Shown piece after piece: positions 1-64,000 of a stretch of 64,000 bases of DNA (position 1 is its first letter; each line of letters starts with the position of its first letter). The notes beneath the pieces were generated by a model. The model did not search any database, had not been told where the DNA came from, and was given only the letters and a program-made list of their open reading frames with translations. Location of the stretch: assembly GCF_010119975.1 (NCBI RefSeq), contig NZ_CP048222.1, forward strand, positions 124,001 to 188,000. Direction: 5' to 3'. Both the position numbers and the translations under genes were made by a program. The DNA comes from Rhodocytophaga rosea (GTDB lineage Bacteria > Bacteroidota > Bacteroidia > Cytophagales > 172606-1).

Positions 1-2
1 CC

Positions 3-1390
3 AATTATATTCTTTCGCTGGTCAATACTCTTTCAGCTTCTGAAAACATTACTTTAACCACCTCCGCCGGTATTACTCAGGAAACCGGAGATTATAATAA
101 CCTGTTAAACGTGGCTACTCAAGTTATTGCCGGTCAATCCAATGTTGACCAGGCCGGTGCCCTAAATGCTACTCAATTGCGCACTAAATATCGTAACAAC
201 GGTATTTTCTTTCAGGAAGAAGCGGATATAATAGATGCAATTACTTTAACGGGAAGTGTTCGTTTTGACAGATCGAGCAATAATGGTAACGTTTCTAAAT
301 TTTACATCTATCCTAAAGCCGGAGCATCTGTAAATTTAACAGGCCTAGGCATTGTGAGAGAAGGATTATTTGAAAATATAAAACTTCGTGCAGCGTACGG
401 GCAGGCAAATAATGTTCCGGCTTACGGAAGCAAATTTACTTCCTTAGGTGTATCTAACATTACCGGTAACCCCGGATTACTTGTGAATACACAAGCCGGA
501 CAAGCCGGGATTAAGCCGGAAAGGCAAACCGAATTAGAATCCGGAATAGACTTTAGCTTATTAAAAGGCAAGCTGGGCTTTGAATTCACTTATTACGACA
601 AAAATGTGTATGACTTTCTTTTACTAACTACTCCGCCGCCTTCTTCCGGATTTGCTCAGAGATGGGCCAATGCGGGTGACTTACGTAATCAAGGCGTAGA
701 ATTAGCAATGAATGCCAGGCCGGTAGAAGCAAAAAATATCACATGGAATACGTCTGTGAATTTCTGGATGAACCGTTCTAAAATAACGAGGCTGGGCGTT
801 CAACCAGTACAACTGGGCTCTACAGGAGGGGTAGTGTTGGGTACGTTCCAGATAGAAGAAGGTAAATCCGCCACCCAAATTGTAGGCCTTAACGGACAAG
901 GCATAGGCGTTCTGGGCAATACGGAGCCAAAATTTCAAATGAATACCTATAATGAAATTACTTTCTTTAATACGCTGAGTTTGCGCTTTTTAGTACACTG
1001 GAAGAATGGTGGCCAAAACGTAAATGTGACAGCCCTTCAAAACGTTTTCGGGGGCACAAGTGCAGATTATGATCAACCTACTAAGGAAGGATTTCCAAAA
1101 GGAGTGAGTCAGTTAATGAAAATTGGAACCGATGCTCACCAAACAGTAGAAACCTCAACCTATCTGCGCTTCCGGGAAATCGGTCTTTATTATACATTCA
1201 GCAACTTGCCGGTATCCTATATTAAGTCAGTTAGTCTCGGCGCTTCCCTTAACAATTTTTTCACGCTCACTAAGTATAGATCTTACGACCCTGAAGTATC
1301 TAATTTCGGAGCCGGTTTTTCATCAGGTGTAGACATAACCCCTATCCGTCGAGCAAACGTGCGGCCTTACACCTTTCATTCCATTTTTAA
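3..1390 (+). CDS. SusC/RagA-family TonB-dependent outer-membrane receptor, 3' part (frameshifted near its end)
   Basis: This is the C-terminal half of a TonB-linked SusC-type beta-barrel that imports glycans or other large nutrients with a SusD partner. The frame is open from base 3, so the gene begins before the window. The visible part alternates aromatic and polar strands typical of the barrel (NWNTSVNFW-like strands, plug lost). The expected SusC ending RPYTLSFHF-stop is present, but only after a frame change. Around 1371-1376 the read-through frame gives RPYTFHSIF and continues into the next gene. Adding one base there would end SusC at the TAA at 1388-1390, 19 bases before the SusD start. 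The family call is firm; whether the frameshift is real or a sequencing error is open. Confidence 0.85.
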
Positions 1391-1409
1391 CAGTAACAAG
1401 AATACGATC

Positions 1410-2711
1410 ATGCAAAAGATTATAAGAACATACGGCATATTATGTATTGCATCGCTGCTGTTTTTAGCGGCATGCGAAAAAGATTACGGCAATTTAAACA
1501 ACGCCACAATCGAAGACCTATCAAAGAACGCCACCAAAAGTGAATTAAATAATTTGGTAAGCGGAACTGAATCCGGCATGCGGAATTCGCTGAATCTGTA
1601 TTTGGATGACGTCGGTGTGCTTGGAAGAGAAATATACCGTTTATCAGTTTCCGAACCGCGTTATGTTTTGGATTTGCTAGGTGCCAATAATTCAGTGCTG
1701 ATGGGCACAAATCCATACATTACTATTCCATGGGCAGCAAGATACCGTGTTGTAAAAAACTGTAATACACTGATAAGGGCTGCTACTAATTCCACGCTCA
1801 TAACCGATTCGGAAAAGAAAGGCTATACTGGATTTGCCAGAACTGTTAAAGCGTATCAACTTTTGCTCAATCTGAATCTTACCTATTCAAAAGGAATCAG
1901 AGTAAATGTTGAAAATCCTGAGCTTCTCGGGCCGATTGTAAGTTACGAGGAGGGTTTAAAATCCATCACTTCTTTGCTTGATTCGGCTAAAACAGATTTA
2001 AACGGCGCTGCTATTTCTTTTACTTTAGCAGGTTTTGAAGGCTTAAATGATGCTGCAGGATTAACGCAATTTAATCGAGCGCTTGCGGCACGAGTAAGTT
2101 TATATCAAAAAAACTGGCAGCAGGCCTTAGATAATTTAAACACCTCGTTTTTCGGTCTTGATAAAAGTTTCAGTGTAGGGGCTTATCATGTTTTTGGTAC
2201 CGGATCAGGCGATCAATTAAATCCCACTTTTATTCCTCAAAACCAAAACGGAGAGGTAAGAGTGGCTCATCCATCGTTTGCAGCAGATATAGAACCCGGC
2301 GACAACCGCATCAATAAAACAAGCCTTCGTACTTCAGCAGCCTCCCTTAGCGGGCTTACTGGCGACAGAGACGTTTGGTTGTATACGTCGGGTACAGCGC
2401 CTATGGCTATCATAAGAAATGAAGAATTAATTCTGATGTATGCCGAAGCGAATATTCAATTAGACAATTTAACCGAAGGAGTTAAAGCTATAAACATTAT
2501 TCGAAAGGGACATGGCCTCGGAGACTATTCGGGATCGGCAACAAAACCGGCTTTAATTACCGAAATGCTAAATCAAAGACGCTATTCCTTGTTTTTCGAG
2601 GGCCATCGTTGGATTGACATGCGCAGGTACGATCTGTTAAATACCTTGTCTATCGACAGGAGTGGAGACGACGTTTGGTCAGAGTTTCCGCTCCCGGTTA
2701 CAGAACAGTAA
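1410..2711 (+). CDS. SusD/RagB-family surface nutrient-binding lipoprotein
   Basis: This is the outer-membrane lipoprotein that caps a SusC barrel and binds substrate. The ATG at 1410 was chosen because it starts a lipoprotein signal: charged MQKIIR, a hydrophobic core and lipobox LFLAAC. The preceding in-frame codons belong to SusC. The protein is 433 residues, somewhat short for SusD (often 450-600). SusD signatures near the C-terminus are clear: an RNEELILMYAEANIQL helix, an AINIIR-type TPR-like segment and NQRRYSLFFEGHRWIDMRR. It is translated directly after SusC, as in other polysaccharide-utilization loci. No substrate can be assigned because no glycosidase adjoins it here. Confidence 0.9.
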   Translation: MQKIIRTYGILCIASLLFLAACEKDYGNLNNATIEDLSKNATKSELNNLVSGTESGMRNSLNLYLDDVGVLGREIYRLSVSEPRYVLDLLGANNSVLMGTNPYITIPWAARYRVVKNCNTLIRAATNSTLITDSEKKGYTGFARTVKAYQLLLNLNLTYSKGIRVNVENPELLGPIVSYEEGLKSITSLLDSAKTDLNGAAISFTLAGFEGLNDAAGLTQFNRALAARVSLYQKNWQQALDNLNTSFFGLDKSFSVGAYHVFGTGSGDQLNPTFIPQNQNGEVRVAHPSFAADIEPGDNRINKTSLRTSAASLSGLTGDRDVWLYTSGTAPMAIIRNEELILMYAEANIQLDNLTEGVKAINIIRKGHGLGDYSGSATKPALITEMLNQRRYSLFFEGHRWIDMRRYDLLNTLSIDRSGDDVWSEFPLPVTEQ

Positions 2712-2744
2712 GTATAATGCTAACGCCCTTTATTTATCCTTCAT

Positions 2745-3926
2745 ATGAAACGTTTTTTATTGATTACAGGACTTGTCGTGTTGTTTGCAGCAGAAATTCT
2801 TCGTGTCTATTTCATCATGCCTTTTCCCGGGAGCCAAAGTGCCGATACTGTTTCATTTGCTTACTGGCTCGCTACTCATATCACATGGATTAGAATTGTG
2901 GCGTTAGCATTCATTGTTTTTCCGGCTTTACATTATATAAAGCAAGGCACAAAGCAAACTAAGATAGCTTTGCCGGTGATCTTAATTTTCTACGCCGTAG
3001 TTTTCTTCTTTATTAACTACCGGTTCGAAGCAGATAAAATGTTTTATCAACCCAAACAAAAGCTGTTTTCGGAGGCAGCTATTGATACGACAAATAAAAA
3101 TAGTTTGGTTATAGGCATAGCTTTCAACGGTGAAGCAAAAGCCTATCCCATAGAAGTTATCGGCTATCATCATCAGGTAATGGATACACTTGCCGGAGAA
3201 CCGGTTATGGTTACGTATTGTACTGTTTGCAGAACGGGCCGTGTTTTTAGCCCGCTTGTAAACGGCAAGAGAGAATCGTTCAGGCTAGTAGGCATGGATC
3301 ATTTTAATGCTATGTTTGAAGACGAAACTACTCGCAGCTGGTGGCAACAGGCTACTGGAGAAGCCATAGCTGGTCCCCTGAAAGGCATTTCTTTGAAAGA
3401 ATTACCGTCTAAACAACTTACGCTACAATCGTGGCTGGCGGAGTATCCGAGTTCCCGGATCATGCAACCCGATCCTTCTTTTAAAGAGAAATATGCGGAG
3501 TTAAAGAACTATGATAAAGGAACCATTGAAAGCAGTTTAGAAAAAAGAGATTCCGCTTCGTGGCAACCGAAATCTTGGGTCGTAGGTGTCCTGCACAATA
3601 ATGTTGCTAAGGCTTATGATTGGAACAGGCTCGAGAAAGAGAAACTGATCAATGATTCGCTGCAAGATTTACCTTTATTAGTTGTGTTAGAGAAAGACAA
3701 GGCCTCTTTTCACGTTTACAGCAGGAATGTTAATGGAACGCTTTTCAAGTTCAACCTGGGAAAAGATGATTTTATTACCGATGAAAACACAAGCTCCACC
3801 TGGGATATGGCAGGCGTATGTGTTTCGGGATCAATGAAAGGCGAAAAGCTACAACAACTGCAATCCTACCAAGAATTCTGGCACTCTTGGAGGACATTTC
3901 ATCCAAATACCTTAAAGTATAATTGA
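2745..3926 (+). CDS. DUF3179 domain membrane protein
   Basis: This 393-residue protein has three likely membrane segments (about residues 3-25, 47-63 and 73-91) followed by a DUF3179 domain from about residue 118 to the end. DUF3179 proteins are widespread but biochemically uncharacterised. The conserved block TYCTVCRTG is at residues 157-165, with Cys159 and Cys162. In some relatives this motif carries selenocysteine; here both positions are ordinary TGT or TGC codons. It starts 33 bases after the SusD stop and could share its transcript, although the SusCD-DUF3179 association may be incidental. A redox role is only a guess from the CxxC motif. Confidence 0.85.
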   Translation: MKRFLLITGLVVLFAAEILRVYFIMPFPGSQSADTVSFAYWLATHITWIRIVALAFIVFPALHYIKQGTKQTKIALPVILIFYAVVFFFINYRFEADKMFYQPKQKLFSEAAIDTTNKNSLVIGIAFNGEAKAYPIEVIGYHHQVMDTLAGEPVMVTYCTVCRTGRVFSPLVNGKRESFRLVGMDHFNAMFEDETTRSWWQQATGEAIAGPLKGISLKELPSKQLTLQSWLAEYPSSRIMQPDPSFKEKYAELKNYDKGTIESSLEKRDSASWQPKSWVVGVLHNNVAKAYDWNRLEKEKLINDSLQDLPLLVVLEKDKASFHVYSRNVNGTLFKFNLGKDDFITDENTSSTWDMAGVCVSGSMKGEKLQQLQSYQEFWHSWRTFHPNTLKYN

Positions 3927-4149
3927 GCCCACAAACTCAAACGAAAAGTCAAGCGAGTGAATATATTTGGAGAATATTGCCTGGAAATTATTGGAGAAAA
4001 GACCTGATCCTTATAGTACACAGGATTTTATGTAAAATGATGCCATCTTTATTTTTATCTACTGAGGCTTGTTTATATGATTGAACTATGTGTAGCTTCA
4101 AAAGCTTCTTACTATGCTTGATTTATTATCCACCTAATGCCTACCTTTT

Positions 4150-5631
4150 ATGAAACTTATTTATACCCTGCTTTTAGCATCTTGTTTCATTACTACTTCC
4201 CTGGCACAGAATGATTTGAAAAAAGTAAAAGCCACTGTGTCTAAAAGTGAAATACAAGGTCATATCTATTTTCTGGCCTCAGATGAACTAAAAGGGAGAG
4301 CCACCGCAAGTTCAGAACTTGACATTGCTGCCCAATACATCAGCACTCATTTTGTCCGCTACGGGGTAAAGCCTGTACTAGGAGCCGAGCAGGGATACTT
4401 TCAAACGGTGCCATTTATTAAGACCACAGCGCCAACAACATTATCTCTAACCCTAGATGGCAAACCCTACAGGCAATTAATTAAGGAAAGCGGTTCAAAT
4501 ACTAATATTTCAGGAGCTGCTATTTTTCTGAATTATGGTGATTCACTCGATTATCTTAACCAACAGGTAAATGGAAAAGTAGTGGTGGTAAAAGCAGGTT
4601 CTAATGGCAAGCCTGCACCCTTTTCTCCTACCCTATTAAGGAGAGAGAAGAAGCGCCTGGCAAGTAAGTATGGAGCGGTAGGCTTAGTTGAGTTATGTAC
4701 CATGGATGAGCAGTTGTGGAAACAGGGGGAACACCGCTTTAATGGGGATAGAATGGAGTTAGTGGCAGAAGAATCTCCTTTTCCTTATCTATGGATGGCT
4801 GATAGCAATGGCGAAATAGCAACACAATTCTCCTCCAGAAAAGAACTGCCTGTTGAGCTTACAATCAAAGGGATGGTTACCAGTAAAGTAGTATCCAGAA
4901 ATGTGGTAGGGATGGTAGAAGGAACAGACCCTCAATTGAAAAATGAGTATATTATCTACTCTGCTCATTATGATCATATAGGAATCGGTGAACCTAATGC
5001 AGAGAATGATTCTATCTTCAATGGAGCCCGTGACAATGCAGTGGGCACAGTTACTGTGTTGAGTATAGCAGAAAATCTGGCAAAATACCCTACCAAACGC
5101 TCCGCTTTATTTATTATGTTCACCGGAGAAGAGGTAGGATTGTTAGGCAGCAAATGGTATGTAGAACACCCCCTGCTGCCCTTACATCAAATGGTATTTT
5201 GTTTCAATTTTGACAACGGCGGCTATAATGATACGAGTCTGATTACCATCATTGGCCTTGGGCGTACGACTGCCGAAAAGAGTTTGAAGGAGGCAGGCAC
5301 TCCTTTTGGCCTGAAAGTGACAGATGATCCGGCTCCGGAACAAAATCTATTTGACCGTTCGGATAACTTGCATTTCGCCCAGAAAGGGATTCCAGCCCCT
5401 ACATTTGGCATGGGCTTCACAGGTTTTGACCAGGAGATAAGAAAATATTATCACCAGGCTGCCGATAACCCCAATACATTAGACTATGAATATCTGTTTA
5501 AGTTTTTTCAAGCGTATGTACTAGCCGGAAGGAAAATAGCGAATACTGGGCAAAGGCCTTTCTGGAAAGTGGGAGACAAATATGAAGCAGCAGGTAAAAA
5601 GTTATACAATGGTCAAATTAGCATAAAGTAG
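4150..5631 (+). CDS. M28-family zinc metallopeptidase, exported
   Basis: This is a 493-residue aminopeptidase-type M28 enzyme with a Sec signal peptide (residues 1-19, ending SLA-Q). A PA-like insert lies at about residues 120-245, followed by the co-catalytic zinc domain. The metal and catalytic residues are recognisable: His273 and Asp275 in SAHYDHIG, Asp295 in GARDNAVG, Glu327/Glu328 in TGEEVG, Asp355 in FNFDNGG and His435 in YYHQAADN. It is therefore probably active and periplasmic or secreted, releasing N-terminal residues from peptides. The ATG follows about 220 bases of non-coding DNA, so it is likely monocistronic. Confidence 0.9.
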   Translation: MKLIYTLLLASCFITTSLAQNDLKKVKATVSKSEIQGHIYFLASDELKGRATASSELDIAAQYISTHFVRYGVKPVLGAEQGYFQTVPFIKTTAPTTLSLTLDGKPYRQLIKESGSNTNISGAAIFLNYGDSLDYLNQQVNGKVVVVKAGSNGKPAPFSPTLLRREKKRLASKYGAVGLVELCTMDEQLWKQGEHRFNGDRMELVAEESPFPYLWMADSNGEIATQFSSRKELPVELTIKGMVTSKVVSRNVVGMVEGTDPQLKNEYIIYSAHYDHIGIGEPNAENDSIFNGARDNAVGTVTVLSIAENLAKYPTKRSALFIMFTGEEVGLLGSKWYVEHPLLPLHQMVFCFNFDNGGYNDTSLITIIGLGRTTAEKSLKEAGTPFGLKVTDDPAPEQNLFDRSDNLHFAQKGIPAPTFGMGFTGFDQEIRKYYHQAADNPNTLDYEYLFKFFQAYVLAGRKIANTGQRPFWKVGDKYEAAGKKLYNGQISIK

Positions 5632-5984
5632 TCCTAAGTTTAGCAAAGGTATATTGGAGATTATGGAAGAAGAGTTCTTCCCTGAATAGGTTGGCAAAAA
5701 TGATAATGGTTATGCTCAGCTTACCCATAATTAAGGTTCACTAAAAGGTAGTTAATTTAACCTCCCCTTTTTTGGGACTCAGAATTTTAATAATTTATAT
5801 TTGCTATATATGCTTTTGGTAGGAGGTTCACAGTTGCCTCCCGGTGGTGTGGCGTTCAGAGCCTCAAATCATTTTGAGAAAGTTTTTTCCAAAATATCAT
5901 CTTGTCTTCTCCTTATCTATAAAAGTCTCGTATTAACAAGCATGGGCTTCTACTATTTCGGATCAGAGATTATAAAATTACCAG
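5632..5984. other. Intergenic stretch, nothing recognised
   Basis: AT-rich DNA between the M28 peptidase and the fragment flanking the first IS3. A 64-codon frame at 5801-5995 has no protein-like character. No RNA, terminator or repeat was identified. Confidence 0.4.
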
Positions 5985-6101
5985 TTAAAGCTTAGACAAG
6001 AAGTACCATGCAATAAGACCAATGGCGATAAGCCATAGCCAGAAGCTTCCACCATCAGTCGCCTGTTGTTTATTGATAAGGTCATTATTGGACTTGCTAC
6101 C
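5985..6101 (-). pseudogene. C-terminal piece of a small membrane protein, cut by IS3
   Basis: On the minus strand a frame running out of the IS3 left end reads a hydrophilic stretch (NNDLINKQQATDGG), one strong membrane helix (FWLWLIAIGLIAWYFL) and a basic tail SKL-stop. No start codon lies between it and the insertion sequence, so it looks like the tail of a single-pass small protein. On the other side of the element, minus-strand codons from the ATG at 7400 (MEPLEINNSF...LIDEQQAG) could be the missing N-terminus. The two halves do not join in frame across the proposed ACC duplication, so the link is tentative. Confidence 0.4.
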
Positions 6102-6155
6102 TTTGACTGGAGGGCAAAAGATAGGCAGATTTAATAATACATTAAATTTGACACT

Positions 6156-6455
6156 ATGAAGAGACAAGTATTTGATGAGGCATTTAAACAAATGGCTGTA
6201 GAATTATCCTATGTAAAGGGATCCGTAAAAATAGCGGCTCAAGAATTAGGGATTGATCCGGGTAGATTAAGTAAGTGGAGACAAACTCTACAGGAAGGTA
6301 AGATAGTTGCCGGCCAGAAGCAAGGACTTACAGCAGAGCAATTAGAAATCAAACGCTTACAAAAGGAGTTGAAGGAGGCCCAATTGGAGCGCGATATATT
6401 AAAAAAGGCGGTCAGCATCTTTTCCAAGAGCGATGGAAAATATTTCAATTCATAA
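6156..6455 (+). CDS. IS3 transposase OrfA (DNA-binding HTH subunit)
   Basis: A 99-residue OrfA: an N-terminal helix-turn-helix (residues 5-50, QELGIDPGRLSKWRQ) and a leucine-zipper-like coil (about 65-92, KRLQKELKEAQLERDILKK). It binds the terminal repeats. Near its end the codons TTA AAA AAG form the slippery heptamer A AAA AAG. A -1 shift there opens a frame (GGQHLFQERWKIF) that runs without a stop into OrfB, the usual IS3-family way of making the OrfAB transposase. Confidence 0.9.
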   Translation: MKRQVFDEAFKQMAVELSYVKGSVKIAAQELGIDPGRLSKWRQTLQEGKIVAGQKQGLTAEQLEIKRLQKELKEAQLERDILKKAVSIFSKSDGKYFNS

Positions 6456-6487
6456 AGGAAAACTACTCACTGTTTCCCATTGAAAAG

Positions 6488-7318
6488 ATGTGTAAGGTGA
6501 TGAAAGTAAGTGTAAGCGGTTACTATTACTGGCTCAAACACCCTATCAGTTCCCGGACAGTTAAGGAACAAGCGTTATTAGTTGACATCCATAAAATATA
6601 CGATGATAGCAAAAAGCGCTATGGAAGTCCCAGAATCACTAGTGAGTTAAGGGAACAGGGTATCCAAGCTTCACGTCCACGGGTAGCCAGGCTGATGAGG
6701 AAAGCGAATATCAAGAGTATCATCAGGAAGAAATACCGGGTACAGACTACGGATTCTAAACATGACTATGCCATTTCGGAAAACCACCTTAATAGAGATT
6801 TTTCTGCACAGGCAATTGGGCAGAAGTGGGTGTCAGATCTAACTTACATTAGAACAGGAGAAGGATGGCTATACCTGACAGCTATACTGGATTTAGCTGA
6901 CAGAAAGGTAGTTGGCTGGGCAATGAGTGATAACATGAAAGCTAATGATACTACGATAGCTGCCTGGAAGATGGCCATCAAAAATAGGCCTATAAAGCAA
7001 TACCTATTGTTTCATTCCGATAGAGGAGTGCAGTACGCATGTACAGATTTTAGAAAACAGCTAAAAGGAATGCCCGTTTTGCAAAGTATGAGCAGGAAAG
7101 GCAACTGTTGGGACAACGCAATTGCAGAAAGTTTCTTCAAAACTCTAAAAACAGAGTTAATATATCATGACTATTATGCTAATAAACAACAGGCAAAACT
7201 TTCTGTTTTTGAATACATCGAAGGCTGGTATAATAAAAAAAGAAGGCATTCTGCTTTAGGCAATAGAAGTCCTCAACAGTATCAATGCTATTTAGAAGAA
7301 AAAAGATTAGCTGCCTGA
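6488..7318 (+). CDS. IS3 transposase OrfB (DDE integrase core)
   Basis: The catalytic half of the IS3 transposase, with an N-terminal HTH_21-like region (residues 30-90) and an rve integrase core. The DDE residues are visible in VSDLTYI, HSDRGVQYA and NAIAESFFKTLK, so catalysis should be possible. The first ATG of this frame is at 6488, but the frame is open from about 6400. The functional product is probably OrfAB made by -1 frameshifting from OrfA. It ends 14 bases before the right inverted repeat. Confidence 0.92.
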   Translation: MCKVMKVSVSGYYYWLKHPISSRTVKEQALLVDIHKIYDDSKKRYGSPRITSELREQGIQASRPRVARLMRKANIKSIIRKKYRVQTTDSKHDYAISENHLNRDFSAQAIGQKWVSDLTYIRTGEGWLYLTAILDLADRKVVGWAMSDNMKANDTTIAAWKMAIKNRPIKQYLLFHSDRGVQYACTDFRKQLKGMPVLQSMSRKGNCWDNAIAESFFKTLKTELIYHDYYANKQQAKLSVFEYIEGWYNKKRRHSALGNRSPQQYQCYLEEKRLAA

Positions 7319-7478
7319 AAATCCTCCAGTAAACCGTTGCAATTCCAGCTTGTTGCTCATCTATTAATTGGAAAGAATTGTTAATCTCTAAGGGCTCCAT
7401 CGGTATTAAAATTAATCCAAACCTGAAGTTAACTCTCCTTATATAAAAAAATGAATAGTGGTGGAGATTCTATTCGCA

Positions 7479-7706
7479 TCAATCCTGCAGGAAAGTAAGG
7501 CTGCTCTTTTCTTGTAGATTTTCATCTAAAGCAGTGGCAACTTTGTGATACTCTCGGGCAGTAACAGGCTCAAGAATGATATACTTTTCCATTTCTTCCC
7601 TGCCATAGAGGGTAATAAAGAGCATCATTTCTATCTTCTCACAATGATAATGCACATACGAAAGATGCTCTAGTTTAGTAAGGAAAGGATCTAGTCTAAC
7701 GATCAT
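7479..7706 (-). CDS. Small hypothetical protein
   Basis: A 75-residue frame from an ATG at 7706, with mixed charged and hydrophobic composition (HLSYVHYHCEKIEMMLFITLYGREEME) and an even spread of residues that looks like a folded soluble protein. It is not recognised. It stands alone between the first IS3 and the TerB-like gene, with over 300 bases of AT-rich DNA upstream. It could be a chance frame, although its composition is more protein-like than the antisense frames nearby. Confidence 0.45.
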   Translation of the reverse strand: MIVRLDPFLTKLEHLSYVHYHCEKIEMMLFITLYGREEMEKYIILEPVTAREYHKVATALDENLQEKSSLTFLQD

Positions 7707-8044
7707 ACTTGTCTAGTTTATCATCCCTAAAGACAGCTTTTAACTTAATATTCTCTGCTTTGCAACAAGGCATAAAATAAAGCTACCAAAGGGTTGTTGT
7801 TTGTAATCTATACCCAAATCTTACATGAGGAAACCACAAAGAAAGCAGATTAGAAATTTTAAGTGAAATCAAATAATTGATTATTAGCTACTTAATAGTA
7901 CTACAACTATATTAGCATCAGTAGGGTGGTTGGGATGAAGTTTCTGATAGCTTCTGTTTACCTATAGGTCAGGTAGGTAGATTAATCTAAGTTAGGTGGA
8001 TAATCATCCTCTGATATATCTTGATTCACGATAAATATTATTTT
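7707..8044. other. Intergenic stretch between divergent small genes
   Basis: About 340 bases of AT-rich DNA that must hold the promoters of both the minus-strand small gene and the plus-strand TerB-like gene. No operator or RNA was recognised. Confidence 0.4.
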
Positions 8045-8431
8045 ATGCCTGCCTTATTGCAAACTAAGAAAATCAAGCAAGAACACTTTGAAAATCTGGT
8101 AGCTGTAGCTTTTATTGATGGCTTTTTGGATGAAGAAGAAACTATATTTCTTACTGAGAAATCTGAGGAATTTGGTCTATCTGAAGGAGAAGCAGAAAAG
8201 ATCATCCGGCAGGCAGAGCTGCTAGAATTTATCATTCCAAAGAATAGGGTGGATAAAGAAGATCAGTTAGCCGATGCGGTTTACATGTCTATGGTCAATG
8301 GGCAGGTACACGCCAAAGAGTACGAGTTATGTTTACAGTTAGCTCAAAGGCTGGGGTTAGAACCAAAAGAAGTAGATCACATGATTGAGTTGATCACAAA
8401 ACTATGGAACACTCCTCCAACTGGTCTGTAA
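8045..8431 (+). CDS. TerB-like helical protein
   Basis: A 128-residue, all-helical acidic protein resembling the TerB/DUF533 fold. It has repeated helical units with acidic clusters (FIDGFLDEEETIFL; MVNGQVHAKEYELC) and spacing typical of TerB-like proteins that may bind divalent metal at the membrane face. The ATG at 8045 (MPALLQ) is preferred over a TTG eight codons upstream. It is monocistronic. The fold assignment comes from pattern only; no tellurite function is implied. Confidence 0.6.
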   Translation: MPALLQTKKIKQEHFENLVAVAFIDGFLDEEETIFLTEKSEEFGLSEGEAEKIIRQAELLEFIIPKNRVDKEDQLADAVYMSMVNGQVHAKEYELCLQLAQRLGLEPKEVDHMIELITKLWNTPPTGL

Positions 8432-8631
8432 AGTACTGATCTGTAAAGTAAGTAAGGTAATAGGCAACACTTTTTACCTAGATCAGTTAGTTAAGCATAG
8501 GTACTCTAATAATATACTACAACATAGAGACTCGTTTAGAAAATGCAACAATTAAACTTTCTAAGGTAAAAAGTATATGACTGAACTTGTCTAGGAATTT
8601 ATCTAATAAGTATGAAAGAATAAAAAGCAGA

Positions 8632-8951
8632 TCATCTGTTAACCATGGTGATTACTTTGGAATCTTCTATAGTAACGACCACCCCATTTCCTATACCACC
8701 AAATTCATAAATTGTTTTCGGGTGTTCTCACTTTTTGTTGTTAGGTTGTCCTTTTACCGTCATTAATTGCTCTAAACTCATGCCAATCCATAGTTTTCCT
8801 TCAAGCATACGTTGAGCATCTTCATTGCCAAATCGCTGCGTCCATAATGCAAAATTTTGTTTTGCTCTCTGTTCTTCTCTCAACTTACTACTAGCCTTGC
8901 TTTGCAGTTTTTCCTCTTGTGCATTATATATCTTTGGACTTGCAACAAAAT
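8632..8951 (-). pseudogene. Remnant of a conserved hypothetical protein, with an internal stop, cut by IS3
   Basis: Minus-strand reading gives a continuous protein-like tail running out of the IS3 copy 2 left end. A charged coil (EEKLQSKASSKLREEQRAKQ) is followed by FALWTQRFGNEDAQRMLEG and KLWIGMSLEQLMTVKGQP. A TGA (bases 8728-8730) then interrupts, and the frame continues EHPKTIYEFGGIGNGVVVTI to a stop at 8632-8634. The block 'RFG.EDA...G..W.GM....' resembles a C-terminal module seen in Bacteroidota lipoprotein-like proteins. Both the internal stop and the missing 5' end mark it as dead. Confidence 0.65.
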
Positions 8952-8964
8952 TGTGGACAATAAA

Positions 8965-9825
8965 TTAAGCAACTAACACATATTGATTTAAAAGTTGCTC
9001 CATCTGGGCTGGTGTTCTATATCCCAGAGAGGAATGCAGTCTTTTCCTGTTGTACCAGATTTCTATATATTCAAAAACAGTGGTAGCCGCTTGCTGCTGA
9101 TGGGCAAACTTATAATCATATACACATTCCACTTTCAGGGTCTTAAAGAAGCTTTCTGCGACAGCATTATCCCAACAATTCCCTTTTCGACTCATGCTTG
9201 GCTTAATAAGAGGATATGTACCTAATTCTTGCCTAAATTCATCACAGGCATACTGTATACCCCTGTCTGAATGAAATATTAGAGGTTGGATCACGGGCCT
9301 GTTTTTTATAGCCATTTTTAATGCTGCTATTGTCGTCTCTTTGGCCTTCATGGTTTTACTCAAGGCGAGAGCCAATAATCTTTCTGTCTGCCAAATCCAG
9401 TACCACCGTAAGATATAGCCAACCTGTAATGGTTCTGATATAAGTGGACCCGATGCTGACATCGTCTGCAGGTCCATGTCTGATACCCAGGCCTGACCTG
9501 TTGCATTAGCTGTAAAATTTCGATCCAGTAGATTTTCACTCACCGGATAGCTATGCTTTGAATCCGTAGTGACCTTATACCTTTTAATTCTTTTTGCCCT
9601 AAGCTCAGCCTGCTTCATTAAGCGGGCAACCCTGGGTCTGGAAACTGAAATGTTATTCGCTTTCAAGGCTTTACTGATTCTTGGGCTACCATAGGTCTGG
9701 CCACTCTCCTTATGGATCACTCTGATCTGTTGAAGAATTTCCCGGTTCTCTGTAGCTCGTTTAGATGGCTCACTGTTTATCCATCCATAATATCCACTTT
9801 TACTTACTTGAAAGGCTTTGCACAT
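8965..9825 (-). pseudogene. IS3 transposase OrfB, damaged
   Basis: This is a 286-residue frame with a normal N-terminal region (GYYGWINS, YGSPRISKAL) and normal later DDE motifs (FHSDRGIQYA, NAVAESFFKTLK). Between them the usual DLTYIRT...LDLADRK segment is disrupted. After WVSD an extra 32-bp piece (9445-9476) shifts the frame, giving unrelated residues (MDLQTMSASGPLISEPLQ). An extra base near GGCTCTCGCC then restores it at ALSKTMKAKE. The correct sequence YIRTITGWLYLTVVLDLADR is still readable in another frame. The product is unlikely to be catalytic. Confidence 0.85.
9445..9476 (-). repeat. 32-bp quasi-palindromic insert B (in IS3 OrfB)
   Basis: The minus strand reads TGGACCTGC through to CATCGGGTCCA. 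Terminal TGGACC/GGTCCA pair, and inner CGATG/CATCG pair around TCAG, so it can fold into a bulged hairpin. It matches the insert at 9912-9943 at 27 of 32 positions when one is inverted. Confidence 0.75.
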
Positions 9826-9911
9826 CTTCTCAATGGGGTATACAGTGTGATTATCCTTTATGAATTGGAATATCTCCCATCGTTCCTGGAAAAGATGCTG
9901 ACCGCCTTTTT

Positions 9912-9943
9912 TGGACCTGCCTACGTTGTGAGCATCGGCTCCA
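9912..9943 (+). repeat. 32-bp quasi-palindromic insert A (in IS3 OrfA)
   Basis: The plus strand reads TGGACCTGC through to CATCGGCTCCA. It lies between the codons for ERD and KKAVSIF of OrfA, where other IS3 copies have only two codons. It is related to the insert at 9445-9476 but in the opposite orientation. Confidence 0.75.
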
Positions 9944-10202
9944 TATCCCTTTCCATTTCTGCATCCTTTAATGCCTTCTTTAGACGGGCTATTTCTGCTT
10001 CTTCAGGGGTTTGTTTTGGTTTTCCATGGCCAGGAAAACTTCCCTCCCTCTTGTCTAAAAACTCACGGCGCCAGCGATAAATCAATCCAATTTTGATATC
10101 CAATTCTTTAGCCAGATCTACTAAATTTTTTCTGCTCTTACTAAGTTCAACAGTCATTAGTTTGAACTCCTTGTCGAATTTTCTTCTTTGTCCCATTTTC
10201 AT
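9921..10202 (-). pseudogene. IS3 transposase OrfA, truncated by an insert
   Basis: A normal HTH region (FDKEFKLMTVELS, LIYRWRREFLDKREG) and coil (EAEIARLKKALKDAEMERD) are followed by MEPMLTT-stop instead of the expected ILKKAVSIFS. The foreign residues come from a 32-bp insert at 9912-9943 that carries an in-frame TAG. After the insert the frame resumes as KKAVSIFSRNDG. The stop lies upstream of the A AAA AAG slippery site, so neither full OrfA nor OrfAB can be made. Confidence 0.85.
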
Positions 10203-10249
10203 TAAGTTAAGTATTTTCTCTTAACTTAATGTCCACCCAAATGTAGCAA

Positions 10250-10390
10250 GATCAGGGAGAGATATCTGGAGGTCAAGCATCAGATCCCTACTCAGGAGCA
10301 AATACAGCAGTTATACAGCCAAAAGAAAGAAGATATTTTAGCCAGAAATTATACTTTTATCCAATGGAAAAAGAAGCAGTCTCTGTCTTG
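10250..10390 (+). pseudogene. C-terminal protein remnant downstream of IS3 copy 2
   Basis: A plus-strand frame reads RERYLEVKHQIPTQEQIQQ, then LYSQKKEDILARNYTF and a short basic tail to TGA at about 10388-10390. It has good protein-like composition but no start between it and the IS3 end. It is probably the tail of a gene lost or separated by the insertion. The family is not recognised. Confidence 0.4.
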
Positions 10391-10589
10391 ACTCTCTCAG
10401 GTTACGACAGTATCCCCATTTGGCTATCTACCCTTACAGCGCTTGGGTGATGTATTTATCAGAAAACACATCGTTTTTTAAAGTTAATAGCGAAAAGCCC
10501 AAAAATACCCCTTTTCGATTTTAAAAAAATTTTCAAAAAAATCTCTGCATTTTGGTTACTGCAGAATACAACAAATTATTAAAAACAAA

Positions 10590-10622
10590 AAACCCCCAAA
10601 TTTGCGAAATTTGGGGGTTTTT
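10590..10622 (-). terminator. Rho-independent terminator after the tRNA-Thr fragment
   Basis: A stem of CCCCCAAATTT/AAATTTGGGGG around GCG, with A-runs before and T-runs after, able to act on both strands. The matching hairpin at 63796-63826 has a paired C-to-G and G-to-C change that keeps the stem, which indicates selection on the structure. Confidence 0.85.
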
Positions 10623-10625
10623 AGA

Positions 10626-10680
10626 GAGCCCCCAGTCGGAATCGAACCAACGACCTACTGATTACAAGTATAGCGCCTGT
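10626..10680 (-). repeat. tRNA-Thr(TGT) 3'-half fragment, putative att site (left)
   Basis: On the minus strand this reads from the anticodon loop (CTTGTAA, anticodon TGT) through the 3' anticodon stem, variable loop, T-arm (GTTGG TTCGATT CCGAC) to the acceptor 3' strand GGGGGCTC. The D-arm and 5' acceptor strand are absent, so it is not a functional tRNA. The 55 bp are identical to 63829-63883. Tyrosine recombinases commonly use exactly this tRNA half as an attachment core. Confidence 0.8.
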
Positions 10681-10785
10681 ATGCTATAAATCAGCTACTT
10701 ATGACAGGCAGGTCTCAAATAGGTCTCGAAAAATGATTTCTAAACTACCCCTTTTATCGCTTTTCGCTAGGAAAAATTTACTAAG

Positions 10786-11131
10786 CTTATGAAGATTTAT
10801 GCACAAGTAGTGCCCCTTGAAGAATAGCCCCTGCCCTCTTATTTTTTCCTCCAGTTAATAGTAGCAAGTTCACTTCTCACCTGACTTGGTTTTTCTAAAA
10901 CAAATCCTAAAAGGAGAATACCCACTTTGAGTAGCTTGTGATCTCTCCCAGAATTTAGTTTTATTTACAGCTGGATTCCTGATTTGGGATTGGCTACTTA
11001 CCCATACTAAGTCTTTTATTAATATTATTACACTCAGCTCATCAAAAAATAGTTTACCTTTAACAAAAGTAACGCCTACTGGTAATATAAACCTGGTAAG
11101 AATCCCTTTAATACTGTTTTAACCCAATTTT
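10786..11131. other. Non-coding stretch between the att repeat and the GH130 gene
   Basis: No integrase or other protein-like frame was found where an element's integrase might be expected. A short minus-strand peptide (LKVGILLLGFVLEKPSQVR, about 10848-10945) is possibly fossil coding. The rest presumably contains the GH130 promoter. Confidence 0.4.
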
Positions 11132-12604
11132 ATGAGACTTACCATTGAAAGAAAATCCGAAAAAGTATATCCAGATACCAAGCGTGTAATTGCCCGCTTC
11201 TTCTTTAATGGCGAAGAAAGGGCCAGACAAGTTATTAAACGGGTAATGGGCCTGAGCGAAAAAGAAGTTTTTAATACGATTTCACCCATTCTGCAGGAAT
11301 ACTCCAAACGGCATCGCAACATCACAAAGGTACTGAACAGACATTGCGCCAAAATAAAATATCTGTTTCCGGAAATGGGAATTGATTTTGAAAAAATAGA
11401 ACCTTTCCGCAAATTGTTACTTGGCTCCTACTTTACCCATGAATATTCTATTGAATCAGCGGCATTTTTTAATCCTTCTATCGTAGAGGACCCCGACCAG
11501 TCTGAATTGGAGGTGGGAGAAAAACGAATTATTATCAGCTTTAGAGCCGTGGGAGAAGGCCATATCTCCTCTATTGTTTTCAGGCGTGCCTTGCTGGACA
11601 AGGATACCAATGTGCATGTATTACCAGCGGGTAATTATGTGGATGAGGCTGAAATTGTACGAGGTGCAGAGTATAACAAAAAAACGTTTTTTGAGCCTGC
11701 CCTGACTACCCATATCAACGGGCAGATCGTAGATGAAGTAGAAGCAAAACTGGAGGAAAACTTTGAATTTACTTCGCTGCGGAAGATGGTTACAAACGTG
11801 CAGGCATTACAACCAGATACAGCCCTAAAAAGAGAATATGATAAAGTGCTCTGGCTGGCAGATTCCTATTACGAGCTATCCTTTTCGCTGGATACCGATA
11901 TATCCGACCGGGTTATATTTCCTATTTCGGAGTTTGAGCGTAAAGGCATTGAAGACGCCCGGTTTGTGCGTTTTACGGAGCCAGATGGCCGCATTGTGTA
12001 TTACGCTACTTATACCGCCTATGATGGTTCTGAAATTATGCCCAAACTGCTGAGAACCCGGAATTTTTACGACTTCCGGGTAATGCCACTCTATGGTGCC
12101 GGTGCCCACAATAAAAATCTGGCACTTTTCCCCCGTAAAATTAACGGCCAGTTTGTGATGATGTCGCGGATTGATGGCTGGAGTAATTATATTATGTACT
12201 CTAGTAATATCAATGTGTGGGAAAACCCTGTCAGGATGCAGGAGCCTAAATACAGCTGGGAGTTTATTCAGATCGGCAACTGCGGCTCACCCATTGAAAC
12301 GGAACATGGATGGCTGGTGATTACACATGGTGTAGGTCCGATGCGGCGCTACTGCCTGGGAGTAAGCCTGCTTGATCTGGAAAATCCTTCGATAGAAATA
12401 GGTCATTTAAGCGAACCTTTGCTGATTCCCAATAAAGAAGAAAGAGAAGGATACGTGCCCAATGTATTGTATTCCTGCGGTTCCATTATCCATAATGGTA
12501 AACTGCTGATTCCCTATGGCCTGTCTGATTATTGTTCTTCTTTTGCAACGGTAGATCTGGAATCTCTGCTTGCTAAACTGCTGGATACATCTTCAGCGGT
12601 TTAA
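11132..12604 (+). CDS. GH130-family glycoside phosphorylase/hydrolase
   Basis: A 490-residue cytoplasmic enzyme of the GH130 five-bladed propeller family, which includes beta-mannoside phosphorylases and beta-1,2-mannosidases. An N-terminal extension of about 110 residues precedes the propeller. Typical propeller strands are seen (YYATYTAYDGSEIMPKLLRT, KNLALFPRKINGQFVMMSR, WEFIQIGNCGSPIETEHGW). There is no signal peptide. The gene converges on the two GT4 genes and overlaps the 3' end of the nearer one by 12 bases. The GH130-GT4-GT4 arrangement suggests turnover and synthesis of the same, probably mannose-containing, glycan. Phosphorylase versus hydrolase cannot be decided by eye. Confidence 0.88.
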   Translation: MRLTIERKSEKVYPDTKRVIARFFFNGEERARQVIKRVMGLSEKEVFNTISPILQEYSKRHRNITKVLNRHCAKIKYLFPEMGIDFEKIEPFRKLLLGSYFTHEYSIESAAFFNPSIVEDPDQSELEVGEKRIIISFRAVGEGHISSIVFRRALLDKDTNVHVLPAGNYVDEAEIVRGAEYNKKTFFEPALTTHINGQIVDEVEAKLEENFEFTSLRKMVTNVQALQPDTALKREYDKVLWLADSYYELSFSLDTDISDRVIFPISEFERKGIEDARFVRFTEPDGRIVYYATYTAYDGSEIMPKLLRTRNFYDFRVMPLYGAGAHNKNLALFPRKINGQFVMMSRIDGWSNYIMYSSNINVWENPVRMQEPKYSWEFIQIGNCGSPIETEHGWLVITHGVGPMRRYCLGVSLLDLENPSIEIGHLSEPLLIPNKEEREGYVPNVLYSCGSIIHNGKLLIPYGLSDYCSSFATVDLESLLAKLLDTSSAV

Positions 12605-13600
12605 AATCTGCCGGTAAACGCTTAGGTAGTCATTCGCCATTTTTTGCTGCGAAAAATTAGAAATCGCCCATTCCCGGCAGTTTGAGCGGTGAATCTGAGC
12701 AATATGCCCAACAGCTTCTACCGCCTGGTTTACTGTATCAACCAGAAAACCTGTATAGCCAGACTGGATCAGTTCGGGCATAGCGCCTTTGTTGAAGGCA
12801 ATAACCGGTGTGCCACAAAGCATAGCTTCTGCTACACTTAAACCAAAGGGTTCATTAAAACGGATAGGATGTAAAAGTGCCAGGGCATTGCCCAGCAATT
12901 GATTGCGTTGCTCTGGCCCAGCCTGGCCAAGAAATACAATATCATCATTTAAAAATGGCTGTACTTTCTCCTGAAAACATTCCTGATCCTGAATTATTCC
13001 TGCGATAAATAAACGCTTATTGCTTCTCCGGGCAATCTCAATGGCTTCTGATGTACCCTTGTCTGGGTGGATGCGGCCAAAAAACAATAAATAATCCTCC
13101 GGTTGTGCAGTAAAGGAAAAATCACTCACCCGGAGTCCATTAAACACGGTAGCAATATATGGGAGTAAAGGGCTGCGGTCAGCATGGCTGATGGATACAT
13201 AATGCGAGCTGGCAGCATATTTCTGGTATACCGGAATAATCCTTTCGGATGAAAACCCATGAATAGTCGTTACCATCGGCGTACGAATCAATCCCGAATA
13301 AGTAAGCGGCAGGAAATCGAAATGGTTATGAATCATATCAAATTCCGCTGCTTTTTCCATCAGATTACTGATGTGCAGACATTCCAGCACTTTGGCATCT
13401 TGTTCCCGGTCTTCCTCATACCCTTTCGCTACAACGGCATTTAATTTACCACTTGTCACAGAATCAGCAGTTGCAAAGAGGGTAACATCTATTCCCAGTT
13501 CCACCAAACCTTCCACTACATTAGAAGCGACCTGCTCCCAGGGACCATAATGCCTGGGAGGCGTTCGCCAGGCTACAGGAGCAAGTACGGCGACTCTCAT
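12593..13600 (-). CDS. GT4-family glycosyltransferase
   Basis: A 335-residue GT-B retaining glycosyltransferase. The N-terminal Rossmann domain opens MRVAVLAPVAWRTPPRHYGPWE, and the C-terminal donor-binding domain has the GT4 signature FNEPFGLSVAEAMLCGTPVIA with its E-x7-E pair. This is followed by GAMPELIQSGYTGFLVD. It acts in the cytoplasm on a nucleotide sugar. The start codon overlaps the stop of the preceding gene by 4 bases (ATGA), so the two GT4 genes are translationally coupled. Acceptor and donor are unknown; with GH130 beside it, a mannosyl donor is the natural guess. Confidence 0.9.
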   Translation of the reverse strand: MRVAVLAPVAWRTPPRHYGPWEQVASNVVEGLVELGIDVTLFATADSVTSGKLNAVVAKGYEEDREQDAKVLECLHISNLMEKAAEFDMIHNHFDFLPLTYSGLIRTPMVTTIHGFSSERIIPVYQKYAASSHYVSISHADRSPLLPYIATVFNGLRVSDFSFTAQPEDYLLFFGRIHPDKGTSEAIEIARRSNKRLFIAGIIQDQECFQEKVQPFLNDDIVFLGQAGPEQRNQLLGNALALLHPIRFNEPFGLSVAEAMLCGTPVIAFNKGAMPELIQSGYTGFLVDTVNQAVEAVGHIAQIHRSNCREWAISNFSQQKMANDYLSVYRQILNR

Positions 13601-15876
13601 AAAGCAGGTACCAGTGTATTTCCGGCCTGGTCGTATTCATATTCAATTTCCAGGGCTTTTAGCACCGTTAAATGAGAAATCAGGTAAGCCAGTGTACTTT
13701 CTGCGCCCTGGTTCCGGTTAATGGCGGTTTGCTGCAAGCCATCACAGCATCCTCTGGTTTCATGATCATACAAAGGCACCCGCAGGATATTTTCTCCCAG
13801 AAACCACCGGTAGCTGACAAACATTTTCTCAATAAACTCGGGTTGATGTGTGGTTTGATACGCCTGCAAATACATTAACACCATGGCCATCGTTTCAATG
13901 GCTTGCTGATCAAATAAGGGCATTTTTTCGCCCTGGCTATACCATCCCTGGTTACCAACCGGGCTCAGAAATCCATTACGGAAGCTCAGCTTATCCAGAA
14001 AGCTCAATGATTCCATGGCCACTTGTTTTACCTGTTCATCGCCGGTAATTTCACAGGAATGAAGCAGGGCCAGAGGTAAAATAGCGTTGTCGTAGGTAAG
14101 CTTATCTTCAAACCAGTGCCAGGTATCTTGCTTATGAAGCTGATAGGCTTCCAGTAATGAGGTTGTCAGATGTACCAGTTCTTTCACCATACCCTCGTCA
14201 TCCGGATGTGTTTTCAGATAATAGGCAATGCCAATGATGGTGTTACCGATGCCTCGCAGGTGGTGCAGTTGTTTAAAATGAGGCACCGACCTGGAAAATA
14301 GCTCCCCGGCAAATTCGCGGTATGAATTATTGGGAGCACAATTGATCAGATAACCCAAGGCCCACACCGTCCGGCCAAAAGAATCTTCAGAGCCTATTTC
14401 ATCCAGGTACTGGCGGGTGAAACTAAGAAAATTGCGGAAGTTGCCATCATCTCGCTGCAAATAATGTATGTAACTCAAATAAATAGGGAGCAGGTCAAGA
14501 GCTTCTTTGCTTTTATTGCGCTGATAAGCCATTAGTGCCATGATCAATGCCCGGGCATTGTCATCGAGGCAGTAACCTTCTTTGAGGTTTGGAATGCCAT
14601 ATTTAGCATGCTGTACAATGCCGGTATCATCGGTTAGCCGGCGTACATGTGCCAGGCTAAATTCAGGAATAATTTCCGGGTCTACAATCTGGAGTAGTTT
14701 CTCCTGGGTTATTTCTGCCTGAGAAATGCCTTCTTCTATGGCCTGTAAATATTCTCCACCGATGGTGGGCCAACGCAGGTGAAGTCCATATTGATAGGCA
14801 TTCGCTTGCAACTCTTTTAATTTGGCACTATCGTCTAACAACTCAGTTACTGCTTTTGCCAGTGCTTCTGCATCTTTAAACCCAAACAGCCGGCCCCTGT
14901 TTTCGGCCAGTAACTCAACCGCATGCCAGTAAGGAGTGGATACTACGGCAGCACCTGCGCCTATGGCATAGGATAAGGTGCCACTTGTGATTTGCGCTTC
15001 ATTGTTATAGGGCGTAATATAAATGGCGGCCGCCGTGAGATAATTAATCAGTTCAGCTTCTGAAACAAATTTATTAATGAATATCAGGTGCTTGTCTACT
15101 TTAAGCTGGATTGCCAGCAGTTTTAACTGTTCCCGGTATTCCTCTCCGGAACTGCGTACAACGCCCGGGTGTGTATTGCCTAATACCACATATACCACTT
15201 CCGGATGTTTTGCCACAATGGCTGGTAAGGCTTTAATTACGGTTTCCAATCCTTTGTTGCGGCTCAGCAGACCAAAGCTGAAGAGTACCCGGTGATTGCG
15301 GAAAGGCGAAACCGTATGTAGGGGATTTACTTTAGGTGCTTCCAGGTCTGGTACCCCATGTTCAATGAATTGTATTTTCTCAAGCGGTATCTGGTAAATT
15401 GTAGTCAAAAATTCAATACCCCTGCGGCTCATCACAATCAGTTTGGCAGACCGCTGGGCAATTTCCTGAATAATAATTTTCTGTGTATAGGAAGGCTCCT
15501 GCAAAATGGTATGCAGTACGGTAATAAGAGGTTTTTCCAGTCGGTGGAGTAAGGGTAGGATATAGATGCCGCTTTCACCGCCAAAAATACCAAATTCATG
15601 CTCCAACAGGCAAACATCGGCATCACTGGTGTTAATATACGTAGCGGCCATAATATAATCCTTCTGGCGGTCCTGCCTGATGACAAACTTGACTTCATCT
15701 GGGTATTCGTATTCATCTAACTCATCAGAATCATTCATGGCTATCCCAAAACTGCTTTCCTGTCCGCTCTGTCCATTCACAGGTTGATTCGCCAGGATAG
15801 CTTTGACCACATTATTATTAAAAGTGGCGATACCACAGGCACGTGGTAAATAAGTGGAGATATAGGCGATTTTCAT
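13597..15876 (-). CDS. Two-domain GT4 glycosyltransferase with a C-terminal helical domain
   Basis: A 759-residue protein. Residues 1-390 are a GT4 transferase (MKIAYISTYLPRACGIATFN; donor site ITSGTLSYAIGAGAAVVSTP). Residues about 400-750 form a helical region with repeated motifs (LDDNARALIMALMAYQRN, DSFGRTVWALGYLIN), consistent with an alpha/alpha toroid seen in carbohydrate-active enzymes. It is first in the two-gene GT operon and coupled to the next by ATGA. The toroid may be a substrate-binding or second catalytic unit; this is inference. There is no signal peptide, so the protein is cytoplasmic. Confidence 0.88.
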   Translation of the reverse strand: MKIAYISTYLPRACGIATFNNNVVKAILANQPVNGQSGQESSFGIAMNDSDELDEYEYPDEVKFVIRQDRQKDYIMAATYINTSDADVCLLEHEFGIFGGESGIYILPLLHRLEKPLITVLHTILQEPSYTQKIIIQEIAQRSAKLIVMSRRGIEFLTTIYQIPLEKIQFIEHGVPDLEAPKVNPLHTVSPFRNHRVLFSFGLLSRNKGLETVIKALPAIVAKHPEVVYVVLGNTHPGVVRSSGEEYREQLKLLAIQLKVDKHLIFINKFVSEAELINYLTAAAIYITPYNNEAQITSGTLSYAIGAGAAVVSTPYWHAVELLAENRGRLFGFKDAEALAKAVTELLDDSAKLKELQANAYQYGLHLRWPTIGGEYLQAIEEGISQAEITQEKLLQIVDPEIIPEFSLAHVRRLTDDTGIVQHAKYGIPNLKEGYCLDDNARALIMALMAYQRNKSKEALDLLPIYLSYIHYLQRDDGNFRNFLSFTRQYLDEIGSEDSFGRTVWALGYLINCAPNNSYREFAGELFSRSVPHFKQLHHLRGIGNTIIGIAYYLKTHPDDEGMVKELVHLTTSLLEAYQLHKQDTWHWFEDKLTYDNAILPLALLHSCEITGDEQVKQVAMESLSFLDKLSFRNGFLSPVGNQGWYSQGEKMPLFDQQAIETMAMVLMYLQAYQTTHQPEFIEKMFVSYRWFLGENILRVPLYDHETRGCCDGLQQTAINRNQGAESTLAYLISHLTVLKALEIEYEYDQAGNTLVPAL

Positions 15877-15952
15877 TCATGTCGGTTTAAGGTGAAGCCA
15901 AATGGCTGGAGAGAAAATATATTATTTAAAGGCGGCTGATAGCATTTCATTC

Positions 15953-17023
15953 TTAAGCATTCCCTAGTTTTCGGATGTATAACCAGTGGGAATGCAGGGC
16001 CTTCAGCACAGAAGGGTGTTCTATATAGGTGACATTAAACTCCTGGCAAGTCTGTTTTACAAACTCATTGATTTTAGGATAGTGTATGTGGCTTACCCTG
16101 GGAAATAAATGATGTTCTACCTGAAAATTTAACCCACCCAGCAGCCAGGAAGTTATTTTACTATTGGTGGCAAAGTTAGCCGTTGTACTTACCTGGTGTA
16201 TGGCCCATTCCTGCTCAATTTTATTTATATCTTTTTCAAGAACGGGGAAATGCGTGCCTTCTACCACATGTGCCAGCTGAAAAACTACAGCAATAAACAG
16301 CCCACAAACAACGGTAACAATTAGAAAGCCGATGATCGTTTTTATAAATCCAACCATGAGTATGGGCAATACCAGATAGAAGAATATATAGCATACTTTG
16401 GTAAGCCAGAAAATATAATGTTCTTTCTTTTCTAAGGGTTGTGAAACCCCATTAGCCGCAATTTTGCCAGTAAAATACTTTTCAAAATCATGATAAAATA
16501 CCCAGGTGATATAAGAAATGCCATAAAGCAGGAAAAAGTAAAAGTGCTGGAACCGATGAATCTTATATAAAGGCTGGCTCTGGTGTAAGCGCATAAAAGG
16601 CTTTACATCTATATCAGAATCCATTCCTTCAATATTAGTATAGGTATGATGGTTTATATTATGCTTCACCTTCCAGAAGTAAGTATTTCCTCCCAGCACA
16701 TTCAGAAAATAAGCAGAAGTACTGTTGAGCCAGGCATGTTTAGAAAAGCTCTGATGGCCGCCTTCATGCATAATATTAAAGCCGATAAGGGCCAGATTCA
16801 TACCTAGCAACATGCATAATGCAACAGCAATTAACGGAGCCGGTGTAAAGAAAACAAGAAGAATATATAGTAGGATAGCAGAAGAAACTTGGATCAGCCC
16901 TTTTATCAATAGAGTATTATTACCAGAAGGATGAAGGTGGTTACTGGCAAAGTACTGGTCTACTTTTTCTTTTAATGACTTAAAGAAGGGACTTTGCTTA
17001 TTATTGAAGGTTACCTTGGACAT
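15953..17023 (-). CDS. Membrane fatty acid desaturase (copy 1)
   Basis: A 356-residue integral-membrane di-iron desaturase of the linoleoyl/acyl-lipid type. The three histidine boxes are HEGGH (86-90), HNINHH (121-126) and QVEHH (301-305). The last is the front-end-like third box. Paired hydrophobic segments lie at about 42-82 and 205-255. It introduces a double bond into membrane acyl chains, adjusting fluidity. It is paralogous to the gene at 47455-48576. Its upstream DNA carries AGTATTTATACG (17075-17086), a 12-mer also found in the hairpin upstream of the second desaturase. Confidence 0.92.
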   Translation of the reverse strand: MSKVTFNNKQSPFFKSLKEKVDQYFASNHLHPSGNNTLLIKGLIQVSSAILLYILLVFFTPAPLIAVALCMLLGMNLALIGFNIMHEGGHQSFSKHAWLNSTSAYFLNVLGGNTYFWKVKHNINHHTYTNIEGMDSDIDVKPFMRLHQSQPLYKIHRFQHFYFFLLYGISYITWVFYHDFEKYFTGKIAANGVSQPLEKKEHYIFWLTKVCYIFFYLVLPILMVGFIKTIIGFLIVTVVCGLFIAVVFQLAHVVEGTHFPVLEKDINKIEQEWAIHQVSTTANFATNSKITSWLLGGLNFQVEHHLFPRVSHIHYPKINEFVKQTCQEFNVTYIEHPSVLKALHSHWLYIRKLGNA

Positions 17024-17139
17024 ATACGGGGTACCATTACTTATATAAGGATTTATACTGATTACTTATCAATAAGTATTTATACGGCTTTTACAGTTGC
17101 TTAGTCTAGCAGGTTTAATAATTTATTATAATTAAGTAA

Positions 17140-17748
17140 TTAAACACAATTAAGTATAATATTTTCATCTACTTCAAGTTTTTTAAAATCAAGTTTAAAG
17201 TAAGTACCCAATCCTGAAAAGATGGTATAAAGTGCCTCCTTAAGCGCTTCTACAGACAGATAGTCTTCGGCTTTGAGCCAATGATATTTCACCTGCTTCC
17301 AAAATCGTTCGATCCTGTTAAGATGAGGACTATACTTAGGCAGCAAAAAGATGTATAATCCTTTCTGTTCCCATTCTTCTTTTTTGACTTCCCATAGGCC
17401 ACATGTATGCCAGGAGGCGTTGTCTAAGACTATGACAGTAAACTTGGAAATAGATGTTGAGAAGGCCTCTACACATTCAATGATAAAGTCAGCGTTTAGA
17501 CTCCCACTTTTCTGATAAGTAAGCAACTCATTATTTGTACTTAACAAGCCAAATACATTTATCCTTGTACTTCTTTGGGATAAAATAGGGGCGTGTTCGC
17601 CTTTTTTGATCCATCCATAAGGTACACAAGGGGTAAGGCAAAACCCTGATTCGTCTCCAAAATATAAATCTATACTGCCTGTCTGTGCCAAATAAAGCAA
17701 AGCATGTAATCGCTTGACTTTCTGCTCATATGCTTCTTTGTTTTGCAA
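17140..17748 (-). CDS. IS630 transposase, DDE half
   Basis: The catalytic half of an IS630 transposase (202 residues from its first ATG). DDE motifs: LYFGDESGF, VIVLDNASWH and the PHLNRIERFWKQVK block with its acidic residue. The frame is open upstream (YRWKRFRKWIKPLQ) back to the slippery run of the preceding frame. The functional enzyme is probably a fusion made by a -1 shift. It inserts the element at TA dinucleotides. Confidence 0.88.
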   Translation of the reverse strand: MQNKEAYEQKVKRLHALLYLAQTGSIDLYFGDESGFCLTPCVPYGWIKKGEHAPILSQRSTRINVFGLLSTNNELLTYQKSGSLNADFIIECVEAFSTSISKFTVIVLDNASWHTCGLWEVKKEEWEQKGLYIFLLPKYSPHLNRIERFWKQVKYHWLKAEDYLSVEALKEALYTIFSGLGTYFKLDFKKLEVDENIILNCV

Positions 17749-17753
17749 TGGCT

Positions 17754-18191
17754 TTATCCATTTACGGAAACGTTTCCATCGGTAGTCAATTTTTTTAAAA
17801 ACCGCTTCAAGGTCATCTCACTCATAGCCGTGCCTAATTTAGCTTCTATCTCTCGCTTAGCTAATTTAAGTTGTTGTTTTTCTTTCTCTATGCTATTTTC
17901 CACTACTTCAACATGGGTAGCATTACTGGTAGTAAGGATGGGTTTTCTGCCTTTCCCTTTTTGGTTCTTTAACCCTACCACACCTGTTTTCTCAAAGCGA
18001 TCAAACCACTTATAAATACTTAACTGACTTACTTGAAAAATGCTTGCTAACTTCTGTACTTGATAGCCTTGATTGGATAACAGTATACATTGGCAACGGT
18101 TACGTTCCTGATAACTTTTACTATCTTTATGAATCTTCTCTAAGTCTTGTTTTTGCTTGTCTGTAATCTTCTTGATATAACGCATAAGCAA
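17754..18191 (-). CDS. IS630 transposase, N-terminal HTH half
   Basis: A 145-residue DNA-binding half with two helix-turn-helix units (QVQKLASIFQVSQLSIYKWF; AMSEMTLKRFLKK). Before its stop the codons TTA AAA AAA provide an A AAA AAA slippery heptamer. A -1 shift leads into KIDYRWKRFRKW and then the DDE half. The terminal LTTDGNVSVNG is the unshifted tail. Confidence 0.87.
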   Translation of the reverse strand: MLMRYIKKITDKQKQDLEKIHKDSKSYQERNRCQCILLSNQGYQVQKLASIFQVSQLSIYKWFDRFEKTGVVGLKNQKGKGRKPILTTSNATHVEVVENSIEKEKQQLKLAKREIEAKLGTAMSEMTLKRFLKKLTTDGNVSVNG

Positions 18192-18251
18192 AGATACAAT
18201 TTGCCAAAATCTTATACTTAATTGTGTACTCTTACTTAGTAAGTAGACTTT

Positions 18252-19400
18252 TCAATTTTTTAGCTTTGAATTAGATTGTTTTTTTATAGCTGCCTGAATT
18301 CGGCCGGATAAATTTTCAGTTAAATCTTTATTCTGAGTAGTTACTTCTACAGACTCGCCCAGCAAATACCCATAAGGTTCCAGGCTTTCTACCGAATCGA
18401 ATATTACTTTAAGAACAGCGATAAAAGGCAAGGCCAGTATCATTCCGGCAGCTCCCCACAACATTCCTCCCAGAATTAAACCTACAATGGCAGCTAGCGG
18501 ATTTACACTTACTTTAGAGCCTACTACATTGGGAGTAATAAAATTGCCCTCCAGTACCTGAACCAGAAAAAAAACTCCGGCTACCCCCACCGCATACCAC
18601 ACTGAATCTTTGGTAAGCAGGCTCATCAGGATTGGAAGAAGTGATCCAATAAAGATACCCACATAGGGAATAATGGTAAGTAAAGCACCCAGCAAACCGA
18701 AGAAAATGGCATATTCAATGCCTAATAACAACAATCCAAGAATATTTAAACCAGCTATAATTAAAATGACCAGGCCAAGTCCTAATACATAGCTTTGCAC
18801 CACTTTCTGCACTTTTTTGAGTAAGGTATTTATACTTGCTACTGGTGTATTATTAAAAACTTTGTGAAAGAAGTGAGTAAAAAAATTGCGGTACAACAAA
18901 AAGAAAAATATGAAGACAGGCAGCAGCAATAAGCTTCCAAGTGTAGAGGTAGTGGCTGAAATCGTACTGGCAAATAATGCCCCATGTGTTTTGGCCCATT
19001 CAGTTAAGGAATTCTTTAGTAAGGGAATCTGATTGGATTGCTTAACATTAAACGTCTGTTCTACCCATACCTGTACAATTTCCAGAAGTTGATTGGCTCT
19101 TCCGATGAGCTGGGGCAAATCATTAGAAAATGCCATAATTTGCATAGAAATAAAAGTAATCACCCCACCTACCAGAACGGTGGCTACAATTAGGCAAATA
19201 ATAATTGCCCATATGCGGCCTATTTTCCACTTTTCAAGCCGCCGGCAAAGGGGATATAAAATGATTGCAAGCAGAATAGAGAAGGCAAGAGGAATCAACA
19301 CTGCCCGCATAGCCATCATTCCATATACCAATAATGTAATGATAAGTAATACACTGGCAATGGTAAGCGGAAGGCTGATCTTGTTTTCTTTGGCTGTCAT
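18252..19400 (-). CDS. AI-2E family (PerM-type) membrane transporter
   Basis: A 382-residue polytopic protein of the AI-2E/YdiK/PerM family. Hydrophobic hairpins lie at about residues 10-50, 62-90, 150-175 and 210-330. The family's C-terminal motif region is present (GLLLLGIEYAIFFGLLGALL, IPYVGIFIGSLLPI, GNFITPNVVGSKVSVNPLA). Members export diverse small solutes or ions; the substrate cannot be told from sequence. A truncated second copy lies just upstream (19558-19842), so the locus carries a duplication. Confidence 0.88.
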   Translation of the reverse strand: MTAKENKISLPLTIASVLLIITLLVYGMMAMRAVLIPLAFSILLAIILYPLCRRLEKWKIGRIWAIIICLIVATVLVGGVITFISMQIMAFSNDLPQLIGRANQLLEIVQVWVEQTFNVKQSNQIPLLKNSLTEWAKTHGALFASTISATTSTLGSLLLLPVFIFFFLLYRNFFTHFFHKVFNNTPVASINTLLKKVQKVVQSYVLGLGLVILIIAGLNILGLLLLGIEYAIFFGLLGALLTIIPYVGIFIGSLLPILMSLLTKDSVWYAVGVAGVFFLVQVLEGNFITPNVVGSKVSVNPLAAIVGLILGGMLWGAAGMILALPFIAVLKVIFDSVESLEPYGYLLGESVEVTTQNKDLTENLSGRIQAAIKKQSNSKLKN

Positions 19401-19557
19401 AAACTAATAATTGGAGAAAAAGGTAGGTGTGCAGAAGTATATACTTTCTCTGGATAAGAACTGAAATCAATTTGCATCGTTACTTTTTATAAACTCAGTA
19501 AATATACCTGTATTCTTATACTAACAATGTAATCCTCAGATAATCAGCTAGCTCTGA

Positions 19558-19842
19558 TTAAAGCTGTAGCAAACGCTTGAGATGATTCACAATTTGCCCG
19601 TCAATAAAAACAATAAGCCCTCCCACTATGGATGTAGCTACAATCCATGTGCGCCTTAGCTTCCACCTGTCTAATCTTCTGACTATGGGGTATAAAATGA
19701 ATGATAAGAAGATAGAAAAAGAAACGGCTACACATATTGACCTCCCGGCTATCAGGCCATACATTAATAAGGTTAGAGTAAGGGCTACTCCAGGGATTAT
19801 GAGTGAAAAACTAACCATGTTTTCTTTTACTAACATACGCAC
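19558..19842 (-). pseudogene. Truncated duplicate of the AI-2E family transporter
   Basis: A 94-residue frame matching the first 80 or so residues of the neighbouring transporter (SLIIPGVALTLTLLMYGLIA; LSFILYPIVRRLDRWKLRRTW). It then collapses to a short tail (FIDGQIVNHLKRLLQL) that still echoes the parent's QIMAFSNDLPQLI. About 75 percent of the family length is missing, so it is a remnant of a tandem duplication. Confidence 0.75.
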
Positions 19843-19870
19843 AATTGTTAGGTGGCTTATAGATATAATT

Positions 19871-19909
19871 AAGAAACCACCTGGTTAAAAAATAACGAGG
19901 TGGTTTCTT
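19871..19909 (-). terminator. Bidirectional terminator hairpin
   Basis: A perfect 12-bp stem (AAGAAACCACCT with AGGTGGTTTCTT) with a 15-base AT-rich loop. It sits just below the stop of the PorT-like gene (19928) and can end its minus-strand transcript before the transporter remnant. Confidence 0.8.
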
Positions 19910-19927
19910 TCACTTGCATTCCCAGGT

Positions 19928-20590
19928 TTAAAAACCTATCCCGATAAAAGCCTGGGCAACAGAATTTTTAGCATTTCGGGTGATCTGCCCGGCAATGTCA
20001 CTCTTGCCAATTTCTCTCAGGCCATAATTGTACCGGAGCCCTATCTGAAATCCTTTTATATCCAGGGCTAAACCTCCTGCCAGTCCATAATCTACGGCGT
20101 TAAAATCACTTCTGTCCAGCTCTAGCACGGAGTCGGTGGTCAGGTCTTGTTTTAAATTCTTCACATTCGCATTAAATAAATAGGAAACGTAAGGACCAGC
20201 CTGAATGCTGATAGGGCCTAAGGTAAGCGAAGCTAATACTGGTAAGTCTACATAATTGAGGTTGAATCTCACCTGTCCGTCTTGTGCAAAGGGAATATTT
20301 TGATACGTTCCGATTTTAGTTCCTTTCGATGACCATAGCAATTCTGGCTGAATGGCAAAAAATTCTCCGATAGGTGCTTTCATCCATACACCGGCATGCA
20401 AGCCGACTTTCGACTTCTCATCGTTAACCTCATCTATATATAGGTTAGAAACGTTAACTCCCCCTTTCACGCCAAAGCGGAATTGCCGGTCATCCTGTGC
20501 GTTGGCAGAGAATGCTGCGGTTAATAAGCAGGCAGTAAAAAGGCTGCCTGTAACCCATGTATTAATAATTGATTTTTTAGCTGGTTTCAT
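19928..20590 (-). CDS. PorT-like outer-membrane beta-barrel protein
   Basis: A 220-residue exported barrel of the outer-membrane protein beta-barrel (PorT-like) family. The signal peptide covers residues 1-31 (cleavage after SANA). It is followed by FGVKGGVNVSN, the hallmark first strand, then alternating strands (FFAIQPELLWSSKG, YVDLPVLASLTLGPISIQAG, QIGLRYNYGLREI) and a terminal IGF. Its job is unknown; relatives are often envelope-stress or colonisation factors. A strong terminator follows the stop codon. A Fur-like palindrome lies about 250 bases upstream. Confidence 0.85.
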   Translation of the reverse strand: MKPAKKSIINTWVTGSLFTACLLTAAFSANAQDDRQFRFGVKGGVNVSNLYIDEVNDEKSKVGLHAGVWMKAPIGEFFAIQPELLWSSKGTKIGTYQNIPFAQDGQVRFNLNYVDLPVLASLTLGPISIQAGPYVSYLFNANVKNLKQDLTTDSVLELDRSDFNAVDYGLAGGLALDIKGFQIGLRYNYGLREIGKSDIAGQITRNAKNSVAQAFIGIGF

Positions 20591-20840
20591 GATATGAATA
20601 AATTTAAACTGATTAAAAATGAATGTGTATAAGGCTCAATAGAAATTTTAAAGAAGCTGCATATTCATCTGTAAAAGTAAACCTATAAAACTACATCAGA
20701 AATGATAGCGGTCAGCCTGAAAAGTATGGAGGATGATACATGTCAGCAAAGTAAATTGCCAGAATCTGTTTACCTGCTACCTATTCGGAAGAGTAGATTT
20801 AATATTGGCAGATTATATTTATATGCGGTTGAAGACTGGA

Positions 20841-20865
20841 GATAATAATCACAATGATTATTATC
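20841..20865. promoter_or_regulatory. Fur-like 11+11 bp palindrome
   Basis: GATAATAATCA and TGATTATTATC are perfect inverted arms around CAA, with an overlapping AATGATTATTATCATT. The base pattern resembles Fur-family boxes. It lies in the divergent region between the PorT-like gene and the small gene at 21033. Operator function is inference. Confidence 0.4.
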
Positions 20866-21032
20866 ATTGGGTACCTTTTATAGATTGATAGATATCATCG
20901 GTGCTTCCAGGTCTTTATTCTATTTTGCAAAGATGCAGTGGGAGTATTTCAATTTGAATACATAAATCTGTAATCAGCTATTTTTATTATCTACTTGTCA
21001 ATTGGTCAAACAATGATAGAAAATTTAAAGAC

Positions 21033-21248
21033 ATGAAAAAATCTATAGTGGTAAAACGAATTAGCTATGTAAGGAACCAGATAAATAATATATTAATCAC
21101 TGACTTTGGATTAAGTATAGAGATGGCAGAAACGCTATCCTCAGGGCCTGACTATAGTTTATTAACAGGAGACATCAATAAAGTTGAGCATGTGAACAGG
21201 AAATTTGAAGAAATATATGTATTAGAAGCATTATTATATAAACCCTAA
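21033..21248 (+). CDS. Small hypothetical protein, paralogue of the one at 28025
   Basis: A 71-residue protein, basic at the start and acidic later (ISYVRNQINNILITDFGLSI, VEHVNRKFEEIYVLEALL). It aligns over its length with the 73-residue product at 28025-28243: a similar YxxxRxQ start, a ILLxD-type centre and a (N)xKFxEIxxLxxLL end. Two conserved paralogues support it being a real gene. Predicted two-helix soluble protein; function unknown. Confidence 0.6.
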   Translation: MKKSIVVKRISYVRNQINNILITDFGLSIEMAETLSSGPDYSLLTGDINKVEHVNRKFEEIYVLEALLYKP

Positions 21249-21551
21249 TATACAATGCTATTTATCAGAGCTGTTACATTATTGTGACATAAAATCTATT
21301 GAAGCGACAAAAATGGAAGGTTCTGAGTCGGTATAGCAAAGAGAGTTCATAGGGTATCGTTTGACTACTTGACACCTATTGAATAGGAAGCAAAATTAGA
21401 CCAACATCAAATAGCAGCTTAACTTTTGTCCATTTTTTGTTGCAAGGTCACAATATTTCTTCCTCCCGTGCCGACCCCAAAGAAAAGTCTCTCATCCAAC
21501 CGGCAGATATCCAAATTGGTGTTGTCAGACAAACAGCTACGCCAGCTGCAA

Positions 21552-21608
21552 AATGAAATCATAACCTTTTCAGTTTATTGAATAAACTGAAAAGGTTATG
21601 ATTTCATT
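21552..21608. repeat. Perfect 28-bp palindrome with a one-base centre
   Basis: Both arms are fully complementary around G21580, giving a 57-base perfect palindrome. The right arm contains AAAGGTTATGATTTCATT, which belongs to a decayed cold-shock gene. The left arm is thus an inverted copy of part of that gene. Confidence 0.85.
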
Positions 21609-21748
21609 AAGGCTCATCAAACACAAGAATGCATTTTTTGCATAGCAATAAACTGTTTAATCCGGTAAAAGAAAACGACAAAGTAATCTTTGATATTGAA
21701 ATGGGTAAGAAAGGACTGAATGAGGTCAGGGTGAAACTGATGGAGTGA
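21582..21748 (+). pseudogene. Decayed cold-shock (CspA-type) protein gene
   Basis: Two frames carry cold-shock-domain remnants. One reads KGYDFIKAHQTQECIFCIAI, which corresponds to the KGFGFI...IFVH RNP region. Shifted by one frame, the other reads NPVKENDKVIFDIEMGKKG then LNEVRVKLME-stop, matching the usual VKENDKVxFDxExGKKGLNAVNV ending. The start is lost in the palindrome. Confidence 0.6.
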
Positions 21749-21888
21749 ATATCTGATACTACAATTTCTTATTGCTTTAGATTGAGCCTAAACACTTATC
21801 TGAACCGCCCAGAATTTTCTCGGAAAACCCATGAATAAAATAAAAACCTGATCGCTGAAGTCAGGCTTTAAATTAATTGTTGACACAT

Positions 21889-22260
21889 GCTAGGTTTAGA
21901 AAAACACAAATTCACACTCATATTACCGGTAAAATGCTTATTTCCCATTAGGCATATGGAGTTGTAGTATATAGCATTGATGTATGTATTTATCCCGGTG
22001 TTCGGAAGGCAGCAGGTTGGATCATGCAATTTAAATTTGCGAAGTTGGTATCTGACCACTGAATATACTTTAACCCCTCTCTTTTTATGCTTTCTCCTCT
22101 CCAATTACGACAACTTCCCCTTCAGCAATAAGCTCAATATGTATGTGAGTATGGAAAGTTTGTTGATAACAAGTTTGAAGGAGATACTACCCTAAACATG
22201 TATTGGCTGGATAAGTATTATGCAGAAGTAATCTACAATAGCCTCTCAAATTAGGTTCAG
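21889..22260 (+). pseudogene. Possible gene fossil
   Basis: Protein-like stretches occur in different plus frames, with stops between them: AYGVVVYSIDVCIYPGVRKA at about 21950-22010 and, later, YGKFVDNKFEGDTTLNMYWL with DKYYAEVIYNSLSN to a stop near 22253. They may be the debris of one gene. The family is not recognised. The remainder of 21749-22385 shows nothing else. Confidence 0.3.
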
Positions 22261-22385
22261 GATATTGAGCTGAAAGAAGCTTTTCATGATAATTAAATAC
22301 CCTATCACATTCCGCTGTATCGGTCTGGCTCCTCCTACAAAATACTATCTCATGAAGGCTCTATTAGTAGTCTGGTACGTTTCAG

Positions 22386-22763
22386 TTAATTCTGATTTTG
22401 GGTGGAAAGAGCCAGCGTAATTTCCCGGCCAGTTAAAGCAAAATGCAAATTTTGTAACTGATGAACACACATATAGGGTAGTGATGACCAGGTGCCATTC
22501 ACGGATAAGCCTATAGTAAATGACCCTTCGCTTACCTGACGGGCACACAGAACAGTGTGCTCGAACAGGGTAAGAGAATAGCCGTTTTCTATGCATGTAA
22601 ACCCAAACTGCTTCAACCAGTCTTCCGTTAGGTGAATGGGTTGAAGATCAGCCAGCATACGATCACCATCGATAATATGGCGCAATTTGGGCTTATTTAA
22701 GATAATTTGTTGCCCTTTAAATAAAATCACGTTGTTTAAACTCAATTCTCTACTGGATATCAT
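22386..22763 (-). CDS. Conserved hypothetical protein of the HQLQNLxFALTG type
   Basis: A 125-residue soluble protein. Its layout is known from many uncharacterised Bacteroidota proteins, often in phage-related or accessory DNA: an N-terminal strand-rich part (ELSLNNVILFKGQQIILN), a central PIHLTEDWLKQFGF motif and the C-terminal VHQLQNLHFALTGREITL. No catalytic residues are evident and the function is unknown. Translation starts at the ATG at 22763. Confidence 0.75.
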   Translation of the reverse strand: MISSRELSLNNVILFKGQQIILNKPKLRHIIDGDRMLADLQPIHLTEDWLKQFGFTCIENGYSLTLFEHTVLCARQVSEGSFTIGLSVNGTWSSLPYMCVHQLQNLHFALTGREITLALSTQNQN

Positions 22764-22843
22764 CGGGTTTTAATTTAATTTCTTCCGCTTGGTGGCGTAG
22801 GGAATCGTGTTGTCATTAGGTAGGCTTACTAGAATAAGGGGTA

Positions 22844-23008
22844 TTATTTTTTATTCTTTTTCTTTGAATTTGCCTGTTTTCTCATGGAATCATCCCGGGA
22901 ACCGGAGGCATTGGCAGGAGCAGTTTTTAATTTAGCACTATCCGTTACCTGAATCTTATGGTCTTTCTGCTGTAAGGTTTTTTTGTAATCACTGTTGTCT
23001 TTTGACAT
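22844..23008 (-). CDS. Small basic hypothetical protein
   Basis: A 54-codon frame (MSKDNSDYKKTLQQKDHKIQ..., ending in a lysine-rich tail) of low complexity and high charge, likely unstructured. It lies upstream of and codirectional with the gene at 22386-22763. Not recognised. Composition and isolation leave some doubt, but no competing frame explains this stretch. Confidence 0.45.
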   Translation of the reverse strand: MSKDNSDYKKTLQQKDHKIQVTDSAKLKTAPANASGSRDDSMRKQANSKKKNKK

Positions 23009-23418
23009 GATATTGAATTTAGGAGTAAGGCGTTGGTGCCAGTGTAGGTATACGTTGAGAAAAATGAAACAACCACATATCAGTAAAAGTATATCATTGC
23101 GCTATTTAGAAAGGTGTATAAGCATCCATAGCGGATACACAGCTTTTATTAAGCTTTTGCTACTTTCCTGGTTTGCGTTTGTTTAATATACTCACATCAT
23201 GATCTGCCGGCTTACAAGGGTTGGGTGTATAAGTATTATCCCACAAAGGTATACTATTATACCCAGGCATAGTATGACAGCCGTCAGCCTGCTAATAAAT
23301 GGGAATGATCGTTATCAGTCACTAGTATTTTCTGATATAGAAATATATATTGGACATTCAAGCCGAATCTTAGCCATTTGGTGTTCCACTTATAGGGCTA
23401 ATTTTATAAGGAACAGTA

Positions 23419-24483
23419 ATGGGGAAGACAATTTTATTAATTGAACAGAGTCAGGAAGGTTTGCAACACACCGGTGAGGTTCTGGAACTGGCCAGTTACG
23501 AGGTATTGCATGCCCACAATGGCGCACAAGGCATTGAAATGGCGATACAATCATTCCCCGATCTCATCCTCTGCGACATTATGATGCCTGAACTGGATGG
23601 TTTTGGCATACTGCATATCCTTAAAAAAAACCCGCTTACCGAGCGTATTCCTTTTATTTTCATGAGTGAAAAAGATAAAAAAGGGGATTTTAGAAAAGGA
23701 ATGAGTGCAGGGGCAGATGATTATCTGATTAAACCTTTTGAAGATGTTAACTTCCTGGAAGCGGTAGAAATGCAGTTACAAAAGATGGATCTCCAGCAGG
23801 CAGAAGTCCGGAAGAATGTCCATTCATCCGATGAATTTCCTGAGGAAACCAGGGGATTGAATGAGTTGCAGGTATTTCTGGCAGATAAATACCGCACCAT
23901 CGCCTATAAGAAAAAGCAGGTATTGTTTTCTGAAGGAGAGCTCCCCACTTGTTTATACTATATTAATTATGGCAAAGTAAAGGTTTTCAAAACAGACCAC
24001 TCCGGCAATGAATACATTACTCATATCAGCCGCGAAGGGGAATATATAGGATATAGTAATTTGCTGGAAGGAACTGCGTATTCCACCACTGCCGAGGCCA
24101 TGGAAGATGCGCAGGTATGTACCATCCGCAATCAGGATTTTCTTTTTTTACTCCACCACAACCACGATATAGCCAACCAGTTTATCAAAATGCTTTCTTC
24201 TGACCTGATACAACAGGAAATACGGATGCTGAGCCTGGCTTACCATTCGGTACGGAAAAGAGTAGCCGAAGCCTTGCTGCTGTTTCAAAGCAAATACCAT
24301 CCGGAAGGCATAAATTCCCTGGAGATGGTCATTTCCAGGGAAGATTTATCCAACCTGGTAGGTGCTTCCAAAGAAACAGTGATCCGGGTGTTAAGCGATT
24401 TTAAAGATGAACAACTTGTGAAAACGACCAAAAACAGCATTACCATTCTGAACTTCAATAAATTAATGCGGATGAAAAACTAA
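23419..24483 (+). CDS. Response-regulator receiver fused to a Crp/Fnr-type regulator
   Basis: A 354-residue two-module transcription factor. Residues 1-125 are a receiver with phospho-acceptor Asp53 (LCDIMMPELDGF), Ser83 and Lys105 (LIKPFE). The usual acidic pair after beta-1 is replaced by Glu9-Gln10, which may weaken metal binding. Residues about 145-265 form a cyclic-nucleotide-binding-like beta-roll (LYYINYGKVKVFKTDHSGN). Residues about 285-345 are a Crp-type winged helix (ISREDLSNLVGASKETVIRV). It probably couples phosphorelay input to transcription. It is followed 275 bases later by the CheB-CheR-kinase fusion, a plausible partner. Confidence 0.88.
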   Translation: MGKTILLIEQSQEGLQHTGEVLELASYEVLHAHNGAQGIEMAIQSFPDLILCDIMMPELDGFGILHILKKNPLTERIPFIFMSEKDKKGDFRKGMSAGADDYLIKPFEDVNFLEAVEMQLQKMDLQQAEVRKNVHSSDEFPEETRGLNELQVFLADKYRTIAYKKKQVLFSEGELPTCLYYINYGKVKVFKTDHSGNEYITHISREGEYIGYSNLLEGTAYSTTAEAMEDAQVCTIRNQDFLFLLHHNHDIANQFIKMLSSDLIQQEIRMLSLAYHSVRKRVAEALLLFQSKYHPEGINSLEMVISREDLSNLVGASKETVIRVLSDFKDEQLVKTTKNSITILNFNKLMRMKN

Positions 24484-24757
24484 CCTGATGTTGACCAATA
24501 TCATTCTGGCCGCAGGCTAGCGTGATACAGGTCATACCCGTTTTGAATCCTACCTTCTACCTTTACAGGCAGACAGCAGGCAAACTTTCCGGCCAAACAT
24601 CTATCTGCGCATTATCTGTCAGCGATAGCTGAAATTAGACAAGCAGCGCAGAAAAACCATTTCCCATACATTCATTCCTTTGCTGAGTCTGCTTCTCATC
24701 CCTGGTCTTTTGGGCCTGAACATTTGCCGCTGTTGTACAAGTTTGCCATAAAATGAA

Positions 24758-27700
24758 ATGAACAACACCTTGCCTCAACAATATATTATTGCGATCGGTA
24801 CTTCGGCCGGTGGCCTGGAAGAACTGGAATCCTTCTTTGACCATACTTTTCCGGATGGCGTTTCTTATGTTATCGTTCAACATTTGTCTGCCGATTACAA
24901 AAGCATACTGGCTCAGATTATCCGCAAACACTCTAAACTGGAGATTTGCGAAGCCCAGCATGAAATGCCCGTGGAAGTAAATAAAGTGTATACCATACCT
25001 TATGATAAATACATGACCATCCGGCAGGGAATGTTGTACCTGAGCAACAAGCTCGGAACTGTAGCCCCTCACTTTACTATTGATACCTTTTTTAAATCTC
25101 TGGCTGCCGAGAGAGGCAATAAAGCCATTGGTATCATCCTGACAGGCAAAGGAACCGATGGCACCCGTGGAATAAAAGCCATTCATAAGGCAGGCGGTAT
25201 TGTACTTGCACAAGACCCCTTTACCGCCAGTTACCGGGAAATGCCTGATTCAGCCATTGCTACAGGCTTTACAAACAAGGTATTATCCGTTCAGGCGATG
25301 CCAAAAGCGATTGAAGAATTTGTATCACAATATGCCGACGGGTTTATTTCAGTCACAGCAGAAGATATGCAGATGGAAGAGGTAAAAGATATTGATGAAA
25401 CTATCCTGGTGGCTATTATTAAACTCATTAAGGACCATGTTCCCCATGATTTTTCCGGATATAAACGGGGCACCATTAAAAGAAGGATTTACAAAAGAAT
25501 GGCCGCTACCCAGCTGGATACCCCGGAAGCCTACGTTAATTATCTGTCTAACCATCCTGAGGAATTAGAATCACTCTCACAGGATCTTCTCATCCATGTT
25601 ACTGCTTTTTTCAGAGACCAGGAGGAATTTGCATACCTGGAAACAACCATTATTCCGGATATTATAAAACTGCATCCTGCGGGTGAAACACTCAAAATAT
25701 GGTGTGCCGGTTGTGCTACCGGAGAAGAAGCCTATTCCATAGCTATCCTGATTAAAGAATACCTGGACAAAACGGGCAGGCAAGTGGAAGTAAAAATATT
25801 TGCCACAGATATTGACAAAAAGGTGATCAGCATTGCCTCCGCAGGCGTTTACCCCGAAAGTATATCGGGTGATGTATCGCAGGAGAGACTGAAGAACTAC
25901 TTTACGTTAGAAGGAGATAGCTATAAAGTAAAGCCTGGCCTGCGGAAAATGCTCATTTTTGCCACCCATGACCTAGCTCAAAACCCGCCGTATTGCCACA
26001 TGAGCCTGATCAGCTGCCGCAATGTACTCATTTACATGAAGCCGGTACTACAGAAAAAGGTATTGTCTATGCTGAGTTTTGGCCTTCAGCAAGGTGGCTA
26101 TTTATTTTTAGGTTCCAGCGAAAATACCAGGCACCTGGGCCTCACTTTTGCTGAAGTAAACAAAAAATGGAAAGTGTACAAAAAAACCGGTATCAGTTTT
26201 GAAAAAGCCTATTATTCCTTTGTTCCACCCATACTGGAAGATCTGCCGGCCATTGCCTTTCCGGATATTGCCACAGGAAAGCCTGCTTATTTTAAACATA
26301 ATTTTACAGAAGATATAAATGAAGTGGTGTTGCATGCTTCCGGATATGCCGGTGTTTGTCTGGATCACAATCTGAATATATTGCACACCTTCGGGGATTT
26401 AAGCCCCTATCTGCTGCCTAAAGTACTTAATTTTAACTTGTCAGAATTACTCCCACGAGCTCTTTTGGGCGTTTTTGGTGCGGCGGCTCACCGGTCTATC
26501 AAGCATAATGAACGGGTTGTACTCAAACGGATGCAGATCAAAGAAGAGAGTTCCTTACTGATAAATGTACTCATTGAGCCTTTTGTGGTAAGGAAAACGG
26601 GCCAGAAATTAATTGTGGTACTTTTCAGTGAAGAGCAAAAGGGGGCAAAAGAAGAGCAAACACAGCTGTTTGATCCAGTGCTCCATATCCGTGAATACAT
26701 CTCTGATATGGAGGCTGAGTTAAAAGAAGCGAGAGAGAACCTGCAGCAAGTGTTTGAAAAAATTGAGTCTTTTAATGAAAAGCGGCAACCCTTACAAGAA
26801 GAATTGCTTTCGGCCAATGAAGAAATGCAAAGCGCCAATGAAGAACTGCAATCATTGAATGAGGAATTGCAAACGATCAATACCGAACACAAGCAGAAAA
26901 TAAAGGAGCTTACGGAACTCAATGATGATTTCAATAACTATTTTTCCAGCAATGTGAACAGGCAGTTGTTTGTAGACAAAAATTTACTGTTGAAAAAGTT
27001 TTCGCCGGCTACATTCAACCTTATTAATCTCAAAGAGAGTGACCTGGGCAGGCCCATCAGCGAGATCACATCCAACCTCCAACCTGATACCCTGGTAGAA
27101 AATCTGAAAAAGGTAAATACCACCGGAGAAGTACTTATGTGCGAGGTGCAGGATAAGCAAGAAAAATGGTATCAGGTAGTGACCATGCCGTATGTCAGGC
27201 AAATCAGTGGACAGCAGGATGGTGCCATTGTTACCTTTACCGATATTACCAGGTTAAAGCATGCCCAGGAAGAAGTAGACCAGAGCAACGAAAGCTTAAA
27301 AAGAATAAATGCCGACCTGGATAACTTCGTATATGCTGCTTCTCATGATCTGTTAGGCCCACTTTCTACCATTGAAGGGCTTATTAATCTCATCAAAACC
27401 GATGTAGAAGCCGATAGTGTTAAAACAGCAGAATATCATCGTATGCTGGATGATTCCATTCATAAATTTAAGGAGGCTATAAAAGAACTGGCCAGTGTAG
27501 GAAAAATAGAAAGCGAAATGCTTCAGGAACAAGAAAATAAAAATATATCTGCCCTGCTTTCTGATATTAAGCTAAGTATCCTGGATAAAATTATTTCTTC
27601 GAGAGTAAGCATAGTGGAAAACCTGCAGATACCAGAAATCAGATTTTCAAAAAAGAATCTGCGCAGCATTCTCTATAACCTGATCAGCAATGCCATCAAG

Positions 27701-27973
27701 TTTACATCCCCGCAACGGGAACCTCAGATTGTAATCAGCACCTTGCTCAAAGATGGGTTTGTGCAGCTCAACGTGGCTGATAATGGCATAGGCATGGAGG
27801 AAGCGCACATTGCTTCCGTGTTTACGATGTACCGGCGGCTCAACAAACATATTGAGGGCCAAGGGATAGGCTTGTATCTGGTAAAAAAAATAATTGATGC
27901 CGCAGGTGGAAAAATTGAAATTAGCAGTGAATTAAATAAAGGGACAAGTATTTGTATTTTTTTTAAGCGATAA
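24758..27973 (+). CDS. CheB-CheR-PAS-histidine kinase fusion (copy 1)
   Basis: A 1071-residue cytoplasmic sensor. CheB methylesterase-like domain, residues 8-190: Ser16 in GTSAGG, His42 in VQHLS and the Asp of TGKGTDGTRG complete the triad. CheR methyltransferase, about 215-470: GCATGEEAYSIAIL SAM motif and LISCRNVLIYM. A coiled coil (about 650-725) rich in NEE/SANEELQS repeats follows. Then a PAS domain (about 730-845) and a kinase core: H-box AASHDLLGPL, N-box NLISNAIKFTS, G-boxes DNGIGM and GQGIGLYLVKKI. No chemoreceptor or CheA lies nearby, so the methylation domains may act internally. Paralogue at 43067-46306. Confidence 0.92.
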   Translation: MNNTLPQQYIIAIGTSAGGLEELESFFDHTFPDGVSYVIVQHLSADYKSILAQIIRKHSKLEICEAQHEMPVEVNKVYTIPYDKYMTIRQGMLYLSNKLGTVAPHFTIDTFFKSLAAERGNKAIGIILTGKGTDGTRGIKAIHKAGGIVLAQDPFTASYREMPDSAIATGFTNKVLSVQAMPKAIEEFVSQYADGFISVTAEDMQMEEVKDIDETILVAIIKLIKDHVPHDFSGYKRGTIKRRIYKRMAATQLDTPEAYVNYLSNHPEELESLSQDLLIHVTAFFRDQEEFAYLETTIIPDIIKLHPAGETLKIWCAGCATGEEAYSIAILIKEYLDKTGRQVEVKIFATDIDKKVISIASAGVYPESISGDVSQERLKNYFTLEGDSYKVKPGLRKMLIFATHDLAQNPPYCHMSLISCRNVLIYMKPVLQKKVLSMLSFGLQQGGYLFLGSSENTRHLGLTFAEVNKKWKVYKKTGISFEKAYYSFVPPILEDLPAIAFPDIATGKPAYFKHNFTEDINEVVLHASGYAGVCLDHNLNILHTFGDLSPYLLPKVLNFNLSELLPRALLGVFGAAAHRSIKHNERVVLKRMQIKEESSLLINVLIEPFVVRKTGQKLIVVLFSEEQKGAKEEQTQLFDPVLHIREYISDMEAELKEARENLQQVFEKIESFNEKRQPLQEELLSANEEMQSANEELQSLNEELQTINTEHKQKIKELTELNDDFNNYFSSNVNRQLFVDKNLLLKKFSPATFNLINLKESDLGRPISEITSNLQPDTLVENLKKVNTTGEVLMCEVQDKQEKWYQVVTMPYVRQISGQQDGAIVTFTDITRLKHAQEEVDQSNESLKRINADLDNFVYAASHDLLGPLSTIEGLINLIKTDVEADSVKTAEYHRMLDDSIHKFKEAIKELASVGKIESEMLQEQENKNISALLSDIKLSILDKIISSRVSIVENLQIPEIRFSKKNLRSILYNLISNAIKFTSPQREPQIVISTLLKDGFVQLNVADNGIGMEEAHIASVFTMYRRLNKHIEGQGIGLYLVKKIIDAAGGKIEISSELNKGTSICIFFKR

Positions 27974-28024
27974 ATCATCTGTTGGTGAATGTTTATTCTC
28001 TACCTATAAAAGGAAATGCCTCCA

Positions 28025-28243
28025 ATGGAAAAGTTAGCCTATATACATACAAGAATACAAGCGTTAAAAAGTGAGATTTATATTCTACTCATTGACGATT
28101 TATTTTTAGAATACACTGTCGCAGAAAAAATAATAGAAGATAATTTTTTAATGATAGGCGGCAACAGAAATCCGGATACTATTAAAAAAATCAACCTTAA
28201 GTTTCGCGAGATAAAAGAATTGCAGTCTCTGTTAGGGACATAA
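28025..28243 (+). CDS. Small hypothetical protein, paralogue of the one at 21033
   Basis: A 72-residue protein (MEKLAYIHTRIQALKSEIYI...). The ATG at 28025 is preferred to one three codons earlier because AAAGGAA then lies at a proper ribosome-binding distance. It follows the CheB-CheR-kinase by about 50 bases and may be cotranscribed with it. It aligns with the product of 21033-21248. The acidic, helical, conserved ending INLKFREIKELQSLL suggests a small helical adaptor, but no function is known. Confidence 0.65.
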   Translation: MEKLAYIHTRIQALKSEIYILLIDDLFLEYTVAEKIIEDNFLMIGGNRNPDTIKKINLKFREIKELQSLLGT

Positions 28244-28377
28244 AAAGCGGGCAGAAGGTGCCCTTGTAGATACAACTTGTAGATATAAATTAATGCTAAA
28301 AAGAAGCTGTGCTTTTTTACTGTAATTAATATCAAACACCAGGTGGTAAATCTATAAAAATTAACAATCCGTACTTA

Positions 28378-29241
28378 GAGAATGTTTTGAAATATTATTT
28401 GGCAATTCTTCTAAGGAGCACATCCACAAAAGCTAATTGTAGCATTGCCTGAGCACTTTCTGTGGTTTTCTCAAAATCACGGCTGAGTCTTCGCTTGGAA
28501 TTGAGCCATCCGTAACTTCTTTCTACTACCCAACGACCACCCACTGGAACAAAGCCTTTTACAGTTTCAGGCTTTTGTACAATTTCTACCCTCCATCCAT
28601 ACTCTCTTTTTACTTCTTCAACAAATGTATCTTTATAGCCATTATCTGCTTTTAATGTATGCAGGCGCGAAGACTTACCCTTTAACTTGCAGCCTAACTC
28701 ATAGCCTGCTGTAGCATCGGCTATGTTAGCAGCCGTAATGTGAATGGCCCAAGGTATACCTAGACAATCCACAGCTATATGTCTTTTTCTGCCATTCACC
28801 TTTTTATTGCCGTCTATTCCCTTGTGCTCAGTGGTAAACTGTATGATTTTCACACTTTGACTATCAATAGCTAACACACTTGGTAAGGCTTGCCGACCTG
28901 CTTTTTTTCTTTCTCGGACAGCTAAAGAATCTAACAACTCTTCAATGATACCCCGCTTTTTCCACTGCCGATAATGGTAATAGATTGTTTGCCAGGGTGG
29001 ATACTTACTTTCCATATTTCGCCACTGACTGCCTGTGGTTAAGATCCATAGCAGGGCATTGAGGATAAGGCGTTTTTCATATTTGATCTTTCTTTGGTTA
29101 TCGACTATTTCCTTGATAACTTCCCACTGAGAATCGGTGAGTTCGCAAAATCTTTCTTGCATAAAACTTGATGATTAGACACCTCAAGTTTACTCACTGA
29201 TTCTTTATTTTACTCTATTTTTATTCTCTCAAAACATCCTC
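28378..29241 (-). mobile_element. IS5-family insertion sequence, copy A
   Basis: 864 bp with imperfect inverted ends (GAGAATGTTTTGA at the left, complement of GAGGATGTTTTGA at the right) and a 3-bp TTA target duplication (28375-28377 and 29242-29244). One intact transposase frame. Confidence 0.88.
28395..29162 (-). CDS. IS5-family transposase
   Basis: A 255-residue single-frame DDE transposase of the IS5 type. The N-terminal DUF4096-like region (LTDSQWEVIKEIVDN; YEKRLILNALLWILTTGSQW) is followed by the catalytic core: LAIDSQSVK, KADNGYKD and VVERSYGWLNSKRRL, which hold the D, D and E. It appears intact and therefore probably active. The element sits directly upstream of the PRC-barrel gene and may have displaced its promoter. 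Confidence 0.92.
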   Translation of the reverse strand: MQERFCELTDSQWEVIKEIVDNQRKIKYEKRLILNALLWILTTGSQWRNMESKYPPWQTIYYHYRQWKKRGIIEELLDSLAVRERKKAGRQALPSVLAIDSQSVKIIQFTTEHKGIDGNKKVNGRKRHIAVDCLGIPWAIHITAANIADATAGYELGCKLKGKSSRLHTLKADNGYKDTFVEEVKREYGWRVEIVQKPETVKGFVPVGGRWVVERSYGWLNSKRRLSRDFEKTTESAQAMLQLAFVDVLLRRIAK

Positions 29242-29256
29242 TTAAAATGTAAAACT

Positions 29257-29688
29257 ATGAATCAACAGGAACAAGACTTAGCATCTAATAATGAGAGTGG
29301 CCACAATCAGGAGGGCACAAATGCCAACTGGCCGGTAAAAGTTCTTACGGCTACCTCCATTATTGGAGATCCGATATACAACCTGCAAGGAGAACATATT
29401 GGCAAGATTAAAGATATTATGGTAGATCTGGAGGGAGGCTGTATCAGTTATGTAATACTGGAATACGGAGGTTTTTTAGGCATGGGTGGAAAACTATTTG
29501 CCTTTCCCTTTAAACTAATCCAGTTAGATCAGGTAAACCGCAGATTTACTCTGGATATTGATAAAGAGCTTCTTAACAAGGAACCTGGTTTTGATAAGAG
29601 TCACTGGCCTGCCACGAATAGCCATGGGTATGCTGCTGGTAATAGTTCGTCCTGGGGTGCATTTATGGGCCCTAACACAGGAGGATAA
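29257..29688 (+). CDS. PRC-barrel domain protein
   Basis: A 143-residue soluble protein with a PRC-barrel at about residues 28-100 (IGDPIYNLQGEHIGKIKDIM, VDLEGGCISYVILEYGGFLG, LFAFPFKLIQLD). The tail is glycine/serine-rich and disordered. PRC-barrel proteins serve as RNA-processing or photosystem accessory modules and are common stress-associated proteins in Bacteroidota. The ATG lies 15 bases from the IS5 right end, so expression now depends on whatever promoter the element leaves or provides. Confidence 0.85.
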   Translation: MNQQEQDLASNNESGHNQEGTNANWPVKVLTATSIIGDPIYNLQGEHIGKIKDIMVDLEGGCISYVILEYGGFLGMGGKLFAFPFKLIQLDQVNRRFTLDIDKELLNKEPGFDKSHWPATNSHGYAAGNSSSWGAFMGPNTGG

Positions 29689-29754
29689 GTCTTTTCATTT
29701 ATCTTTTCAAAACCAAATAATCCTACAAAGGAATTTATCTAGATAAAAAGTATA

Positions 29755-30858
29755 TAAGTACTTAAACAAAATTAAGTATAAGATTTTCATCTAGTTCAAG
29801 TTCTTTGAAATCAAGCATAAAATAAGTGCCAAAGTCTGAAAAGATCGTGTGGAGTGCCTGCCTGAGCATATCTAAGGACAGATAATCTTCTGCTTTCAGC
29901 CAATGGTATTTGACCTGCTTCCAAAAGCGCTCGATCCTGTTGAGATGAGGACTATACTTAGGCAGAAAAAAGATATACAAGCCTTTCTGCTCCCATTCTC
30001 CTCTTATGGTTTCCCATATGCCACAAGTATGCAAGGAAGCATTGTCTAGGACAATTCAGTGGGCTTGGTGATAGATGTTGAGAAGGCATCTACACATTCG
30101 ATGATGAAGGTAGCATTCAGACTCCCACTTTTCTGATAAGTAAGCAACTCATTGTCTGTGCTCAACAAGCCAAACACATTCACCCTTGCACTTCTTTGGG
30201 ATAAAATAGGGGCATGTTTACCTTTTTTGATCCATCCATAAGGCACACAAGGAGTAAGGCAAAATCCTGATTCGTCTCCAAAATATACGTTTATCCTACC
30301 TGCCTGTGCTAAATAAAGCAAAGTGTACAATCGATTAAGCTTTCGCTCATATTCTTGCTGATTTTGCAAGGGTTTCAACCATTTGCGGAAGCGTTTCCAT
30401 CGGTAGTCAATTTTTTTTAAACCGCTTCAAGGTCATCTCACTCATAGCTGTACCTAATTTAGCTTCAATCTTCCGCTTGGCTAGTTTAAGCTGTTGTTTT
30501 TCTTTGTCTATGCTATTTTCTACCACTTCTACATGAGTAGCATTCCTAGTGGTGAGGATGGGTTTTCTACCTTTTCCTTTTTGATTCTTCAACCCTGCCA
30601 CCCCTGCTTTTTCAAAGCGATCAAACCACTTGTAGATACTTAGCTCACTAACTTGAAAAATGCTTGCTAACTTCTGTACCTGATAGCCTTGATTGGATAG
30701 TAGTATAGCTTGGCAACGGTTACGTTCCTGATAACTTTTACTATCTTTATGAATCTTCTCTAAGTCTTGTTTTTGCTTGTCTGTAATCTTCTTGATATAA
30801 CGCATAGCCAAAGATACCATTTGTCAAAAACTTATACTTAATTTTGTACACTTACTTA
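29755..30858 (-). mobile_element. IS630-family insertion sequence, copy 2 (decayed)
   Basis: 1.1 kb, closely related to copy 1, with ends ACAAAATTAAGTATAAG and flanking TAAGTA/TACTTA. Its transposase carries at least two disabling frameshifts. Confidence 0.85.
29762..30820 (-). pseudogene. IS630 transposase, frameshifted
   Basis: Three fragments are visible. The HTH half (30407-30820) ends early at LKRFKKN because the slippery run is now T3A8 instead of T5A7, so a -1 shift no longer reaches the DDE frame. The first DDE part (30046-30378, LYTLLYLAQAGRINVYFGDE) runs into STSITKPTELS-stop. One missing base near 30050 (ACTGAATTG where ACTGTAATTG is expected) throws VIVLDNAS out of frame. The last part (29762-30034) holds PHLNRIERFWKQVKYHW. 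Identity with copy 1 is otherwise high, so decay is recent. Confidence 0.85.
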
Positions 30859-31336
30859 TAATTAACTACTATAGTATTGGTAAGATCCTCATCTTCCAGG
30901 CTTTTTATTCTTCCCAATAGATGTAGTTCTCCTGTGTTTTGTAGCAGCAAAAGCATTCGGGATAGTGTATTCATTAGATTCAGGCGAAACCGATGATAAA
31001 ATTATTGTTGTAGTTGCCAAATATGGGAATGTAAACTATACAGAAGTTAGTACTGGGTTTCCCCACATTTTAAGGCAGAATTGAGAAACTTTTTGAAAAT
31101 TATAAAAGCCTGAAAAAAACAGGTAGTCATTGACAATTTTTCAGGTAAAACCTTGCCCATGAAATAATTATGAAAAGTATTGCTTTGTATAAGGCAACTT
31201 TCAATCAGCCATAGTAGAAGCAGATGCGCTTTCACAAAATAGAGTTTTATCTATAACTGACACATTACATAATAATTTACACAGTCCAACAGATGGGTTT
31301 TAATAAAATAAGCTTACGTAAACAACAGTTATAGAT
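30859..31336. other. Intergenic stretch, nothing recognised
   Basis: About 480 bases between the decayed IS630 and the next small gene. No protein-like frame, hairpin or repeat was identified. Confidence 0.4.
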
Positions 31337-31657
31337 ATGAGCAAATCTTCACTTACAGAATTAAAAAATATTTTAGATCAAGTCAATGATTTATCAATAG
31401 GCGATGATAAGGCGAAAGCACTCGAATCCTTTATTGAACAATCCATGGAGATTATTACCAATATGAATAGCCCCAGAGATGATTTTTTTGAAGGCCGCAA
31501 AAAGCTGGCCTTAGATGATCTTCAAAATCACTCATCGAGGCATTTAAAGGGATACTGGCAGGAAAAAGATAAAATAGATAAGATCTCAGAATTCAGCCGT
31601 GCCCGAAGTGAGGCGAGTCAGGCAATAAATAGTATTCTTTCCAGCTTTAAAAAATAA
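31337..31657 (+). CDS. Hypothetical helical protein
   Basis: A 106-residue acidic/basic helical protein (LKNILDQVNDLSIGDDKAKA, RARSEASQAINSILSSFKK), soluble, without signal or membrane segment. Its regular heptad-like pattern suggests a coiled coil or a TipAS-like bundle. It is not recognised. It converges with the alanine/lysine-rich secreted protein gene across a terminator. Confidence 0.6.
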   Translation: MSKSSLTELKNILDQVNDLSIGDDKAKALESFIEQSMEIITNMNSPRDDFFEGRKKLALDDLQNHSSRHLKGYWQEKDKIDKISEFSRARSEASQAINSILSSFKK

Positions 31658-31729
31658 CTGACTTATAGCTTTCAAGTGCAGAAGTTGGGAATATTGGCAG
31701 GCGGTCAGCGTGGTGTGCATAATCTTAAA

Positions 31730-31756
31730 AACCCTGATCAGTATAAGATCAGGGTT
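31730..31756. terminator. Bidirectional terminator hairpin
   Basis: AACCCTGATC and GATCAGGGTT form a 10-bp stem with a 7-base loop, with A-runs upstream and downstream. It lies between the convergent genes at 31337 and 31768. Confidence 0.8.
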
Positions 31757-31767
31757 GAAAAAAGAAA

Positions 31768-32190
31768 TTAATTCCCGTTGGATTTCTCAGTAGCTTTGGC
31801 TGCTTTATTTGCTTGTTTATCGGCATTCATTCTGGATTTCTGGGCTTTCCTCTCTGCTTTGGCTGCCGATTTAGACTCTTTGGCAGCATACGATGCATCC
31901 CGGCTTATACGACTGGCTTCTTTAGATTTAGCTCTGTTCTCTTTCTGGAGGTTTTCGGCATCTTTTAATCTATTTTGGTTTTTCTCGCCTTCACTTTTGA
32001 GGGCCTCACCCTGCAGGGTTTCATTCTTTTGTATTTCTGTTTTGAGACGCTCTGTATTTCTTTCATTGGTTTCTGTAGCCATTTGCTTTTCATTATTTAC
32101 TCTCACCGAATCAGTTTGAGCAAAAGAGCGGGTGGCAAGCATACTACAGGCTCCTAGTAAGAATGTAAAAAAAATAGATTTTAAATTCAT
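31768..32190 (-). CDS. Exported alanine/lysine-rich coiled-coil protein
   Basis: A 140-residue protein starting MNLKSIFFTFLLGACSML (start at 32190; a longer frame to 32205 lacks a good leader). The signal peptide ends around SFA-Q. The mature part is almost wholly helical and charged (NERNTERLKTEIQKNETLQ; ESKSAAKAERKAQKSRMNAD), of the sort that forms an extended periplasmic coil. Cys15 falls in GACS, so a lipoprotein is also possible. Function unknown. It shares a terminator with the gene at 31337. Confidence 0.65.
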   Translation of the reverse strand: MNLKSIFFTFLLGACSMLATRSFAQTDSVRVNNEKQMATETNERNTERLKTEIQKNETLQGEALKSEGEKNQNRLKDAENLQKENRAKSKEASRISRDASYAAKESKSAAKAERKAQKSRMNADKQANKAAKATEKSNGN

Positions 32191-32205
32191 GATGGTTTCC
32201 CCCAT

Positions 32206-32719
32206 TTGAGGCAGGATACTTAGATAACCAGCTCACTAGCTTTATAGTTGCAAATTACTGATAATTAATAATTTATATTATTAAAAGTGTGCTGATTCCA
32301 TTGAGGCCAACTATTTCAGCTTTTAATATTGGCTTTTACAAGAGCAGAGATTACCAGTAGCATTATTCACATCTGATACTTTTAATCAACCTTGTTAACC
32401 CAAGGATTTCCGAAAAAGAGAAGTACAACCTGAAAATCTCTCTGATGGCTTTCATAGAAGATTAATTATCATGGAAGGTCGCTTGTTAAGAGAATACCTC
32501 CTATTTTATTATTCACACTACTGTATACAAACACTGCCCAAGCAGTAGAGGACTGTTGTATAGGCTCCTTCTACTTTATTGGTTGAATTTTGCAAACCAT
32601 TCTAAACATTATATCTATGGATTACAGGGACAGGTTGCTAAAGTTATTAGTGCCGCCGATTATTAAATGACCTAATGAGATTGATTGTTCAGATAAGGTT
32701 TAAAAGTGATAGGCATAGG
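32206..32719. other. Intergenic stretch, nothing recognised
   Basis: About 510 bases of AT-rich DNA between two minus-strand genes. It probably holds the promoter of the secreted coil protein; no specific element was identified. Confidence 0.4.
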
Positions 32720-33217
32720 TTATAAATGAATTGCATCACTGTTTTCATAACCATATTTGGATTCTTCTTTTTGTTCAAGAATATAAGTAACAGCTAAATA
32801 TGGGGCGATTCCGACTGTTTGAATATCTTTTACAAAATACTCTTCTTTAGGAAATTCCCGTTTGAGGTAATCTTGAATATCCTCATGTTTATAATATGAT
32901 TCTGTTCTGGCAGTCTTTTCATCAGTTTTGATAAATACCGTTACTACTTTTTGCATGGTGTGGTGGTTTAGAAATTGATTTATAAAAGTTTGGGTAGTAA
33001 CTCTACTGCTACGTATGCACATGCCTGACATAGGTAATGGAAGCCTGTAAAACTGATTTAACTGACTGGGCAGCGCTTGATCTACCAGGGGCAGAAAGTG
33101 ATTATTAGCTCCAAAGAAATCCTTGAGCAGTTGCTTAGTTTGGGCTAGGATAAAAATATCGGTGGTATCTTGACCCATAAGCCGTTCAGCGTTGGCAATA
33201 AATACTTTAGCATTCAT
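32720..33217 (-). CDS. Hypothetical protein
   Basis: A 165-residue soluble protein (MNAKVFIANAERLMGQDTTD...). The N-terminal half is helical, followed by a beta-rich part (KVVTVFIKTDEKTARTESYY, YFVKDIQTVGIAPYLAVTYI). It has balanced composition and length for a single domain. Not recognised. It may form a transcription unit with the gene at 33434, whose stop lies about 215 bases upstream. Confidence 0.6.
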   Translation of the reverse strand: MNAKVFIANAERLMGQDTTDIFILAQTKQLLKDFFGANNHFLPLVDQALPSQLNQFYRLPLPMSGMCIRSSRVTTQTFINQFLNHHTMQKVVTVFIKTDEKTARTESYYKHEDIQDYLKREFPKEEYFVKDIQTVGIAPYLAVTYILEQKEESKYGYENSDAIHL

Positions 33218-33433
33218 AGGAGTAAGTTTAGGTACATAGTGATTTGCATTTTCAGGTAGATTTTGGATAAATATATGTATCTAATAAGATATGCCTTTGC
33301 AAGTTATACTGCCTAAGTAGGAAAAGTTTAGAATCAATTTAACGCTTAGCTAGCAAATAGGCGAAACTCTATGTTTTTCTCCTCTACTTTCAGACATTAT
33401 CATAGAAGCCCTGGAGGGAATTATAAATATCCT

Positions 33434-33802
33434 TTAAATAGTAAAAGCTTTAATATACAAATGGGTTATACTGTCATCCTCATCTTTAATGAAATCAATT
33501 TCTTTAAGTCCATGAATGTTATAATATTTAACCTTCAATTGATGCTTGATGTAGGAAGGCTTATTAAGATTAAGTCCTAGTACTTTAATAAACTCCTCCA
33601 CTAGCGTGGTTTGGGGATTAGTAAACATTATCCAGTCAGCTACATTTTCGATAAATACAATCCATATATTCCCACCATTAAAATAGGCTTTAAGGCTCTG
33701 CTCTACTTGAGGAGTACAATAAATTTCTTTTCTGTCAGCTGGTCCTAATATTCTTTCAACCGCTGCTAAATCCCTCCCTATAATCTCACTGATAAGTTCC
33801 AT
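33434..33802 (-). CDS. Hypothetical protein
   Basis: A 122-residue protein (MELISEIIGRDLAAVERILG...) with an alpha/beta pattern and aromatic strands (IWIVFIENVADWIMF, KVKYYNIHGLKEIDFI). There is no signal peptide and no membrane helix. Composition and codon regularity support a genuine gene. The start GRDLAAVERILGPADR is reminiscent of SmpA/BamE-like or immunity-type small domains, but no family can be named with confidence. Confidence 0.6.
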   Translation of the reverse strand: MELISEIIGRDLAAVERILGPADRKEIYCTPQVEQSLKAYFNGGNIWIVFIENVADWIMFTNPQTTLVEEFIKVLGLNLNKPSYIKHQLKVKYYNIHGLKEIDFIKDEDDSITHLYIKAFTI

Positions 33803-34928
33803 ATCACTTGCGAATTAACAGCTTTAATTGACATGAGATAAAACCAAGAAGTAATATTGAAAACTTACTAAGCCAAATCAAGACCTTCTATTAGTTCTTT
33901 TCATTGATGATCTGGTGGACTACCTGACAACTGCTATCTGGCATTACGATTTATATAAGGGAATATTTGTCACATACTACTTATTAAATGAAAAATTAAA
34001 CAAGGATTAACGGTATAGCCAATATCTTTTTTGCTAGGCTTGTTAGAAAACCAACCATAAAACTATAAGCAGGTAAAGTTACTTCATATGCTAACGGCTC
34101 ACCTGCTGTTAGAAGATGAAGTTTAGTGAAAATGAGAATAAGGGGAGGCAGCAAAAAAAGGGTGTGACCAAAAATCACACACTTTCAGCACTTATATGAG
34201 AAAAGTTTTCCGTTATTTTCCCAAATGGAGTACTCACACCCTTTCTAACGTAAGGAATTAATTTACGTTGTAAACAATATGTATTTGATGTACGTATACG
34301 ATAACATCTACTTAGAAAGAAGATAATGGATCCAAGGTGGACCTCACGATCTTATCGTGATCTTAGATCCGAAACCTTATGGCCCACATTAACCAGCTTT
34401 GAATTCAACCAGATAAATGGGGTATAGACTAATCTGTACCCTTTTTGCTTTTCAGTTAAGCCTCTATTATCATTAATACAGCAGACCATAAGCAACCTGC
34501 AATGAGCATTGCGCATAAGATTCGCATAGACCATTTTAGATTTTGCAGGGGAAATAAGTACAAAATACATAGTCTCTCTATTAGAAATGCTATATATAAA
34601 GTCCTCCCAGATTCTTGGACTAAAAATGTGTAATTCTTAATTGAAATTTCAGTTTAGGCACTGCTGGCTAATAAACTCTATTAGGCCTCACCAAGTCATT
34701 ATCTTCCAATGCCTTGAAGATACTTCTAATTATTGTGCCCTTCAAAGAATGAATCAATTCTTGAAAAGGCTTTATACTAATCCTGTAAATCATCATACAG
34801 TCAATCAGAAAATATCACTTACTACTGGCCTCTCACAGGTGTAATAATGCCCTGCACCATTTTAAGGGACTTAATCCGCAAGAAAAGCGGGATTAAGATA
34901 AAGTGCAGTATATATTAAAAGAGATGTC
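33803..34928. other. 1.1-kb AT-rich stretch with a MITE-like unit
   Basis: No convincing gene. Frames at 33996-34178 and 34352-34570 (minus) and 34641-34844 (plus) have poor protein character. The only structure seen is the 88-bp inverted-repeat unit at 34157-34244. Confidence 0.4.
34157..34244. repeat. 88-bp unit with 11-bp terminal inverted repeats (MITE-like)
   Basis: AAAGGGTGTGA and its exact complement TCACACCCTTT bound 66 bases of AT-rich DNA that itself contains TCACAC. Possible non-autonomous transposon relic; no target duplication was established. Confidence 0.4.
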
Positions 34929-35348
34929 TCATATAGGTAAATCCCTATGAAAATGCTTTTGAAATAGGTTTCTGACCATTTGCTCGGTGAGCGGTTTATT
35001 TAAGAATCCTTTGATTTTAAGCGGTAATTCATCGATTTGTTTTATATCCCCCGGATTGAGTGATGTAGTCAGCATTACAATTACCACTGACTGTTTATGA
35101 GCGAATTCTAACCTTTGATATGCCTTTAAAAATTCAAAGCCATTCATGACCGGCATATTAATATCGAGCAGAATTAACTCCGGACATAAATCCGACTCAC
35201 ACTCATTTTGTATGAGTTTCAGCGCTTCTTTACCATTATAGGCGATAAGCACTTGCTCTGATACCTGTAAATCCTCAAGTAAGGTTTCATTCACAAAATT
35301 AGTTGTCGGATCATCGTCTACCAGTAAGATGCATTTAATTTTCTCCAT
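34929..35348 (-). CDS. Single-domain response regulator
   Basis: A 139-residue stand-alone receiver without an output domain. Acidic pocket Asp11-Asp13 (LLVDDDPT), phospho-acceptor Asp62 (LILLDINMPVMNG), Thr94 (VMLTTS) and Lys118 (FLNKPL) are all present, so it should accept phosphate. The loop insertion NECESDLCPEL is typical of Bacteroidota CheY-like proteins paired with PAS kinases. It lies just downstream of the five-PAS kinase and is probably cotranscribed with it. It is the only free receiver in the window, so it may serve several kinases. Confidence 0.92.
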   Translation of the reverse strand: MEKIKCILLVDDDPTTNFVNETLLEDLQVSEQVLIAYNGKEALKLIQNECESDLCPELILLDINMPVMNGFEFLKAYQRLEFAHKQSVVIVMLTTSLNPGDIKQIDELPLKIKGFLNKPLTEQMVRNLFQKHFHRDLPI

Positions 35349-35390
35349 TTCTGCGTTTTGTTTTAAAAGTAACTTCCATCATATATTGGC

Positions 35391-38300
35391 TTACTCTATG
35401 TGGCGAGGAAAGTAGACCCGAAAGGTGGATCCTATCCCAAGCCTACTTTCTACTTCGATCTTGCCACCAGCATTTTCTACCATTTTTTTGATCATATATA
35501 GCCCTATGCCTAAACCTTCCACATGGTCATGAAAGCGTTTAAACATCGTAAACAGCTGACCAATGCGTCCATTCTCTATGCCTAGGCCATTATCAACAAT
35601 GGTAAGTACTGCATACTCTTTTATACTCGCGCAATGAATGCTTAACACCGGCACCCGGTCGGGCGATCGGTACTTGAGGGCATTGGAAAGTAAGTTATAG
35701 ATCACTGACCGGAGGTTCTTCTCTGAAAAGTATACCGAAGGACAAGCAGCTACATCTATTGCCAATTGAGCCTGAGCGACCTCCAGCTGAGGTGCAAGGT
35801 CCAGCCTTACTTCCCTTATCACCTCTGAAAGATCCACTGACACGGCTTCACCATTATTTTCCTTCTGGAGTTTAACTACTTCCGTTAGGCTTGTAATGGT
35901 GCGTTTGAAACGTTCTATGGATTCTCCTATGAGTGTGGTAATGCGTCTTATACGCTCAGACTGTAGACTTTCAGCAGGAAGAGTGCGAAGTAAGGTATGC
36001 ATCAACCCCTCTATGTTAGAAATAGGCGCTTTCAGATCGTGGGATGCCGTATAGATAAAGTTATCTAAGTCTATATTGGTACGCAAGAGTTGTCGGTTGG
36101 ATTGAGCTAACTCCTCATTACTGGCTTTGATTTCTTCATTGGCAGCAGCAAGCTCCTGGTTGGCAGCAGCGAGTTTCTCAGCCATGGCCTGCGCTTGCCT
36201 TTCACTGTCTATCACCACCTTACGAGCTTTTATCTGATGGGTGACCTCATAGGCAAAGACCATAATACCATCCACCTGCCCCTCTCTGTCATGGCGGGCC
36301 TGATAGGTAAAAGTCCAGTAGATCTCTTCTAAGGGGCGTCCCTCGTGACGCGACAGCATCAGAGGCATTTCTGCTGCCACAAAGGTTTCTCCCGTTTGGT
36401 ATACTCGCCTGAGAATATCAACGATGTCAGTTCCCTTCAATTCAGGAAGAGCCTCCAGTAATGGTTTACCTAGCAGTTCTCTTCCCGGAAAGATATGTTG
36501 ATAGGCCGGATTAACTAACTGAAAAACTAGATCAGTACCTTCTAAAATGACAATAGGGGCTGGTGCCTCCATAAACAGAGTGTGCAACCGCTCCCGCTGC
36601 AGGTCGGCTTCTCTTCGGGAGAGCACCTGCTCCGTTACATCGTAAGCAAAGGTGGATATACCCACGATTTCTCCGTTTTCCCTGTAAGGCTGATAGGTAA
36701 AATTGAAGTACCTTTCGTGAGAGGGCCTTCCATCCGGATAGGTAAGGATAAAAGGTAACTCATTACCAAAAAAGGTTTCACCGGTCTCATACACCCGGTT
36801 GAGTAAGGACAAATATCCTTGAGAGACGGTTTCAGGTACTACCTCGGCCAGAGAGTGGCTCAGCAAAGGTCGGTCCGGAAACAAGGCTTGGTAAGCCGGA
36901 TTTACGTAAGTATACTGATGTGCCGGTCCCCGCCGGATGCAGATAGCTGCCGGGGTTTGCTCAAATACCTGATACAAGGTTTCGCGCTCCTTACTCTGGC
37001 GCTCAGCGGCAGCGAGCAGTTCCTGTTGCATGACTTCCGTCTGCTGACGGGCCTCAACTTTCTCAGTCACATCCACAATAAAAACCAGAATACCTTGGGA
37101 TTGGCCTTCCTCATTAAAGAGCGGTTGGTAAATAAAATCCACAAAATGTAGCTCTACCTTACCAGTAGACGTTTTATAGAGGCGGACAGGAGTTTCAATC
37201 CCACTAAATGACTGCCCAGTGGCATACACCCCATCAAGTATAGTAATGAAGCCTTGTTCAATTACTTCAGGGAATACCTCTGCGACTGTAAGCCCCACCT
37301 TGGCTCGTTCCCCGGAATGAGCCTGGTAATGGGCATTAAAAAAACTATACCGATGTTCAGGCCCGGAAAGAGTAGCTATCGAGGCAGGTACCTGTCCCAG
37401 AATTGTTTGGAGCAGGTCGTGTTTGGTAAGTAATTGCTTTTGATGTTGCTCATTTTCATGCAAAGCAGCTTGTAAATCGCGGGTGCGATCCGCGACATGA
37501 GTTTCCAGCTTGACATTGAGCTCAAGTAATTGCTTTTGGGTATTAAGCAGTTCATCATTGGCAGTTTGCACTTCTTCACTCGAGGCTCTTAATTCCTCAT
37601 TGGCCGCATTAATTTCCTCATTGGCGGCTTCTAATTCGGAGTTAATTTCTTGTAAGGCATGCTTACTTTGCTCTACCTGCTGACGGGCTTCGACTTGCGC
37701 TGTCACCTGGTAGGCAAATACTAAAATACCCTCAATTTCGCCATCCAGGTTATGCAGAGCCTGGTAAATGAAATTATAATAGTTTTCTCCCAAGTTACCT
37801 GAGTTATCATGGTCTAGCTGTACTTTCATCTCATTGGCATAAAAGCTCTCTCCGGTGCGATACACCCTATCAAGTAGCTCAAAGATAGGTTGACCATCCA
37901 GTTCAGGCATGGCTTCCCGAATGGGTTTGCTTAGCAGAGGCCGCTCCCCGACCAGCCGTTGATAAGAGGGATTAACCAGCATGAAGATATGCGAAGGTTC
38001 CTCAAAAATACAAATCATCGCCGGGGCTTGCATCAAGATATTATGTAACTTCCTTCGCTCCAGATCCGCTTGAGCACGGGCCTTCACCAACTCTGAATTA
38101 AGTGCAAGCAGCTGCTCAGTGAGTCCTTCAATCCGCCTCTCGCCCTGTTCCACTTTCTGCTGAGCCATGACTAGCTCTGTAACATTGACCACCTTATGAA
38201 TGATATAGCTTACCTCTCCCTCCTCATCAAGCACAGGGGTATTTAAGGGTGCCCAGTAACGCTCTACAAAGCTAGCTGGCTGGGTGGGATGGGGCACATC

Positions 38301-38582
38301 ATAATGCTGAATGGCCATCTGATGCGCCTTTCGACTAGAGAGCACTTCCCTGAAAGAAGCTTGCAGATTTGTAACCCCTTTCGCCTCAGGAGCATCGGGA
38401 TTATCAGGAAAAACCTCAAAAATATACTTGCCTACAATCTTTTCCCGCTTAGTAAGGGTAGCTTCCAGGTACGCATGGCTAGCGGTGAGAATTATTAGCG
38501 TAGGGGAGAGAATCAGATACAGGTCAGGTAGGGTTTCGAAAAGGGTAAGCATCTCTGGAGTGAGCCTATGATTGGATTTCAT
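35391..38582 (-). CDS. Five-PAS sensor histidine kinase
   Basis: A 1063-residue cytoplasmic kinase without membrane helices. Five PAS domains lie at roughly residues 10-140, 180-305, 385-510, 535-660 and 675-800. They are separated by coils, one a long NEELRASSEEVQTANDEL-type coil around 310-385. Each PAS repeats a phrase such as 'YQ.LF..RPLL...L.EV.PE', so they arose by internal duplication. Kinase core at about 830-1060: H-box TASHDLKAPISNIEGL, NLLSNALKYRS, DNGLGI and GLGIGLYMIKKM. The stop lies 42 bases before the receiver gene at 34929-35348, its likely partner. Confidence 0.92.
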   Translation of the reverse strand: MKSNHRLTPEMLTLFETLPDLYLILSPTLIILTASHAYLEATLTKREKIVGKYIFEVFPDNPDAPEAKGVTNLQASFREVLSSRKAHQMAIQHYDVPHPTQPASFVERYWAPLNTPVLDEEGEVSYIIHKVVNVTELVMAQQKVEQGERRIEGLTEQLLALNSELVKARAQADLERRKLHNILMQAPAMICIFEEPSHIFMLVNPSYQRLVGERPLLSKPIREAMPELDGQPIFELLDRVYRTGESFYANEMKVQLDHDNSGNLGENYYNFIYQALHNLDGEIEGILVFAYQVTAQVEARQQVEQSKHALQEINSELEAANEEINAANEELRASSEEVQTANDELLNTQKQLLELNVKLETHVADRTRDLQAALHENEQHQKQLLTKHDLLQTILGQVPASIATLSGPEHRYSFFNAHYQAHSGERAKVGLTVAEVFPEVIEQGFITILDGVYATGQSFSGIETPVRLYKTSTGKVELHFVDFIYQPLFNEEGQSQGILVFIVDVTEKVEARQQTEVMQQELLAAAERQSKERETLYQVFEQTPAAICIRRGPAHQYTYVNPAYQALFPDRPLLSHSLAEVVPETVSQGYLSLLNRVYETGETFFGNELPFILTYPDGRPSHERYFNFTYQPYRENGEIVGISTFAYDVTEQVLSRREADLQRERLHTLFMEAPAPIVILEGTDLVFQLVNPAYQHIFPGRELLGKPLLEALPELKGTDIVDILRRVYQTGETFVAAEMPLMLSRHEGRPLEEIYWTFTYQARHDREGQVDGIMVFAYEVTHQIKARKVVIDSERQAQAMAEKLAAANQELAAANEEIKASNEELAQSNRQLLRTNIDLDNFIYTASHDLKAPISNIEGLMHTLLRTLPAESLQSERIRRITTLIGESIERFKRTITSLTEVVKLQKENNGEAVSVDLSEVIREVRLDLAPQLEVAQAQLAIDVAACPSVYFSEKNLRSVIYNLLSNALKYRSPDRVPVLSIHCASIKEYAVLTIVDNGLGIENGRIGQLFTMFKRFHDHVEGLGIGLYMIKKMVENAGGKIEVESRLGIGSTFRVYFPRHIE

Positions 38583-39017
38583 GCGTGGGTGCGTATTGGT
38601 TTAAAAAATAGATTCTTTTCCATAAAAAGCTTCCATAGCCAAAACAGTTGGCAAAGGAGATAGACTTGCAATTTTCTATAGGTAGAAACCTTTCAAGGAT
38701 GATGCATAGAAAAAGGGGTGAGTATAGGAAAGTAACGTAAAACACGCCTGCAATGTTAAGTAGGCGAACGAGTAAAAAGAAGCAATATTTTTGTTTACAC
38801 GTTCGATAAAAGAGGCGCATTTGGTGAAGTACCAGAAGAGACCATACCATGAAAATACAGGCATTTTTCTCTATCAGTCAGGCTCTTTCATCCTCATACA
38901 CTTCCCTCAAAAGCATATGACTTTGAACTTATTAGCCTAAACATTTCTTTATTGATATAGTAAAGTAGAAATGAAGTAGTATATTAAGAGCTGTGTGCAT
39001 TTTTAAACCGACCGACC
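38583..39017. other. Divergent intergenic region, nothing recognised
   Basis: About 435 bases between the divergent five-PAS kinase and the PAS kinase at 39018. It must carry both promoters; no operator-like symmetry was noticed. Confidence 0.4.
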
Positions 39018-40259
39018 ATGAATAGCCAGGATGGCAACCAACAATCTCTACTTTCAAGACTTGCTCAACTAGAAGCAGAAAATAAAACCTTACAGGAAGA
39101 AATCTCTCATTTACGTTCCTTTCAACAACTTGCTAGTAAAAGGTTTGAAGAACGTCTTGCTTTTGAAGAGGGCTATAAAGAAAGTGCAGCGCGTTTCCAA
39201 ACCATCTTTGAGCAATCCATTTTAGGAAACAAAATCATTGCAGATGATTTGCGAATTATTAAAGTTAATCAGGCATTGCAAACCATGTTAGGCTATAATG
39301 CCGAAGATTTAGTGGGCACAAGAGTCTTAGAATATGTCCATCCTAATCATGTCAAGCCCTGGAGGGAATTACAACAACGTCTATGGAAAGAAAAGATCTC
39401 TTCTTTTGGGATAGAAACCTGTTTAATAAGAAAAGATAGTTCTTCCTTCCCTTGTAGAGTCACTTCCATTTTATTTACCGAAGGTGAGCATACCTTAGGC
39501 TATACGATTCTAGAAGATATCTCGGAGCGAAAATTGGTAGAAGTAAAGCTCAAAAAGTTATATGAATCCCAGGAAATTCTCATCCATACAGTTGCCCATG
39601 ATTTAAAAAATCCCATTCACATCATCAAAACCTTAAGTAGCTTTTTAAAAAAGGATATGGATGCTTTCCAAGAGATAGATGAACAAAAGAAATTTCGAAG
39701 TCTGACTCATCTTGAGATGATAGAGACTAGCTGTGAGAAAGCCTATTCGATTATTAAGGATTTGTTACTGATAGGAGAAATAGAATTAGGCAAGCAGCCA
39801 TTAGAAAAAGAAAATATTGAAATGAAAAGCTTTATCGAACCCCTGCTTAGACCATTTCAATTAGCTGCTAAAGAAAAAGGAATAGGTATTCATATAGATT
39901 TTTCTTCAGAGCCAGTGTATGCGCAAATTAATAGGGATAAATTTACAAGAGTAATAGAAAATCTACTTTCGAATGCTATTAAATTTACATCCAATGGTGG
40001 ACAGGTAACCGTACGCTCTAAAAAAGAATCTCAAAGAGTGCTCTTGCAAGTAAGTGATACCGGCATTGGAATACCTGATTCTATACAAAGTAATGTGTTC
40101 CAAAAGTTTACTAAAGCGAAAAGACGGGGAACCGAAGGAGAAGCCACGACCGGGTTAGGATTGTATATTGTCAAGCAAATCGTAGAATTACATAAAGGAA
40201 ATATCTGGCTCGAAAGTAAAGAAAATATAGGTACTTCTTTTTATATAGAATTGGTGTAA
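39018..40259 (+). CDS. PAS sensor histidine kinase
   Basis: A 413-residue soluble kinase. N-terminal coiled coil (residues 8-50, LAQLEAENKTLQEEISHLRS), one PAS domain (about 60-175, ILGNKIIADDLRIIKVNQAL; GYTILEDISERKLVE), then HisKA with H-box TVAHDLKNPIHIIKTL. ATPase motifs are NLLSNAIKFTSNGG, SDTGIGIPD and TTGLGLYIVKQI. The core differs from the SHDL-type kinases around it, so it is a separate lineage. No receiver adjoins it on this strand. Confidence 0.92.
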   Translation: MNSQDGNQQSLLSRLAQLEAENKTLQEEISHLRSFQQLASKRFEERLAFEEGYKESAARFQTIFEQSILGNKIIADDLRIIKVNQALQTMLGYNAEDLVGTRVLEYVHPNHVKPWRELQQRLWKEKISSFGIETCLIRKDSSSFPCRVTSILFTEGEHTLGYTILEDISERKLVEVKLKKLYESQEILIHTVAHDLKNPIHIIKTLSSFLKKDMDAFQEIDEQKKFRSLTHLEMIETSCEKAYSIIKDLLLIGEIELGKQPLEKENIEMKSFIEPLLRPFQLAAKEKGIGIHIDFSSEPVYAQINRDKFTRVIENLLSNAIKFTSNGGQVTVRSKKESQRVLLQVSDTGIGIPDSIQSNVFQKFTKAKRRGTEGEATTGLGLYIVKQIVELHKGNIWLESKENIGTSFYIELV

Positions 40260-41180
40260 ATCCCCTCTACCTGCTTTCTCAATAGTAACTTGATTTACGA
40301 ATCCTCATTAATTTATTTGATCTTTTGAAATAAATTACCCTATTTAAGGTGTTTCTTTCTGTATAAAAATATTACTAAATACCCCTTGATACAAGCATCC
40401 TTGTATAACAACATCCGTTTAAAGCATAGGTGTCCTTTAAGAATGGATAGCCCATTTATAACTATCTATACTTAAAAATTCATGCATGAAGAAGATGCCT
40501 TACAAGAGCTGGCCCAAGGGTTTGCCTCTATGGCCATTGGAGATAAGTTTTTTAAGTCCCTGGCAGCGTATCTGGCCAAGGCCTTGGGGGTAGATTACGT
40601 TTTCATCGGAGAATTAACCCATGAGAAAAAACAGGTACGTTCGGTTGCTTTTTATGCTATTGATAGGATTGTAGACAATATAGAGTACCCGCTAGTTGGG
40701 TCTTTGTGTGAAGAAGTGGTCAAGCCTAATTTTTGTGCCTATCCCAGCCATGTACAGGAACTGTTTCCACAGAATAAAGCTTTAAAACACTTCGGGGTGG
40801 ATAGTTATGTAGGTACGCCCTTGTTTGATTCGTATGGAAACGTTCTTGGGTTAATCTATCTCATGCATAGCAGGCCTTTGGAAACCCTTAGCAAAATAGA
40901 GTCTTTGCTTGGTATTGTAGCAAAACGGGCTGAACTGGAATTAGAGCGGGAACAGCATGAGCGGTGGTTAGCGCAAGCCAATCAGGAACTTGAGCAACGG
41001 GTTGCCCGGCGCACCAGGGCTCTTTCGAAAAGTGAAGAAGCACTTGCTCAAAAAATGGAGCAGTTACAACGCATGAATGATGACTTAGAAAACTTTATTT
41101 ATACGGCTTCTCATGATCTGAAAGCACCCATAACCAATATCGAGGGCTTAATCAAGGTGCTTACTAGTAGTACATAAATT

Positions 41181-41837
41181 TTAAATAGTCGGGTAGAGTT
41201 TTTTGAGTTTAACTCTGGCATCTTGATTGGCGAAATGCCAATTAGCTTTCACTGCTTTTGCATTTCTGTTTTCCTGCCAGGCTTTTACCTCTCTTGTTAA
41301 TTCTGCTTGGGTAGCTATATGCCTGTCAAGGCAATCCCTTTGCAGTACAGATAACTCTATTTCTGCCATATTCAGCCAGCTGCCATGAGCAGGTGTAAAA
41401 ACAAACTCTACCCTGTCTAGATAGGCTTTTGCTTTTTCAGGCTCATAGACTTCGTAAAAAGCACTTGGCTTATGAGCTGACAAGTTATCCTCTACTAAAG
41501 TAATCTTCTCACATTCCTTATAAGTAGTATCCAGCAGGTGACTGACAATCTTTACCCAGGTAAAGCGGTTGTGATTTTCTTCCACAAAACAAAACCGCTT
41601 ACCGGCTAAAGGCTCAAAGACCATGTAAATATCCCTTACACCCTGTCTTGTATAAATACTGTCCTGATACTTCTTCCCATCCCTGCCAATAAAGTGTTTA
41701 CTTTCGATGAGTTGTTTGGGTGATTCATCTAAAGTGACAACCGGCTGCTTTTCATTGAATAATCTTTCATAGACTGAGATCACTTTTTCCATTCCATACA
41801 CAAAGCCTGCGTTTTGTTTGGGTGGAATCACCCACAT
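41181..41837 (-). CDS. IS630 transposase, DDE half (copy 3)
   Basis: 218 residues from the first ATG of this frame. Catalytic motifs: VVTLDESPKQL, ITLVEDNLSAHK and FVFTPAHGSWLNMAEIELSV carry the acidic residues. This is the pattern of the larger IS630/ISL3-like transposases often annotated as two frames. The frame is open upstream (NEIKPWLRP) to the slippery run, so a fused transposase is expected. It lies entirely inside the split kinase. Confidence 0.88.
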   Translation of the reverse strand: MWVIPPKQNAGFVYGMEKVISVYERLFNEKQPVVTLDESPKQLIESKHFIGRDGKKYQDSIYTRQGVRDIYMVFEPLAGKRFCFVEENHNRFTWVKIVSHLLDTTYKECEKITLVEDNLSAHKPSAFYEVYEPEKAKAYLDRVEFVFTPAHGSWLNMAEIELSVLQRDCLDRHIATQAELTREVKAWQENRNAKAVKANWHFANQDARVKLKKLYPTI

Positions 41838-41842
41838 GGGCC

Positions 41843-42289
41843 TTAGCCAAGGCTTAATCTCATTTTTTTTAATATCCCTGCCACACTCGTATGAGAAATT
41901 GAGTCAATCACCTGCAATTCCACTAATTTGTCTGCCAGCATCTGCAGTTTCCACTTTGACTGACCTTGTGGCGGCTCACTGCAGACTAAAGCCAGTAGAT
42001 GCGCTTCTACCTTCCCATCTATCTTTTTATCACTCCTGGTTTTTCTCTGCTTCTTGTCAAACATAGCCATACCTTGCTCACAGAATGCCTTTCTGATTCT
42101 TTCTACACTTTTAGTAGATAGCTTATAATGAGCAGCTAACTCTGTTTCACTTTCCCTGCCCGTAGTCTCATCGCTTGCCAACAGTACATAGGCTTTCTGA
42201 ATATCTTTAGCCTTTCGGCTGCCTTTACTGAGCCAATCGGTTAATGTATCTCTTTCTTGCTGGCTGAGGGTAAGTCGATAAAGAGTCAT
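41843..42289 (-). CDS. IS630 transposase, N-terminal HTH half (copy 3)
   Basis: 148 residues from ATG 42289 (MTLYRLTLSQQERDTL). Two helix-turn-helix units: ELAAHYKLSTKSVERIRKAF and SISHTSVAGILKKM. Near the end TTA AAA AAA ATG gives an A AAA AAA slippery site. A -1 shift enters NEIKPWLRPMWVIPPKQ and the DDE half. No damage is visible. Confidence 0.88.
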   Translation of the reverse strand: MTLYRLTLSQQERDTLTDWLSKGSRKAKDIQKAYVLLASDETTGRESETELAAHYKLSTKSVERIRKAFCEQGMAMFDKKQRKTRSDKKIDGKVEAHLLALVCSEPPQGQSKWKLQMLADKLVELQVIDSISHTSVAGILKKMRLSLG

Positions 42290-43066
42290 GGCTTTTCTGA
42301 CCAAGATACACAAACAACAAGACAACTTAAACTTTATGCACTACTAGCAAACTCGCTAAAGAAAGGTGGCAGGATGAAACTACTCTGGGAATTTTAGAGA
42401 TGATCCATACCTCCATCGGCCGCTTTAAGGGAACAATTGCTGATCTTACTCAAATCTCAAAAATTGGTAAAGAAAATGCACAGTCCGGTGGAATGGTAAA
42501 TATATCGGATACGATTGAAGAAGTTCTACTGGATATGAGAAGGGAAATGGAGGAAACAGGCGTTCAACTTGCAGTTGATATGAAGGAGTGTCCCCAGATT
42601 AGTTTTTCAAAAAAGAACCTTAAAAGTGTTATCTATAATCTGCTCTCTAATGCCATCAAGTACCGGGCGTTAAATGGGCCCGCTCATATTCAGGTTTCTT
42701 GTCATCAGACTCCCGAATACGTAGTGCTTTCTATAAAAGACAATGGATTAGGCATAGACCTAACAAAGAAAAACAAGATTTTTGCCATGTTTACCCGTTT
42801 ACATACGCATGTAGAAGGCATTGGTATTGGTTTATATATGGTCAAAAAAATCCTGGAGAATGCAGGGGGCAGAATAGAGGTAGACAGCAAAGTAGGTGAA
42901 GGATCTACTTTTAGTGTGTATTTCAAAAAGTAAAGGCAACAACTGTTTTTACAGGAGCTCTTTACTATCTTTTATTGGTTACATAGTCAAATTCCAGGCT
43001 TGGACAAACAATGTGAAGCTTTCCGATATGGTAATCTTTTTCTGAGCAAGACAAGGATTTGCCAAG

Positions 43067-46000
43067 CTACAGCTTAAAAAACAACCTAAAGGTCGTACCT
43101 TTTCCCACTTTGCTTTCCACCTCAATGTGACCTCCTGCTGCATGGATAATTTTTTGTGTCAGATACAGTCCAATGCCTTGCCCTTCTATTTGCTCACTCA
43201 GGCGATGATAGAGCGTAAAGATCGAAGCAACTTTGCTTTGCTCTATTCCCATCCCATTATCTTCCACGCGTAACAGAAGAAAACCTGGGAGAGCTTTGGT
43301 GTGGATCACAATGTGAGGGTCGCGCTCTGAAGATTTATATTTAATGGCATTGCTGATCAGATTGTAGAGCATACTGCGTAAGTTTTTTTTTGAGAAGTGG
43401 ATAGAGGGTACTTCAAATGCAACCTCGATCTGTGTATGGGTGGCCTCTAATAGAGTTGCAATGCTGAGCTTAATATCCTCTATTAGCTCTTCAAAATACA
43501 CATCTTCTCCTTCCCTTAACCGCTCACTCTCTATTTTTCCAATCCCTGATAACTCCCTGATGAGCGCCTTAAATTTTGTAATGGCCGTATCAATCATCCG
43601 GTAAAATTCTTCGGCCTGCGGGTTAACACTAGTATCCGGATTAACACTATTATTAGTAATATGAAGAAGCTCGATTAAGCCTTGAATATGGGCAATGAGA
43701 TTTAACAGGTCATGAGAAGCGGTAAAAACGAATGTATCTAAATCGTCATTGATCCGAAGCAGGCTCGTATTGCGCTCCTGGAGTTCCCCTTGTAGACGTT
43801 TAAGTTCTGTGATCTCATAAAAGGTAAGGATGGCTCCATCAATTCTATTATCGCTTTGCCGGATATAGGGCATGGCCATCACTTGGTAGCATTTATGAGC
43901 GGATTGCACTTCCTTAACAATGATACCTCCTTCTGCTATCACCTTTGTCATATCCTCCCGGAAGGTTTCAAATTTAATATTGGTGGTGATATGATCTAGT
44001 GGCCTGCCAATATCTCTTTCCTGTAAATTGATCAGCTCGACCACTGAAGGAGAAAATTTTTTCAACTTCAGCTCCCTATCTACAAAAACCTGCCCATTCA
44101 CATTGCTTCGAAAGTAATTATTCAAGTCATCATTTAACTCAGTGAGTTCCTTAATTTTTCCCTGGTATTCACTGTTGACGTTTTGCAATTCTTCATTGAC
44201 TGATTGCAATTCCTCATTGGAGCTTTGCATTTCCTCGTTGGCACTCTGCATCTCCTCATTGGCTGACAATAATTCTTCATTAAAAGAAAGCATATTCTCC
44301 CCCATAGCCACAAGTTTTTCCTGGGTGTCATGCAGTTTCTCCTTTGTCTGTCTGAGTTCCTCTTCGAGGCTCTCCACATATTCACGTGTCTGCAAAGAAG
44401 TATCCATCCACTTCTCTCCACGTTCTTTGCCAGCATCACTTCCTGTAGAGGTCTCCCGAAACAGAACCAGCAGGAACCTCTTCTCAAGACGACGATCTGT
44501 AAAGGGTTTTACTAACACCTCTACTGCCCTCCCTTCCTGTGAATCTCCTACGTGTGTACTTTTAATGCCTACCCCTTGCCCGGATTTTAATGCCCGCTGA
44601 AGGGCAGCTCTAACTGGCAGGGCAAGCGGTTCTGGCAACAGATCTAAGAGATTAAAATTAAATACTTTGGGTAATAGGTATGTAGTTAATTCTCCAAAGG
44701 AATCTACTACTTGCAGATTCTCATCCACGCATACACCGGCTCCTCCATATTCAGTTATCACTATTTCACTCAAGACTTCCCCTAATGGAGGTTTTTGGGT
44801 AGTTGCCTCCGCTTGTTTAGAGGAAGGCAAGGATACAGATTTACCATCCTCATAGATGGGTAAAGAGAAAGTATCCAGGCGAAGAGGTATATGTGCCTTT
44901 TTTTTGTAAATTTTCCACTTGCGGCTGATTTCCTCCATATGCGTGTGGAGGAACGTAGTATTTTCGCTGGCTCCTAAAAATAAAAATCCTCCTTTTTTAA
45001 GGCCAAAATGCAGCATAGAAAATATCTTCTCCTGTAAATCTTTGTTCATATAAATGAGCAGATTACGGCAGGAGATAAGATCCATATTGGCATAAGGCGG
45101 ATTTTTTCCCAAATTATGGGGGGCAAAAATGAGCATTTTTCGAAGTTCCGGTTTAATGCGGTAGCTTTGATTCTGGTAAATAAAATACCGGTCCAGCCTT
45201 TCCTTGAGCATGCTACCGGCAATGCTTTCCGGATAGATCCCTTTGGAAGCTATGGCCAGGGCAAGTTTATCTAAATCGGTAGCAAAAATTTTAACATCAA
45301 TTTGCCTATTAGTTTTCTCTACATATTCCTGCACCAGTATAGCCAGGGAATAGGCCTCTTCGCCTGTCGCACAGCCAGCTACCCAGATTTTCACCGCCTC
45401 CCCTGCATTCATAATTTGGGGAATTACATCCCGCTCAATCAGATCAAAGGCTTCCCGGTCTCTGAAAAAGGAGGTCACACTAATTAAAAAATCCTGAGCG
45501 AGTGCCTGTAGTTCTATGGGATGGGTTGAAAGCATTTGCAGATACGCCCTGGAATCATTTACCCCATGATGGGCCATTCGTTTACGTATCCTTCTAAAAA
45601 TGGTAGCCCTTTTATAGTCAGAAAAATCCATCGGTAATTTGCTCTTGAGCAGATCTAAAATAGCCACCAGAGTAGATTCTTCTTTTTCTTCCAGCTCACT
45701 GGAAGAGGCAGGCGGATTTACAGGAGTATGTTGCTGCAATTGATGCACATAAACCTGGATTTGCATGGGCATCTCTTCTGGTGCCAGTACCCAATCGGCT
45801 ACTCCTGTGGCTAAGGCATGTTGAGGCATGGAATCGTAGCTAGCAGTTACCGGATCTTGCACAATGACTAATCCTCCGGCTTTTTTTATGGCTTTAATTC
45901 CTTCGCTGCCATCACTTCCCATACCTGAGAGAATGATACCTACGGCTTTCCCGCCCTGATCTTTAGCCAGGGAATGAAAGAAAGTATTTATGGTGTGATG

Positions 46001-46306
46001 GGGTCCTTTTTTTCCTGCTTTGCTAGTTAAGTACAGCGTCCCCTTTTGCAGAGTCATAAACTGCTTATTAGGGATCACATATATTTTATTAGGTTCCACT
46101 ACCATTCCATTTTCTGCCAGGTCAATATCGAGCTTGCTATGCTTTTCAAGTAATTGAGCCAGCCTACTTTGATGATCGGGGGATAAATGCTGAATAATGA
46201 TATAAGAAGCTTTATCAAGGGGCGTATGGTCAAAAAAAGTATAGATGGCTTCAATACCTCCTGCTGAAGCGCCAATAGCAATAATATGTTGGGGAGTATG
46301 TGTCAT
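43067..46306 (-). CDS. CheB-CheR-PAS-histidine kinase fusion (copy 2)
   Basis: A 1079-residue paralogue of 24758-27973 with the same domain order. CheB domain (residues 5-190) has Ser in GASAGG, His in IIQHLSPDH and Asp in GMGSDGSEG. CheR (about 215-475) has GCATGEEAYSLAIL and LISCRNLLIYM. The coil (about 645-725) is rich in SANEEMQSSNEEL repeats. A PAS domain (about 730-845) precedes H-box TASHDLLNLIAHIQGL, where the usual proline after the H-box is replaced. ATPase motifs: NLISNAIKYKS, DNGMGI, GQGIGLYLTQKI. It is monocistronic and converges with the split kinase. Confidence 0.92.
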   Translation of the reverse strand: MTHTPQHIIAIGASAGGIEAIYTFFDHTPLDKASYIIIQHLSPDHQSRLAQLLEKHSKLDIDLAENGMVVEPNKIYVIPNKQFMTLQKGTLYLTSKAGKKGPHHTINTFFHSLAKDQGGKAVGIILSGMGSDGSEGIKAIKKAGGLVIVQDPVTASYDSMPQHALATGVADWVLAPEEMPMQIQVYVHQLQQHTPVNPPASSSELEEKEESTLVAILDLLKSKLPMDFSDYKRATIFRRIRKRMAHHGVNDSRAYLQMLSTHPIELQALAQDFLISVTSFFRDREAFDLIERDVIPQIMNAGEAVKIWVAGCATGEEAYSLAILVQEYVEKTNRQIDVKIFATDLDKLALAIASKGIYPESIAGSMLKERLDRYFIYQNQSYRIKPELRKMLIFAPHNLGKNPPYANMDLISCRNLLIYMNKDLQEKIFSMLHFGLKKGGFLFLGASENTTFLHTHMEEISRKWKIYKKKAHIPLRLDTFSLPIYEDGKSVSLPSSKQAEATTQKPPLGEVLSEIVITEYGGAGVCVDENLQVVDSFGELTTYLLPKVFNFNLLDLLPEPLALPVRAALQRALKSGQGVGIKSTHVGDSQEGRAVEVLVKPFTDRRLEKRFLLVLFRETSTGSDAGKERGEKWMDTSLQTREYVESLEEELRQTKEKLHDTQEKLVAMGENMLSFNEELLSANEEMQSANEEMQSSNEELQSVNEELQNVNSEYQGKIKELTELNDDLNNYFRSNVNGQVFVDRELKLKKFSPSVVELINLQERDIGRPLDHITTNIKFETFREDMTKVIAEGGIIVKEVQSAHKCYQVMAMPYIRQSDNRIDGAILTFYEITELKRLQGELQERNTSLLRINDDLDTFVFTASHDLLNLIAHIQGLIELLHITNNSVNPDTSVNPQAEEFYRMIDTAITKFKALIRELSGIGKIESERLREGEDVYFEELIEDIKLSIATLLEATHTQIEVAFEVPSIHFSKKNLRSMLYNLISNAIKYKSSERDPHIVIHTKALPGFLLLRVEDNGMGIEQSKVASIFTLYHRLSEQIEGQGIGLYLTQKIIHAAGGHIEVESKVGKGTTFRLFFKL

Positions 46307-47156
46307 CTTGTTTCATTTTAGGAAAATTATACGAGATTAAAAGCTAAGGAGCTGGTAAGATTTAAGTAACGATGAATCCTAAAGGCAAGAATCTATTCCT
46401 TATAAATGCAGAAGTTTAGATAGTAAATATGCTTCTAACACTTGACCATTTGCTAATTTAAAAATGTAAGCTTATAAAGCAAGATTAATCTAAAACAAAT
46501 CCTGTTCGCTTGAATGGTGCTACAATGCTTATTAATAGCCTACATTTGGAAATAAAGTATATACTTGGGTTTAATACAAATAACTACTATTAATATTTAA
46601 CAAGCCATGGAAGAGGTAATACGAGCTATGAGGCAGAAAAAATGTAAGTGACCTTTCGCTTCAACACAGTAATGCAAAAACGGGAAAAAATATAATAAGG
46701 TTTACGTATAAATACTGAATTGAATTAAATCAGTATTTATACGTAAACAATTTGAAAATCATAACGTTATAAGAGTATTGCTTTTAGGCATTATCTGTAA
46801 ATTAGCTATTGTAACATTAAGTAGTTTACATAATAAATTATTATAGATAATAACCAAGTATTTAAGCCCAAAGTGTCTAGCATCAATTTTTATAAATTAA
46901 TTTATTTACCTGGGAGAAAGTTTTAGAGAGAAAACCAAGTACTACTCCATCCAGAAATTAATAAGGTGAAAGCTTCTTTAGAGCTATTGATAATATGATA
47001 TGGATTAAAACAAATTTTTAACAGAAACTTTACTTAATGGATGGTGCTGGTACGTTTTCCAAAAAATAGATAATCAATTAATCTATTTGGGCTATTGTAA
47101 ATTTTACAGAGAAAATGGAATAAGCCGATATAACACACTTTTTATGTACCCGGCCT
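46307..47156. other. 850-bp AT-rich intergenic region with a strong palindrome
   Basis: No gene was recognised. It contains the 19-bp-arm hairpin at 46700-46748 and presumably the promoter of the sigma-like gene and desaturase 2. Confidence 0.45.
46700..46748. promoter_or_regulatory. 19-bp perfect inverted repeat
   Basis: GTTTACGTATAAATACTGA and its exact complement around an 11-base AT-rich loop. The right arm includes AGTATTTATACG, also found upstream of desaturase 1 at 17075-17086. There is no T-run, so an operator or RNA switch is more likely than a terminator. Role inferred. Confidence 0.5.
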
Positions 47157-47438
47157 ATGTCCTGCTTAGCTCAACAAGAGATAATCTCATTAATAAAAAA
47201 TAAAGAGAAAGAAGGGTTTGATCGATTATATGACACGTATAGTGTAGCCTTATATAAACTAAGTTTACATATCACTAGTGATGATAAACTGGCACAACAG
47301 GTATTAGAAAATTCTTTTGTATTCATCTGGAAAAACATCGATACCTATACTCCCTCTCAAATTAGCTTTGGCGTATGGCTCATCTCAATTGTTAAACAAG
47401 AGGCAAACAAAATGGCCCATTTGCAAGTAAATGATTAA
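47157..47438 (+). CDS. Sigma-70 region 2-only protein
   Basis: A 93-residue protein resembling the region 2 domain of an ECF sigma factor (GFDRLYDTYSVALYKLSLHI; LAQQVLENSFVFIWKNID; FGVWLISIVKQEANK). In full ECF factors a linker and region 4 follow; here it stops, and no region 4 frame is found before the desaturase 16 bases later. Either region 4 has been lost or it is a natural short form. Its tight spacing with desaturase 2 indicates one transcript. Confidence 0.75.
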   Translation: MSCLAQQEIISLIKNKEKEGFDRLYDTYSVALYKLSLHITSDDKLAQQVLENSFVFIWKNIDTYTPSQISFGVWLISIVKQEANKMAHLQVND

Positions 47439-47454
47439 ATAATAATTTTAGAAT

Positions 47455-48576
47455 ATGTTGAAAATAAAACCGAAGAGGCATGTAAAATTTAGTGCTGCTA
47501 GTAAATCATTGTTTTTTAGTACACTAAAAAAACGTGTAGATTTTTATTTTAAAGAAAAGAATGTGTCAATACACGCCAATAAGAAAATGATAGTCAAATC
47601 CATTATCTTATTAGCTCTTTATGTAACCCCCTTTCTGTGTATACTGCTTTTACAGCCGCCATTTTTGATGGGTTTAGTTTTCTGGCTAGTAATGGGATTA
47701 GGTTTAGCAGGAATTGGCATGAGTGTCATGCATGATGCGAATCATAGTGCTTTTTCAGCGATAAAATGGGTGAACTCCGTAATTGGATATAGCTTAAATC
47801 TAGTGGGTGGTTCAGTTTTCAACTGGAAATTGCAGCACAATATACTTCATCACACCTATACGAATATTGTTGGGATGGATGAGGATATTGAGGACAGACT
47901 GGTTTTACGTTTTTCACCCCATACAAAGGTTAAATTTTATCACCGCCTGCAGTGGATCTATGCCTTTATGTTTTATGGAATACTTACCCTCTACTGGGTA
48001 TCTTTAAAAGACTTTATCCAGTTTTTCAAATATATAAAAAGCGGTTTGAACTCACATAGCCCTGGGGAAAATATATTAATCTTCACTAAGATTCTAGCCA
48101 TTAAACTGGTATACTTTTTTTGTATGCTAATAGCCCCTACCCTTTTTTGGGGAATCCCTTTTTATCAGATCCTCACTGGATTCTTGCTTATGCACTTTGT
48201 GGGAGGGATCATTTTAACTACTGTATTCCAGCTCGCTCATACGGTGGAAGGAACCAGCCATCCCCTTCCGGATGAAAAAGGCACTATTGAAAATGAATGG
48301 GCCATTCATCAACTCAATACGACAGTAAATTTTTCACGGGAAAGTAAATGGATATCCTGGTATGTAGGAGGATTGAATTTTCAGATCGAACATCATCTTT
48401 TTCCCAAAATTTGTCATGTACATTATCCACAGATTGCCAAAATCGTTAAACACACGGCTGAGGAATACAATATTAATTACTTAGAGAATAAAACATTTTA
48501 TCAGGCCTTGCGCTCTCATTTAACTACTTTGCACCATTTGGGAAGATTACCCAATATCAATGAGGCCTTGGTATAA
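47455..48576 (+). CDS. Membrane fatty acid desaturase (copy 2)
   Basis: A 373-residue paralogue of the desaturase at 15953-17023. Histidine boxes are HDANH (93-97), HNILHH (128-133) and QIEHH (310-314). Hydrophobic segments lie at about 45-95 and 200-255, with the same GGLNFQ(I/V)EHHLFP third-box context. It acts on membrane acyl chains. Cotranscription with a sigma-region-2 protein 16 bases upstream is unusual and suggests regulated expression. The first box differs (HDANH versus HEGGH), hinting at different substrate or regioselectivity. Confidence 0.92.
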   Translation: MLKIKPKRHVKFSAASKSLFFSTLKKRVDFYFKEKNVSIHANKKMIVKSIILLALYVTPFLCILLLQPPFLMGLVFWLVMGLGLAGIGMSVMHDANHSAFSAIKWVNSVIGYSLNLVGGSVFNWKLQHNILHHTYTNIVGMDEDIEDRLVLRFSPHTKVKFYHRLQWIYAFMFYGILTLYWVSLKDFIQFFKYIKSGLNSHSPGENILIFTKILAIKLVYFFCMLIAPTLFWGIPFYQILTGFLLMHFVGGIILTTVFQLAHTVEGTSHPLPDEKGTIENEWAIHQLNTTVNFSRESKWISWYVGGLNFQIEHHLFPKICHVHYPQIAKIVKHTAEEYNINYLENKTFYQALRSHLTTLHHLGRLPNINEALV

Positions 48577-49041
48577 GCATTCTCCAATACTTAGCCAGAA
48601 AGAACAATGTCAAGTGGATAGATAATCCACCAAATGAAGCTGTACATATTTTTGTAGTTACTATTAGTGAAGCTTGTTCGATACCATTTCAAAATGATTG
48701 GAGTAATGCCAAAACAAAGAAACTGGAAAATCCCCGACGAAGGCAATTATTCTTAATATAAACAATAAAATCATCATTGACTGGTATGTTCAAATAGATG
48801 TATAAAGTCAAAATTCAAGCAGCTAAAGCATAAGAGTAATCTGGAAATATGTGATATGTGTAAACATTATCCACATATATGTAATACTTTCCGGCTTGCT
48901 TATACCCATCTTTGTCCTGTCACTTAATTTAATATACACTAGATTTTTGAAATAGAGGGACTTGACAATTTCCTGTGTCTATGAATCATTACCAGATTCA
49001 CTCTAGTAAATATTTCCTTTTCTATCTTAAAATCTATATTT
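48577..49041. other. Intergenic stretch, nothing recognised
   Basis: About 465 bases between desaturase 2 and the universal stress protein gene. AT-rich, no clear terminator or operator. Confidence 0.4.
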
Positions 49042-49944
49042 ATGAAAACTATTCTTTGTCCTACTAATAATACCTCCATCGCTGGTAATGCCTTTGCGTA
49101 TGCAACGTTGCTTTCTGAGGCAGCGCAAGCAGAGCTGGTATCTGAAGAAAAGCCTTTAATGGACAATCTGTTTCGAAATAATCAACGAATCTTCCCGCTA
49201 ATTCAGCCTTTGCCAGATACAAGCGTTGAAAGAATGGGCCCTTTTAAAGATTCCTATCTGGAAGTTTATTATGACCCAACCAGGCAGGTACAAACCGTAT
49301 ATTCGCTTGCAGAGAAAGCCCGTACCCTAAAGGCAGAACTAATGGTAGTAGGAGTAGAAAAGGATTTTGGGCTATTTGATATGCATTCAGAGTCTATGGT
49401 CAACCTGGTTAAAAAAGCACAGTGCCCAGCTTTGTTTATACCACAAGAAGTTAGTTTCAAACCTCTAAAGAAAATCCTTGTGGTGATGAATCGGGAAATG
49501 AATATAGATCACCGGTTTTCTGTTATTATAGACTTGGCTATGCCTTTTCAAGCAGAAATCATTTTCCTGCAAGTTACTAAAGAAGATACTCTTATGGATG
49601 GAAACCAATTTTTAGAGAGTATGAAAGAAATGTATTTATCGTTTCCTTACCCACATACTTCCTTTCATACCCTTGAGCATGAAAATCTGTCAGAAGGAAT
49701 TTCCCGTTTTGTAGAAAATATTGGAGCAGATATGATAGCTATAGTTCCAAACCTGCAAGCGCTTTTACCTTACACGTATGCGACTAATTTGGTTAATGAG
49801 CAATTGGCTGCTACCCCATTAACCATACCTCTACTAGCTATAGATGGCCAGCCTTTAACTACAAGTAACTCTGTAACGACCACAAACCGCGAGGGGCATG
49901 CAGATGAAATACAGCAGTTAAACTTATACAAAAAACATATTTAA
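49042..49944 (+). CDS. Tandem universal stress protein, divergent
   Basis: A 300-residue protein with two Usp-like halves (about 1-137 and 142-275). The N-terminal strand MKTILCPTNNTSIAGNAFAY and helical spacing fit UspA, and ALFIPQEVSFKPLKKILVVM marks the domain junction. The ATP-binding motif G-2x-G-9x-G(S/T) is not evident in either half (GVEKDFGLFDMHSESMVNLV in the first), so it probably does not bind ATP. Cytoplasmic; role in stress survival is by family only. Confidence 0.82.
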   Translation: MKTILCPTNNTSIAGNAFAYATLLSEAAQAELVSEEKPLMDNLFRNNQRIFPLIQPLPDTSVERMGPFKDSYLEVYYDPTRQVQTVYSLAEKARTLKAELMVVGVEKDFGLFDMHSESMVNLVKKAQCPALFIPQEVSFKPLKKILVVMNREMNIDHRFSVIIDLAMPFQAEIIFLQVTKEDTLMDGNQFLESMKEMYLSFPYPHTSFHTLEHENLSEGISRFVENIGADMIAIVPNLQALLPYTYATNLVNEQLAATPLTIPLLAIDGQPLTTSNSVTTTNREGHADEIQQLNLYKKHI

Positions 49945-50048
49945 AATAGGAATCGATATTTACTAAAGTACTTTCGTGGCAGTATTTTATGTATAATATA
50001 CTTTGTTCCTTTATTTAACTTTAATCAAATACTTTAAATATAACAAAA

Positions 50049-50261
50049 ATGAAAATGGAATCTTTTTTTACTGGTCCTACAGATGAAGATACTACTGTGC
50101 ATCTGGATTTATCTTTGAAAACAACAAAGTTTATCCATAGTATACTTGTGGATTGTTATGACGATTCTTCTTATGATAAAACTTCTAATGAATTAGCCGA
50201 TATTATTACCCAGCTGGAAATCAATATCAAAAACAGCTCAATAGAAAACACTGCTAATTGA
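50049..50261 (+). CDS. Small acidic hypothetical protein
   Basis: A 70-residue acidic protein (FFTGPTDEDTTVHLDLSLKT ... ELADIITQLEINIKNSSIEN). It lies 100 bases after the universal stress protein gene and is followed by a good terminator at 50414, so it may be the last gene of that unit. Not recognised; no signal or membrane segment. Confidence 0.55.
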   Translation: MKMESFFTGPTDEDTTVHLDLSLKTTKFIHSILVDCYDDSSYDKTSNELADIITQLEINIKNSSIENTAN

Positions 50262-50413
50262 TTTAAATGGCAGATAACCAATTAGAGCTATTTAAATTAA
50301 AAATCGATGATTAGTTCAGTCTATTTTGTTTTTAGTAGCTTTATAAAAATGACCTCAATAGTAGCTTAAAAAGCCTTTACACTTGAGAATTCGATACATC
50401 TGTGGAGTAATTT

Positions 50414-50436
50414 AGCATACAGCCATTCTGTATGCT
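50414..50436 (+). terminator. Rho-independent terminator
   Basis: AGCATACAG and CTGTATGCT form a 9-bp stem around CCATT, followed by ATTATTTTTTT. It ends the plus-strand unit containing the stress protein and the small acidic protein. Confidence 0.85.
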
Positions 50437-50721
50437 ATTATTTTTTTCATCAATTAAATAATTATTGTTGGCTTCTTTTTGAAAGCACTTTACTTTAATC
50501 TGCCTTGCCGGTAAATGCGTGATTTATGTAACATATATCTATAAATATGTAACACATCTGCGGCATATAAACGGCATCTTTGATACAGGTATGCAGTGCA
50601 GGATTTTACGTATACCTCTCCATAGTATCATTTTAGAAAGTATCTGCCTCTAAGCCTGTTTGCTGGTAATTTTTCACCAGCAGCAGTAGCGATACATTGT
50701 TTGTACCCAACTCTTACTCTA
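50437..50721. promoter_or_regulatory. Leader region of the NfeD/SPFH operon
   Basis: Contains a small hairpin TGCTGGT/ACCAGCA near 50660-50682 in the presumed 5' leader. Promoter elements could not be fixed. Confidence 0.35.
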
Positions 50722-51189
50722 ATGAACACGATCAATCAGTTTTTCATGCAAAATTTTTCTAATCCGCCTGTCATCTGGTTTGTTTTAGGGTTTATCTTAT
50801 TTATTCTGGAATTTACTATGCCAGGATTTATCCTTTTCTTTTTTGCCATCGGTGCCTGGATGGTTGCTTTGCTTTCTCTGGCTTTTGAACTTTCTACAAA
50901 TGTACAGATTCTTACTTTTTTAAGTATTTCTCTCCTTACCATTTTGCTGTTCAGAAAGTGGATTAAAAAAATACTATGGACTAAACGTTTTTCAGGAGGG
51001 CTGGAAGATGATTTTTTGGGGAAAACCGGTGTGGCTGAAACCCATATTAGCCCTGGCCAGGATGGGAAAGTGGGTTTCAAAGGGACCCAATGGAATGCCC
51101 GGTCTGCAGACGAAATTGAAAGGGGCCAGCAAGTAACTATTACAGGCAATGAAAGCATTTTGTTGCTGGTGAATGCTAAAAAAACTTAA
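50722..51189 (+). CDS. NfeD-family membrane protein
   Basis: A 155-residue protein starting at ATG 50722 (MNTINQFFMQN); a TTG 21 bases upstream is less likely. Three close membrane segments (about residues 12-32, 35-55 and 60-78, FVLGFILFILEFTMPGFIL) are followed by a soluble OB-fold (about 95-155, FLGKTGVAETHISPGQDGKV). This is the short NfeD type without a protease domain. NfeD partners SPFH proteins in membrane microdomains; the stomatin-like gene begins 2 bases after this stop, so the pair is an operon. Confidence 0.9.
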   Translation: MNTINQFFMQNFSNPPVIWFVLGFILFILEFTMPGFILFFFAIGAWMVALLSLAFELSTNVQILTFLSISLLTILLFRKWIKKILWTKRFSGGLEDDFLGKTGVAETHISPGQDGKVGFKGTQWNARSADEIERGQQVTITGNESILLLVNAKKT

Positions 51190-51191
51190 TT

Positions 51192-52157
51192 ATGACGCCA
51201 ACTACTATTATACTCGTACTATTAACCCTTTTTGTGTTAGTTACTTTTCTTTCCAGCTTTAAAGTGGTACCACAGCGTTCGGCTTACATTGTGGAAAGGC
51301 TGGGTAAATATAGCCGTACCCTGGAAGCAGGCTTTCATGTGCTGATTCCTTATATAGATAGAATCGCCTATAAGCAAAACCAGAAAGAACAAGCCATTGA
51401 TGTAGCCTCACAAATATGTATTACCAAAGATAATATTGCTGTGGAAGTAGATGGTATTTTATATCTGCAGGTGATTGATCCACTCAAAGCTTCCTATGGT
51501 ATTGATAACTATAAGTTTGCTGTTGTACAAATTTCCCAAACCACCATGCGTAGCATTATTGGAAAAATGGAACTGGATAAAACTTTTGAGGAAAGGGAAA
51601 CCGTCAACGCAAGTATTGTAGAAGCAGTGGATAAAGCCAGTGATCCTTGGGGAATAAAAGTGTCGCGTTATGAGGTAAAAAATATTTCTCCACCTCAAAG
51701 CATTAAAGATGCCATGGAAAAGCAGATGCGGGCTGAGCGGGAAAAAAGGGCCCTGATTGCAGAATCAGAGGGTGATAAGCAGGCAAAAATAAACAGGGCC
51801 GAAGGTGAAAAACAGGAAACCATAGCCCGTTCTGAAGGGGAAAAACAACGCCGGATAAATGAAGCAACAGGTAGAGCTACCGAAATAGAACTGGTAGCCG
51901 TAGCCACTGCCAAAGGCATAAGTGAAATAGCTAAGTCTATTAATGAAGATGGCGGCATGAATGCAGTAAACCTGAGGGTAGCCGAACAATACCTTACCGA
52001 ATTTGGAAAACTGGCAAAAGTAAATAATACCATGATCGTTCCGGCAGATCTGTCTGATATTGCGGGCGTACTCACCAGCATTACTTCTGTATTGAATAAA
52101 ACCAAAGTAGAGCCACCTTTGCTTGCAAATGGCAATGGAAAAAAAATAAGTGTCTGA
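51192..52157 (+). CDS. SPFH/stomatin-like (paraslipin/QmcA type) membrane protein
   Basis: A 321-residue protein with an N-terminal membrane anchor (residues 4-22) and an SPFH/band-7 domain (about 25-185, VVPQRSAYIVERLGKYSRTL). A long coiled coil follows (about 185-250) with repeated RAEGEKQ/SEGEKQ units, then a paraslipin-like C-terminus (about 250-300). It oligomerises at the inner membrane and scaffolds protein complexes. It is cotranscribed with NfeD. Confidence 0.92.
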   Translation: MTPTTIILVLLTLFVLVTFLSSFKVVPQRSAYIVERLGKYSRTLEAGFHVLIPYIDRIAYKQNQKEQAIDVASQICITKDNIAVEVDGILYLQVIDPLKASYGIDNYKFAVVQISQTTMRSIIGKMELDKTFEERETVNASIVEAVDKASDPWGIKVSRYEVKNISPPQSIKDAMEKQMRAEREKRALIAESEGDKQAKINRAEGEKQETIARSEGEKQRRINEATGRATEIELVAVATAKGISEIAKSINEDGGMNAVNLRVAEQYLTEFGKLAKVNNTMIVPADLSDIAGVLTSITSVLNKTKVEPPLLANGNGKKISV

Positions 52158-52305
52158 TGATTAAGTATTAGTTAGTGGACATGTAGGATGGTATAGATGC
52201 CTGATGTATTGATACATCATCCGACTACTAAATCTTTGAAAACTGGAATATTGGAATGAATTACCCAAAATTAACAATTATGCATCATTTAATTAATTAG
52301 TAGTC

Positions 52306-52632
52306 ATGGCAATGCATATCATAACAGATCATCCGGAGAGCCTGCTGGAGAAACTTGAGCAACAACTACATTACACAGATGCATCCTGGGGAGTAGATAG
52401 GCAGAATAGGTATTTACAACGATCCAGGGAGGCAGACTATCCTTATTACTTCCGATATATCCTAAAAGAAGGTGGAATAGAAATAGTATTTATTGATGTT
52501 CATAATCAGTATTCAACCTCTTCTGTCAATAAGTATGCTGGTGAATTAGTTGGGCTCCTGCTCACTATTTTCACTGGTGATACTCTACTGAATCATTTGG
52601 AAGCAGCGCCCTATAACCTGCCAAATTCTTAG
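52306..52632 (+). CDS. Hypothetical protein
   Basis: A 108-residue soluble protein (MAMHIITDHPESLLEKLEQQ ... GIEIVFIDVHNQYSTSSVNK). Balanced alpha/beta composition. Start at the ATG at 52306, second Met two codons later. It is not part of the NfeD operon by spacing (about 150 bases, with a TGATGTAT/ATACATCA dyad at 52202-52219 between them). Function unknown. Confidence 0.65.
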   Translation: MAMHIITDHPESLLEKLEQQLHYTDASWGVDRQNRYLQRSREADYPYYFRYILKEGGIEIVFIDVHNQYSTSSVNKYAGELVGLLLTIFTGDTLLNHLEAAPYNLPNS

Positions 52633-52731
52633 ACTAAATCGTAGTTCATTAAGGGCTGTTGGCTAAGCACTGTTCAATAGGGATTATCATAAATATTGCA
52701 GGTAAATCCTGTTTTAAGTTAGTGTAATTTT

Positions 52732-53817
52732 TTAATCGATGCAGTTATATTCTATCCTGATAAGTTTGAAAGTTCCATAAACTAAATCTCTATCGGGATA
52801 ACTGTATATGGTTTCGGCATTTCCCATCAGTCTGTATCCATTTATTTCCTGATAATCTTTCAATGGAGTTGCCCAGGGTAATTGCTTTCCTGCATCAGCC
52901 GAATAGCGGTCATCAGAAATAAAGTTTATCAGTTCACCTTTGTCATTAAAATACAGCCAGGCAAAAACGGTGATATGGTTATTGGTAAAGGAGGCTTTCA
53001 CTTTATTATTTTCCACTGCTAACCACTTTATTCGCTTGTCTATCAGGGTAGGCGGAGCCAGACAACACATGTCATTGAAAAAGGTAACTGTCTCCGACAA
53101 ATCCATTTCTACTCCATCCTGATACTGCACTTTAAATAAGGATAACAGCCTGATGTCCATAAAAGCATATCCATTCTTAAAGCAGTGATACCCTGCAACA
53201 GGCATGCCTTTCATGATGGCTTTCATAAAAAACAGCCGGGTTGGCGTGTGCATAAAATTATACTGCTCTGAAGTAAAAGGCATCCATTCCGATTGCTCAT
53301 CCTTTCTGATTTTGCCGGTAAATTCTATTTTAAAATTATTTACTTTGGGTTTGCCAACAGAACCTGTAAAACGAAGGTATTTTTTTACGGGTTCGGGCAA
53401 TTCTTGGATGTCTGTTTCTGTCAGGTCAGAAGGTTGGAAATAGGATGCCAGTTGCAAGCCAGTTTTTACATCATCTTGATATTTACGATAATAAGCGGAT
53501 GTGCTATATCCGATGATTACTGCCATCAGAATAATCACATTGGCTATGGTTCCGAATCTGGCATCTTGCCAGAAGAAAATGATCAGAATTTGGGAGATTA
53601 CTACTGCTAGTAAACCAAATACCCACCAATAGCTATGTTTAAAGGCAAACTGGATCGCTGCCAGTACAAAAAGGATAAAGGTAAGCAGCCAGACCGTTTC
53701 AAAAGGTTTTGCAATAGGTTGTGTCAGTTGTTTTACTTCTGATAGCCCAAAGCTTTTAAAGCCCAATAAATGAATGAGTCCATGAGCTATAACGAGTATA
53801 ATAAAGGCTATTCTCAT
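52732..53817 (-). CDS. DUF6544-type membrane protein
   Basis: A 361-residue protein. Four membrane segments occupy about residues 1-18, 42-60, 63-83 and 88-107 (MRIAFIILVIAHGLIHLLGF; WWVFGLLAVVISQILIIFFW). A C-terminal soluble part (about 130-361, LPEPVKKYLRFTGSVGKPKV) has repeated beta strands typical of DUF6544. It is read toward a stop near the TAATTTTTTA sequence and is transcribed in the same direction as the broken membrane gene upstream. No biochemical function is known for the family. Confidence 0.8.
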   Translation of the reverse strand: MRIAFIILVIAHGLIHLLGFKSFGLSEVKQLTQPIAKPFETVWLLTFILFVLAAIQFAFKHSYWWVFGLLAVVISQILIIFFWQDARFGTIANVIILMAVIIGYSTSAYYRKYQDDVKTGLQLASYFQPSDLTETDIQELPEPVKKYLRFTGSVGKPKVNNFKIEFTGKIRKDEQSEWMPFTSEQYNFMHTPTRLFFMKAIMKGMPVAGYHCFKNGYAFMDIRLLSLFKVQYQDGVEMDLSETVTFFNDMCCLAPPTLIDKRIKWLAVENNKVKASFTNNHITVFAWLYFNDKGELINFISDDRYSADAGKQLPWATPLKDYQEINGYRLMGNAETIYSYPDRDLVYGTFKLIRIEYNCID

Positions 53818-53834
53818 AATTAATTATTTTAACT

Positions 53835-54214
53835 TTAACTTCTTAATGTAGAATCGGTTAGTGTATCAGTAAAAGTTGAAATATTGTTAAGGCCATTACT
53901 TATGATTCTATATATCAGCATACAAATGATCATGATAAAAATAATTGTGTAAATCAATTGGTTATACTTAGCCAGCCAATTGGGGAGAAAAATATCAAAG
54001 TTGTCTTTGGAAGAATCAGAATATCTATGTGCAATTAGGGTAATTGGGCAAACATTTCTGAAGATAAGTAGAACCAGTCCTTCCAGCAGAATAATACCAA
54101 CACCCATCCATACTAACTTGTCAATTTTATTTGTAATGACAGCATACGATAAGTAGAACAGGACTACATTGAAAAAAAGCCAGATGAGGGTATGAATGAG
54201 TTTAATTACTGAAG
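53835..54214 (-). pseudogene. Small polytopic membrane protein, 5' end removed by IS5
   Basis: The frame enters from the IS5 left end as SVIKLIHTLIWLFFNVVLF and continues through VITNKIDKLVWMGVGIILLE, LLIFRNVCPITLIAHRYSDS and a last helix to a stop at 53835. It has four likely membrane segments. On the far side of the element a minus-strand ATG at 55146 reads MSRLTVN into the IS5 right end, a plausible first exon-like piece of the same gene. The remaining ATG at 54107 would start in mid-helix. The gene is therefore probably inactivated by insertion. Confidence 0.75.
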
Positions 54215-55125
54215 CTGTTTAGGATAAACAGAAAAATTTCCAAAGAAGTGAGAATTTTGTGTTGCGAGGCACAAAAGAATACATCCAATGGAAATCTTAC
54301 CTAAAGATACAATAGATAGGTATATATTAGCAAATTTGTCAGTAGGCATGAGAGGTAAAGAATGTAGCAAGGAACTGATGCGAGAAGTGGTAGGACTCAT
54401 ACTTTACCGGCTGAAAACAGGATGTCAGTGGAGGTTTCTGCCAACAAAAGCATTTTTTACAGATAAAGCCCTCAGCTGGCAAGGCGTTTACTATCATTTT
54501 AATGAATGGGTAAAAGATGGTTCCTGGAGCAAAGTATGGATGACTATCTTGTCAGTTCATAAGGATAAATTAGACTTGTCATCTATACAGCTGGATGGCA
54601 GCCATACAATTTGTAAGCAAGGAGGGCAAGCTGTAGGGTATCAGGCAAGAAAAAAAGCCAATACCACTAATAATTTGTTTTTAGCCGACAATCAAGGGCA
54701 AATGTTAGCCTGTGCAACTTCTCAGGCAGGCGAGCATCATGATTTATTTGATATTACAAGCCTGTTTGAAGAATTATGCCAGATCCTTATCAAGGCAGGT
54801 ATTGACTTGAATGGGTTATTTCTCAATGCTGATGCAGGATTTGATTGCAAAGAGTTGAGAAAAGTATGTAAGGATAAACACATAGAAGCCAATATTGCCT
54901 TTAACTCAAGAAATACTGGAAGCCAAAATGAGCAGTATCAATATTTTGATGAAGAGTTATACAAGTGCAGGAAAGTTATAGAGCATGCTAATGCCTGGAT
55001 GGACAGTTTCAAAGCTTTGCTAGTGAGATTTGAGAAAAAAGCTTCCTCATGGCTAGCTTTACTCCTAATAGCTTTTTCTGTTCGCTTCCTTCGTAAAATC
55101 AAACAGAAAACTAAATCCTAAACAG
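54215..55125 (+). mobile_element. IS5-family insertion sequence, copy B
   Basis: 911 bp with inverted ends CTGTTTAGGAT (54215-54225) and ATCCTAAACAG (55115-55125), one intact transposase frame. No clear target duplication. It interrupts the small membrane protein gene read on the minus strand. Confidence 0.88.
54288..55121 (+). CDS. IS5-family transposase (DUF4096 type)
   Basis: A 277-residue DDE transposase. The N-terminal DUF4096-like domain (VVGLILYRLKTGCQWRFLP) precedes the catalytic motifs: IQLDGSHTICK, LNADAGFDCKEL and the C-terminal EHANAWMDSFKALLVRFEKK, where the last acidic residue is expected. It belongs to a different IS5 subgroup from the transposase at 28395. It ends 4 bases before the right inverted repeat, and the element looks complete. 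Confidence 0.9.
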   Translation: MEILPKDTIDRYILANLSVGMRGKECSKELMREVVGLILYRLKTGCQWRFLPTKAFFTDKALSWQGVYYHFNEWVKDGSWSKVWMTILSVHKDKLDLSSIQLDGSHTICKQGGQAVGYQARKKANTTNNLFLADNQGQMLACATSQAGEHHDLFDITSLFEELCQILIKAGIDLNGLFLNADAGFDCKELRKVCKDKHIEANIAFNSRNTGSQNEQYQYFDEELYKCRKVIEHANAWMDSFKALLVRFEKKASSWLALLLIAFSVRFLRKIKQKTKS

Positions 55126-55401
55126 ATTCACTGTTAATCTGGACATGGCTGCTTACTTTTTATAGAAAATTCCTTGCCTTTTTCGGGCACATACTTTCAT
55201 TGCATTGATTCTCAATAAAGAAGTGGATCATATGCTTTCTTGCTCAATTAGATACTTTTCTGATTTTATTGTAAGAATAATAACCGCACAAAAGTGAATG
55301 CTTTTACCCAAGAAAGCATTACATAACTATAAAGGAGATTTACATCATTCACACATTTTAAACCTAGCCTTGACTACTGCATATTTCAACAAAAAACCAC
55401 T

Positions 55402-55962
55402 ATGAAGCTCTATATCAAATACATGGTAAGCCAACGGTGCAAAATGTTGGTGAAAGAAGAATTACTAAAACTTGGGCTTCGCTATGTAGTACTTGATTTG
55501 GGTATGGTTGAGCTATTAGAAGACATTACTCAAGAGCAGCACGATCAACTGAAAGTAAACCTTCTCCGTTCAGGCCTGGAACTGCTGGACGATAAAAAAA
55601 GTATTCTGATTGATAAAATCAAGAATGTGATTATCGAAATGGTTCATTATTCGGATCAATTACCAAAGGTGAATTATTCTGATTTCATCAGTGAAAAATT
55701 AAACTACGATTATACCTATCTATCCAATATTTTTTCAGAAGTAAAAGGCATCACTATACAGCAGTTTATCATCATCCATAAAATTGAGCGGGTAAAAGAA
55801 TTGCTGCTCTATGACGAGCTGAACCTGACCGAGATTGCCTATCAACTCCATTACAGCAGTGTAGCCCATTTATCCAACCAGTTCAAAAAAGTTACCGGCC
55901 TGTCGCCTTCCTTTTTCAAGCAACTCAAGCGTAAGCGCAAAGGCAATCTGGAAAACCTGTAA
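55402..55962 (+). CDS. AraC-family transcriptional regulator
   Basis: A 186-residue regulator. N-terminal about 90 residues (MKLYIKYMVSQRCKMLVKEE) are a short, ligand-type or dimer region. The C-terminal about 95 residues are an AraC double helix-turn-helix (YLSNIFSEVKGITIQQFIII; LTEIAYQLHYSSVAHLSNQF; VTGLSPSFFKQLK). It resembles a Bacteroidota subgroup with the ending 'SPSxFKxLKxxR'. It probably controls the cupin and YceI genes that follow, but no operator was identified. Confidence 0.88.
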   Translation: MKLYIKYMVSQRCKMLVKEELLKLGLRYVVLDLGMVELLEDITQEQHDQLKVNLLRSGLELLDDKKSILIDKIKNVIIEMVHYSDQLPKVNYSDFISEKLNYDYTYLSNIFSEVKGITIQQFIIIHKIERVKELLLYDELNLTEIAYQLHYSSVAHLSNQFKKVTGLSPSFFKQLKRKRKGNLENL

Positions 55963-56094
55963 TTGTATTTCCCTCTTTATATAATCCAACATGGCTTTTT
56001 AATGTGTGATAGATGCAACATTTAACCAAAGTTATGTAAGGGGCAGCCGCTTAAAGGAGTCTACCTTTACAGCCTACTTTACTTGCAACTACTC

Positions 56095-56484
56095 ATGAAA
56101 AAAGATAAACATGATCTTAGTAATTCTACCGGCAATAATCCTATCCTTTTCCCTGAATTAGAAAAATCAACGGTACATATCATTGTTGAAATCATTGAAT
56201 ATGTTCCTAACGGGGTATTGAGCAAGACGATTATTAAAAAAACCACCGGCAATGTAACCGCTTCCTCCTTTGATGCCGGCGAAGAATTAGCCGAAAAGAC
56301 TTCTCCCTTCGACACCTATGTACAGATCATTGATGGGACTGCCGAGTTGCATATAAATGATAAGCAATATAAGCTCAGGTTAGGAGAGGGAATAGTAATT
56401 CCTGCTCATACAAAGCACAGTTTTAATGCCTATGAGCAATTCAAAATGATATCCACAGTCATCAAAAGCGGATACGAGGACTAA
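56095..56484 (+). CDS. Cupin-domain protein
   Basis: A 129-residue single cupin starting at ATG 56095 (MKKDKHDLSNSTG). Cupin strands: SSFDAGEELAEKTSPFDTYV with the EKTSP pattern typical of a Bacteroidota cupin subfamily, IIDGTAELHINDKQYKLRL and GIVIPAHTKHSFNAYEQFKM. One histidine pair (HTKH) is present in the last motif, so a metal site is possible but incomplete. It follows the AraC gene and may be regulated by it. Confidence 0.85.
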   Translation: MKKDKHDLSNSTGNNPILFPELEKSTVHIIVEIIEYVPNGVLSKTIIKKTTGNVTASSFDAGEELAEKTSPFDTYVQIIDGTAELHINDKQYKLRLGEGIVIPAHTKHSFNAYEQFKMISTVIKSGYED

Positions 56485-56605
56485 TTACCTGGGCCTACCA
56501 TTCATGTGGCCTGATACAATAGAGAGAAAAGCTGGATAGCATTATCTCAAAAATAGGATGGCACAGTGGGATTCAACTAACTACTTTAAATCAAAAACAA
56601 GGGCT

Positions 56606-57220
56606 ATGAAAAAGATATGTAAACCAGGTTTTGTATGGATGACTATTTGTGTAATAATGGGATTCTCTCATTTTACACAATCACAATCACACTATACGAT
56701 TACCCAAACCAAAGAGAGCAAGATGACCATGGCAGGTACCTCTACCCTGCACGATTGGGACATGACTACTCAAATTTTTACCGGGAATGCACAGTTCGGC
56801 TTCAATCCAGGAAATGATGGGCTAAACACACTCCAATCTCTCACCTTCTCACTAGTGGCTCAGAACCTAAAAAGTGGACAGAAGGGATTGGATAAGAATG
56901 CTTATAAAGCCTTGAAGACAGATCAGTTTCAAAACATTGATTACAAACTATTGTCGGCAAGGGTATCTCCCCAAAAAGAAAACCAATTCCTTATTAAAAC
57001 ACAGGGCAATCTCACAATTGCAGGTATTACAAAACAGGTAAGTATGGATGTGTATTGTGAGATCAATAAAGATTCAACCATTACGTGCAGGGGATCAGAT
57101 AAATTGAAGATGAGTGATTATAAGGTGAAACCACCCACTTTTATGATGGGGGCTATGAAAACAGGAGATGCCATTACGCTGGATTTTACGATGGTATACA
57201 AAAAAGAAGCAGGCATCTAA
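56606..57220 (+). CDS. YceI-family exported lipid-binding-like protein
   Basis: A 204-residue protein. The ATG at 56606 (MKKICKPGFVWMTICVIMGF) gives a proper signal peptide, whereas the frame could start 48 bases earlier. The YceI barrel follows: MTMAGTSTLHDWDMTTQIFT, LTFSLVAQNLKSGQKGLDKN, QGNLTIAGITKQVSMDVYCE, GSDKLKMSDYKVKPPTFMMG. YceI proteins bind isoprenoid-like lipids in the periplasm. It lies 30 bases before the barrel protein gene, so they are one unit. Confidence 0.9.
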   Translation: MKKICKPGFVWMTICVIMGFSHFTQSQSHYTITQTKESKMTMAGTSTLHDWDMTTQIFTGNAQFGFNPGNDGLNTLQSLTFSLVAQNLKSGQKGLDKNAYKALKTDQFQNIDYKLLSARVSPQKENQFLIKTQGNLTIAGITKQVSMDVYCEINKDSTITCRGSDKLKMSDYKVKPPTFMMGAMKTGDAITLDFTMVYKKEAGI

Positions 57221-57252
57221 TATCACATTTCATCCATTAAAATACGATCCTT

Positions 57253-58532
57253 ATGAAATATATACTTCTGCTCGTGTGTTGCCTTATCTCTCTTGTTGTG
57301 AAAGCGCAACAACCGGCTCTGCAATTTTTCAGACCTAACGATAAGAGTGGCCTGAACGTCTTTGAGACACCCAAAGCTGATACGGTACATTTCAAAGGCC
57401 TTAAAGTGCGGCTTGGCGGTGACTTTGCTATGCAGTTCCAGGGATTAACCCAAAGCAATGCCGAAGGCAATCTGGTTGAACTAGGTAAAGATTTTAACTT
57501 ACCTTCCGCTAACCTGAACCTGGATGTACAGTTACTGGATGGTGTACGGATGCACTTGCGAACCTATCTTTCTTCAAAGCATCATAACGAAGCCTGGATC
57601 AAAGGAGGGCACATGCAAATTGATCGGCTTGATTTTATCAGGCCAGGATTTTTAGCAGGTATTATGAGCTACACCAGTATTACCATTGGCCTGGATGAAT
57701 TTAACTATGGGGATGCCCACCTGCGCAGATCAGATAATGCGGGGGCTATTTTTAATCCCTTTACAGGCAATTATATCATGGATGCCTTTTCCACAGAAGC
57801 TTTCGGGGAAGTAACTCTGCAGCATAAGGGACTATTGGCAGTAGTAGGGGTTACTAACGGTAAGCTCAACCAGAATGTAGTCGTAAATGCCAACACGGAC
57901 AACAAACCCTCTATTTATGGGAAGTTGGGCTATGATAAACAGTTAAGCCATGATCTGCGGGTAAGGGTAACTGGCTCCTGGTATATCAATCATGGGACCA
58001 CCTCAGGCACTTGGCTGTATGGGGTGATCGCACAGGCGGCAGATACTATCATGTATTGCATACCAAACCTGATTCAAATGGCATTAGTGAAGGCACTGAC
58101 TTCGAGGGTAGATATAATGCTCGTTTTACCAAACTAACTGCCTTACAAATCAATCCCTTTATTAAATACAAAGGAATTGAACTCTTTGCTATTTATGAAC
58201 TTGCTAGTGGAAGCAACGAGTTTACCGGGCCACAGGTTGGCAAAGAAGGGGCTTTTACGCAACTGGCAGCAGAATTAATTTACCGCTTTGGAAGAAACGA
58301 AAAATTCTATATGGCAGGAAGGTTTAATACGGTAAGAGGGAAGATGCTGGAAAGCGCCCCTGAAAACCTTGAAATCCGCAGGCTAAACATAGGAGGTGGT
58401 TGGTTTATCTCAAAAAATGTGTTGACGAAAGTAGAATATGTAAATCAGGCTTATACTGGCAATGCCTGGACTGGCAGATTTGTGGGAGCGGAATTTAGTG
58501 GGTTTACTATTGAAGCGGTAATCAGTTTTTAA
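57253..58532 (+). pseudogene. Outer-membrane porin-like protein, single-base frameshift
   Basis: The first piece (57253-58137) has a signal peptide (MKYILLLVCCLISLVVKAQQ) and beta strands of a porin-like barrel (VRLGGDFAMQFQGLTQSN; LNLDVQLLDGVRMHLRTYLS). The second piece, in another frame (about 58022-58532), continues with GDRTGGRYYHVLHTKPDSNG and ends SGFTIEAVISF-stop, a barrel terminus. Adding one G to the GGGG at 58021-58024 joins them into a 426-residue protein. It is likely cotranscribed with YceI. A real mutation and a homopolymer sequencing error are both possible. Confidence 0.8.
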
Positions 58533-58712
58533 TGTAGTAAAATCCAGTTATCGGTAAGGGGTTAAAACCAATAAAAAGGATTTACATTACTCTGACAACA
58601 AATAAAACCCTTTTCATTATCAAAGCAAAAAATCAAGTCTCTCAATAGATAACCTAACAATAACAACTGACACAGTTCATTTTACCTCTCCCGGCCATCT
58701 CAAACTGCTGCT

Positions 58713-59051
58713 GTGGAATATACTACTGGTGCTGTCGGTTTTTTGGTATTGATACATAATTTATTGGGGTATCAGATTACATGCAAACTTATACATGGGA
58801 ATAACATTGAAGAGTCTCTTCAAAATTACCTGAAGCGTATCCGGACCTATTCCATCCTATATGTTCTATCGCGAGTAACGGCAATCCTGATCATTTTTGG
58901 ATATTTTTGCTCCACTGTGGAAGGGAGCGAAAACAAATACTGGATTTTTGGATTTCTGTTGCTAGTGTTATCTTTTCAAATTTACCTGTTGAAAAGGGTA
59001 TGGGCTAACAGAATTAATCAGATAAAAACAACGTATGCACAACTTTCCTGA
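58713..59051 (+). CDS. Small membrane protein, possibly frameshifted at its start
   Basis: A 112-residue frame with three or four membrane segments (GAVGFLVLIHNLLGY; YSILYVLSRVTAILIIFGYF; WIFGFLLLVLSFQIYLLKRV). In another frame just upstream, 58670-58735 reads TVHFTSPGHLKLLLWNILLV and LSVFWY, a better-looking N-terminus that breaks at the run of T near 58740. The true gene may start earlier and contain a frameshift. Function unknown. Confidence 0.55.
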   Translation: MEYTTGAVGFLVLIHNLLGYQITCKLIHGNNIEESLQNYLKRIRTYSILYVLSRVTAILIIFGYFCSTVEGSENKYWIFGFLLLVLSFQIYLLKRVWANRINQIKTTYAQLS

Positions 59052-59350
59052 CGAGTGCTCAAAATGAACATTTTGAAGCAGGTGGGTAGTTGAAGTCTGC
59101 TCGAAAAAGTGGATACTAAAGTAAGCTCTAATTTTGATTCAAGAGAAGTTAAATTTAAGTTACTCGAAAGGGGAGGATTGCGTTACTAACTTACCAGGTC
59201 AATTCTTTTTTGCATCTGTCTCAAAAATAGGGACTTGACATTTAATTAAATTATTAAAAAGTTGGTTTACGTCCTATAAGATAAGAAATTAAAAATGAAG
59301 GCATCCTATAGAAGTTAAGCCCTACAAAAGAGGAAAACAGAGTTTGGTTC

Positions 59351-62300
59351 CTAATTTTCTGGCATGAGTACTCTAAACAATGTTCCCTTACCAAGCTCGC
59401 TTTCGACTTCTATTGAACCTCCGGCATTTTCTACTATCCTTTTGACTATGTATAATCCAATACCTGACCCGTCGACATGATGATGGAGTCTTTTGAACAT
59501 TTCAAAAATTCTAGAAGTATTCTCTTGCTTTATACCAAGACCATTGTCTCTTACTTCGATAATAGTAAGGTTCTGCCTGCAATAGGTATTTATCAAGATT
59601 TCTAAGCCCACCTCTGGGTTCCTATATTTTATTGCATTCGTAATCAGATTATAAAAAATACTTCTCAGGTTATACTTCGAAAAAACAATTTTTTGGCAGC
59701 CATCTGTAGAAACGCTTATCGAAGCGGCAGAGGCTTCAATCATGGGAGAGATTTCCAGGCTGATTTCTTCCATTAATTTGTCAATTATAATTTCTTCTAC
59801 ATCCTCATTTACATTTTTTTGCGTCTTACTAATTTCGGTAAGTCCTTTGATTGTTTCCTTAAATCTTAAAATAGACTTCTCCATTAAACTTAAGATAGCA
59901 TTTAGTTTCTCGCTAAGTGGCTGCCCATCTAACTGTTTTTTTAACGCATTTAACAGTCCTTCCAGGTTTGCAATGGGTGCTTTTAAGTCGTGTGAGGCTG
60001 TATAAACAAAATTATCAAGGTCATTATTAATTTTTTGCAGCTCTTTGTTCTTTAGCTTTAACTGCTCGTTGCTTTCGTAGATTCTAACTTTTGCCTCTTT
60101 TTCTTCACTCACGTCTCGTACCTCAATTACCGTAGCGACTGGAATACCGTTTTCAAAAATTGGACTAGCTGCACAAACAACAGAAAAGAAAGTACCATCT
60201 TTTTTTATGAATACATCCTCATGGGCTCTTACATCGAAGTTTTCCGGTAAAGCCCTATCTAATGGACATTCCTCCATGGGATAGAATGATCCATCGGGAC
60301 GATGATGGTGGATTAGATAGTGTAGCGGTTTGATACTAATTTCTTCAAAGCTATATCCAAACATTTTTTCTGCGGCCGGATTGAAGAACGTGCAGTACCC
60401 TTTCGCATTCATCATGAAAAGCGCTGAAGTGGCATTGTCGGTTATGGTTTTGTTGAGTGTACTTTGGTATTCTAAGGCTGCTTTATTAAGCTTTTCTTCT
60501 GTTATGTCACGTTGAACACAGACCAATAACGATTTATCCTTAAGCTTCAAAGTAGATATAAAAGAGTAGGTATAAAAAGTTGTGCCGTCCTTTCTGATAT
60601 TATGCCATTCCCCGCTCCAGAACCCGTTTGTTTTTAATACCGTCAGCACTTGGTTAACAATTGCTTCATTTTCTTTTGGAGGATACGCATTTTGAATGGA
60701 AACATGCTTTCCTATCAATTCTCCCCTTTCATACCCAAACATTCGCTCTTCTGTGGGATTTGTGTAAAAAATAACACCAGTTTCATCAGAAACACTCACG
60801 CCTTCATTCATGTTTTCAAGGACAGTTGCAAGCATTTTCAACCTTTCTTGAGAAATTTTAAATTCATGAATGTCAGTTAAAGTGGCAAGCCATTTGGTTA
60901 TTTCCCCCCTATCATTTTTCATCGGAAGAGCCCTGACTAAATGCCATCTAAATTCCTTGGTATGTGCATTTTGTATTCTAGTTTCAATCTCGAATGAAGT
61001 TCCTACTGCAAAAGCCTTTCTCCATATCTCTGTCGTCGAAGCTATATCATCAGGATGATTAACGGAAGGCCATCCTTTTCTTATTTCCTTCATAGAAAGA
61101 CCAGTATAGTCAACCCAATGCTTATTTATATAGTCAAATTCTCCTTGAGCGTTGGCCGTCCACACCATTTGTGGCATGGCATCAAGGGTGAATTGAAATT
61201 TTTGTTCACTAGCCTTTAACTGAGAAAATAGTTTGGAATTTTGGATTGAAATTCCTGCATGCGTACTCACGGACAAAACTAGCTTTTCAGACTCTTCAGT
61301 AAATATTCCCGGTTTAGAATGTCCAAAAAATAGCCCTCCCAACACCTCGCCATTGATAGATTTAACAGGAATAGCCATGTAGCTTTTAACCGGAAGATGC
61401 CCTTGAGGCATACCTTTATGTGGAGGATTTTGCCCATATCGTGGATCCAGCGTAATGTCATCTGAACGAACAATTGCTGTTCCCTCAAAAGTAGGGGCGA
61501 AAATTTGTGTTTTACGAGGGTGAGGAAACTTTGAGAAATTCTCAATAGCCACCCCGGAGATAGTGTAAAGGGTAAGTAACTCGCCCTGCTCATTTATTGT
61601 ATTGTAAAAGAAGGCGCCGAATTCCGCTTTAGCTAATTTTGTAGCGACATCAGTCACCTCCTGCACAATGTCGTGTATGTTAAATTTTTGGGTTATTGAA
61701 GAATTTAAATCGTTTATGGTTTTTAAATTCTGCGTTCTCTCCAATACCTTCAGTTCAAGATCTTTATTAATATCTAAAAGTCTCTCTTCTGCTTCTACCA
61801 ATGCTTCATTCGTAGCAACCAGTTCCTCTTCGCTTTGTCTGAGTTCTTCATTCATGGCGGCTACTTCTTCATGGCTTTCTTTTAGCTCCTTATTCTTTTT
61901 TTCAAGTTGCTTCCCACTTATCTGAACATAAAGACTAAAGGCTTGCCTTTGAACCTCCGAAATAATAAAATCTATTTCTTTAACAATATCAGTGATCAGG
62001 TTAGCATCTTGCGTGTATTCTGGAAGACGACTATAAAAAAGTGTTTTTCGAACAGAATAAATCAAGAGAATATCGTCAATGCTTATTTCATCCCTTGTTA
62101 CTGTGGGTAATTCATTAGCCTCCCACTGCCTTAAAGTTTCCTTGATACCATCCCGCCAGGTGTCATCCATGATATGTGTTAAAAATAGATCCAGTGATTC
62201 TTTTACCAACCTTTCAAATTGCTCAGCAGGTAGATTTCTCAAAAGATTCTCAACCAATGGAGGATTCACCTCTTTGAGAAGCTGCAGGTTTTGCTTTGCA

Positions 62301-62377
62301 GCTTCCTCTAGTTTTACTAAAAGAAAGTGGGCATAGTTCTTTAATTTATCACTTATATATCTTATTGCCTCGTGCAT
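59351..62377 (-). CDS. GAF/PAS multi-domain sensor histidine kinase with a helical N-terminus
   Basis: A 1008-residue soluble kinase. Residues 1-165 are an all-helical domain of the RsbRD-like kind (tentative). A coil (about 165-215) leads to GAF (about 225-385, TLYTISGVAIENFSKFPHPR). Three PAS domains follow at about 395-510, 515-635 and 640-760 (GEFDYINKHWVDYTGLSMKE; GVIFYTNPTEERMFGYERGE; GYCTFFNPAAEKMFGYSFEE). Kinase core: TASHDLKAPIANLEGL, NLITNAIKYRN, DNGLGI and GSGIGLYIVKRI. It shares the SHDLKAP kinase subtype with the kinases at 35391 and 40482. No receiver adjoins it. Confidence 0.92.
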   Translation of the reverse strand: MHEAIRYISDKLKNYAHFLLVKLEEAAKQNLQLLKEVNPPLVENLLRNLPAEQFERLVKESLDLFLTHIMDDTWRDGIKETLRQWEANELPTVTRDEISIDDILLIYSVRKTLFYSRLPEYTQDANLITDIVKEIDFIISEVQRQAFSLYVQISGKQLEKKNKELKESHEEVAAMNEELRQSEEELVATNEALVEAEERLLDINKDLELKVLERTQNLKTINDLNSSITQKFNIHDIVQEVTDVATKLAKAEFGAFFYNTINEQGELLTLYTISGVAIENFSKFPHPRKTQIFAPTFEGTAIVRSDDITLDPRYGQNPPHKGMPQGHLPVKSYMAIPVKSINGEVLGGLFFGHSKPGIFTEESEKLVLSVSTHAGISIQNSKLFSQLKASEQKFQFTLDAMPQMVWTANAQGEFDYINKHWVDYTGLSMKEIRKGWPSVNHPDDIASTTEIWRKAFAVGTSFEIETRIQNAHTKEFRWHLVRALPMKNDRGEITKWLATLTDIHEFKISQERLKMLATVLENMNEGVSVSDETGVIFYTNPTEERMFGYERGELIGKHVSIQNAYPPKENEAIVNQVLTVLKTNGFWSGEWHNIRKDGTTFYTYSFISTLKLKDKSLLVCVQRDITEEKLNKAALEYQSTLNKTITDNATSALFMMNAKGYCTFFNPAAEKMFGYSFEEISIKPLHYLIHHHRPDGSFYPMEECPLDRALPENFDVRAHEDVFIKKDGTFFSVVCAASPIFENGIPVATVIEVRDVSEEKEAKVRIYESNEQLKLKNKELQKINNDLDNFVYTASHDLKAPIANLEGLLNALKKQLDGQPLSEKLNAILSLMEKSILRFKETIKGLTEISKTQKNVNEDVEEIIIDKLMEEISLEISPMIEASAASISVSTDGCQKIVFSKYNLRSIFYNLITNAIKYRNPEVGLEILINTYCRQNLTIIEVRDNGLGIKQENTSRIFEMFKRLHHHVDGSGIGLYIVKRIVENAGGSIEVESELGKGTLFRVLMPEN

Positions 62378-62571
62378 AGTTTAGCGGCTAAATGACTACT
62401 AATACCCTCAACTCAATTTTGAAGTGTAAATATAAAGTAATATTTAAAAGAGTAGTCATGTTGCTAAAGTGTAGTAAATTGTATGACCTCTGTTTTTCGC
62501 ACAGAGCTATAGTGAAAAAATCTCCGTAATAAGCACTATTTTACTATCTGATTAGGATTTAGATCTGCTAA
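62378..62571. other. Promoter region upstream of the GAF/PAS kinase
   Basis: About 190 AT-rich bases between the kinase start (minus strand) and transposon debris. No motif was fixed. Confidence 0.35.
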
Positions 62572-62640
62572 CTAACTATGGAGCCGGAAGTTATTATATT
62601 CCTCACGCCATCGTTCAATCTTTTCCTTAGCTGACCTCTT
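62572..62640 (-). pseudogene. IS3-family OrfB C-terminal fragment (minus)
   Basis: The minus strand reads [20 protein letters not shown] then HS and a stop where PHSSL is expected. It is an IS3-type OrfB end, closely similar to the plus-strand fragment at 63339-63485. Confidence 0.75.
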
Positions 62641-62910
62641 CACAATAAATACGACAGTTCAGAAGTAAAGCCAAAGGCGAGGTTAATTTAACTACTCCTT
62701 TACTAAAATTTCATAGAATGGCTAGAGGGGTGATAAGTTATATTTCCTCCAGCCTTATAAAATTATCTTTCCCTGTCTGCCGATTTTTATTATTTGTCGG
62801 AATAATATTGGCAGGGTAAATTTTCTCAGCAGCTATACTTAAGAATTATCTACCCTGCTATCTTTCCAATCTAGTATTGAAATTTCATTTAAGCACCTCT
62901 CCTTTTGGGT

Positions 62911-63147
62911 TCAATTAGGGATAAATGACGCATGCTCCCTTTCAATTCCATTGCCTAAAATAGTCAGAATAGGTTCTTTCTCCCGATCGGTATTTTTATT
63001 GTCATAAATAGCTGCCCACTTGATACCAAACTCCGAATTTTCAATGTACCAATAAATCCTGTTACGCCAGTACTCGAATCCATTCACTGGATCCTTCTGT
63101 CTGATGAATTTGGAATAGAAATCCTGTTTCTTAGTAGTGGTTTGTTC
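62911..63147 (-). pseudogene. C-terminal remnant of an unknown protein
   Basis: 79 codons between stops read EQTTTKKQDFYSKFIRQKDP, GFEYWRNRIYWYIENSEFG, IKWAAIYDNKN and PILTILGNGIEREHASFIPN before TGA. It is protein-like but has no start and is preceded by a stop. Not recognised; likely a truncated cargo gene among IS debris. Confidence 0.45.
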
Positions 63148-63165
63148 TCAATCGTTAAAGAAATA

Positions 63166-63181
63166 AATAACAGTTTTGTAT
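63166..63181 (+). repeat. 16-bp direct repeat flanking the plus-strand IS3 debris (left)
   Basis: AATAACAGTTTTGTAT, repeated exactly at 63612-63627 on the other side of the IS3 fragment. Confidence 0.6.
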
Positions 63182-63338
63182 ATGGGACTAGTGATATCTT
63201 TAGGTGGCAATTTTTTCTTCATCTTAAGTAATTATTTATGTTGTAGGTTAATTTCAAATCCAGCCTTACAATATGGCATAACTGGCATCTTATATTTATG
63301 GCGAGGCAGTAGTAAGGGTATTAAGATGGAACCATTTT

Positions 63339-63485
63339 TGGTTTCTTTCCATGGACGATGCCAAAGAAAAAATTGAGCGATGGCGAGAGGAATACAACAA
63401 CTTTCGACCTCATAGTTCGTTAGCGGATTTAACCCCTGAGCAGGTGGTAAATCAATGCCAAACCCGCTCGATTTCTTTAGTTTAG
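63339..63485 (+). pseudogene. IS3-family OrfB C-terminal fragment (plus)
   Basis: Reads [20 protein letters not shown] then [19 protein letters not shown] to a TAG, the ending of an IS3-type OrfB. The rest of the element is missing. It is followed by a GGAGGAGGTCA sequence that may be the IS end. Confidence 0.8.
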
Positions 63486-63611
63486 GCCGGTCCTATTTTG
63501 GGAGGAGGTCAATTATCTTTTACACTCTAATTTCTTCTGGTCCTCTTTTGGGGAAGTTTACAAATAGAAACCCTCTTTTCTGGTTGCCGATTGTGCGGGA
63601 TGTAAAAATAA

Positions 63612-63627
63612 AATAACAGTTTTGTAT
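63612..63627 (+). repeat. 16-bp direct repeat flanking the plus-strand IS3 debris (right)
   Basis: Second copy of AATAACAGTTTTGTAT, 446 bases from the first. The bases just before it also match loosely. Confidence 0.6.
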
Positions 63628-63795
63628 CAGGATTTGGTTATCTACTATTATGGAGCTTAGTTGATGTATTTAGTAGAAAAATAAGTCATTTGTAAAGTTA
63701 ATAGCGAAAAGCCCAAAAACACCCCTTCTCGATTTTAAAAAAATTCTCAAAAAAATCTCTGGAATTTTGCTACTGCAAAAATCAAAAACAAAAAA

Positions 63796-63826
63796 CCGCC
63801 AAATTTGCGAAATTTAGCGGTTTTTT
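63796..63826 (-). terminator. Rho-independent terminator after the right tRNA-Thr fragment
   Basis: CCGCCAAATTT/AAATTTAGCGG around GCG followed by T-runs. A compensatory C-G to G-C swap distinguishes it from the left hairpin. Confidence 0.82.
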
Positions 63827-63828
63827 TG

Positions 63829-63883
63829 GAGCCCCCAGTCGGAATCGAACCAACGACCTACTGATTACAAGTATAGCGCCTGT
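63829..63883 (-). repeat. tRNA-Thr(TGT) 3'-half fragment, putative att site (right)
   Basis: 55 bp identical to 10626-10680. On the minus strand the acceptor end here reads GGGGGCTCCA, including an encoded CCA that the left copy lacks. No D-arm or 5' acceptor strand is present. Confidence 0.8.
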
Positions 63884-64000
63884 CTACTGTCAGTCAAGGA
63901 GTTATATGCCATGGGTCTGAAATAGGTCTGAAAAAATAATTTTGAAAACACCCTTTTTACCTCCTTTCGCTAGGAAAAATCAATAGCTTAGCCAGCTAAA

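Follow-up and report, generated by a model that had tools for sequence, protein, structure and literature searches.

Why does one of two IS3-family copies in the window (the whole 64,000-nucleotide stretch of Rhodocytophaga rosea DNA analysed here) contain two short hairpin-like segments that the other lacks? A sequence-only reading had described these segments as 32-mers, one in OrfA and one in OrfB, and both are indeed present in the second IS3 copy and absent from copy 1, where the empty sites read GATATATTAAAAAAGG and GTGTCAGATCTAACTTAC (Table 1). Insert A reads TGGACCTGCCTACGTTGTGAGCATCGGCTCCA and the minus strand of insert B reads TGGACCTGCAGACGATGTCAGCATCGGGTCCA; with one of them inverted they are identical at 27 of 32 positions, as had been reported, and the pattern occurs twice in the window and not at all in shuffles. 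The unit size of 32 bp needed correction, as the inserted unit is a 30-mer of the form GGACC...GGTCC that has mostly been swapped for one target nucleotide (net +29). At site B, empty homologues read GATATCACTTATATC (locus L007) and GATATCACCTATATA (L035), and filled ones read GACAT, the 30-mer and then ACTTATATC. Both 32-mers are members of a previously unrecognised family of hairpin-forming insertions of about 30 bases found in one family of the Cytophagales.

Table 1. Features of the insert-bearing IS3 element and of its uninserted relative in the window.
Feature	Position	Strand	Description
Host IS3-family element	8935..10254	-	1320 bp, ends TGATCTTGC... and ...GCAAGTCCA
Insert A (30-mer core 9913-9942)	9912..9943	+	OrfA codons ERDI/LKKA, immediately 5' of A6G slippery site
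Insert B (30-mer core 9446-9475)	9445..9476	-	OrfB codons VSD/ITYI (first catalytic Asp)
OrfA, 93 aa	9921..10202	-	terminates at TAG within insert A
OrfB, 286-aa ORF	8965..9825	-	open through insert B owing to +1 indel downstream
+1 indel	9364..9373	-	GGCTCTCGCC for GGCTGGGCC, exactly at VVGW/AM, an insert site in other IS3 copies
Uninserted IS3 relative (copy 1)	6156..7318	+	OrfA 99 aa, OrfB 276 aa; empty sites ~6393-6408 and ~6835-6846

The host element has the hallmarks of IS3 (OrfA and OrfB with an rve domain, TG..CA ends and an A6G slippery site). Its source genome, a single contig of 8.98 Mb, holds eight copies, seven of them identical and one with a 1-nt difference, and all eight carry both inserts. 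Target duplications of 3-4 bp are present at some copies (ATTT at L031, CATT at L032 and GGT at L034); none was seen at the window copy. Eleven places in all share the right end of the host element with at most three mismatches, namely the eight copies, a nested remnant, L035 and a partial copy in L165. The last two are likewise insert-bearing, and no insert-free sibling of the window IS was found among the eleven. Insert A is identical at 32 of 32 positions in the diverged IS3 copies L005, L007 and L020/L035, and the insert B site is empty in L007 and L035. The element is present in all eight IS copies, in diverged relatives and in three more genomes, so the inserts are not read artefacts, and the assembly or read error that the earlier reading had named as its possible refutation falls away.

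The predicted effects of the inserts on the reading frames were borne out in OrfA, where the in-frame stop lies in insert A itself, and only in part in OrfB. Insert B does shift the OrfB frame, but the +1 indel downstream restores it, leaving about 26 residues between the two in the wrong frame. This indel is possibly the footprint of a lost insert, since it falls exactly where other IS3 copies carry one. Elsewhere in the window, a probable IS630-like element (17140-18191) is split into two ORFs, with no 30-mer hairpin at the break.

The 30-mers share an outer stem of 5 bp, either GGACC/GGTCC or the compensated forms GGATC/GATCC and GAATC/GATTC. In what we call the clean class, the 30-mer consists of blocks of five nucleotides arranged as GGACC a b a' b' GGTCC, and the inner helices thus interleave (X Y X' Y'), so that they must be either alternatives or a pseudoknot. 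All 120 of 120 cells are paired (100%) across eight sequences of this class, both members of two pairs have changed in every one of the three helices, and covariation scores 0.39 compared with 0.13 for shuffled sequences (0 of 500). Covariation was scored on the clean class only; the type-1 class, which includes the window inserts, has less regular inner pairing and an inexact block arrangement. A strict search for the clean class gave no match in the window, one in five shuffled 64-kb sequences and about 33 in the loci. Compensation is also seen at one and the same site in different genomes (GGACCTCAAACCAGGG..GGGGTCC versus GGATCTCAACCAGGG..GGGATCC). The classes have only the GRAYC/GRTYC feet in common, and CGTC or GTAG occurs inside some classes only. 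Net length ranges from 27 to 31, which refutes the idea that it is always 29. Membership of a known structured RNA family was rejected, as an Rfam search gave no match at the inserts.

In L022 one element is nested inside another, and in L136 (G002:C19:20190) an element is broken by a 54-nt segment with TGGACC..GGTCCA ends of its own. At the A site of IS3 (e.g. L062, L005, L006 and L025), the GATGCTGAC-type segment of the insert is complementary, in inverted orientation, to the downstream flank GTCAGCATC, and changes in one are sometimes matched in the other. This site is possibly the birthplace of the type-1 element. Apart from this resemblance, element and target flank showed no guide-like similarity.

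We used pattern and covariance-model searches to examine how widely the 30-mers are distributed. The 30-mer pattern has 26-27 matches in the source genome and matches in four of seven other members of the family, of which G007 has a single, weak match; the relatives include two metagenome-assembled genomes, Cytophagales bacterium YX1bin7 and YX2bin28. Covariance-model matches number 28 in the source genome, 18 in G002, 8 in G001 and 7 in G004, and the remaining 35 genomes, 31 of which represent other families of the order, gave no match. The control for copy counts of the window's class gave zero. Of 390 genomes examined across the order, only 4 contain the clean class (control zero), and viral contigs had no matches. 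More than 50 insert sequences came from a scan of the fetched loci, and the larger family comprises at least 75 unique contexts with many sequence classes and one architecture. Alignment of IS3 copies with and without inserts reveals up to six inserts per gene, which differ in sequence and share this architecture; in the source genome, L187, L192, L195 and L022 are IS3 copies with three to six different hairpin inserts each.

All identified contexts (L026 left out) are mobile elements: IS3 of several subgroups, IS1182, IS1, IS66, other transposase genes and a group II intron. The transposase hosts further include IS91-like, IS1-like, IS256-like, IS66-like and ISAs1-like genes, several of the non-IS3 family names being assigned from our reading of translations, and the one insert in group II intron RNA (RF02001, E 1e-8) is in non-coding sequence. 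Statements about the genome as a whole are based on the searches and on 1.6 Mb of sampled sequence. In a systematic 1.2-Mb sample, regularly spaced except for one region shifted to take in a known IS, there were five matches, three in ISs and two weak, which is about the chance rate, and no convincing copy lay outside mobile elements, intergenic sequence included. An IS-rich sample of 0.4 Mb gave 29 matches. The inserts are apparently restricted to mobile elements, and the proposed check for copies in genes that are otherwise intact was positive, though inside mobile elements only.

Within IS3, inserts recur at about ten sites that are codon-exact across subgroups and genomes: ERDI/LKKA, KAVGI/F, QT/YGSPR, RVAR/LM, VSD/ITYI, VLD/LYSR, VVGW/AM, HH/SDRG, KGN/CYDNA and near ENP/AERVNG. 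Several insert sites fall at catalytic motifs (D1, D2 and E). Element class follows site, and the elements at RVAR/LM are of one class and one orientation. Close empty relatives fix the replaced base as T at YGSPR, VLD/LYSR, KGN/CYDNA and both IS1182 sites; at other sites it is unfixed or different from T, and RVAR/LM loses two bases. Immediately left of the element there is almost always a pyrimidine. Empty and filled sites can be compared directly in L189 and L066 (83% identical), L303 and L258, and L007 and the window. An IS1182-type element is present in at least five copies (L258, L298, L305, L307 and L312) that have distinct flanks and are 99-100% identical; two 30-mers and a shorter hairpin (ATTGACC..GGGTCAAT) interrupt its transposase, and an intact relative, L303, encodes about 490 aa.

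The suggestion that the window inserts represent a mobile mini-element rather than random mutation is well supported, as empty-site homologues exist and the same structured 30-mers recur at numerous sites, across several IS families and four genomes. We consider it probable that the 30-mers are mobile micro-elements that depend on structure and home to conserved sites in other mobile elements. On this model, a 30-mer would be swapped for one target nucleotide of a mobile element, often a T after a pyrimidine, and entry would recur at identical codons of the transposase gene. The elements carry no gene and would therefore require an enzyme acting in trans, which might recognise either the short ends or the single strand in its folded form. 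The elements would spread among related IS copies either through recombination or through recurrent site-specific entry, and insertion appears to have been independent across IS3 subgroups, although identical elements in diverged ISs could instead reflect gene conversion. We found no enzyme and, except for the nested 54-nt variant, no autonomous longer element with the ends of the 30-mers. A MITE origin was rejected because one nucleotide is replaced with no duplication and, that same variant aside, no longer element has the same right end.

In L058, L072 and L076, a single element is flanked on the left by sequence from one site and on the right by sequence from a different one. The elements therefore appear to recombine with each other, which would delete the DNA between two inserts. 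Loci L204 and L205 of G001, two places that differ in their flanks, both hold an IS3 that has lost its catalytic core through a deletion running from one insert site to another. Mobilisation in trans therefore happens, and the value of identical IS copies as proof of activity is weakened accordingly. Most 30-mers break the transposase frame, and under the micro-element model insert-bearing ISs still spread, either through such help or because the knock-out is incomplete.

These deleted copies also favour a plainer alternative that we find plausible without quite favouring it, namely that the inserts are simply disruptive and arrived in dying ISs in a short burst at hot spots, the ISs being moved afterwards in trans by intact relatives. 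Potential helpers exist in the same genome (the intact IS1182 relative and IS3 copy 1), its intact multi-copy IS3 families (of 8, 5 and 7 copies) contain no inserts, and several insert-bearing copies have stops or indels as well (L035, L195, L023 and L115). In the best-quality genome, however, inserts are commoner than other lesions, and compensatory changes in the structures go on accumulating at one and the same site, as would not be expected of dead DNA.

Such compensation also speaks for a further, more tentative reading, in which the inserts resemble tiny bacterial introns or bypassed segments. Inserts of about 30 nt at fixed sites of mobile elements would be removed or skipped at expression, the hairpin being cut from the mRNA or jumped by the ribosome so that transposase is still made, and structure would be selected in each copy because each copy must be removed. 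Insert-bearing genes have few further lesions and show strong purifying selection, in keeping with this possibility: L187 (four inserts), L192 (six) and L221 (three) have no stops in 264-268 homologous codons and pN/pS values of 0.18-0.28, and the IS1182 element with three inserts has one stop in 484 codons and a dN/dS of 0.13. Two insert-bearing ISs, that of the window and the IS1182 type, are multi-copy, and for the former no insert-free sibling with a matching right end was found. Nevertheless, the +1 indel in the window OrfB makes sense only if insert B is translated through, and the core-deleted IS3 of G001 shows that mobilisation in trans happens. The absence of inserts from host genes, the variation in net length and the insert in a non-coding group II intron also weigh against removal or bypass, and no matched codons 29 nt apart, as a codon-matched hop would use, were found by hand at window site B and the L062 site.

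Precedents for bypass are known. The byps of mitochondria of the yeast Magnusiomyces and T4 gene 60 are short frame-breaking inserts in essential host genes for which bypass has been shown (PMC5009743), and the plaA adhesin gene of Prevotella loescheii is a single case of a 29-nt hop (PMC5009743, PMC3022353). The 30-mers resemble byps and gene 60 in being inserts of tens of nucleotides that break frames, several per gene, but they are confined to mobile elements and show no matched codons at the sites inspected. The plaA hop, compared by description only, shares with them the phylum Bacteroidota and the net 29 nt. We regard all three as functional analogies only.

Two other alternatives concern the agent of insertion. 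Silencing by a host system that writes hairpins into conserved motifs of mobile elements would explain the restriction to such elements and the several sites at catalytic motifs, but no candidate enzyme has been put forward and insert-bearing ISs still multiply, so we consider it unlikely. REPs and REPINs, with their RAYT transposases, are imperfect hairpins of 20-40 bp, and REPs are extragenic with GTAG or CGTC tags (PMC3116915, PMC3733652). The earlier proposal of a REP-like unit is not supported, and a REP/RAYT-type element moved by a Y1 transposase is highly unlikely: the bulged hairpin of 20-40 nt is similar in size and six of eight family genomes encode Y1 transposases, but the inserts lie within mobile-element genes rather than between genes, carry neither GTAG nor CGTC as a conserved tag at the foot of the hairpin and do not clearly track Y1 presence, which extends to G003 and G007, both without the main classes.

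If the 30-mers are mobile, as we think probable, they would be among the smallest mobile elements described and would live as parasites on other such elements. By size, they may come closest to the small dispersed repeats of cyanobacteria, which Elhai et al. reportedly described in 2008 as a few tens of bases long, without genes and proposed to be mobile. The 30-mers are likewise gene-less and proposed to be mobile, and are set apart from the general description of those repeats by their confinement to mobile elements, their fixed codons and their covarying helices. Their structure is conserved by compensatory change inside interrupted frames, which makes it testable whether they are cut out, skipped or tolerated. 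Either outcome would be new. In the one case bacteria would have a minimal system akin to introns or bypass, and in the other a site-specific inserter confined to mobile DNA.

Follow-up and report, generated by a model that had tools for sequence, protein, structure and literature searches.

The window analysed here is a 64-kb stretch (C1:124001-188000, where C1 is NZ_CP048222.1) of the complete, 8.98-Mb genome of Rhodocytophaga rosea. It carries a 55-bp repeat that is identical, and in the same orientation, at 10626-10680 and 63829-63883, exactly as claimed in a sequence-only reading of this DNA. Each copy combines the 44-bp 3' half of tRNA-Thr(TGT), running from the anticodon loop to the acceptor end in antisense, with 11 bp of element sequence, and an exact repeat of this kind is far beyond chance. 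The flanks are similar as well. The earlier estimate of about 150-200 homologous bases on each side corresponds to a real similarity of about 100-180 bp per side, with 81% identity over 332 bp and three gap openings in a pairwise alignment. The repeats and the adjoining ends of the 53-kb element between them, here called E1, and of its right-hand neighbor, a putative ICE, are as follows.

10427..10623, + strand: left-type element end of about 190 bp, with a terminator-like hairpin at its end, outside the left repeat (nhmmer model built from the left ends of junctions, E 4.8e-53)
10588..10622, unstranded: GC-rich hairpin and T-run directly downstream of the tRNA half (BLAST self-complementarity)
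10626..10669, - strand: tRNA-Thr(TGT) 3' half, the 44-bp left att core, identical to C1:292783-292826 of the intact gene
10671..10806, + strand: right-type end of E1 (nhmmer E 1.4e-33)
10711..10731, + strand: direct-repeat motif GGTCTCAAATAGGTCTCGAAA, located 41 bp from the core and probably an arm-type integrase site (genome-wide pattern search)
63641..63826, + strand: left-type end of E1, bordering the right repeat, without an integrase (nhmmer E 3.3e-54)
63829..63872, - strand: tRNA-Thr(TGT) 3' half, the att core common to E1 and the putative ICE, identical to the intact gene
63874..64000, + strand: right-type end that begins the 105-kb putative ICE, which runs on to C1:292782 (nhmmer E 5.1e-42)
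63914-63934: arm motif of the putative ICE, an exact match (pattern search)

A search of the whole 8.98-Mb genome located the tRNA-Thr(TGT) 3' half at three sites (C1:134626, 187829, and 292783), all in one orientation. The third copy belongs to an intact tRNA-Thr(TGT) gene (C1:292783-292856, minus strand) 105 kb to the right of the window copies, on the side where the sequence-only reading had predicted it. No complete tRNA lies within the 64-kb window, and this gene, the sole complete tRNA-Thr(TGT) among the three copies, forms the right-hand end of the layout. From left to right, the order is a first half, E1 (53.2 kb), a second half, a 105-kb second element, and the intact gene. The half breaks off in the anticodon loop, where the sequence continues as CAGTTGCTC in the intact gene and as ATAGCGCC in the elements. 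A hairpin similar to that downstream of the left half likewise follows the intact gene. An Rfam scan of the window returned nothing at gathering scores, and weak sub-threshold matches were disregarded. Because the half has only three genomic copies, all at one tRNA locus, a dispersed repeat or MITE is ruled out, and the genome-wide scatter named beforehand as evidence against an element is not seen. An intron or split tRNA is ruled out by the presence of the intact gene and by the joining of the halves to element ends.

E1 spans about 10.67-63.83 kb of the window (53.2 kb) and consists of att ends and cargo. Within these 53 kb no tyrosine recombinase was found, in agreement with the earlier remark that no integrase is visible, and homologues of int, relaxase, and tra genes are absent from E1. 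The cargo is of the anticipated type, comprising PAS/GAF/CheB-CheR sensor kinases, two fatty-acid desaturases, stress-type proteins, and IS transposases, with several IS copies in the element. Its genes, assigned by Pfam, and the remnants at its left-type end are listed below.

11132..17023, unstranded: GH130 phosphorylase, two glycosyltransferases, and a fatty-acid desaturase
19928..27973, unstranded: outer-membrane beta-barrel protein, response regulator-CRP fusion, and CheB-CheR-PAS-kinase fusion, homologous (71-78%) to an element on contig C128 of Rhodocytophaga aerolata
34929..46306, unstranded: response regulator and PAS/GAF/CheB-CheR histidine kinases
47455..58137, unstranded: second desaturase, Usp-like, NfeD, SPFH/Band 7, and DUF6544 proteins, AraC-type regulator, YceI, and one transposase; 50505-52158 is 84% identical to R. 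aerolata C128
59351..62377, - strand: multi-PAS/GAF histidine kinase of 1008 aa
62887..63270, - strand: remnant of a small gene whose intact homologue is about 105 aa (nhmmer E 2.9e-100)
63563-63677: second fragment of the same small gene (nhmmer E 3e-09)

The small conserved left-end gene has no match in Pfam. Its intact homologue sits at the edge of the backbone of the putative ICE, and broken copies adjoin several left ends of elements of this type, which points to a possible ICE ancestry of the left end.

Beyond 63.9 kb, where a further element had been predicted, lies the 105-kb neighbor (C1:187.87-292.78 kb). A tyrosine integrase of 398 aa (C1:291430-292626), also foreseen by the sequence-only reading, is encoded directly beside the intact tRNA-Thr(TGT) and has Arm-DNA-bind_5, SAM-like, and catalytic domains. 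The neighbor further encodes VirD4/TraG, VirB4, TraM, TraN, a type I methylase, and a MobA-type relaxase, which is the genome's sole PF03432 match. It thus has a complete set of Bacteroidota conjugation genes and, judged by gene content, would be an ICE; an integrase, a relaxase, a coupling protein, VirB4, and att sites are all present. E1, taken as an ICE in its own right, lacks integrase, relaxase, and T4SS. The backbone of the neighboring element (C1:235.8-276.5 kb plus the integrase) matches R. aerolata contig C111 at about 76-86%, again beside an intact tRNA-Thr.

The element ends share a 21-bp motif, GGTCTGAAATAGGTCTGAAAA, which lies on the element side 41-42 bp from the core in all 19 junctions compared. 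Allowing up to three mismatches, the genome holds seven matches, five of which are tRNA-linked element ends, against zero control matches. At tRNA-Thr(TGT), the motif is also present on the integrase side, about 120 bp away from the core. A similar integrase-side placement is found at tRNA-Arg(TCT) and, with four mismatches, at tRNA-Thr(CGT), where the integrases are 79% and 73% identical, respectively, to that at tRNA-Thr(TGT). The ICE integrase probably recognizes this motif as its arm site. Outside the genus the motif has a few single matches, one of which adjoins a tRNA-Asp without a homologue of the ICE integrase within 8 kb. On the side opposite the motif, most of the integrase-less units, hereafter cassettes, carry a conserved left end of about 190 bp closing in a hairpin. 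This left end, without an integrase, recurs at 17 junctions distributed over two tRNA arrays and two species.

The second species is R. aerolata (KACC 12507), whose assembly comprises about 200 contigs. At tRNA-Thr(TGT) it has at least eight halves or junctions (five on C88, two on C122, and one on C128) and an intact gene on C111. At tRNA-Arg(TCT) it has nine halves (five on C116 and one each on C183, C130, C145, and C149) and an intact gene on C147, which has a cassette-type left end without an integrase directly alongside. One right end is found throughout these eight Thr and nine Arg junctions, and the left end is mostly common to them; a tRNA-Met(CAT)-like half, its tRNA identity read from sequence, has the same right end at L143. 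Identity between junctions is 95-97% in the cores, 73-75% in the right ends, and 79-87% in the left ends. Right ends are 75% and 73% identical within the arrays and 74% when the Thr and Arg arrays are compared; left ends resemble one another more within an array, and partly cluster by array. Junctions on single R. aerolata contigs are spaced 16.6-38.9 kb apart. Among ten intervals closed by halves on both sides, E1 included, eight have both canonical ends. These eight complete cassettes measure 16.6-53.2 kb and have the same two ends and differing cargo, which includes metal efflux, molybdoenzyme, SusC/D, NRPS-like, and other genes, as read from ORF lengths and first residues only. The cargo of E1 is related, at about 67-84% over several genes, to that of the cassette beside the tRNA-Thr half at C128:23867. 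The same gene order without the repeats in relatives had been named as counter-evidence; the related cargo in R. aerolata again adjoins a tRNA-Thr half.

Homologues of ICE int, mob, or tra genes were found in none of the cassettes, and R. aerolata, for its 17 or more cassette junctions, retains a single integrase of the matching subfamily. Other tyrosine recombinases, of transposon-like families, occur on two of its array contigs (C116:16992-17918 and C183:6559-8586) and are related to families found elsewhere in the R. rosea genome.

The sequence-only reading had placed chromosome to the left of 10.4 kb, which is not established, as the flank left of the first half carries the same conserved element end as the flank left of the second. 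Since two different tRNAs have this left end, it is a feature of elements rather than of the chromosome, and its presence here is a sign that a further element, or a remnant of one, once lay to the left. Neither C1:1-134 kb nor the final 200 kb of the contig contained a further junction that could be the outer half of such an element. The left flank has no long colinear match in relatives. The sequence flanking the R. aerolata array on its outer side corresponds to other parts of the R. rosea genome, mainly 5.09-5.10 Mb. No empty att site was found, the site being occupied in both Rhodocytophaga species examined.

Taken together, the tandem layout, att anatomy, gene content, and recurrence of the same ends in the arrays of a second species describe a composite structure. 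E1 is very probably a genomic island without an integrase, whose insertion point is the tRNA-Thr(TGT) anticodon loop and which stands in tandem with an ICE that could mobilize it. Because E1 has att ends and cargo and no integrase, relaxase, or transfer genes, it corresponds, with high probability, to a cis-mobilizable element (CIME) that forms a tandem CIME-ICE array with its neighbor. The occupied sites in both species and the transposon-like tyrosine recombinases on two R. aerolata array contigs weigh against this reading. By its sequence anatomy it is flanked by the attL and attR of a site-specific integrase, and genes for integration and for conjugation or mobilization are absent. As to descent from an ICE or IME, the remnant of the ICE-edge gene lies at its left end, yet the integrase-less left end recurs at 17 junctions.

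Mobilization of E1 by its neighbor is plausible. In the likely mechanism, the ICE, which restores the tRNA gene, would supply the genes for integrase, relaxase, and type IV secretion. Its integrase, bound to the direct-repeat arm sites that lie 41 bp away from the core, would recombine the 44-bp tRNA cores. Use of the outer att pair would release E1 and the ICE together (cis-mobilization), whereas use of the E1 pair alone would yield a circular E1. Transfer of the composite could then proceed through the relaxase and T4SS of the ICE. Arm recognition, excision, and transfer are thus predictions drawn from sequence.

How such an island arose can be explained in several ways. One explanation, to which we give close to an even chance, places E1 in a distinct lineage of integrase-less cassettes that normally use the integrases of resident ICEs at several tRNA genes. 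A single integrase-less left end is found at both tRNA-Thr and tRNA-Arg, right ends resemble each other equally within and between arrays, cargo differs in each cassette read, and one subfamily integrase in R. aerolata faces its many junctions. Left ends partly cluster by array, however, and only two species are sampled, with cassette activity putative. Alternatively, E1 may be a dead relic, that is, an old ICE that lost its integrase and transfer genes in place and whose att halves no longer recombine, a view we hold at rather below an even chance. The often broken ICE-edge gene at the left end and the IS copies in E1 are in keeping with decay, and most tandem partners are decayed according to a review (PMC5704250). 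Decay sits poorly with a core identical to the intact tRNA and an arm spacing fixed across the junctions while the flanks differ by 13-27%, and also with one integrase-less left end shared between two arrays. Independent decay of many ICEs would leave differing breakpoints, and a common integrase-less ancestor is therefore more economical; the 17-junction left end argues for a distinct cassette lineage. Between a working lineage and relics, the overall balance is about even. Segmental duplication or homologous recombination of the tRNA region, without site-specific recombination, is very improbable: it would account for the flank similarity on both sides, but the resemblance breaks off at fixed element ends, R. 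aerolata has these ends beside the half of another tRNA (Arg), and an integrase with arm sites lies at the intact tRNA.

The fullest form of the cassette-lineage explanation is that the 17-53 kb integrase-less cassettes of Rhodocytophaga form a lineage of their own, with Thr or Arg cores, building long tRNA arrays through borrowed ICE integrases and still exchanging modules. We put this forward tentatively and consider it rather doubtful as a whole. If true, it would amount to the equivalent of a cassette array on a large scale, docked at tRNA genes, in which whole adaptive modules are exchanged. The same right end, mostly the same left end, and one integrase subfamily beside the target tRNAs recur over 19 junctions in two species. 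These shared features make the choice between relic and working lineage directly testable for integrase-less islands, and they suggest that large gene sets could be stored and moved by borrowing the machinery of another element.

In integrons, many recombinase-free cassettes are arrayed beside one recombinase source, a comparison that concerns the manner of working only. Unlike integron cassettes, those of Rhodocytophaga are far larger, and their recombining site would be the tRNA core. Accretion of CIMEs and ICEs in tandem is established from ICESt1 and a CIME of Streptococcus thermophilus and from a survey of S. salivarius (PMC7563491, PMC5704250). As in those accretions, the islands described here are att-flanked, lack integration and transfer genes, and are arranged in tandem with an ICE at the target gene's end. 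The S. salivarius composites contain two to three elements, and classical CIMEs measure 1.2-13 kb (PMC7563491). In contrast, the Rhodocytophaga cassettes measure 16.6-53.2 kb, show up to five junctions per contig, form arrays at two tRNA genes, and mostly have one common integrase-less left end. Tandem islands carrying adaptive genes also occur at a single RNA gene, ssrA, in Dehalococcoides, 15 of them without an integration module (PMC3146451). There, a serine recombinase acts on a tmRNA target, whereas Rhodocytophaga has a tyrosine integrase and an anticodon-loop target in several tRNAs. The anticodon-centered att site, displaced 3' tDNA fragment, and tyrosine integrase resemble those of the tRNA islands in Islander (PMC4383910). 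Only four tandems of at least three members are found among the 3919 islands of that collection, which accepts only array members with their own integrase, and arrays like those of Rhodocytophaga would therefore be missed (PMC4383910). In the open papers searched, no description of such arrays was found. CIME-ICE accretion is thus known, and the Rhodocytophaga array form, with its cassette size, two tRNA genes, and common integrase-less end, appears to differ from the described cases.

Within E1, the 53-kb integrase-less island, two insertion sequence copies, 87% identical to each other, encode a DDE_3 transposase:

Window 17133-18238: IS copy, DDE_3 transposase, inside E1
Window 29755-30858: IS copy, DDE_3 transposase, inside E1

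E1 also holds two paralogous fusions of CheB-CheR-PAS-histidine kinase type, each >1000 aa (window 24758-27973 and 43067-46306).

The tRNA-Thr(CGT) gene of R. rosea is the site of a second tRNA island (C1:1269632-1303540; loci L133, L134 and L029), comprising the intact tRNA gene, an adjoining integrase, 34 kb and then a tRNA-Thr(CGT) 3' half. The arm motif, a probable integrase arm site, also occurs at this distal half. Outside the genus, it follows tRNA-Asp and its terminator in an uncultured Bacteroidetes contig (L151:4168-4320). At C1:1552049-1553470 (L030), R. rosea has tRNA-Arg(TCT) together with an integrase that is 79% identical to the integrase of the ICE adjoining E1; no distal half was found for this tRNA. 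In the sister species R. aerolata, tRNA-Arg(TCT) displays nine junctions of integrase-less cassettes, without an integrase of this kind.

PF00589 matches of 123-126 bits at nine places in the R. rosea genome (e.g., C1:338063, 496052 and 937828) represent a 326-aa tyrosine recombinase whose numerous copies are nearly identical. In two cases (C1:617442/627179 and 1293041/1295665), a larger recombinase lies close to it. This multicopy enzyme may belong to a recombinase-based transposon.

The edge of the ICE backbone is marked by a small gene without a Pfam match:

L023:15205-15522, and homologues: small conserved gene, ~105 aa

Broken copies of this gene adjoin several cassette left ends. One R. 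aerolata cassette (C88:14657; L084) has a left end of a different type, containing TGTGTATC repeats that resemble the tRNA-Thr flank in another genome, G005; a different integrase perhaps made this cassette.
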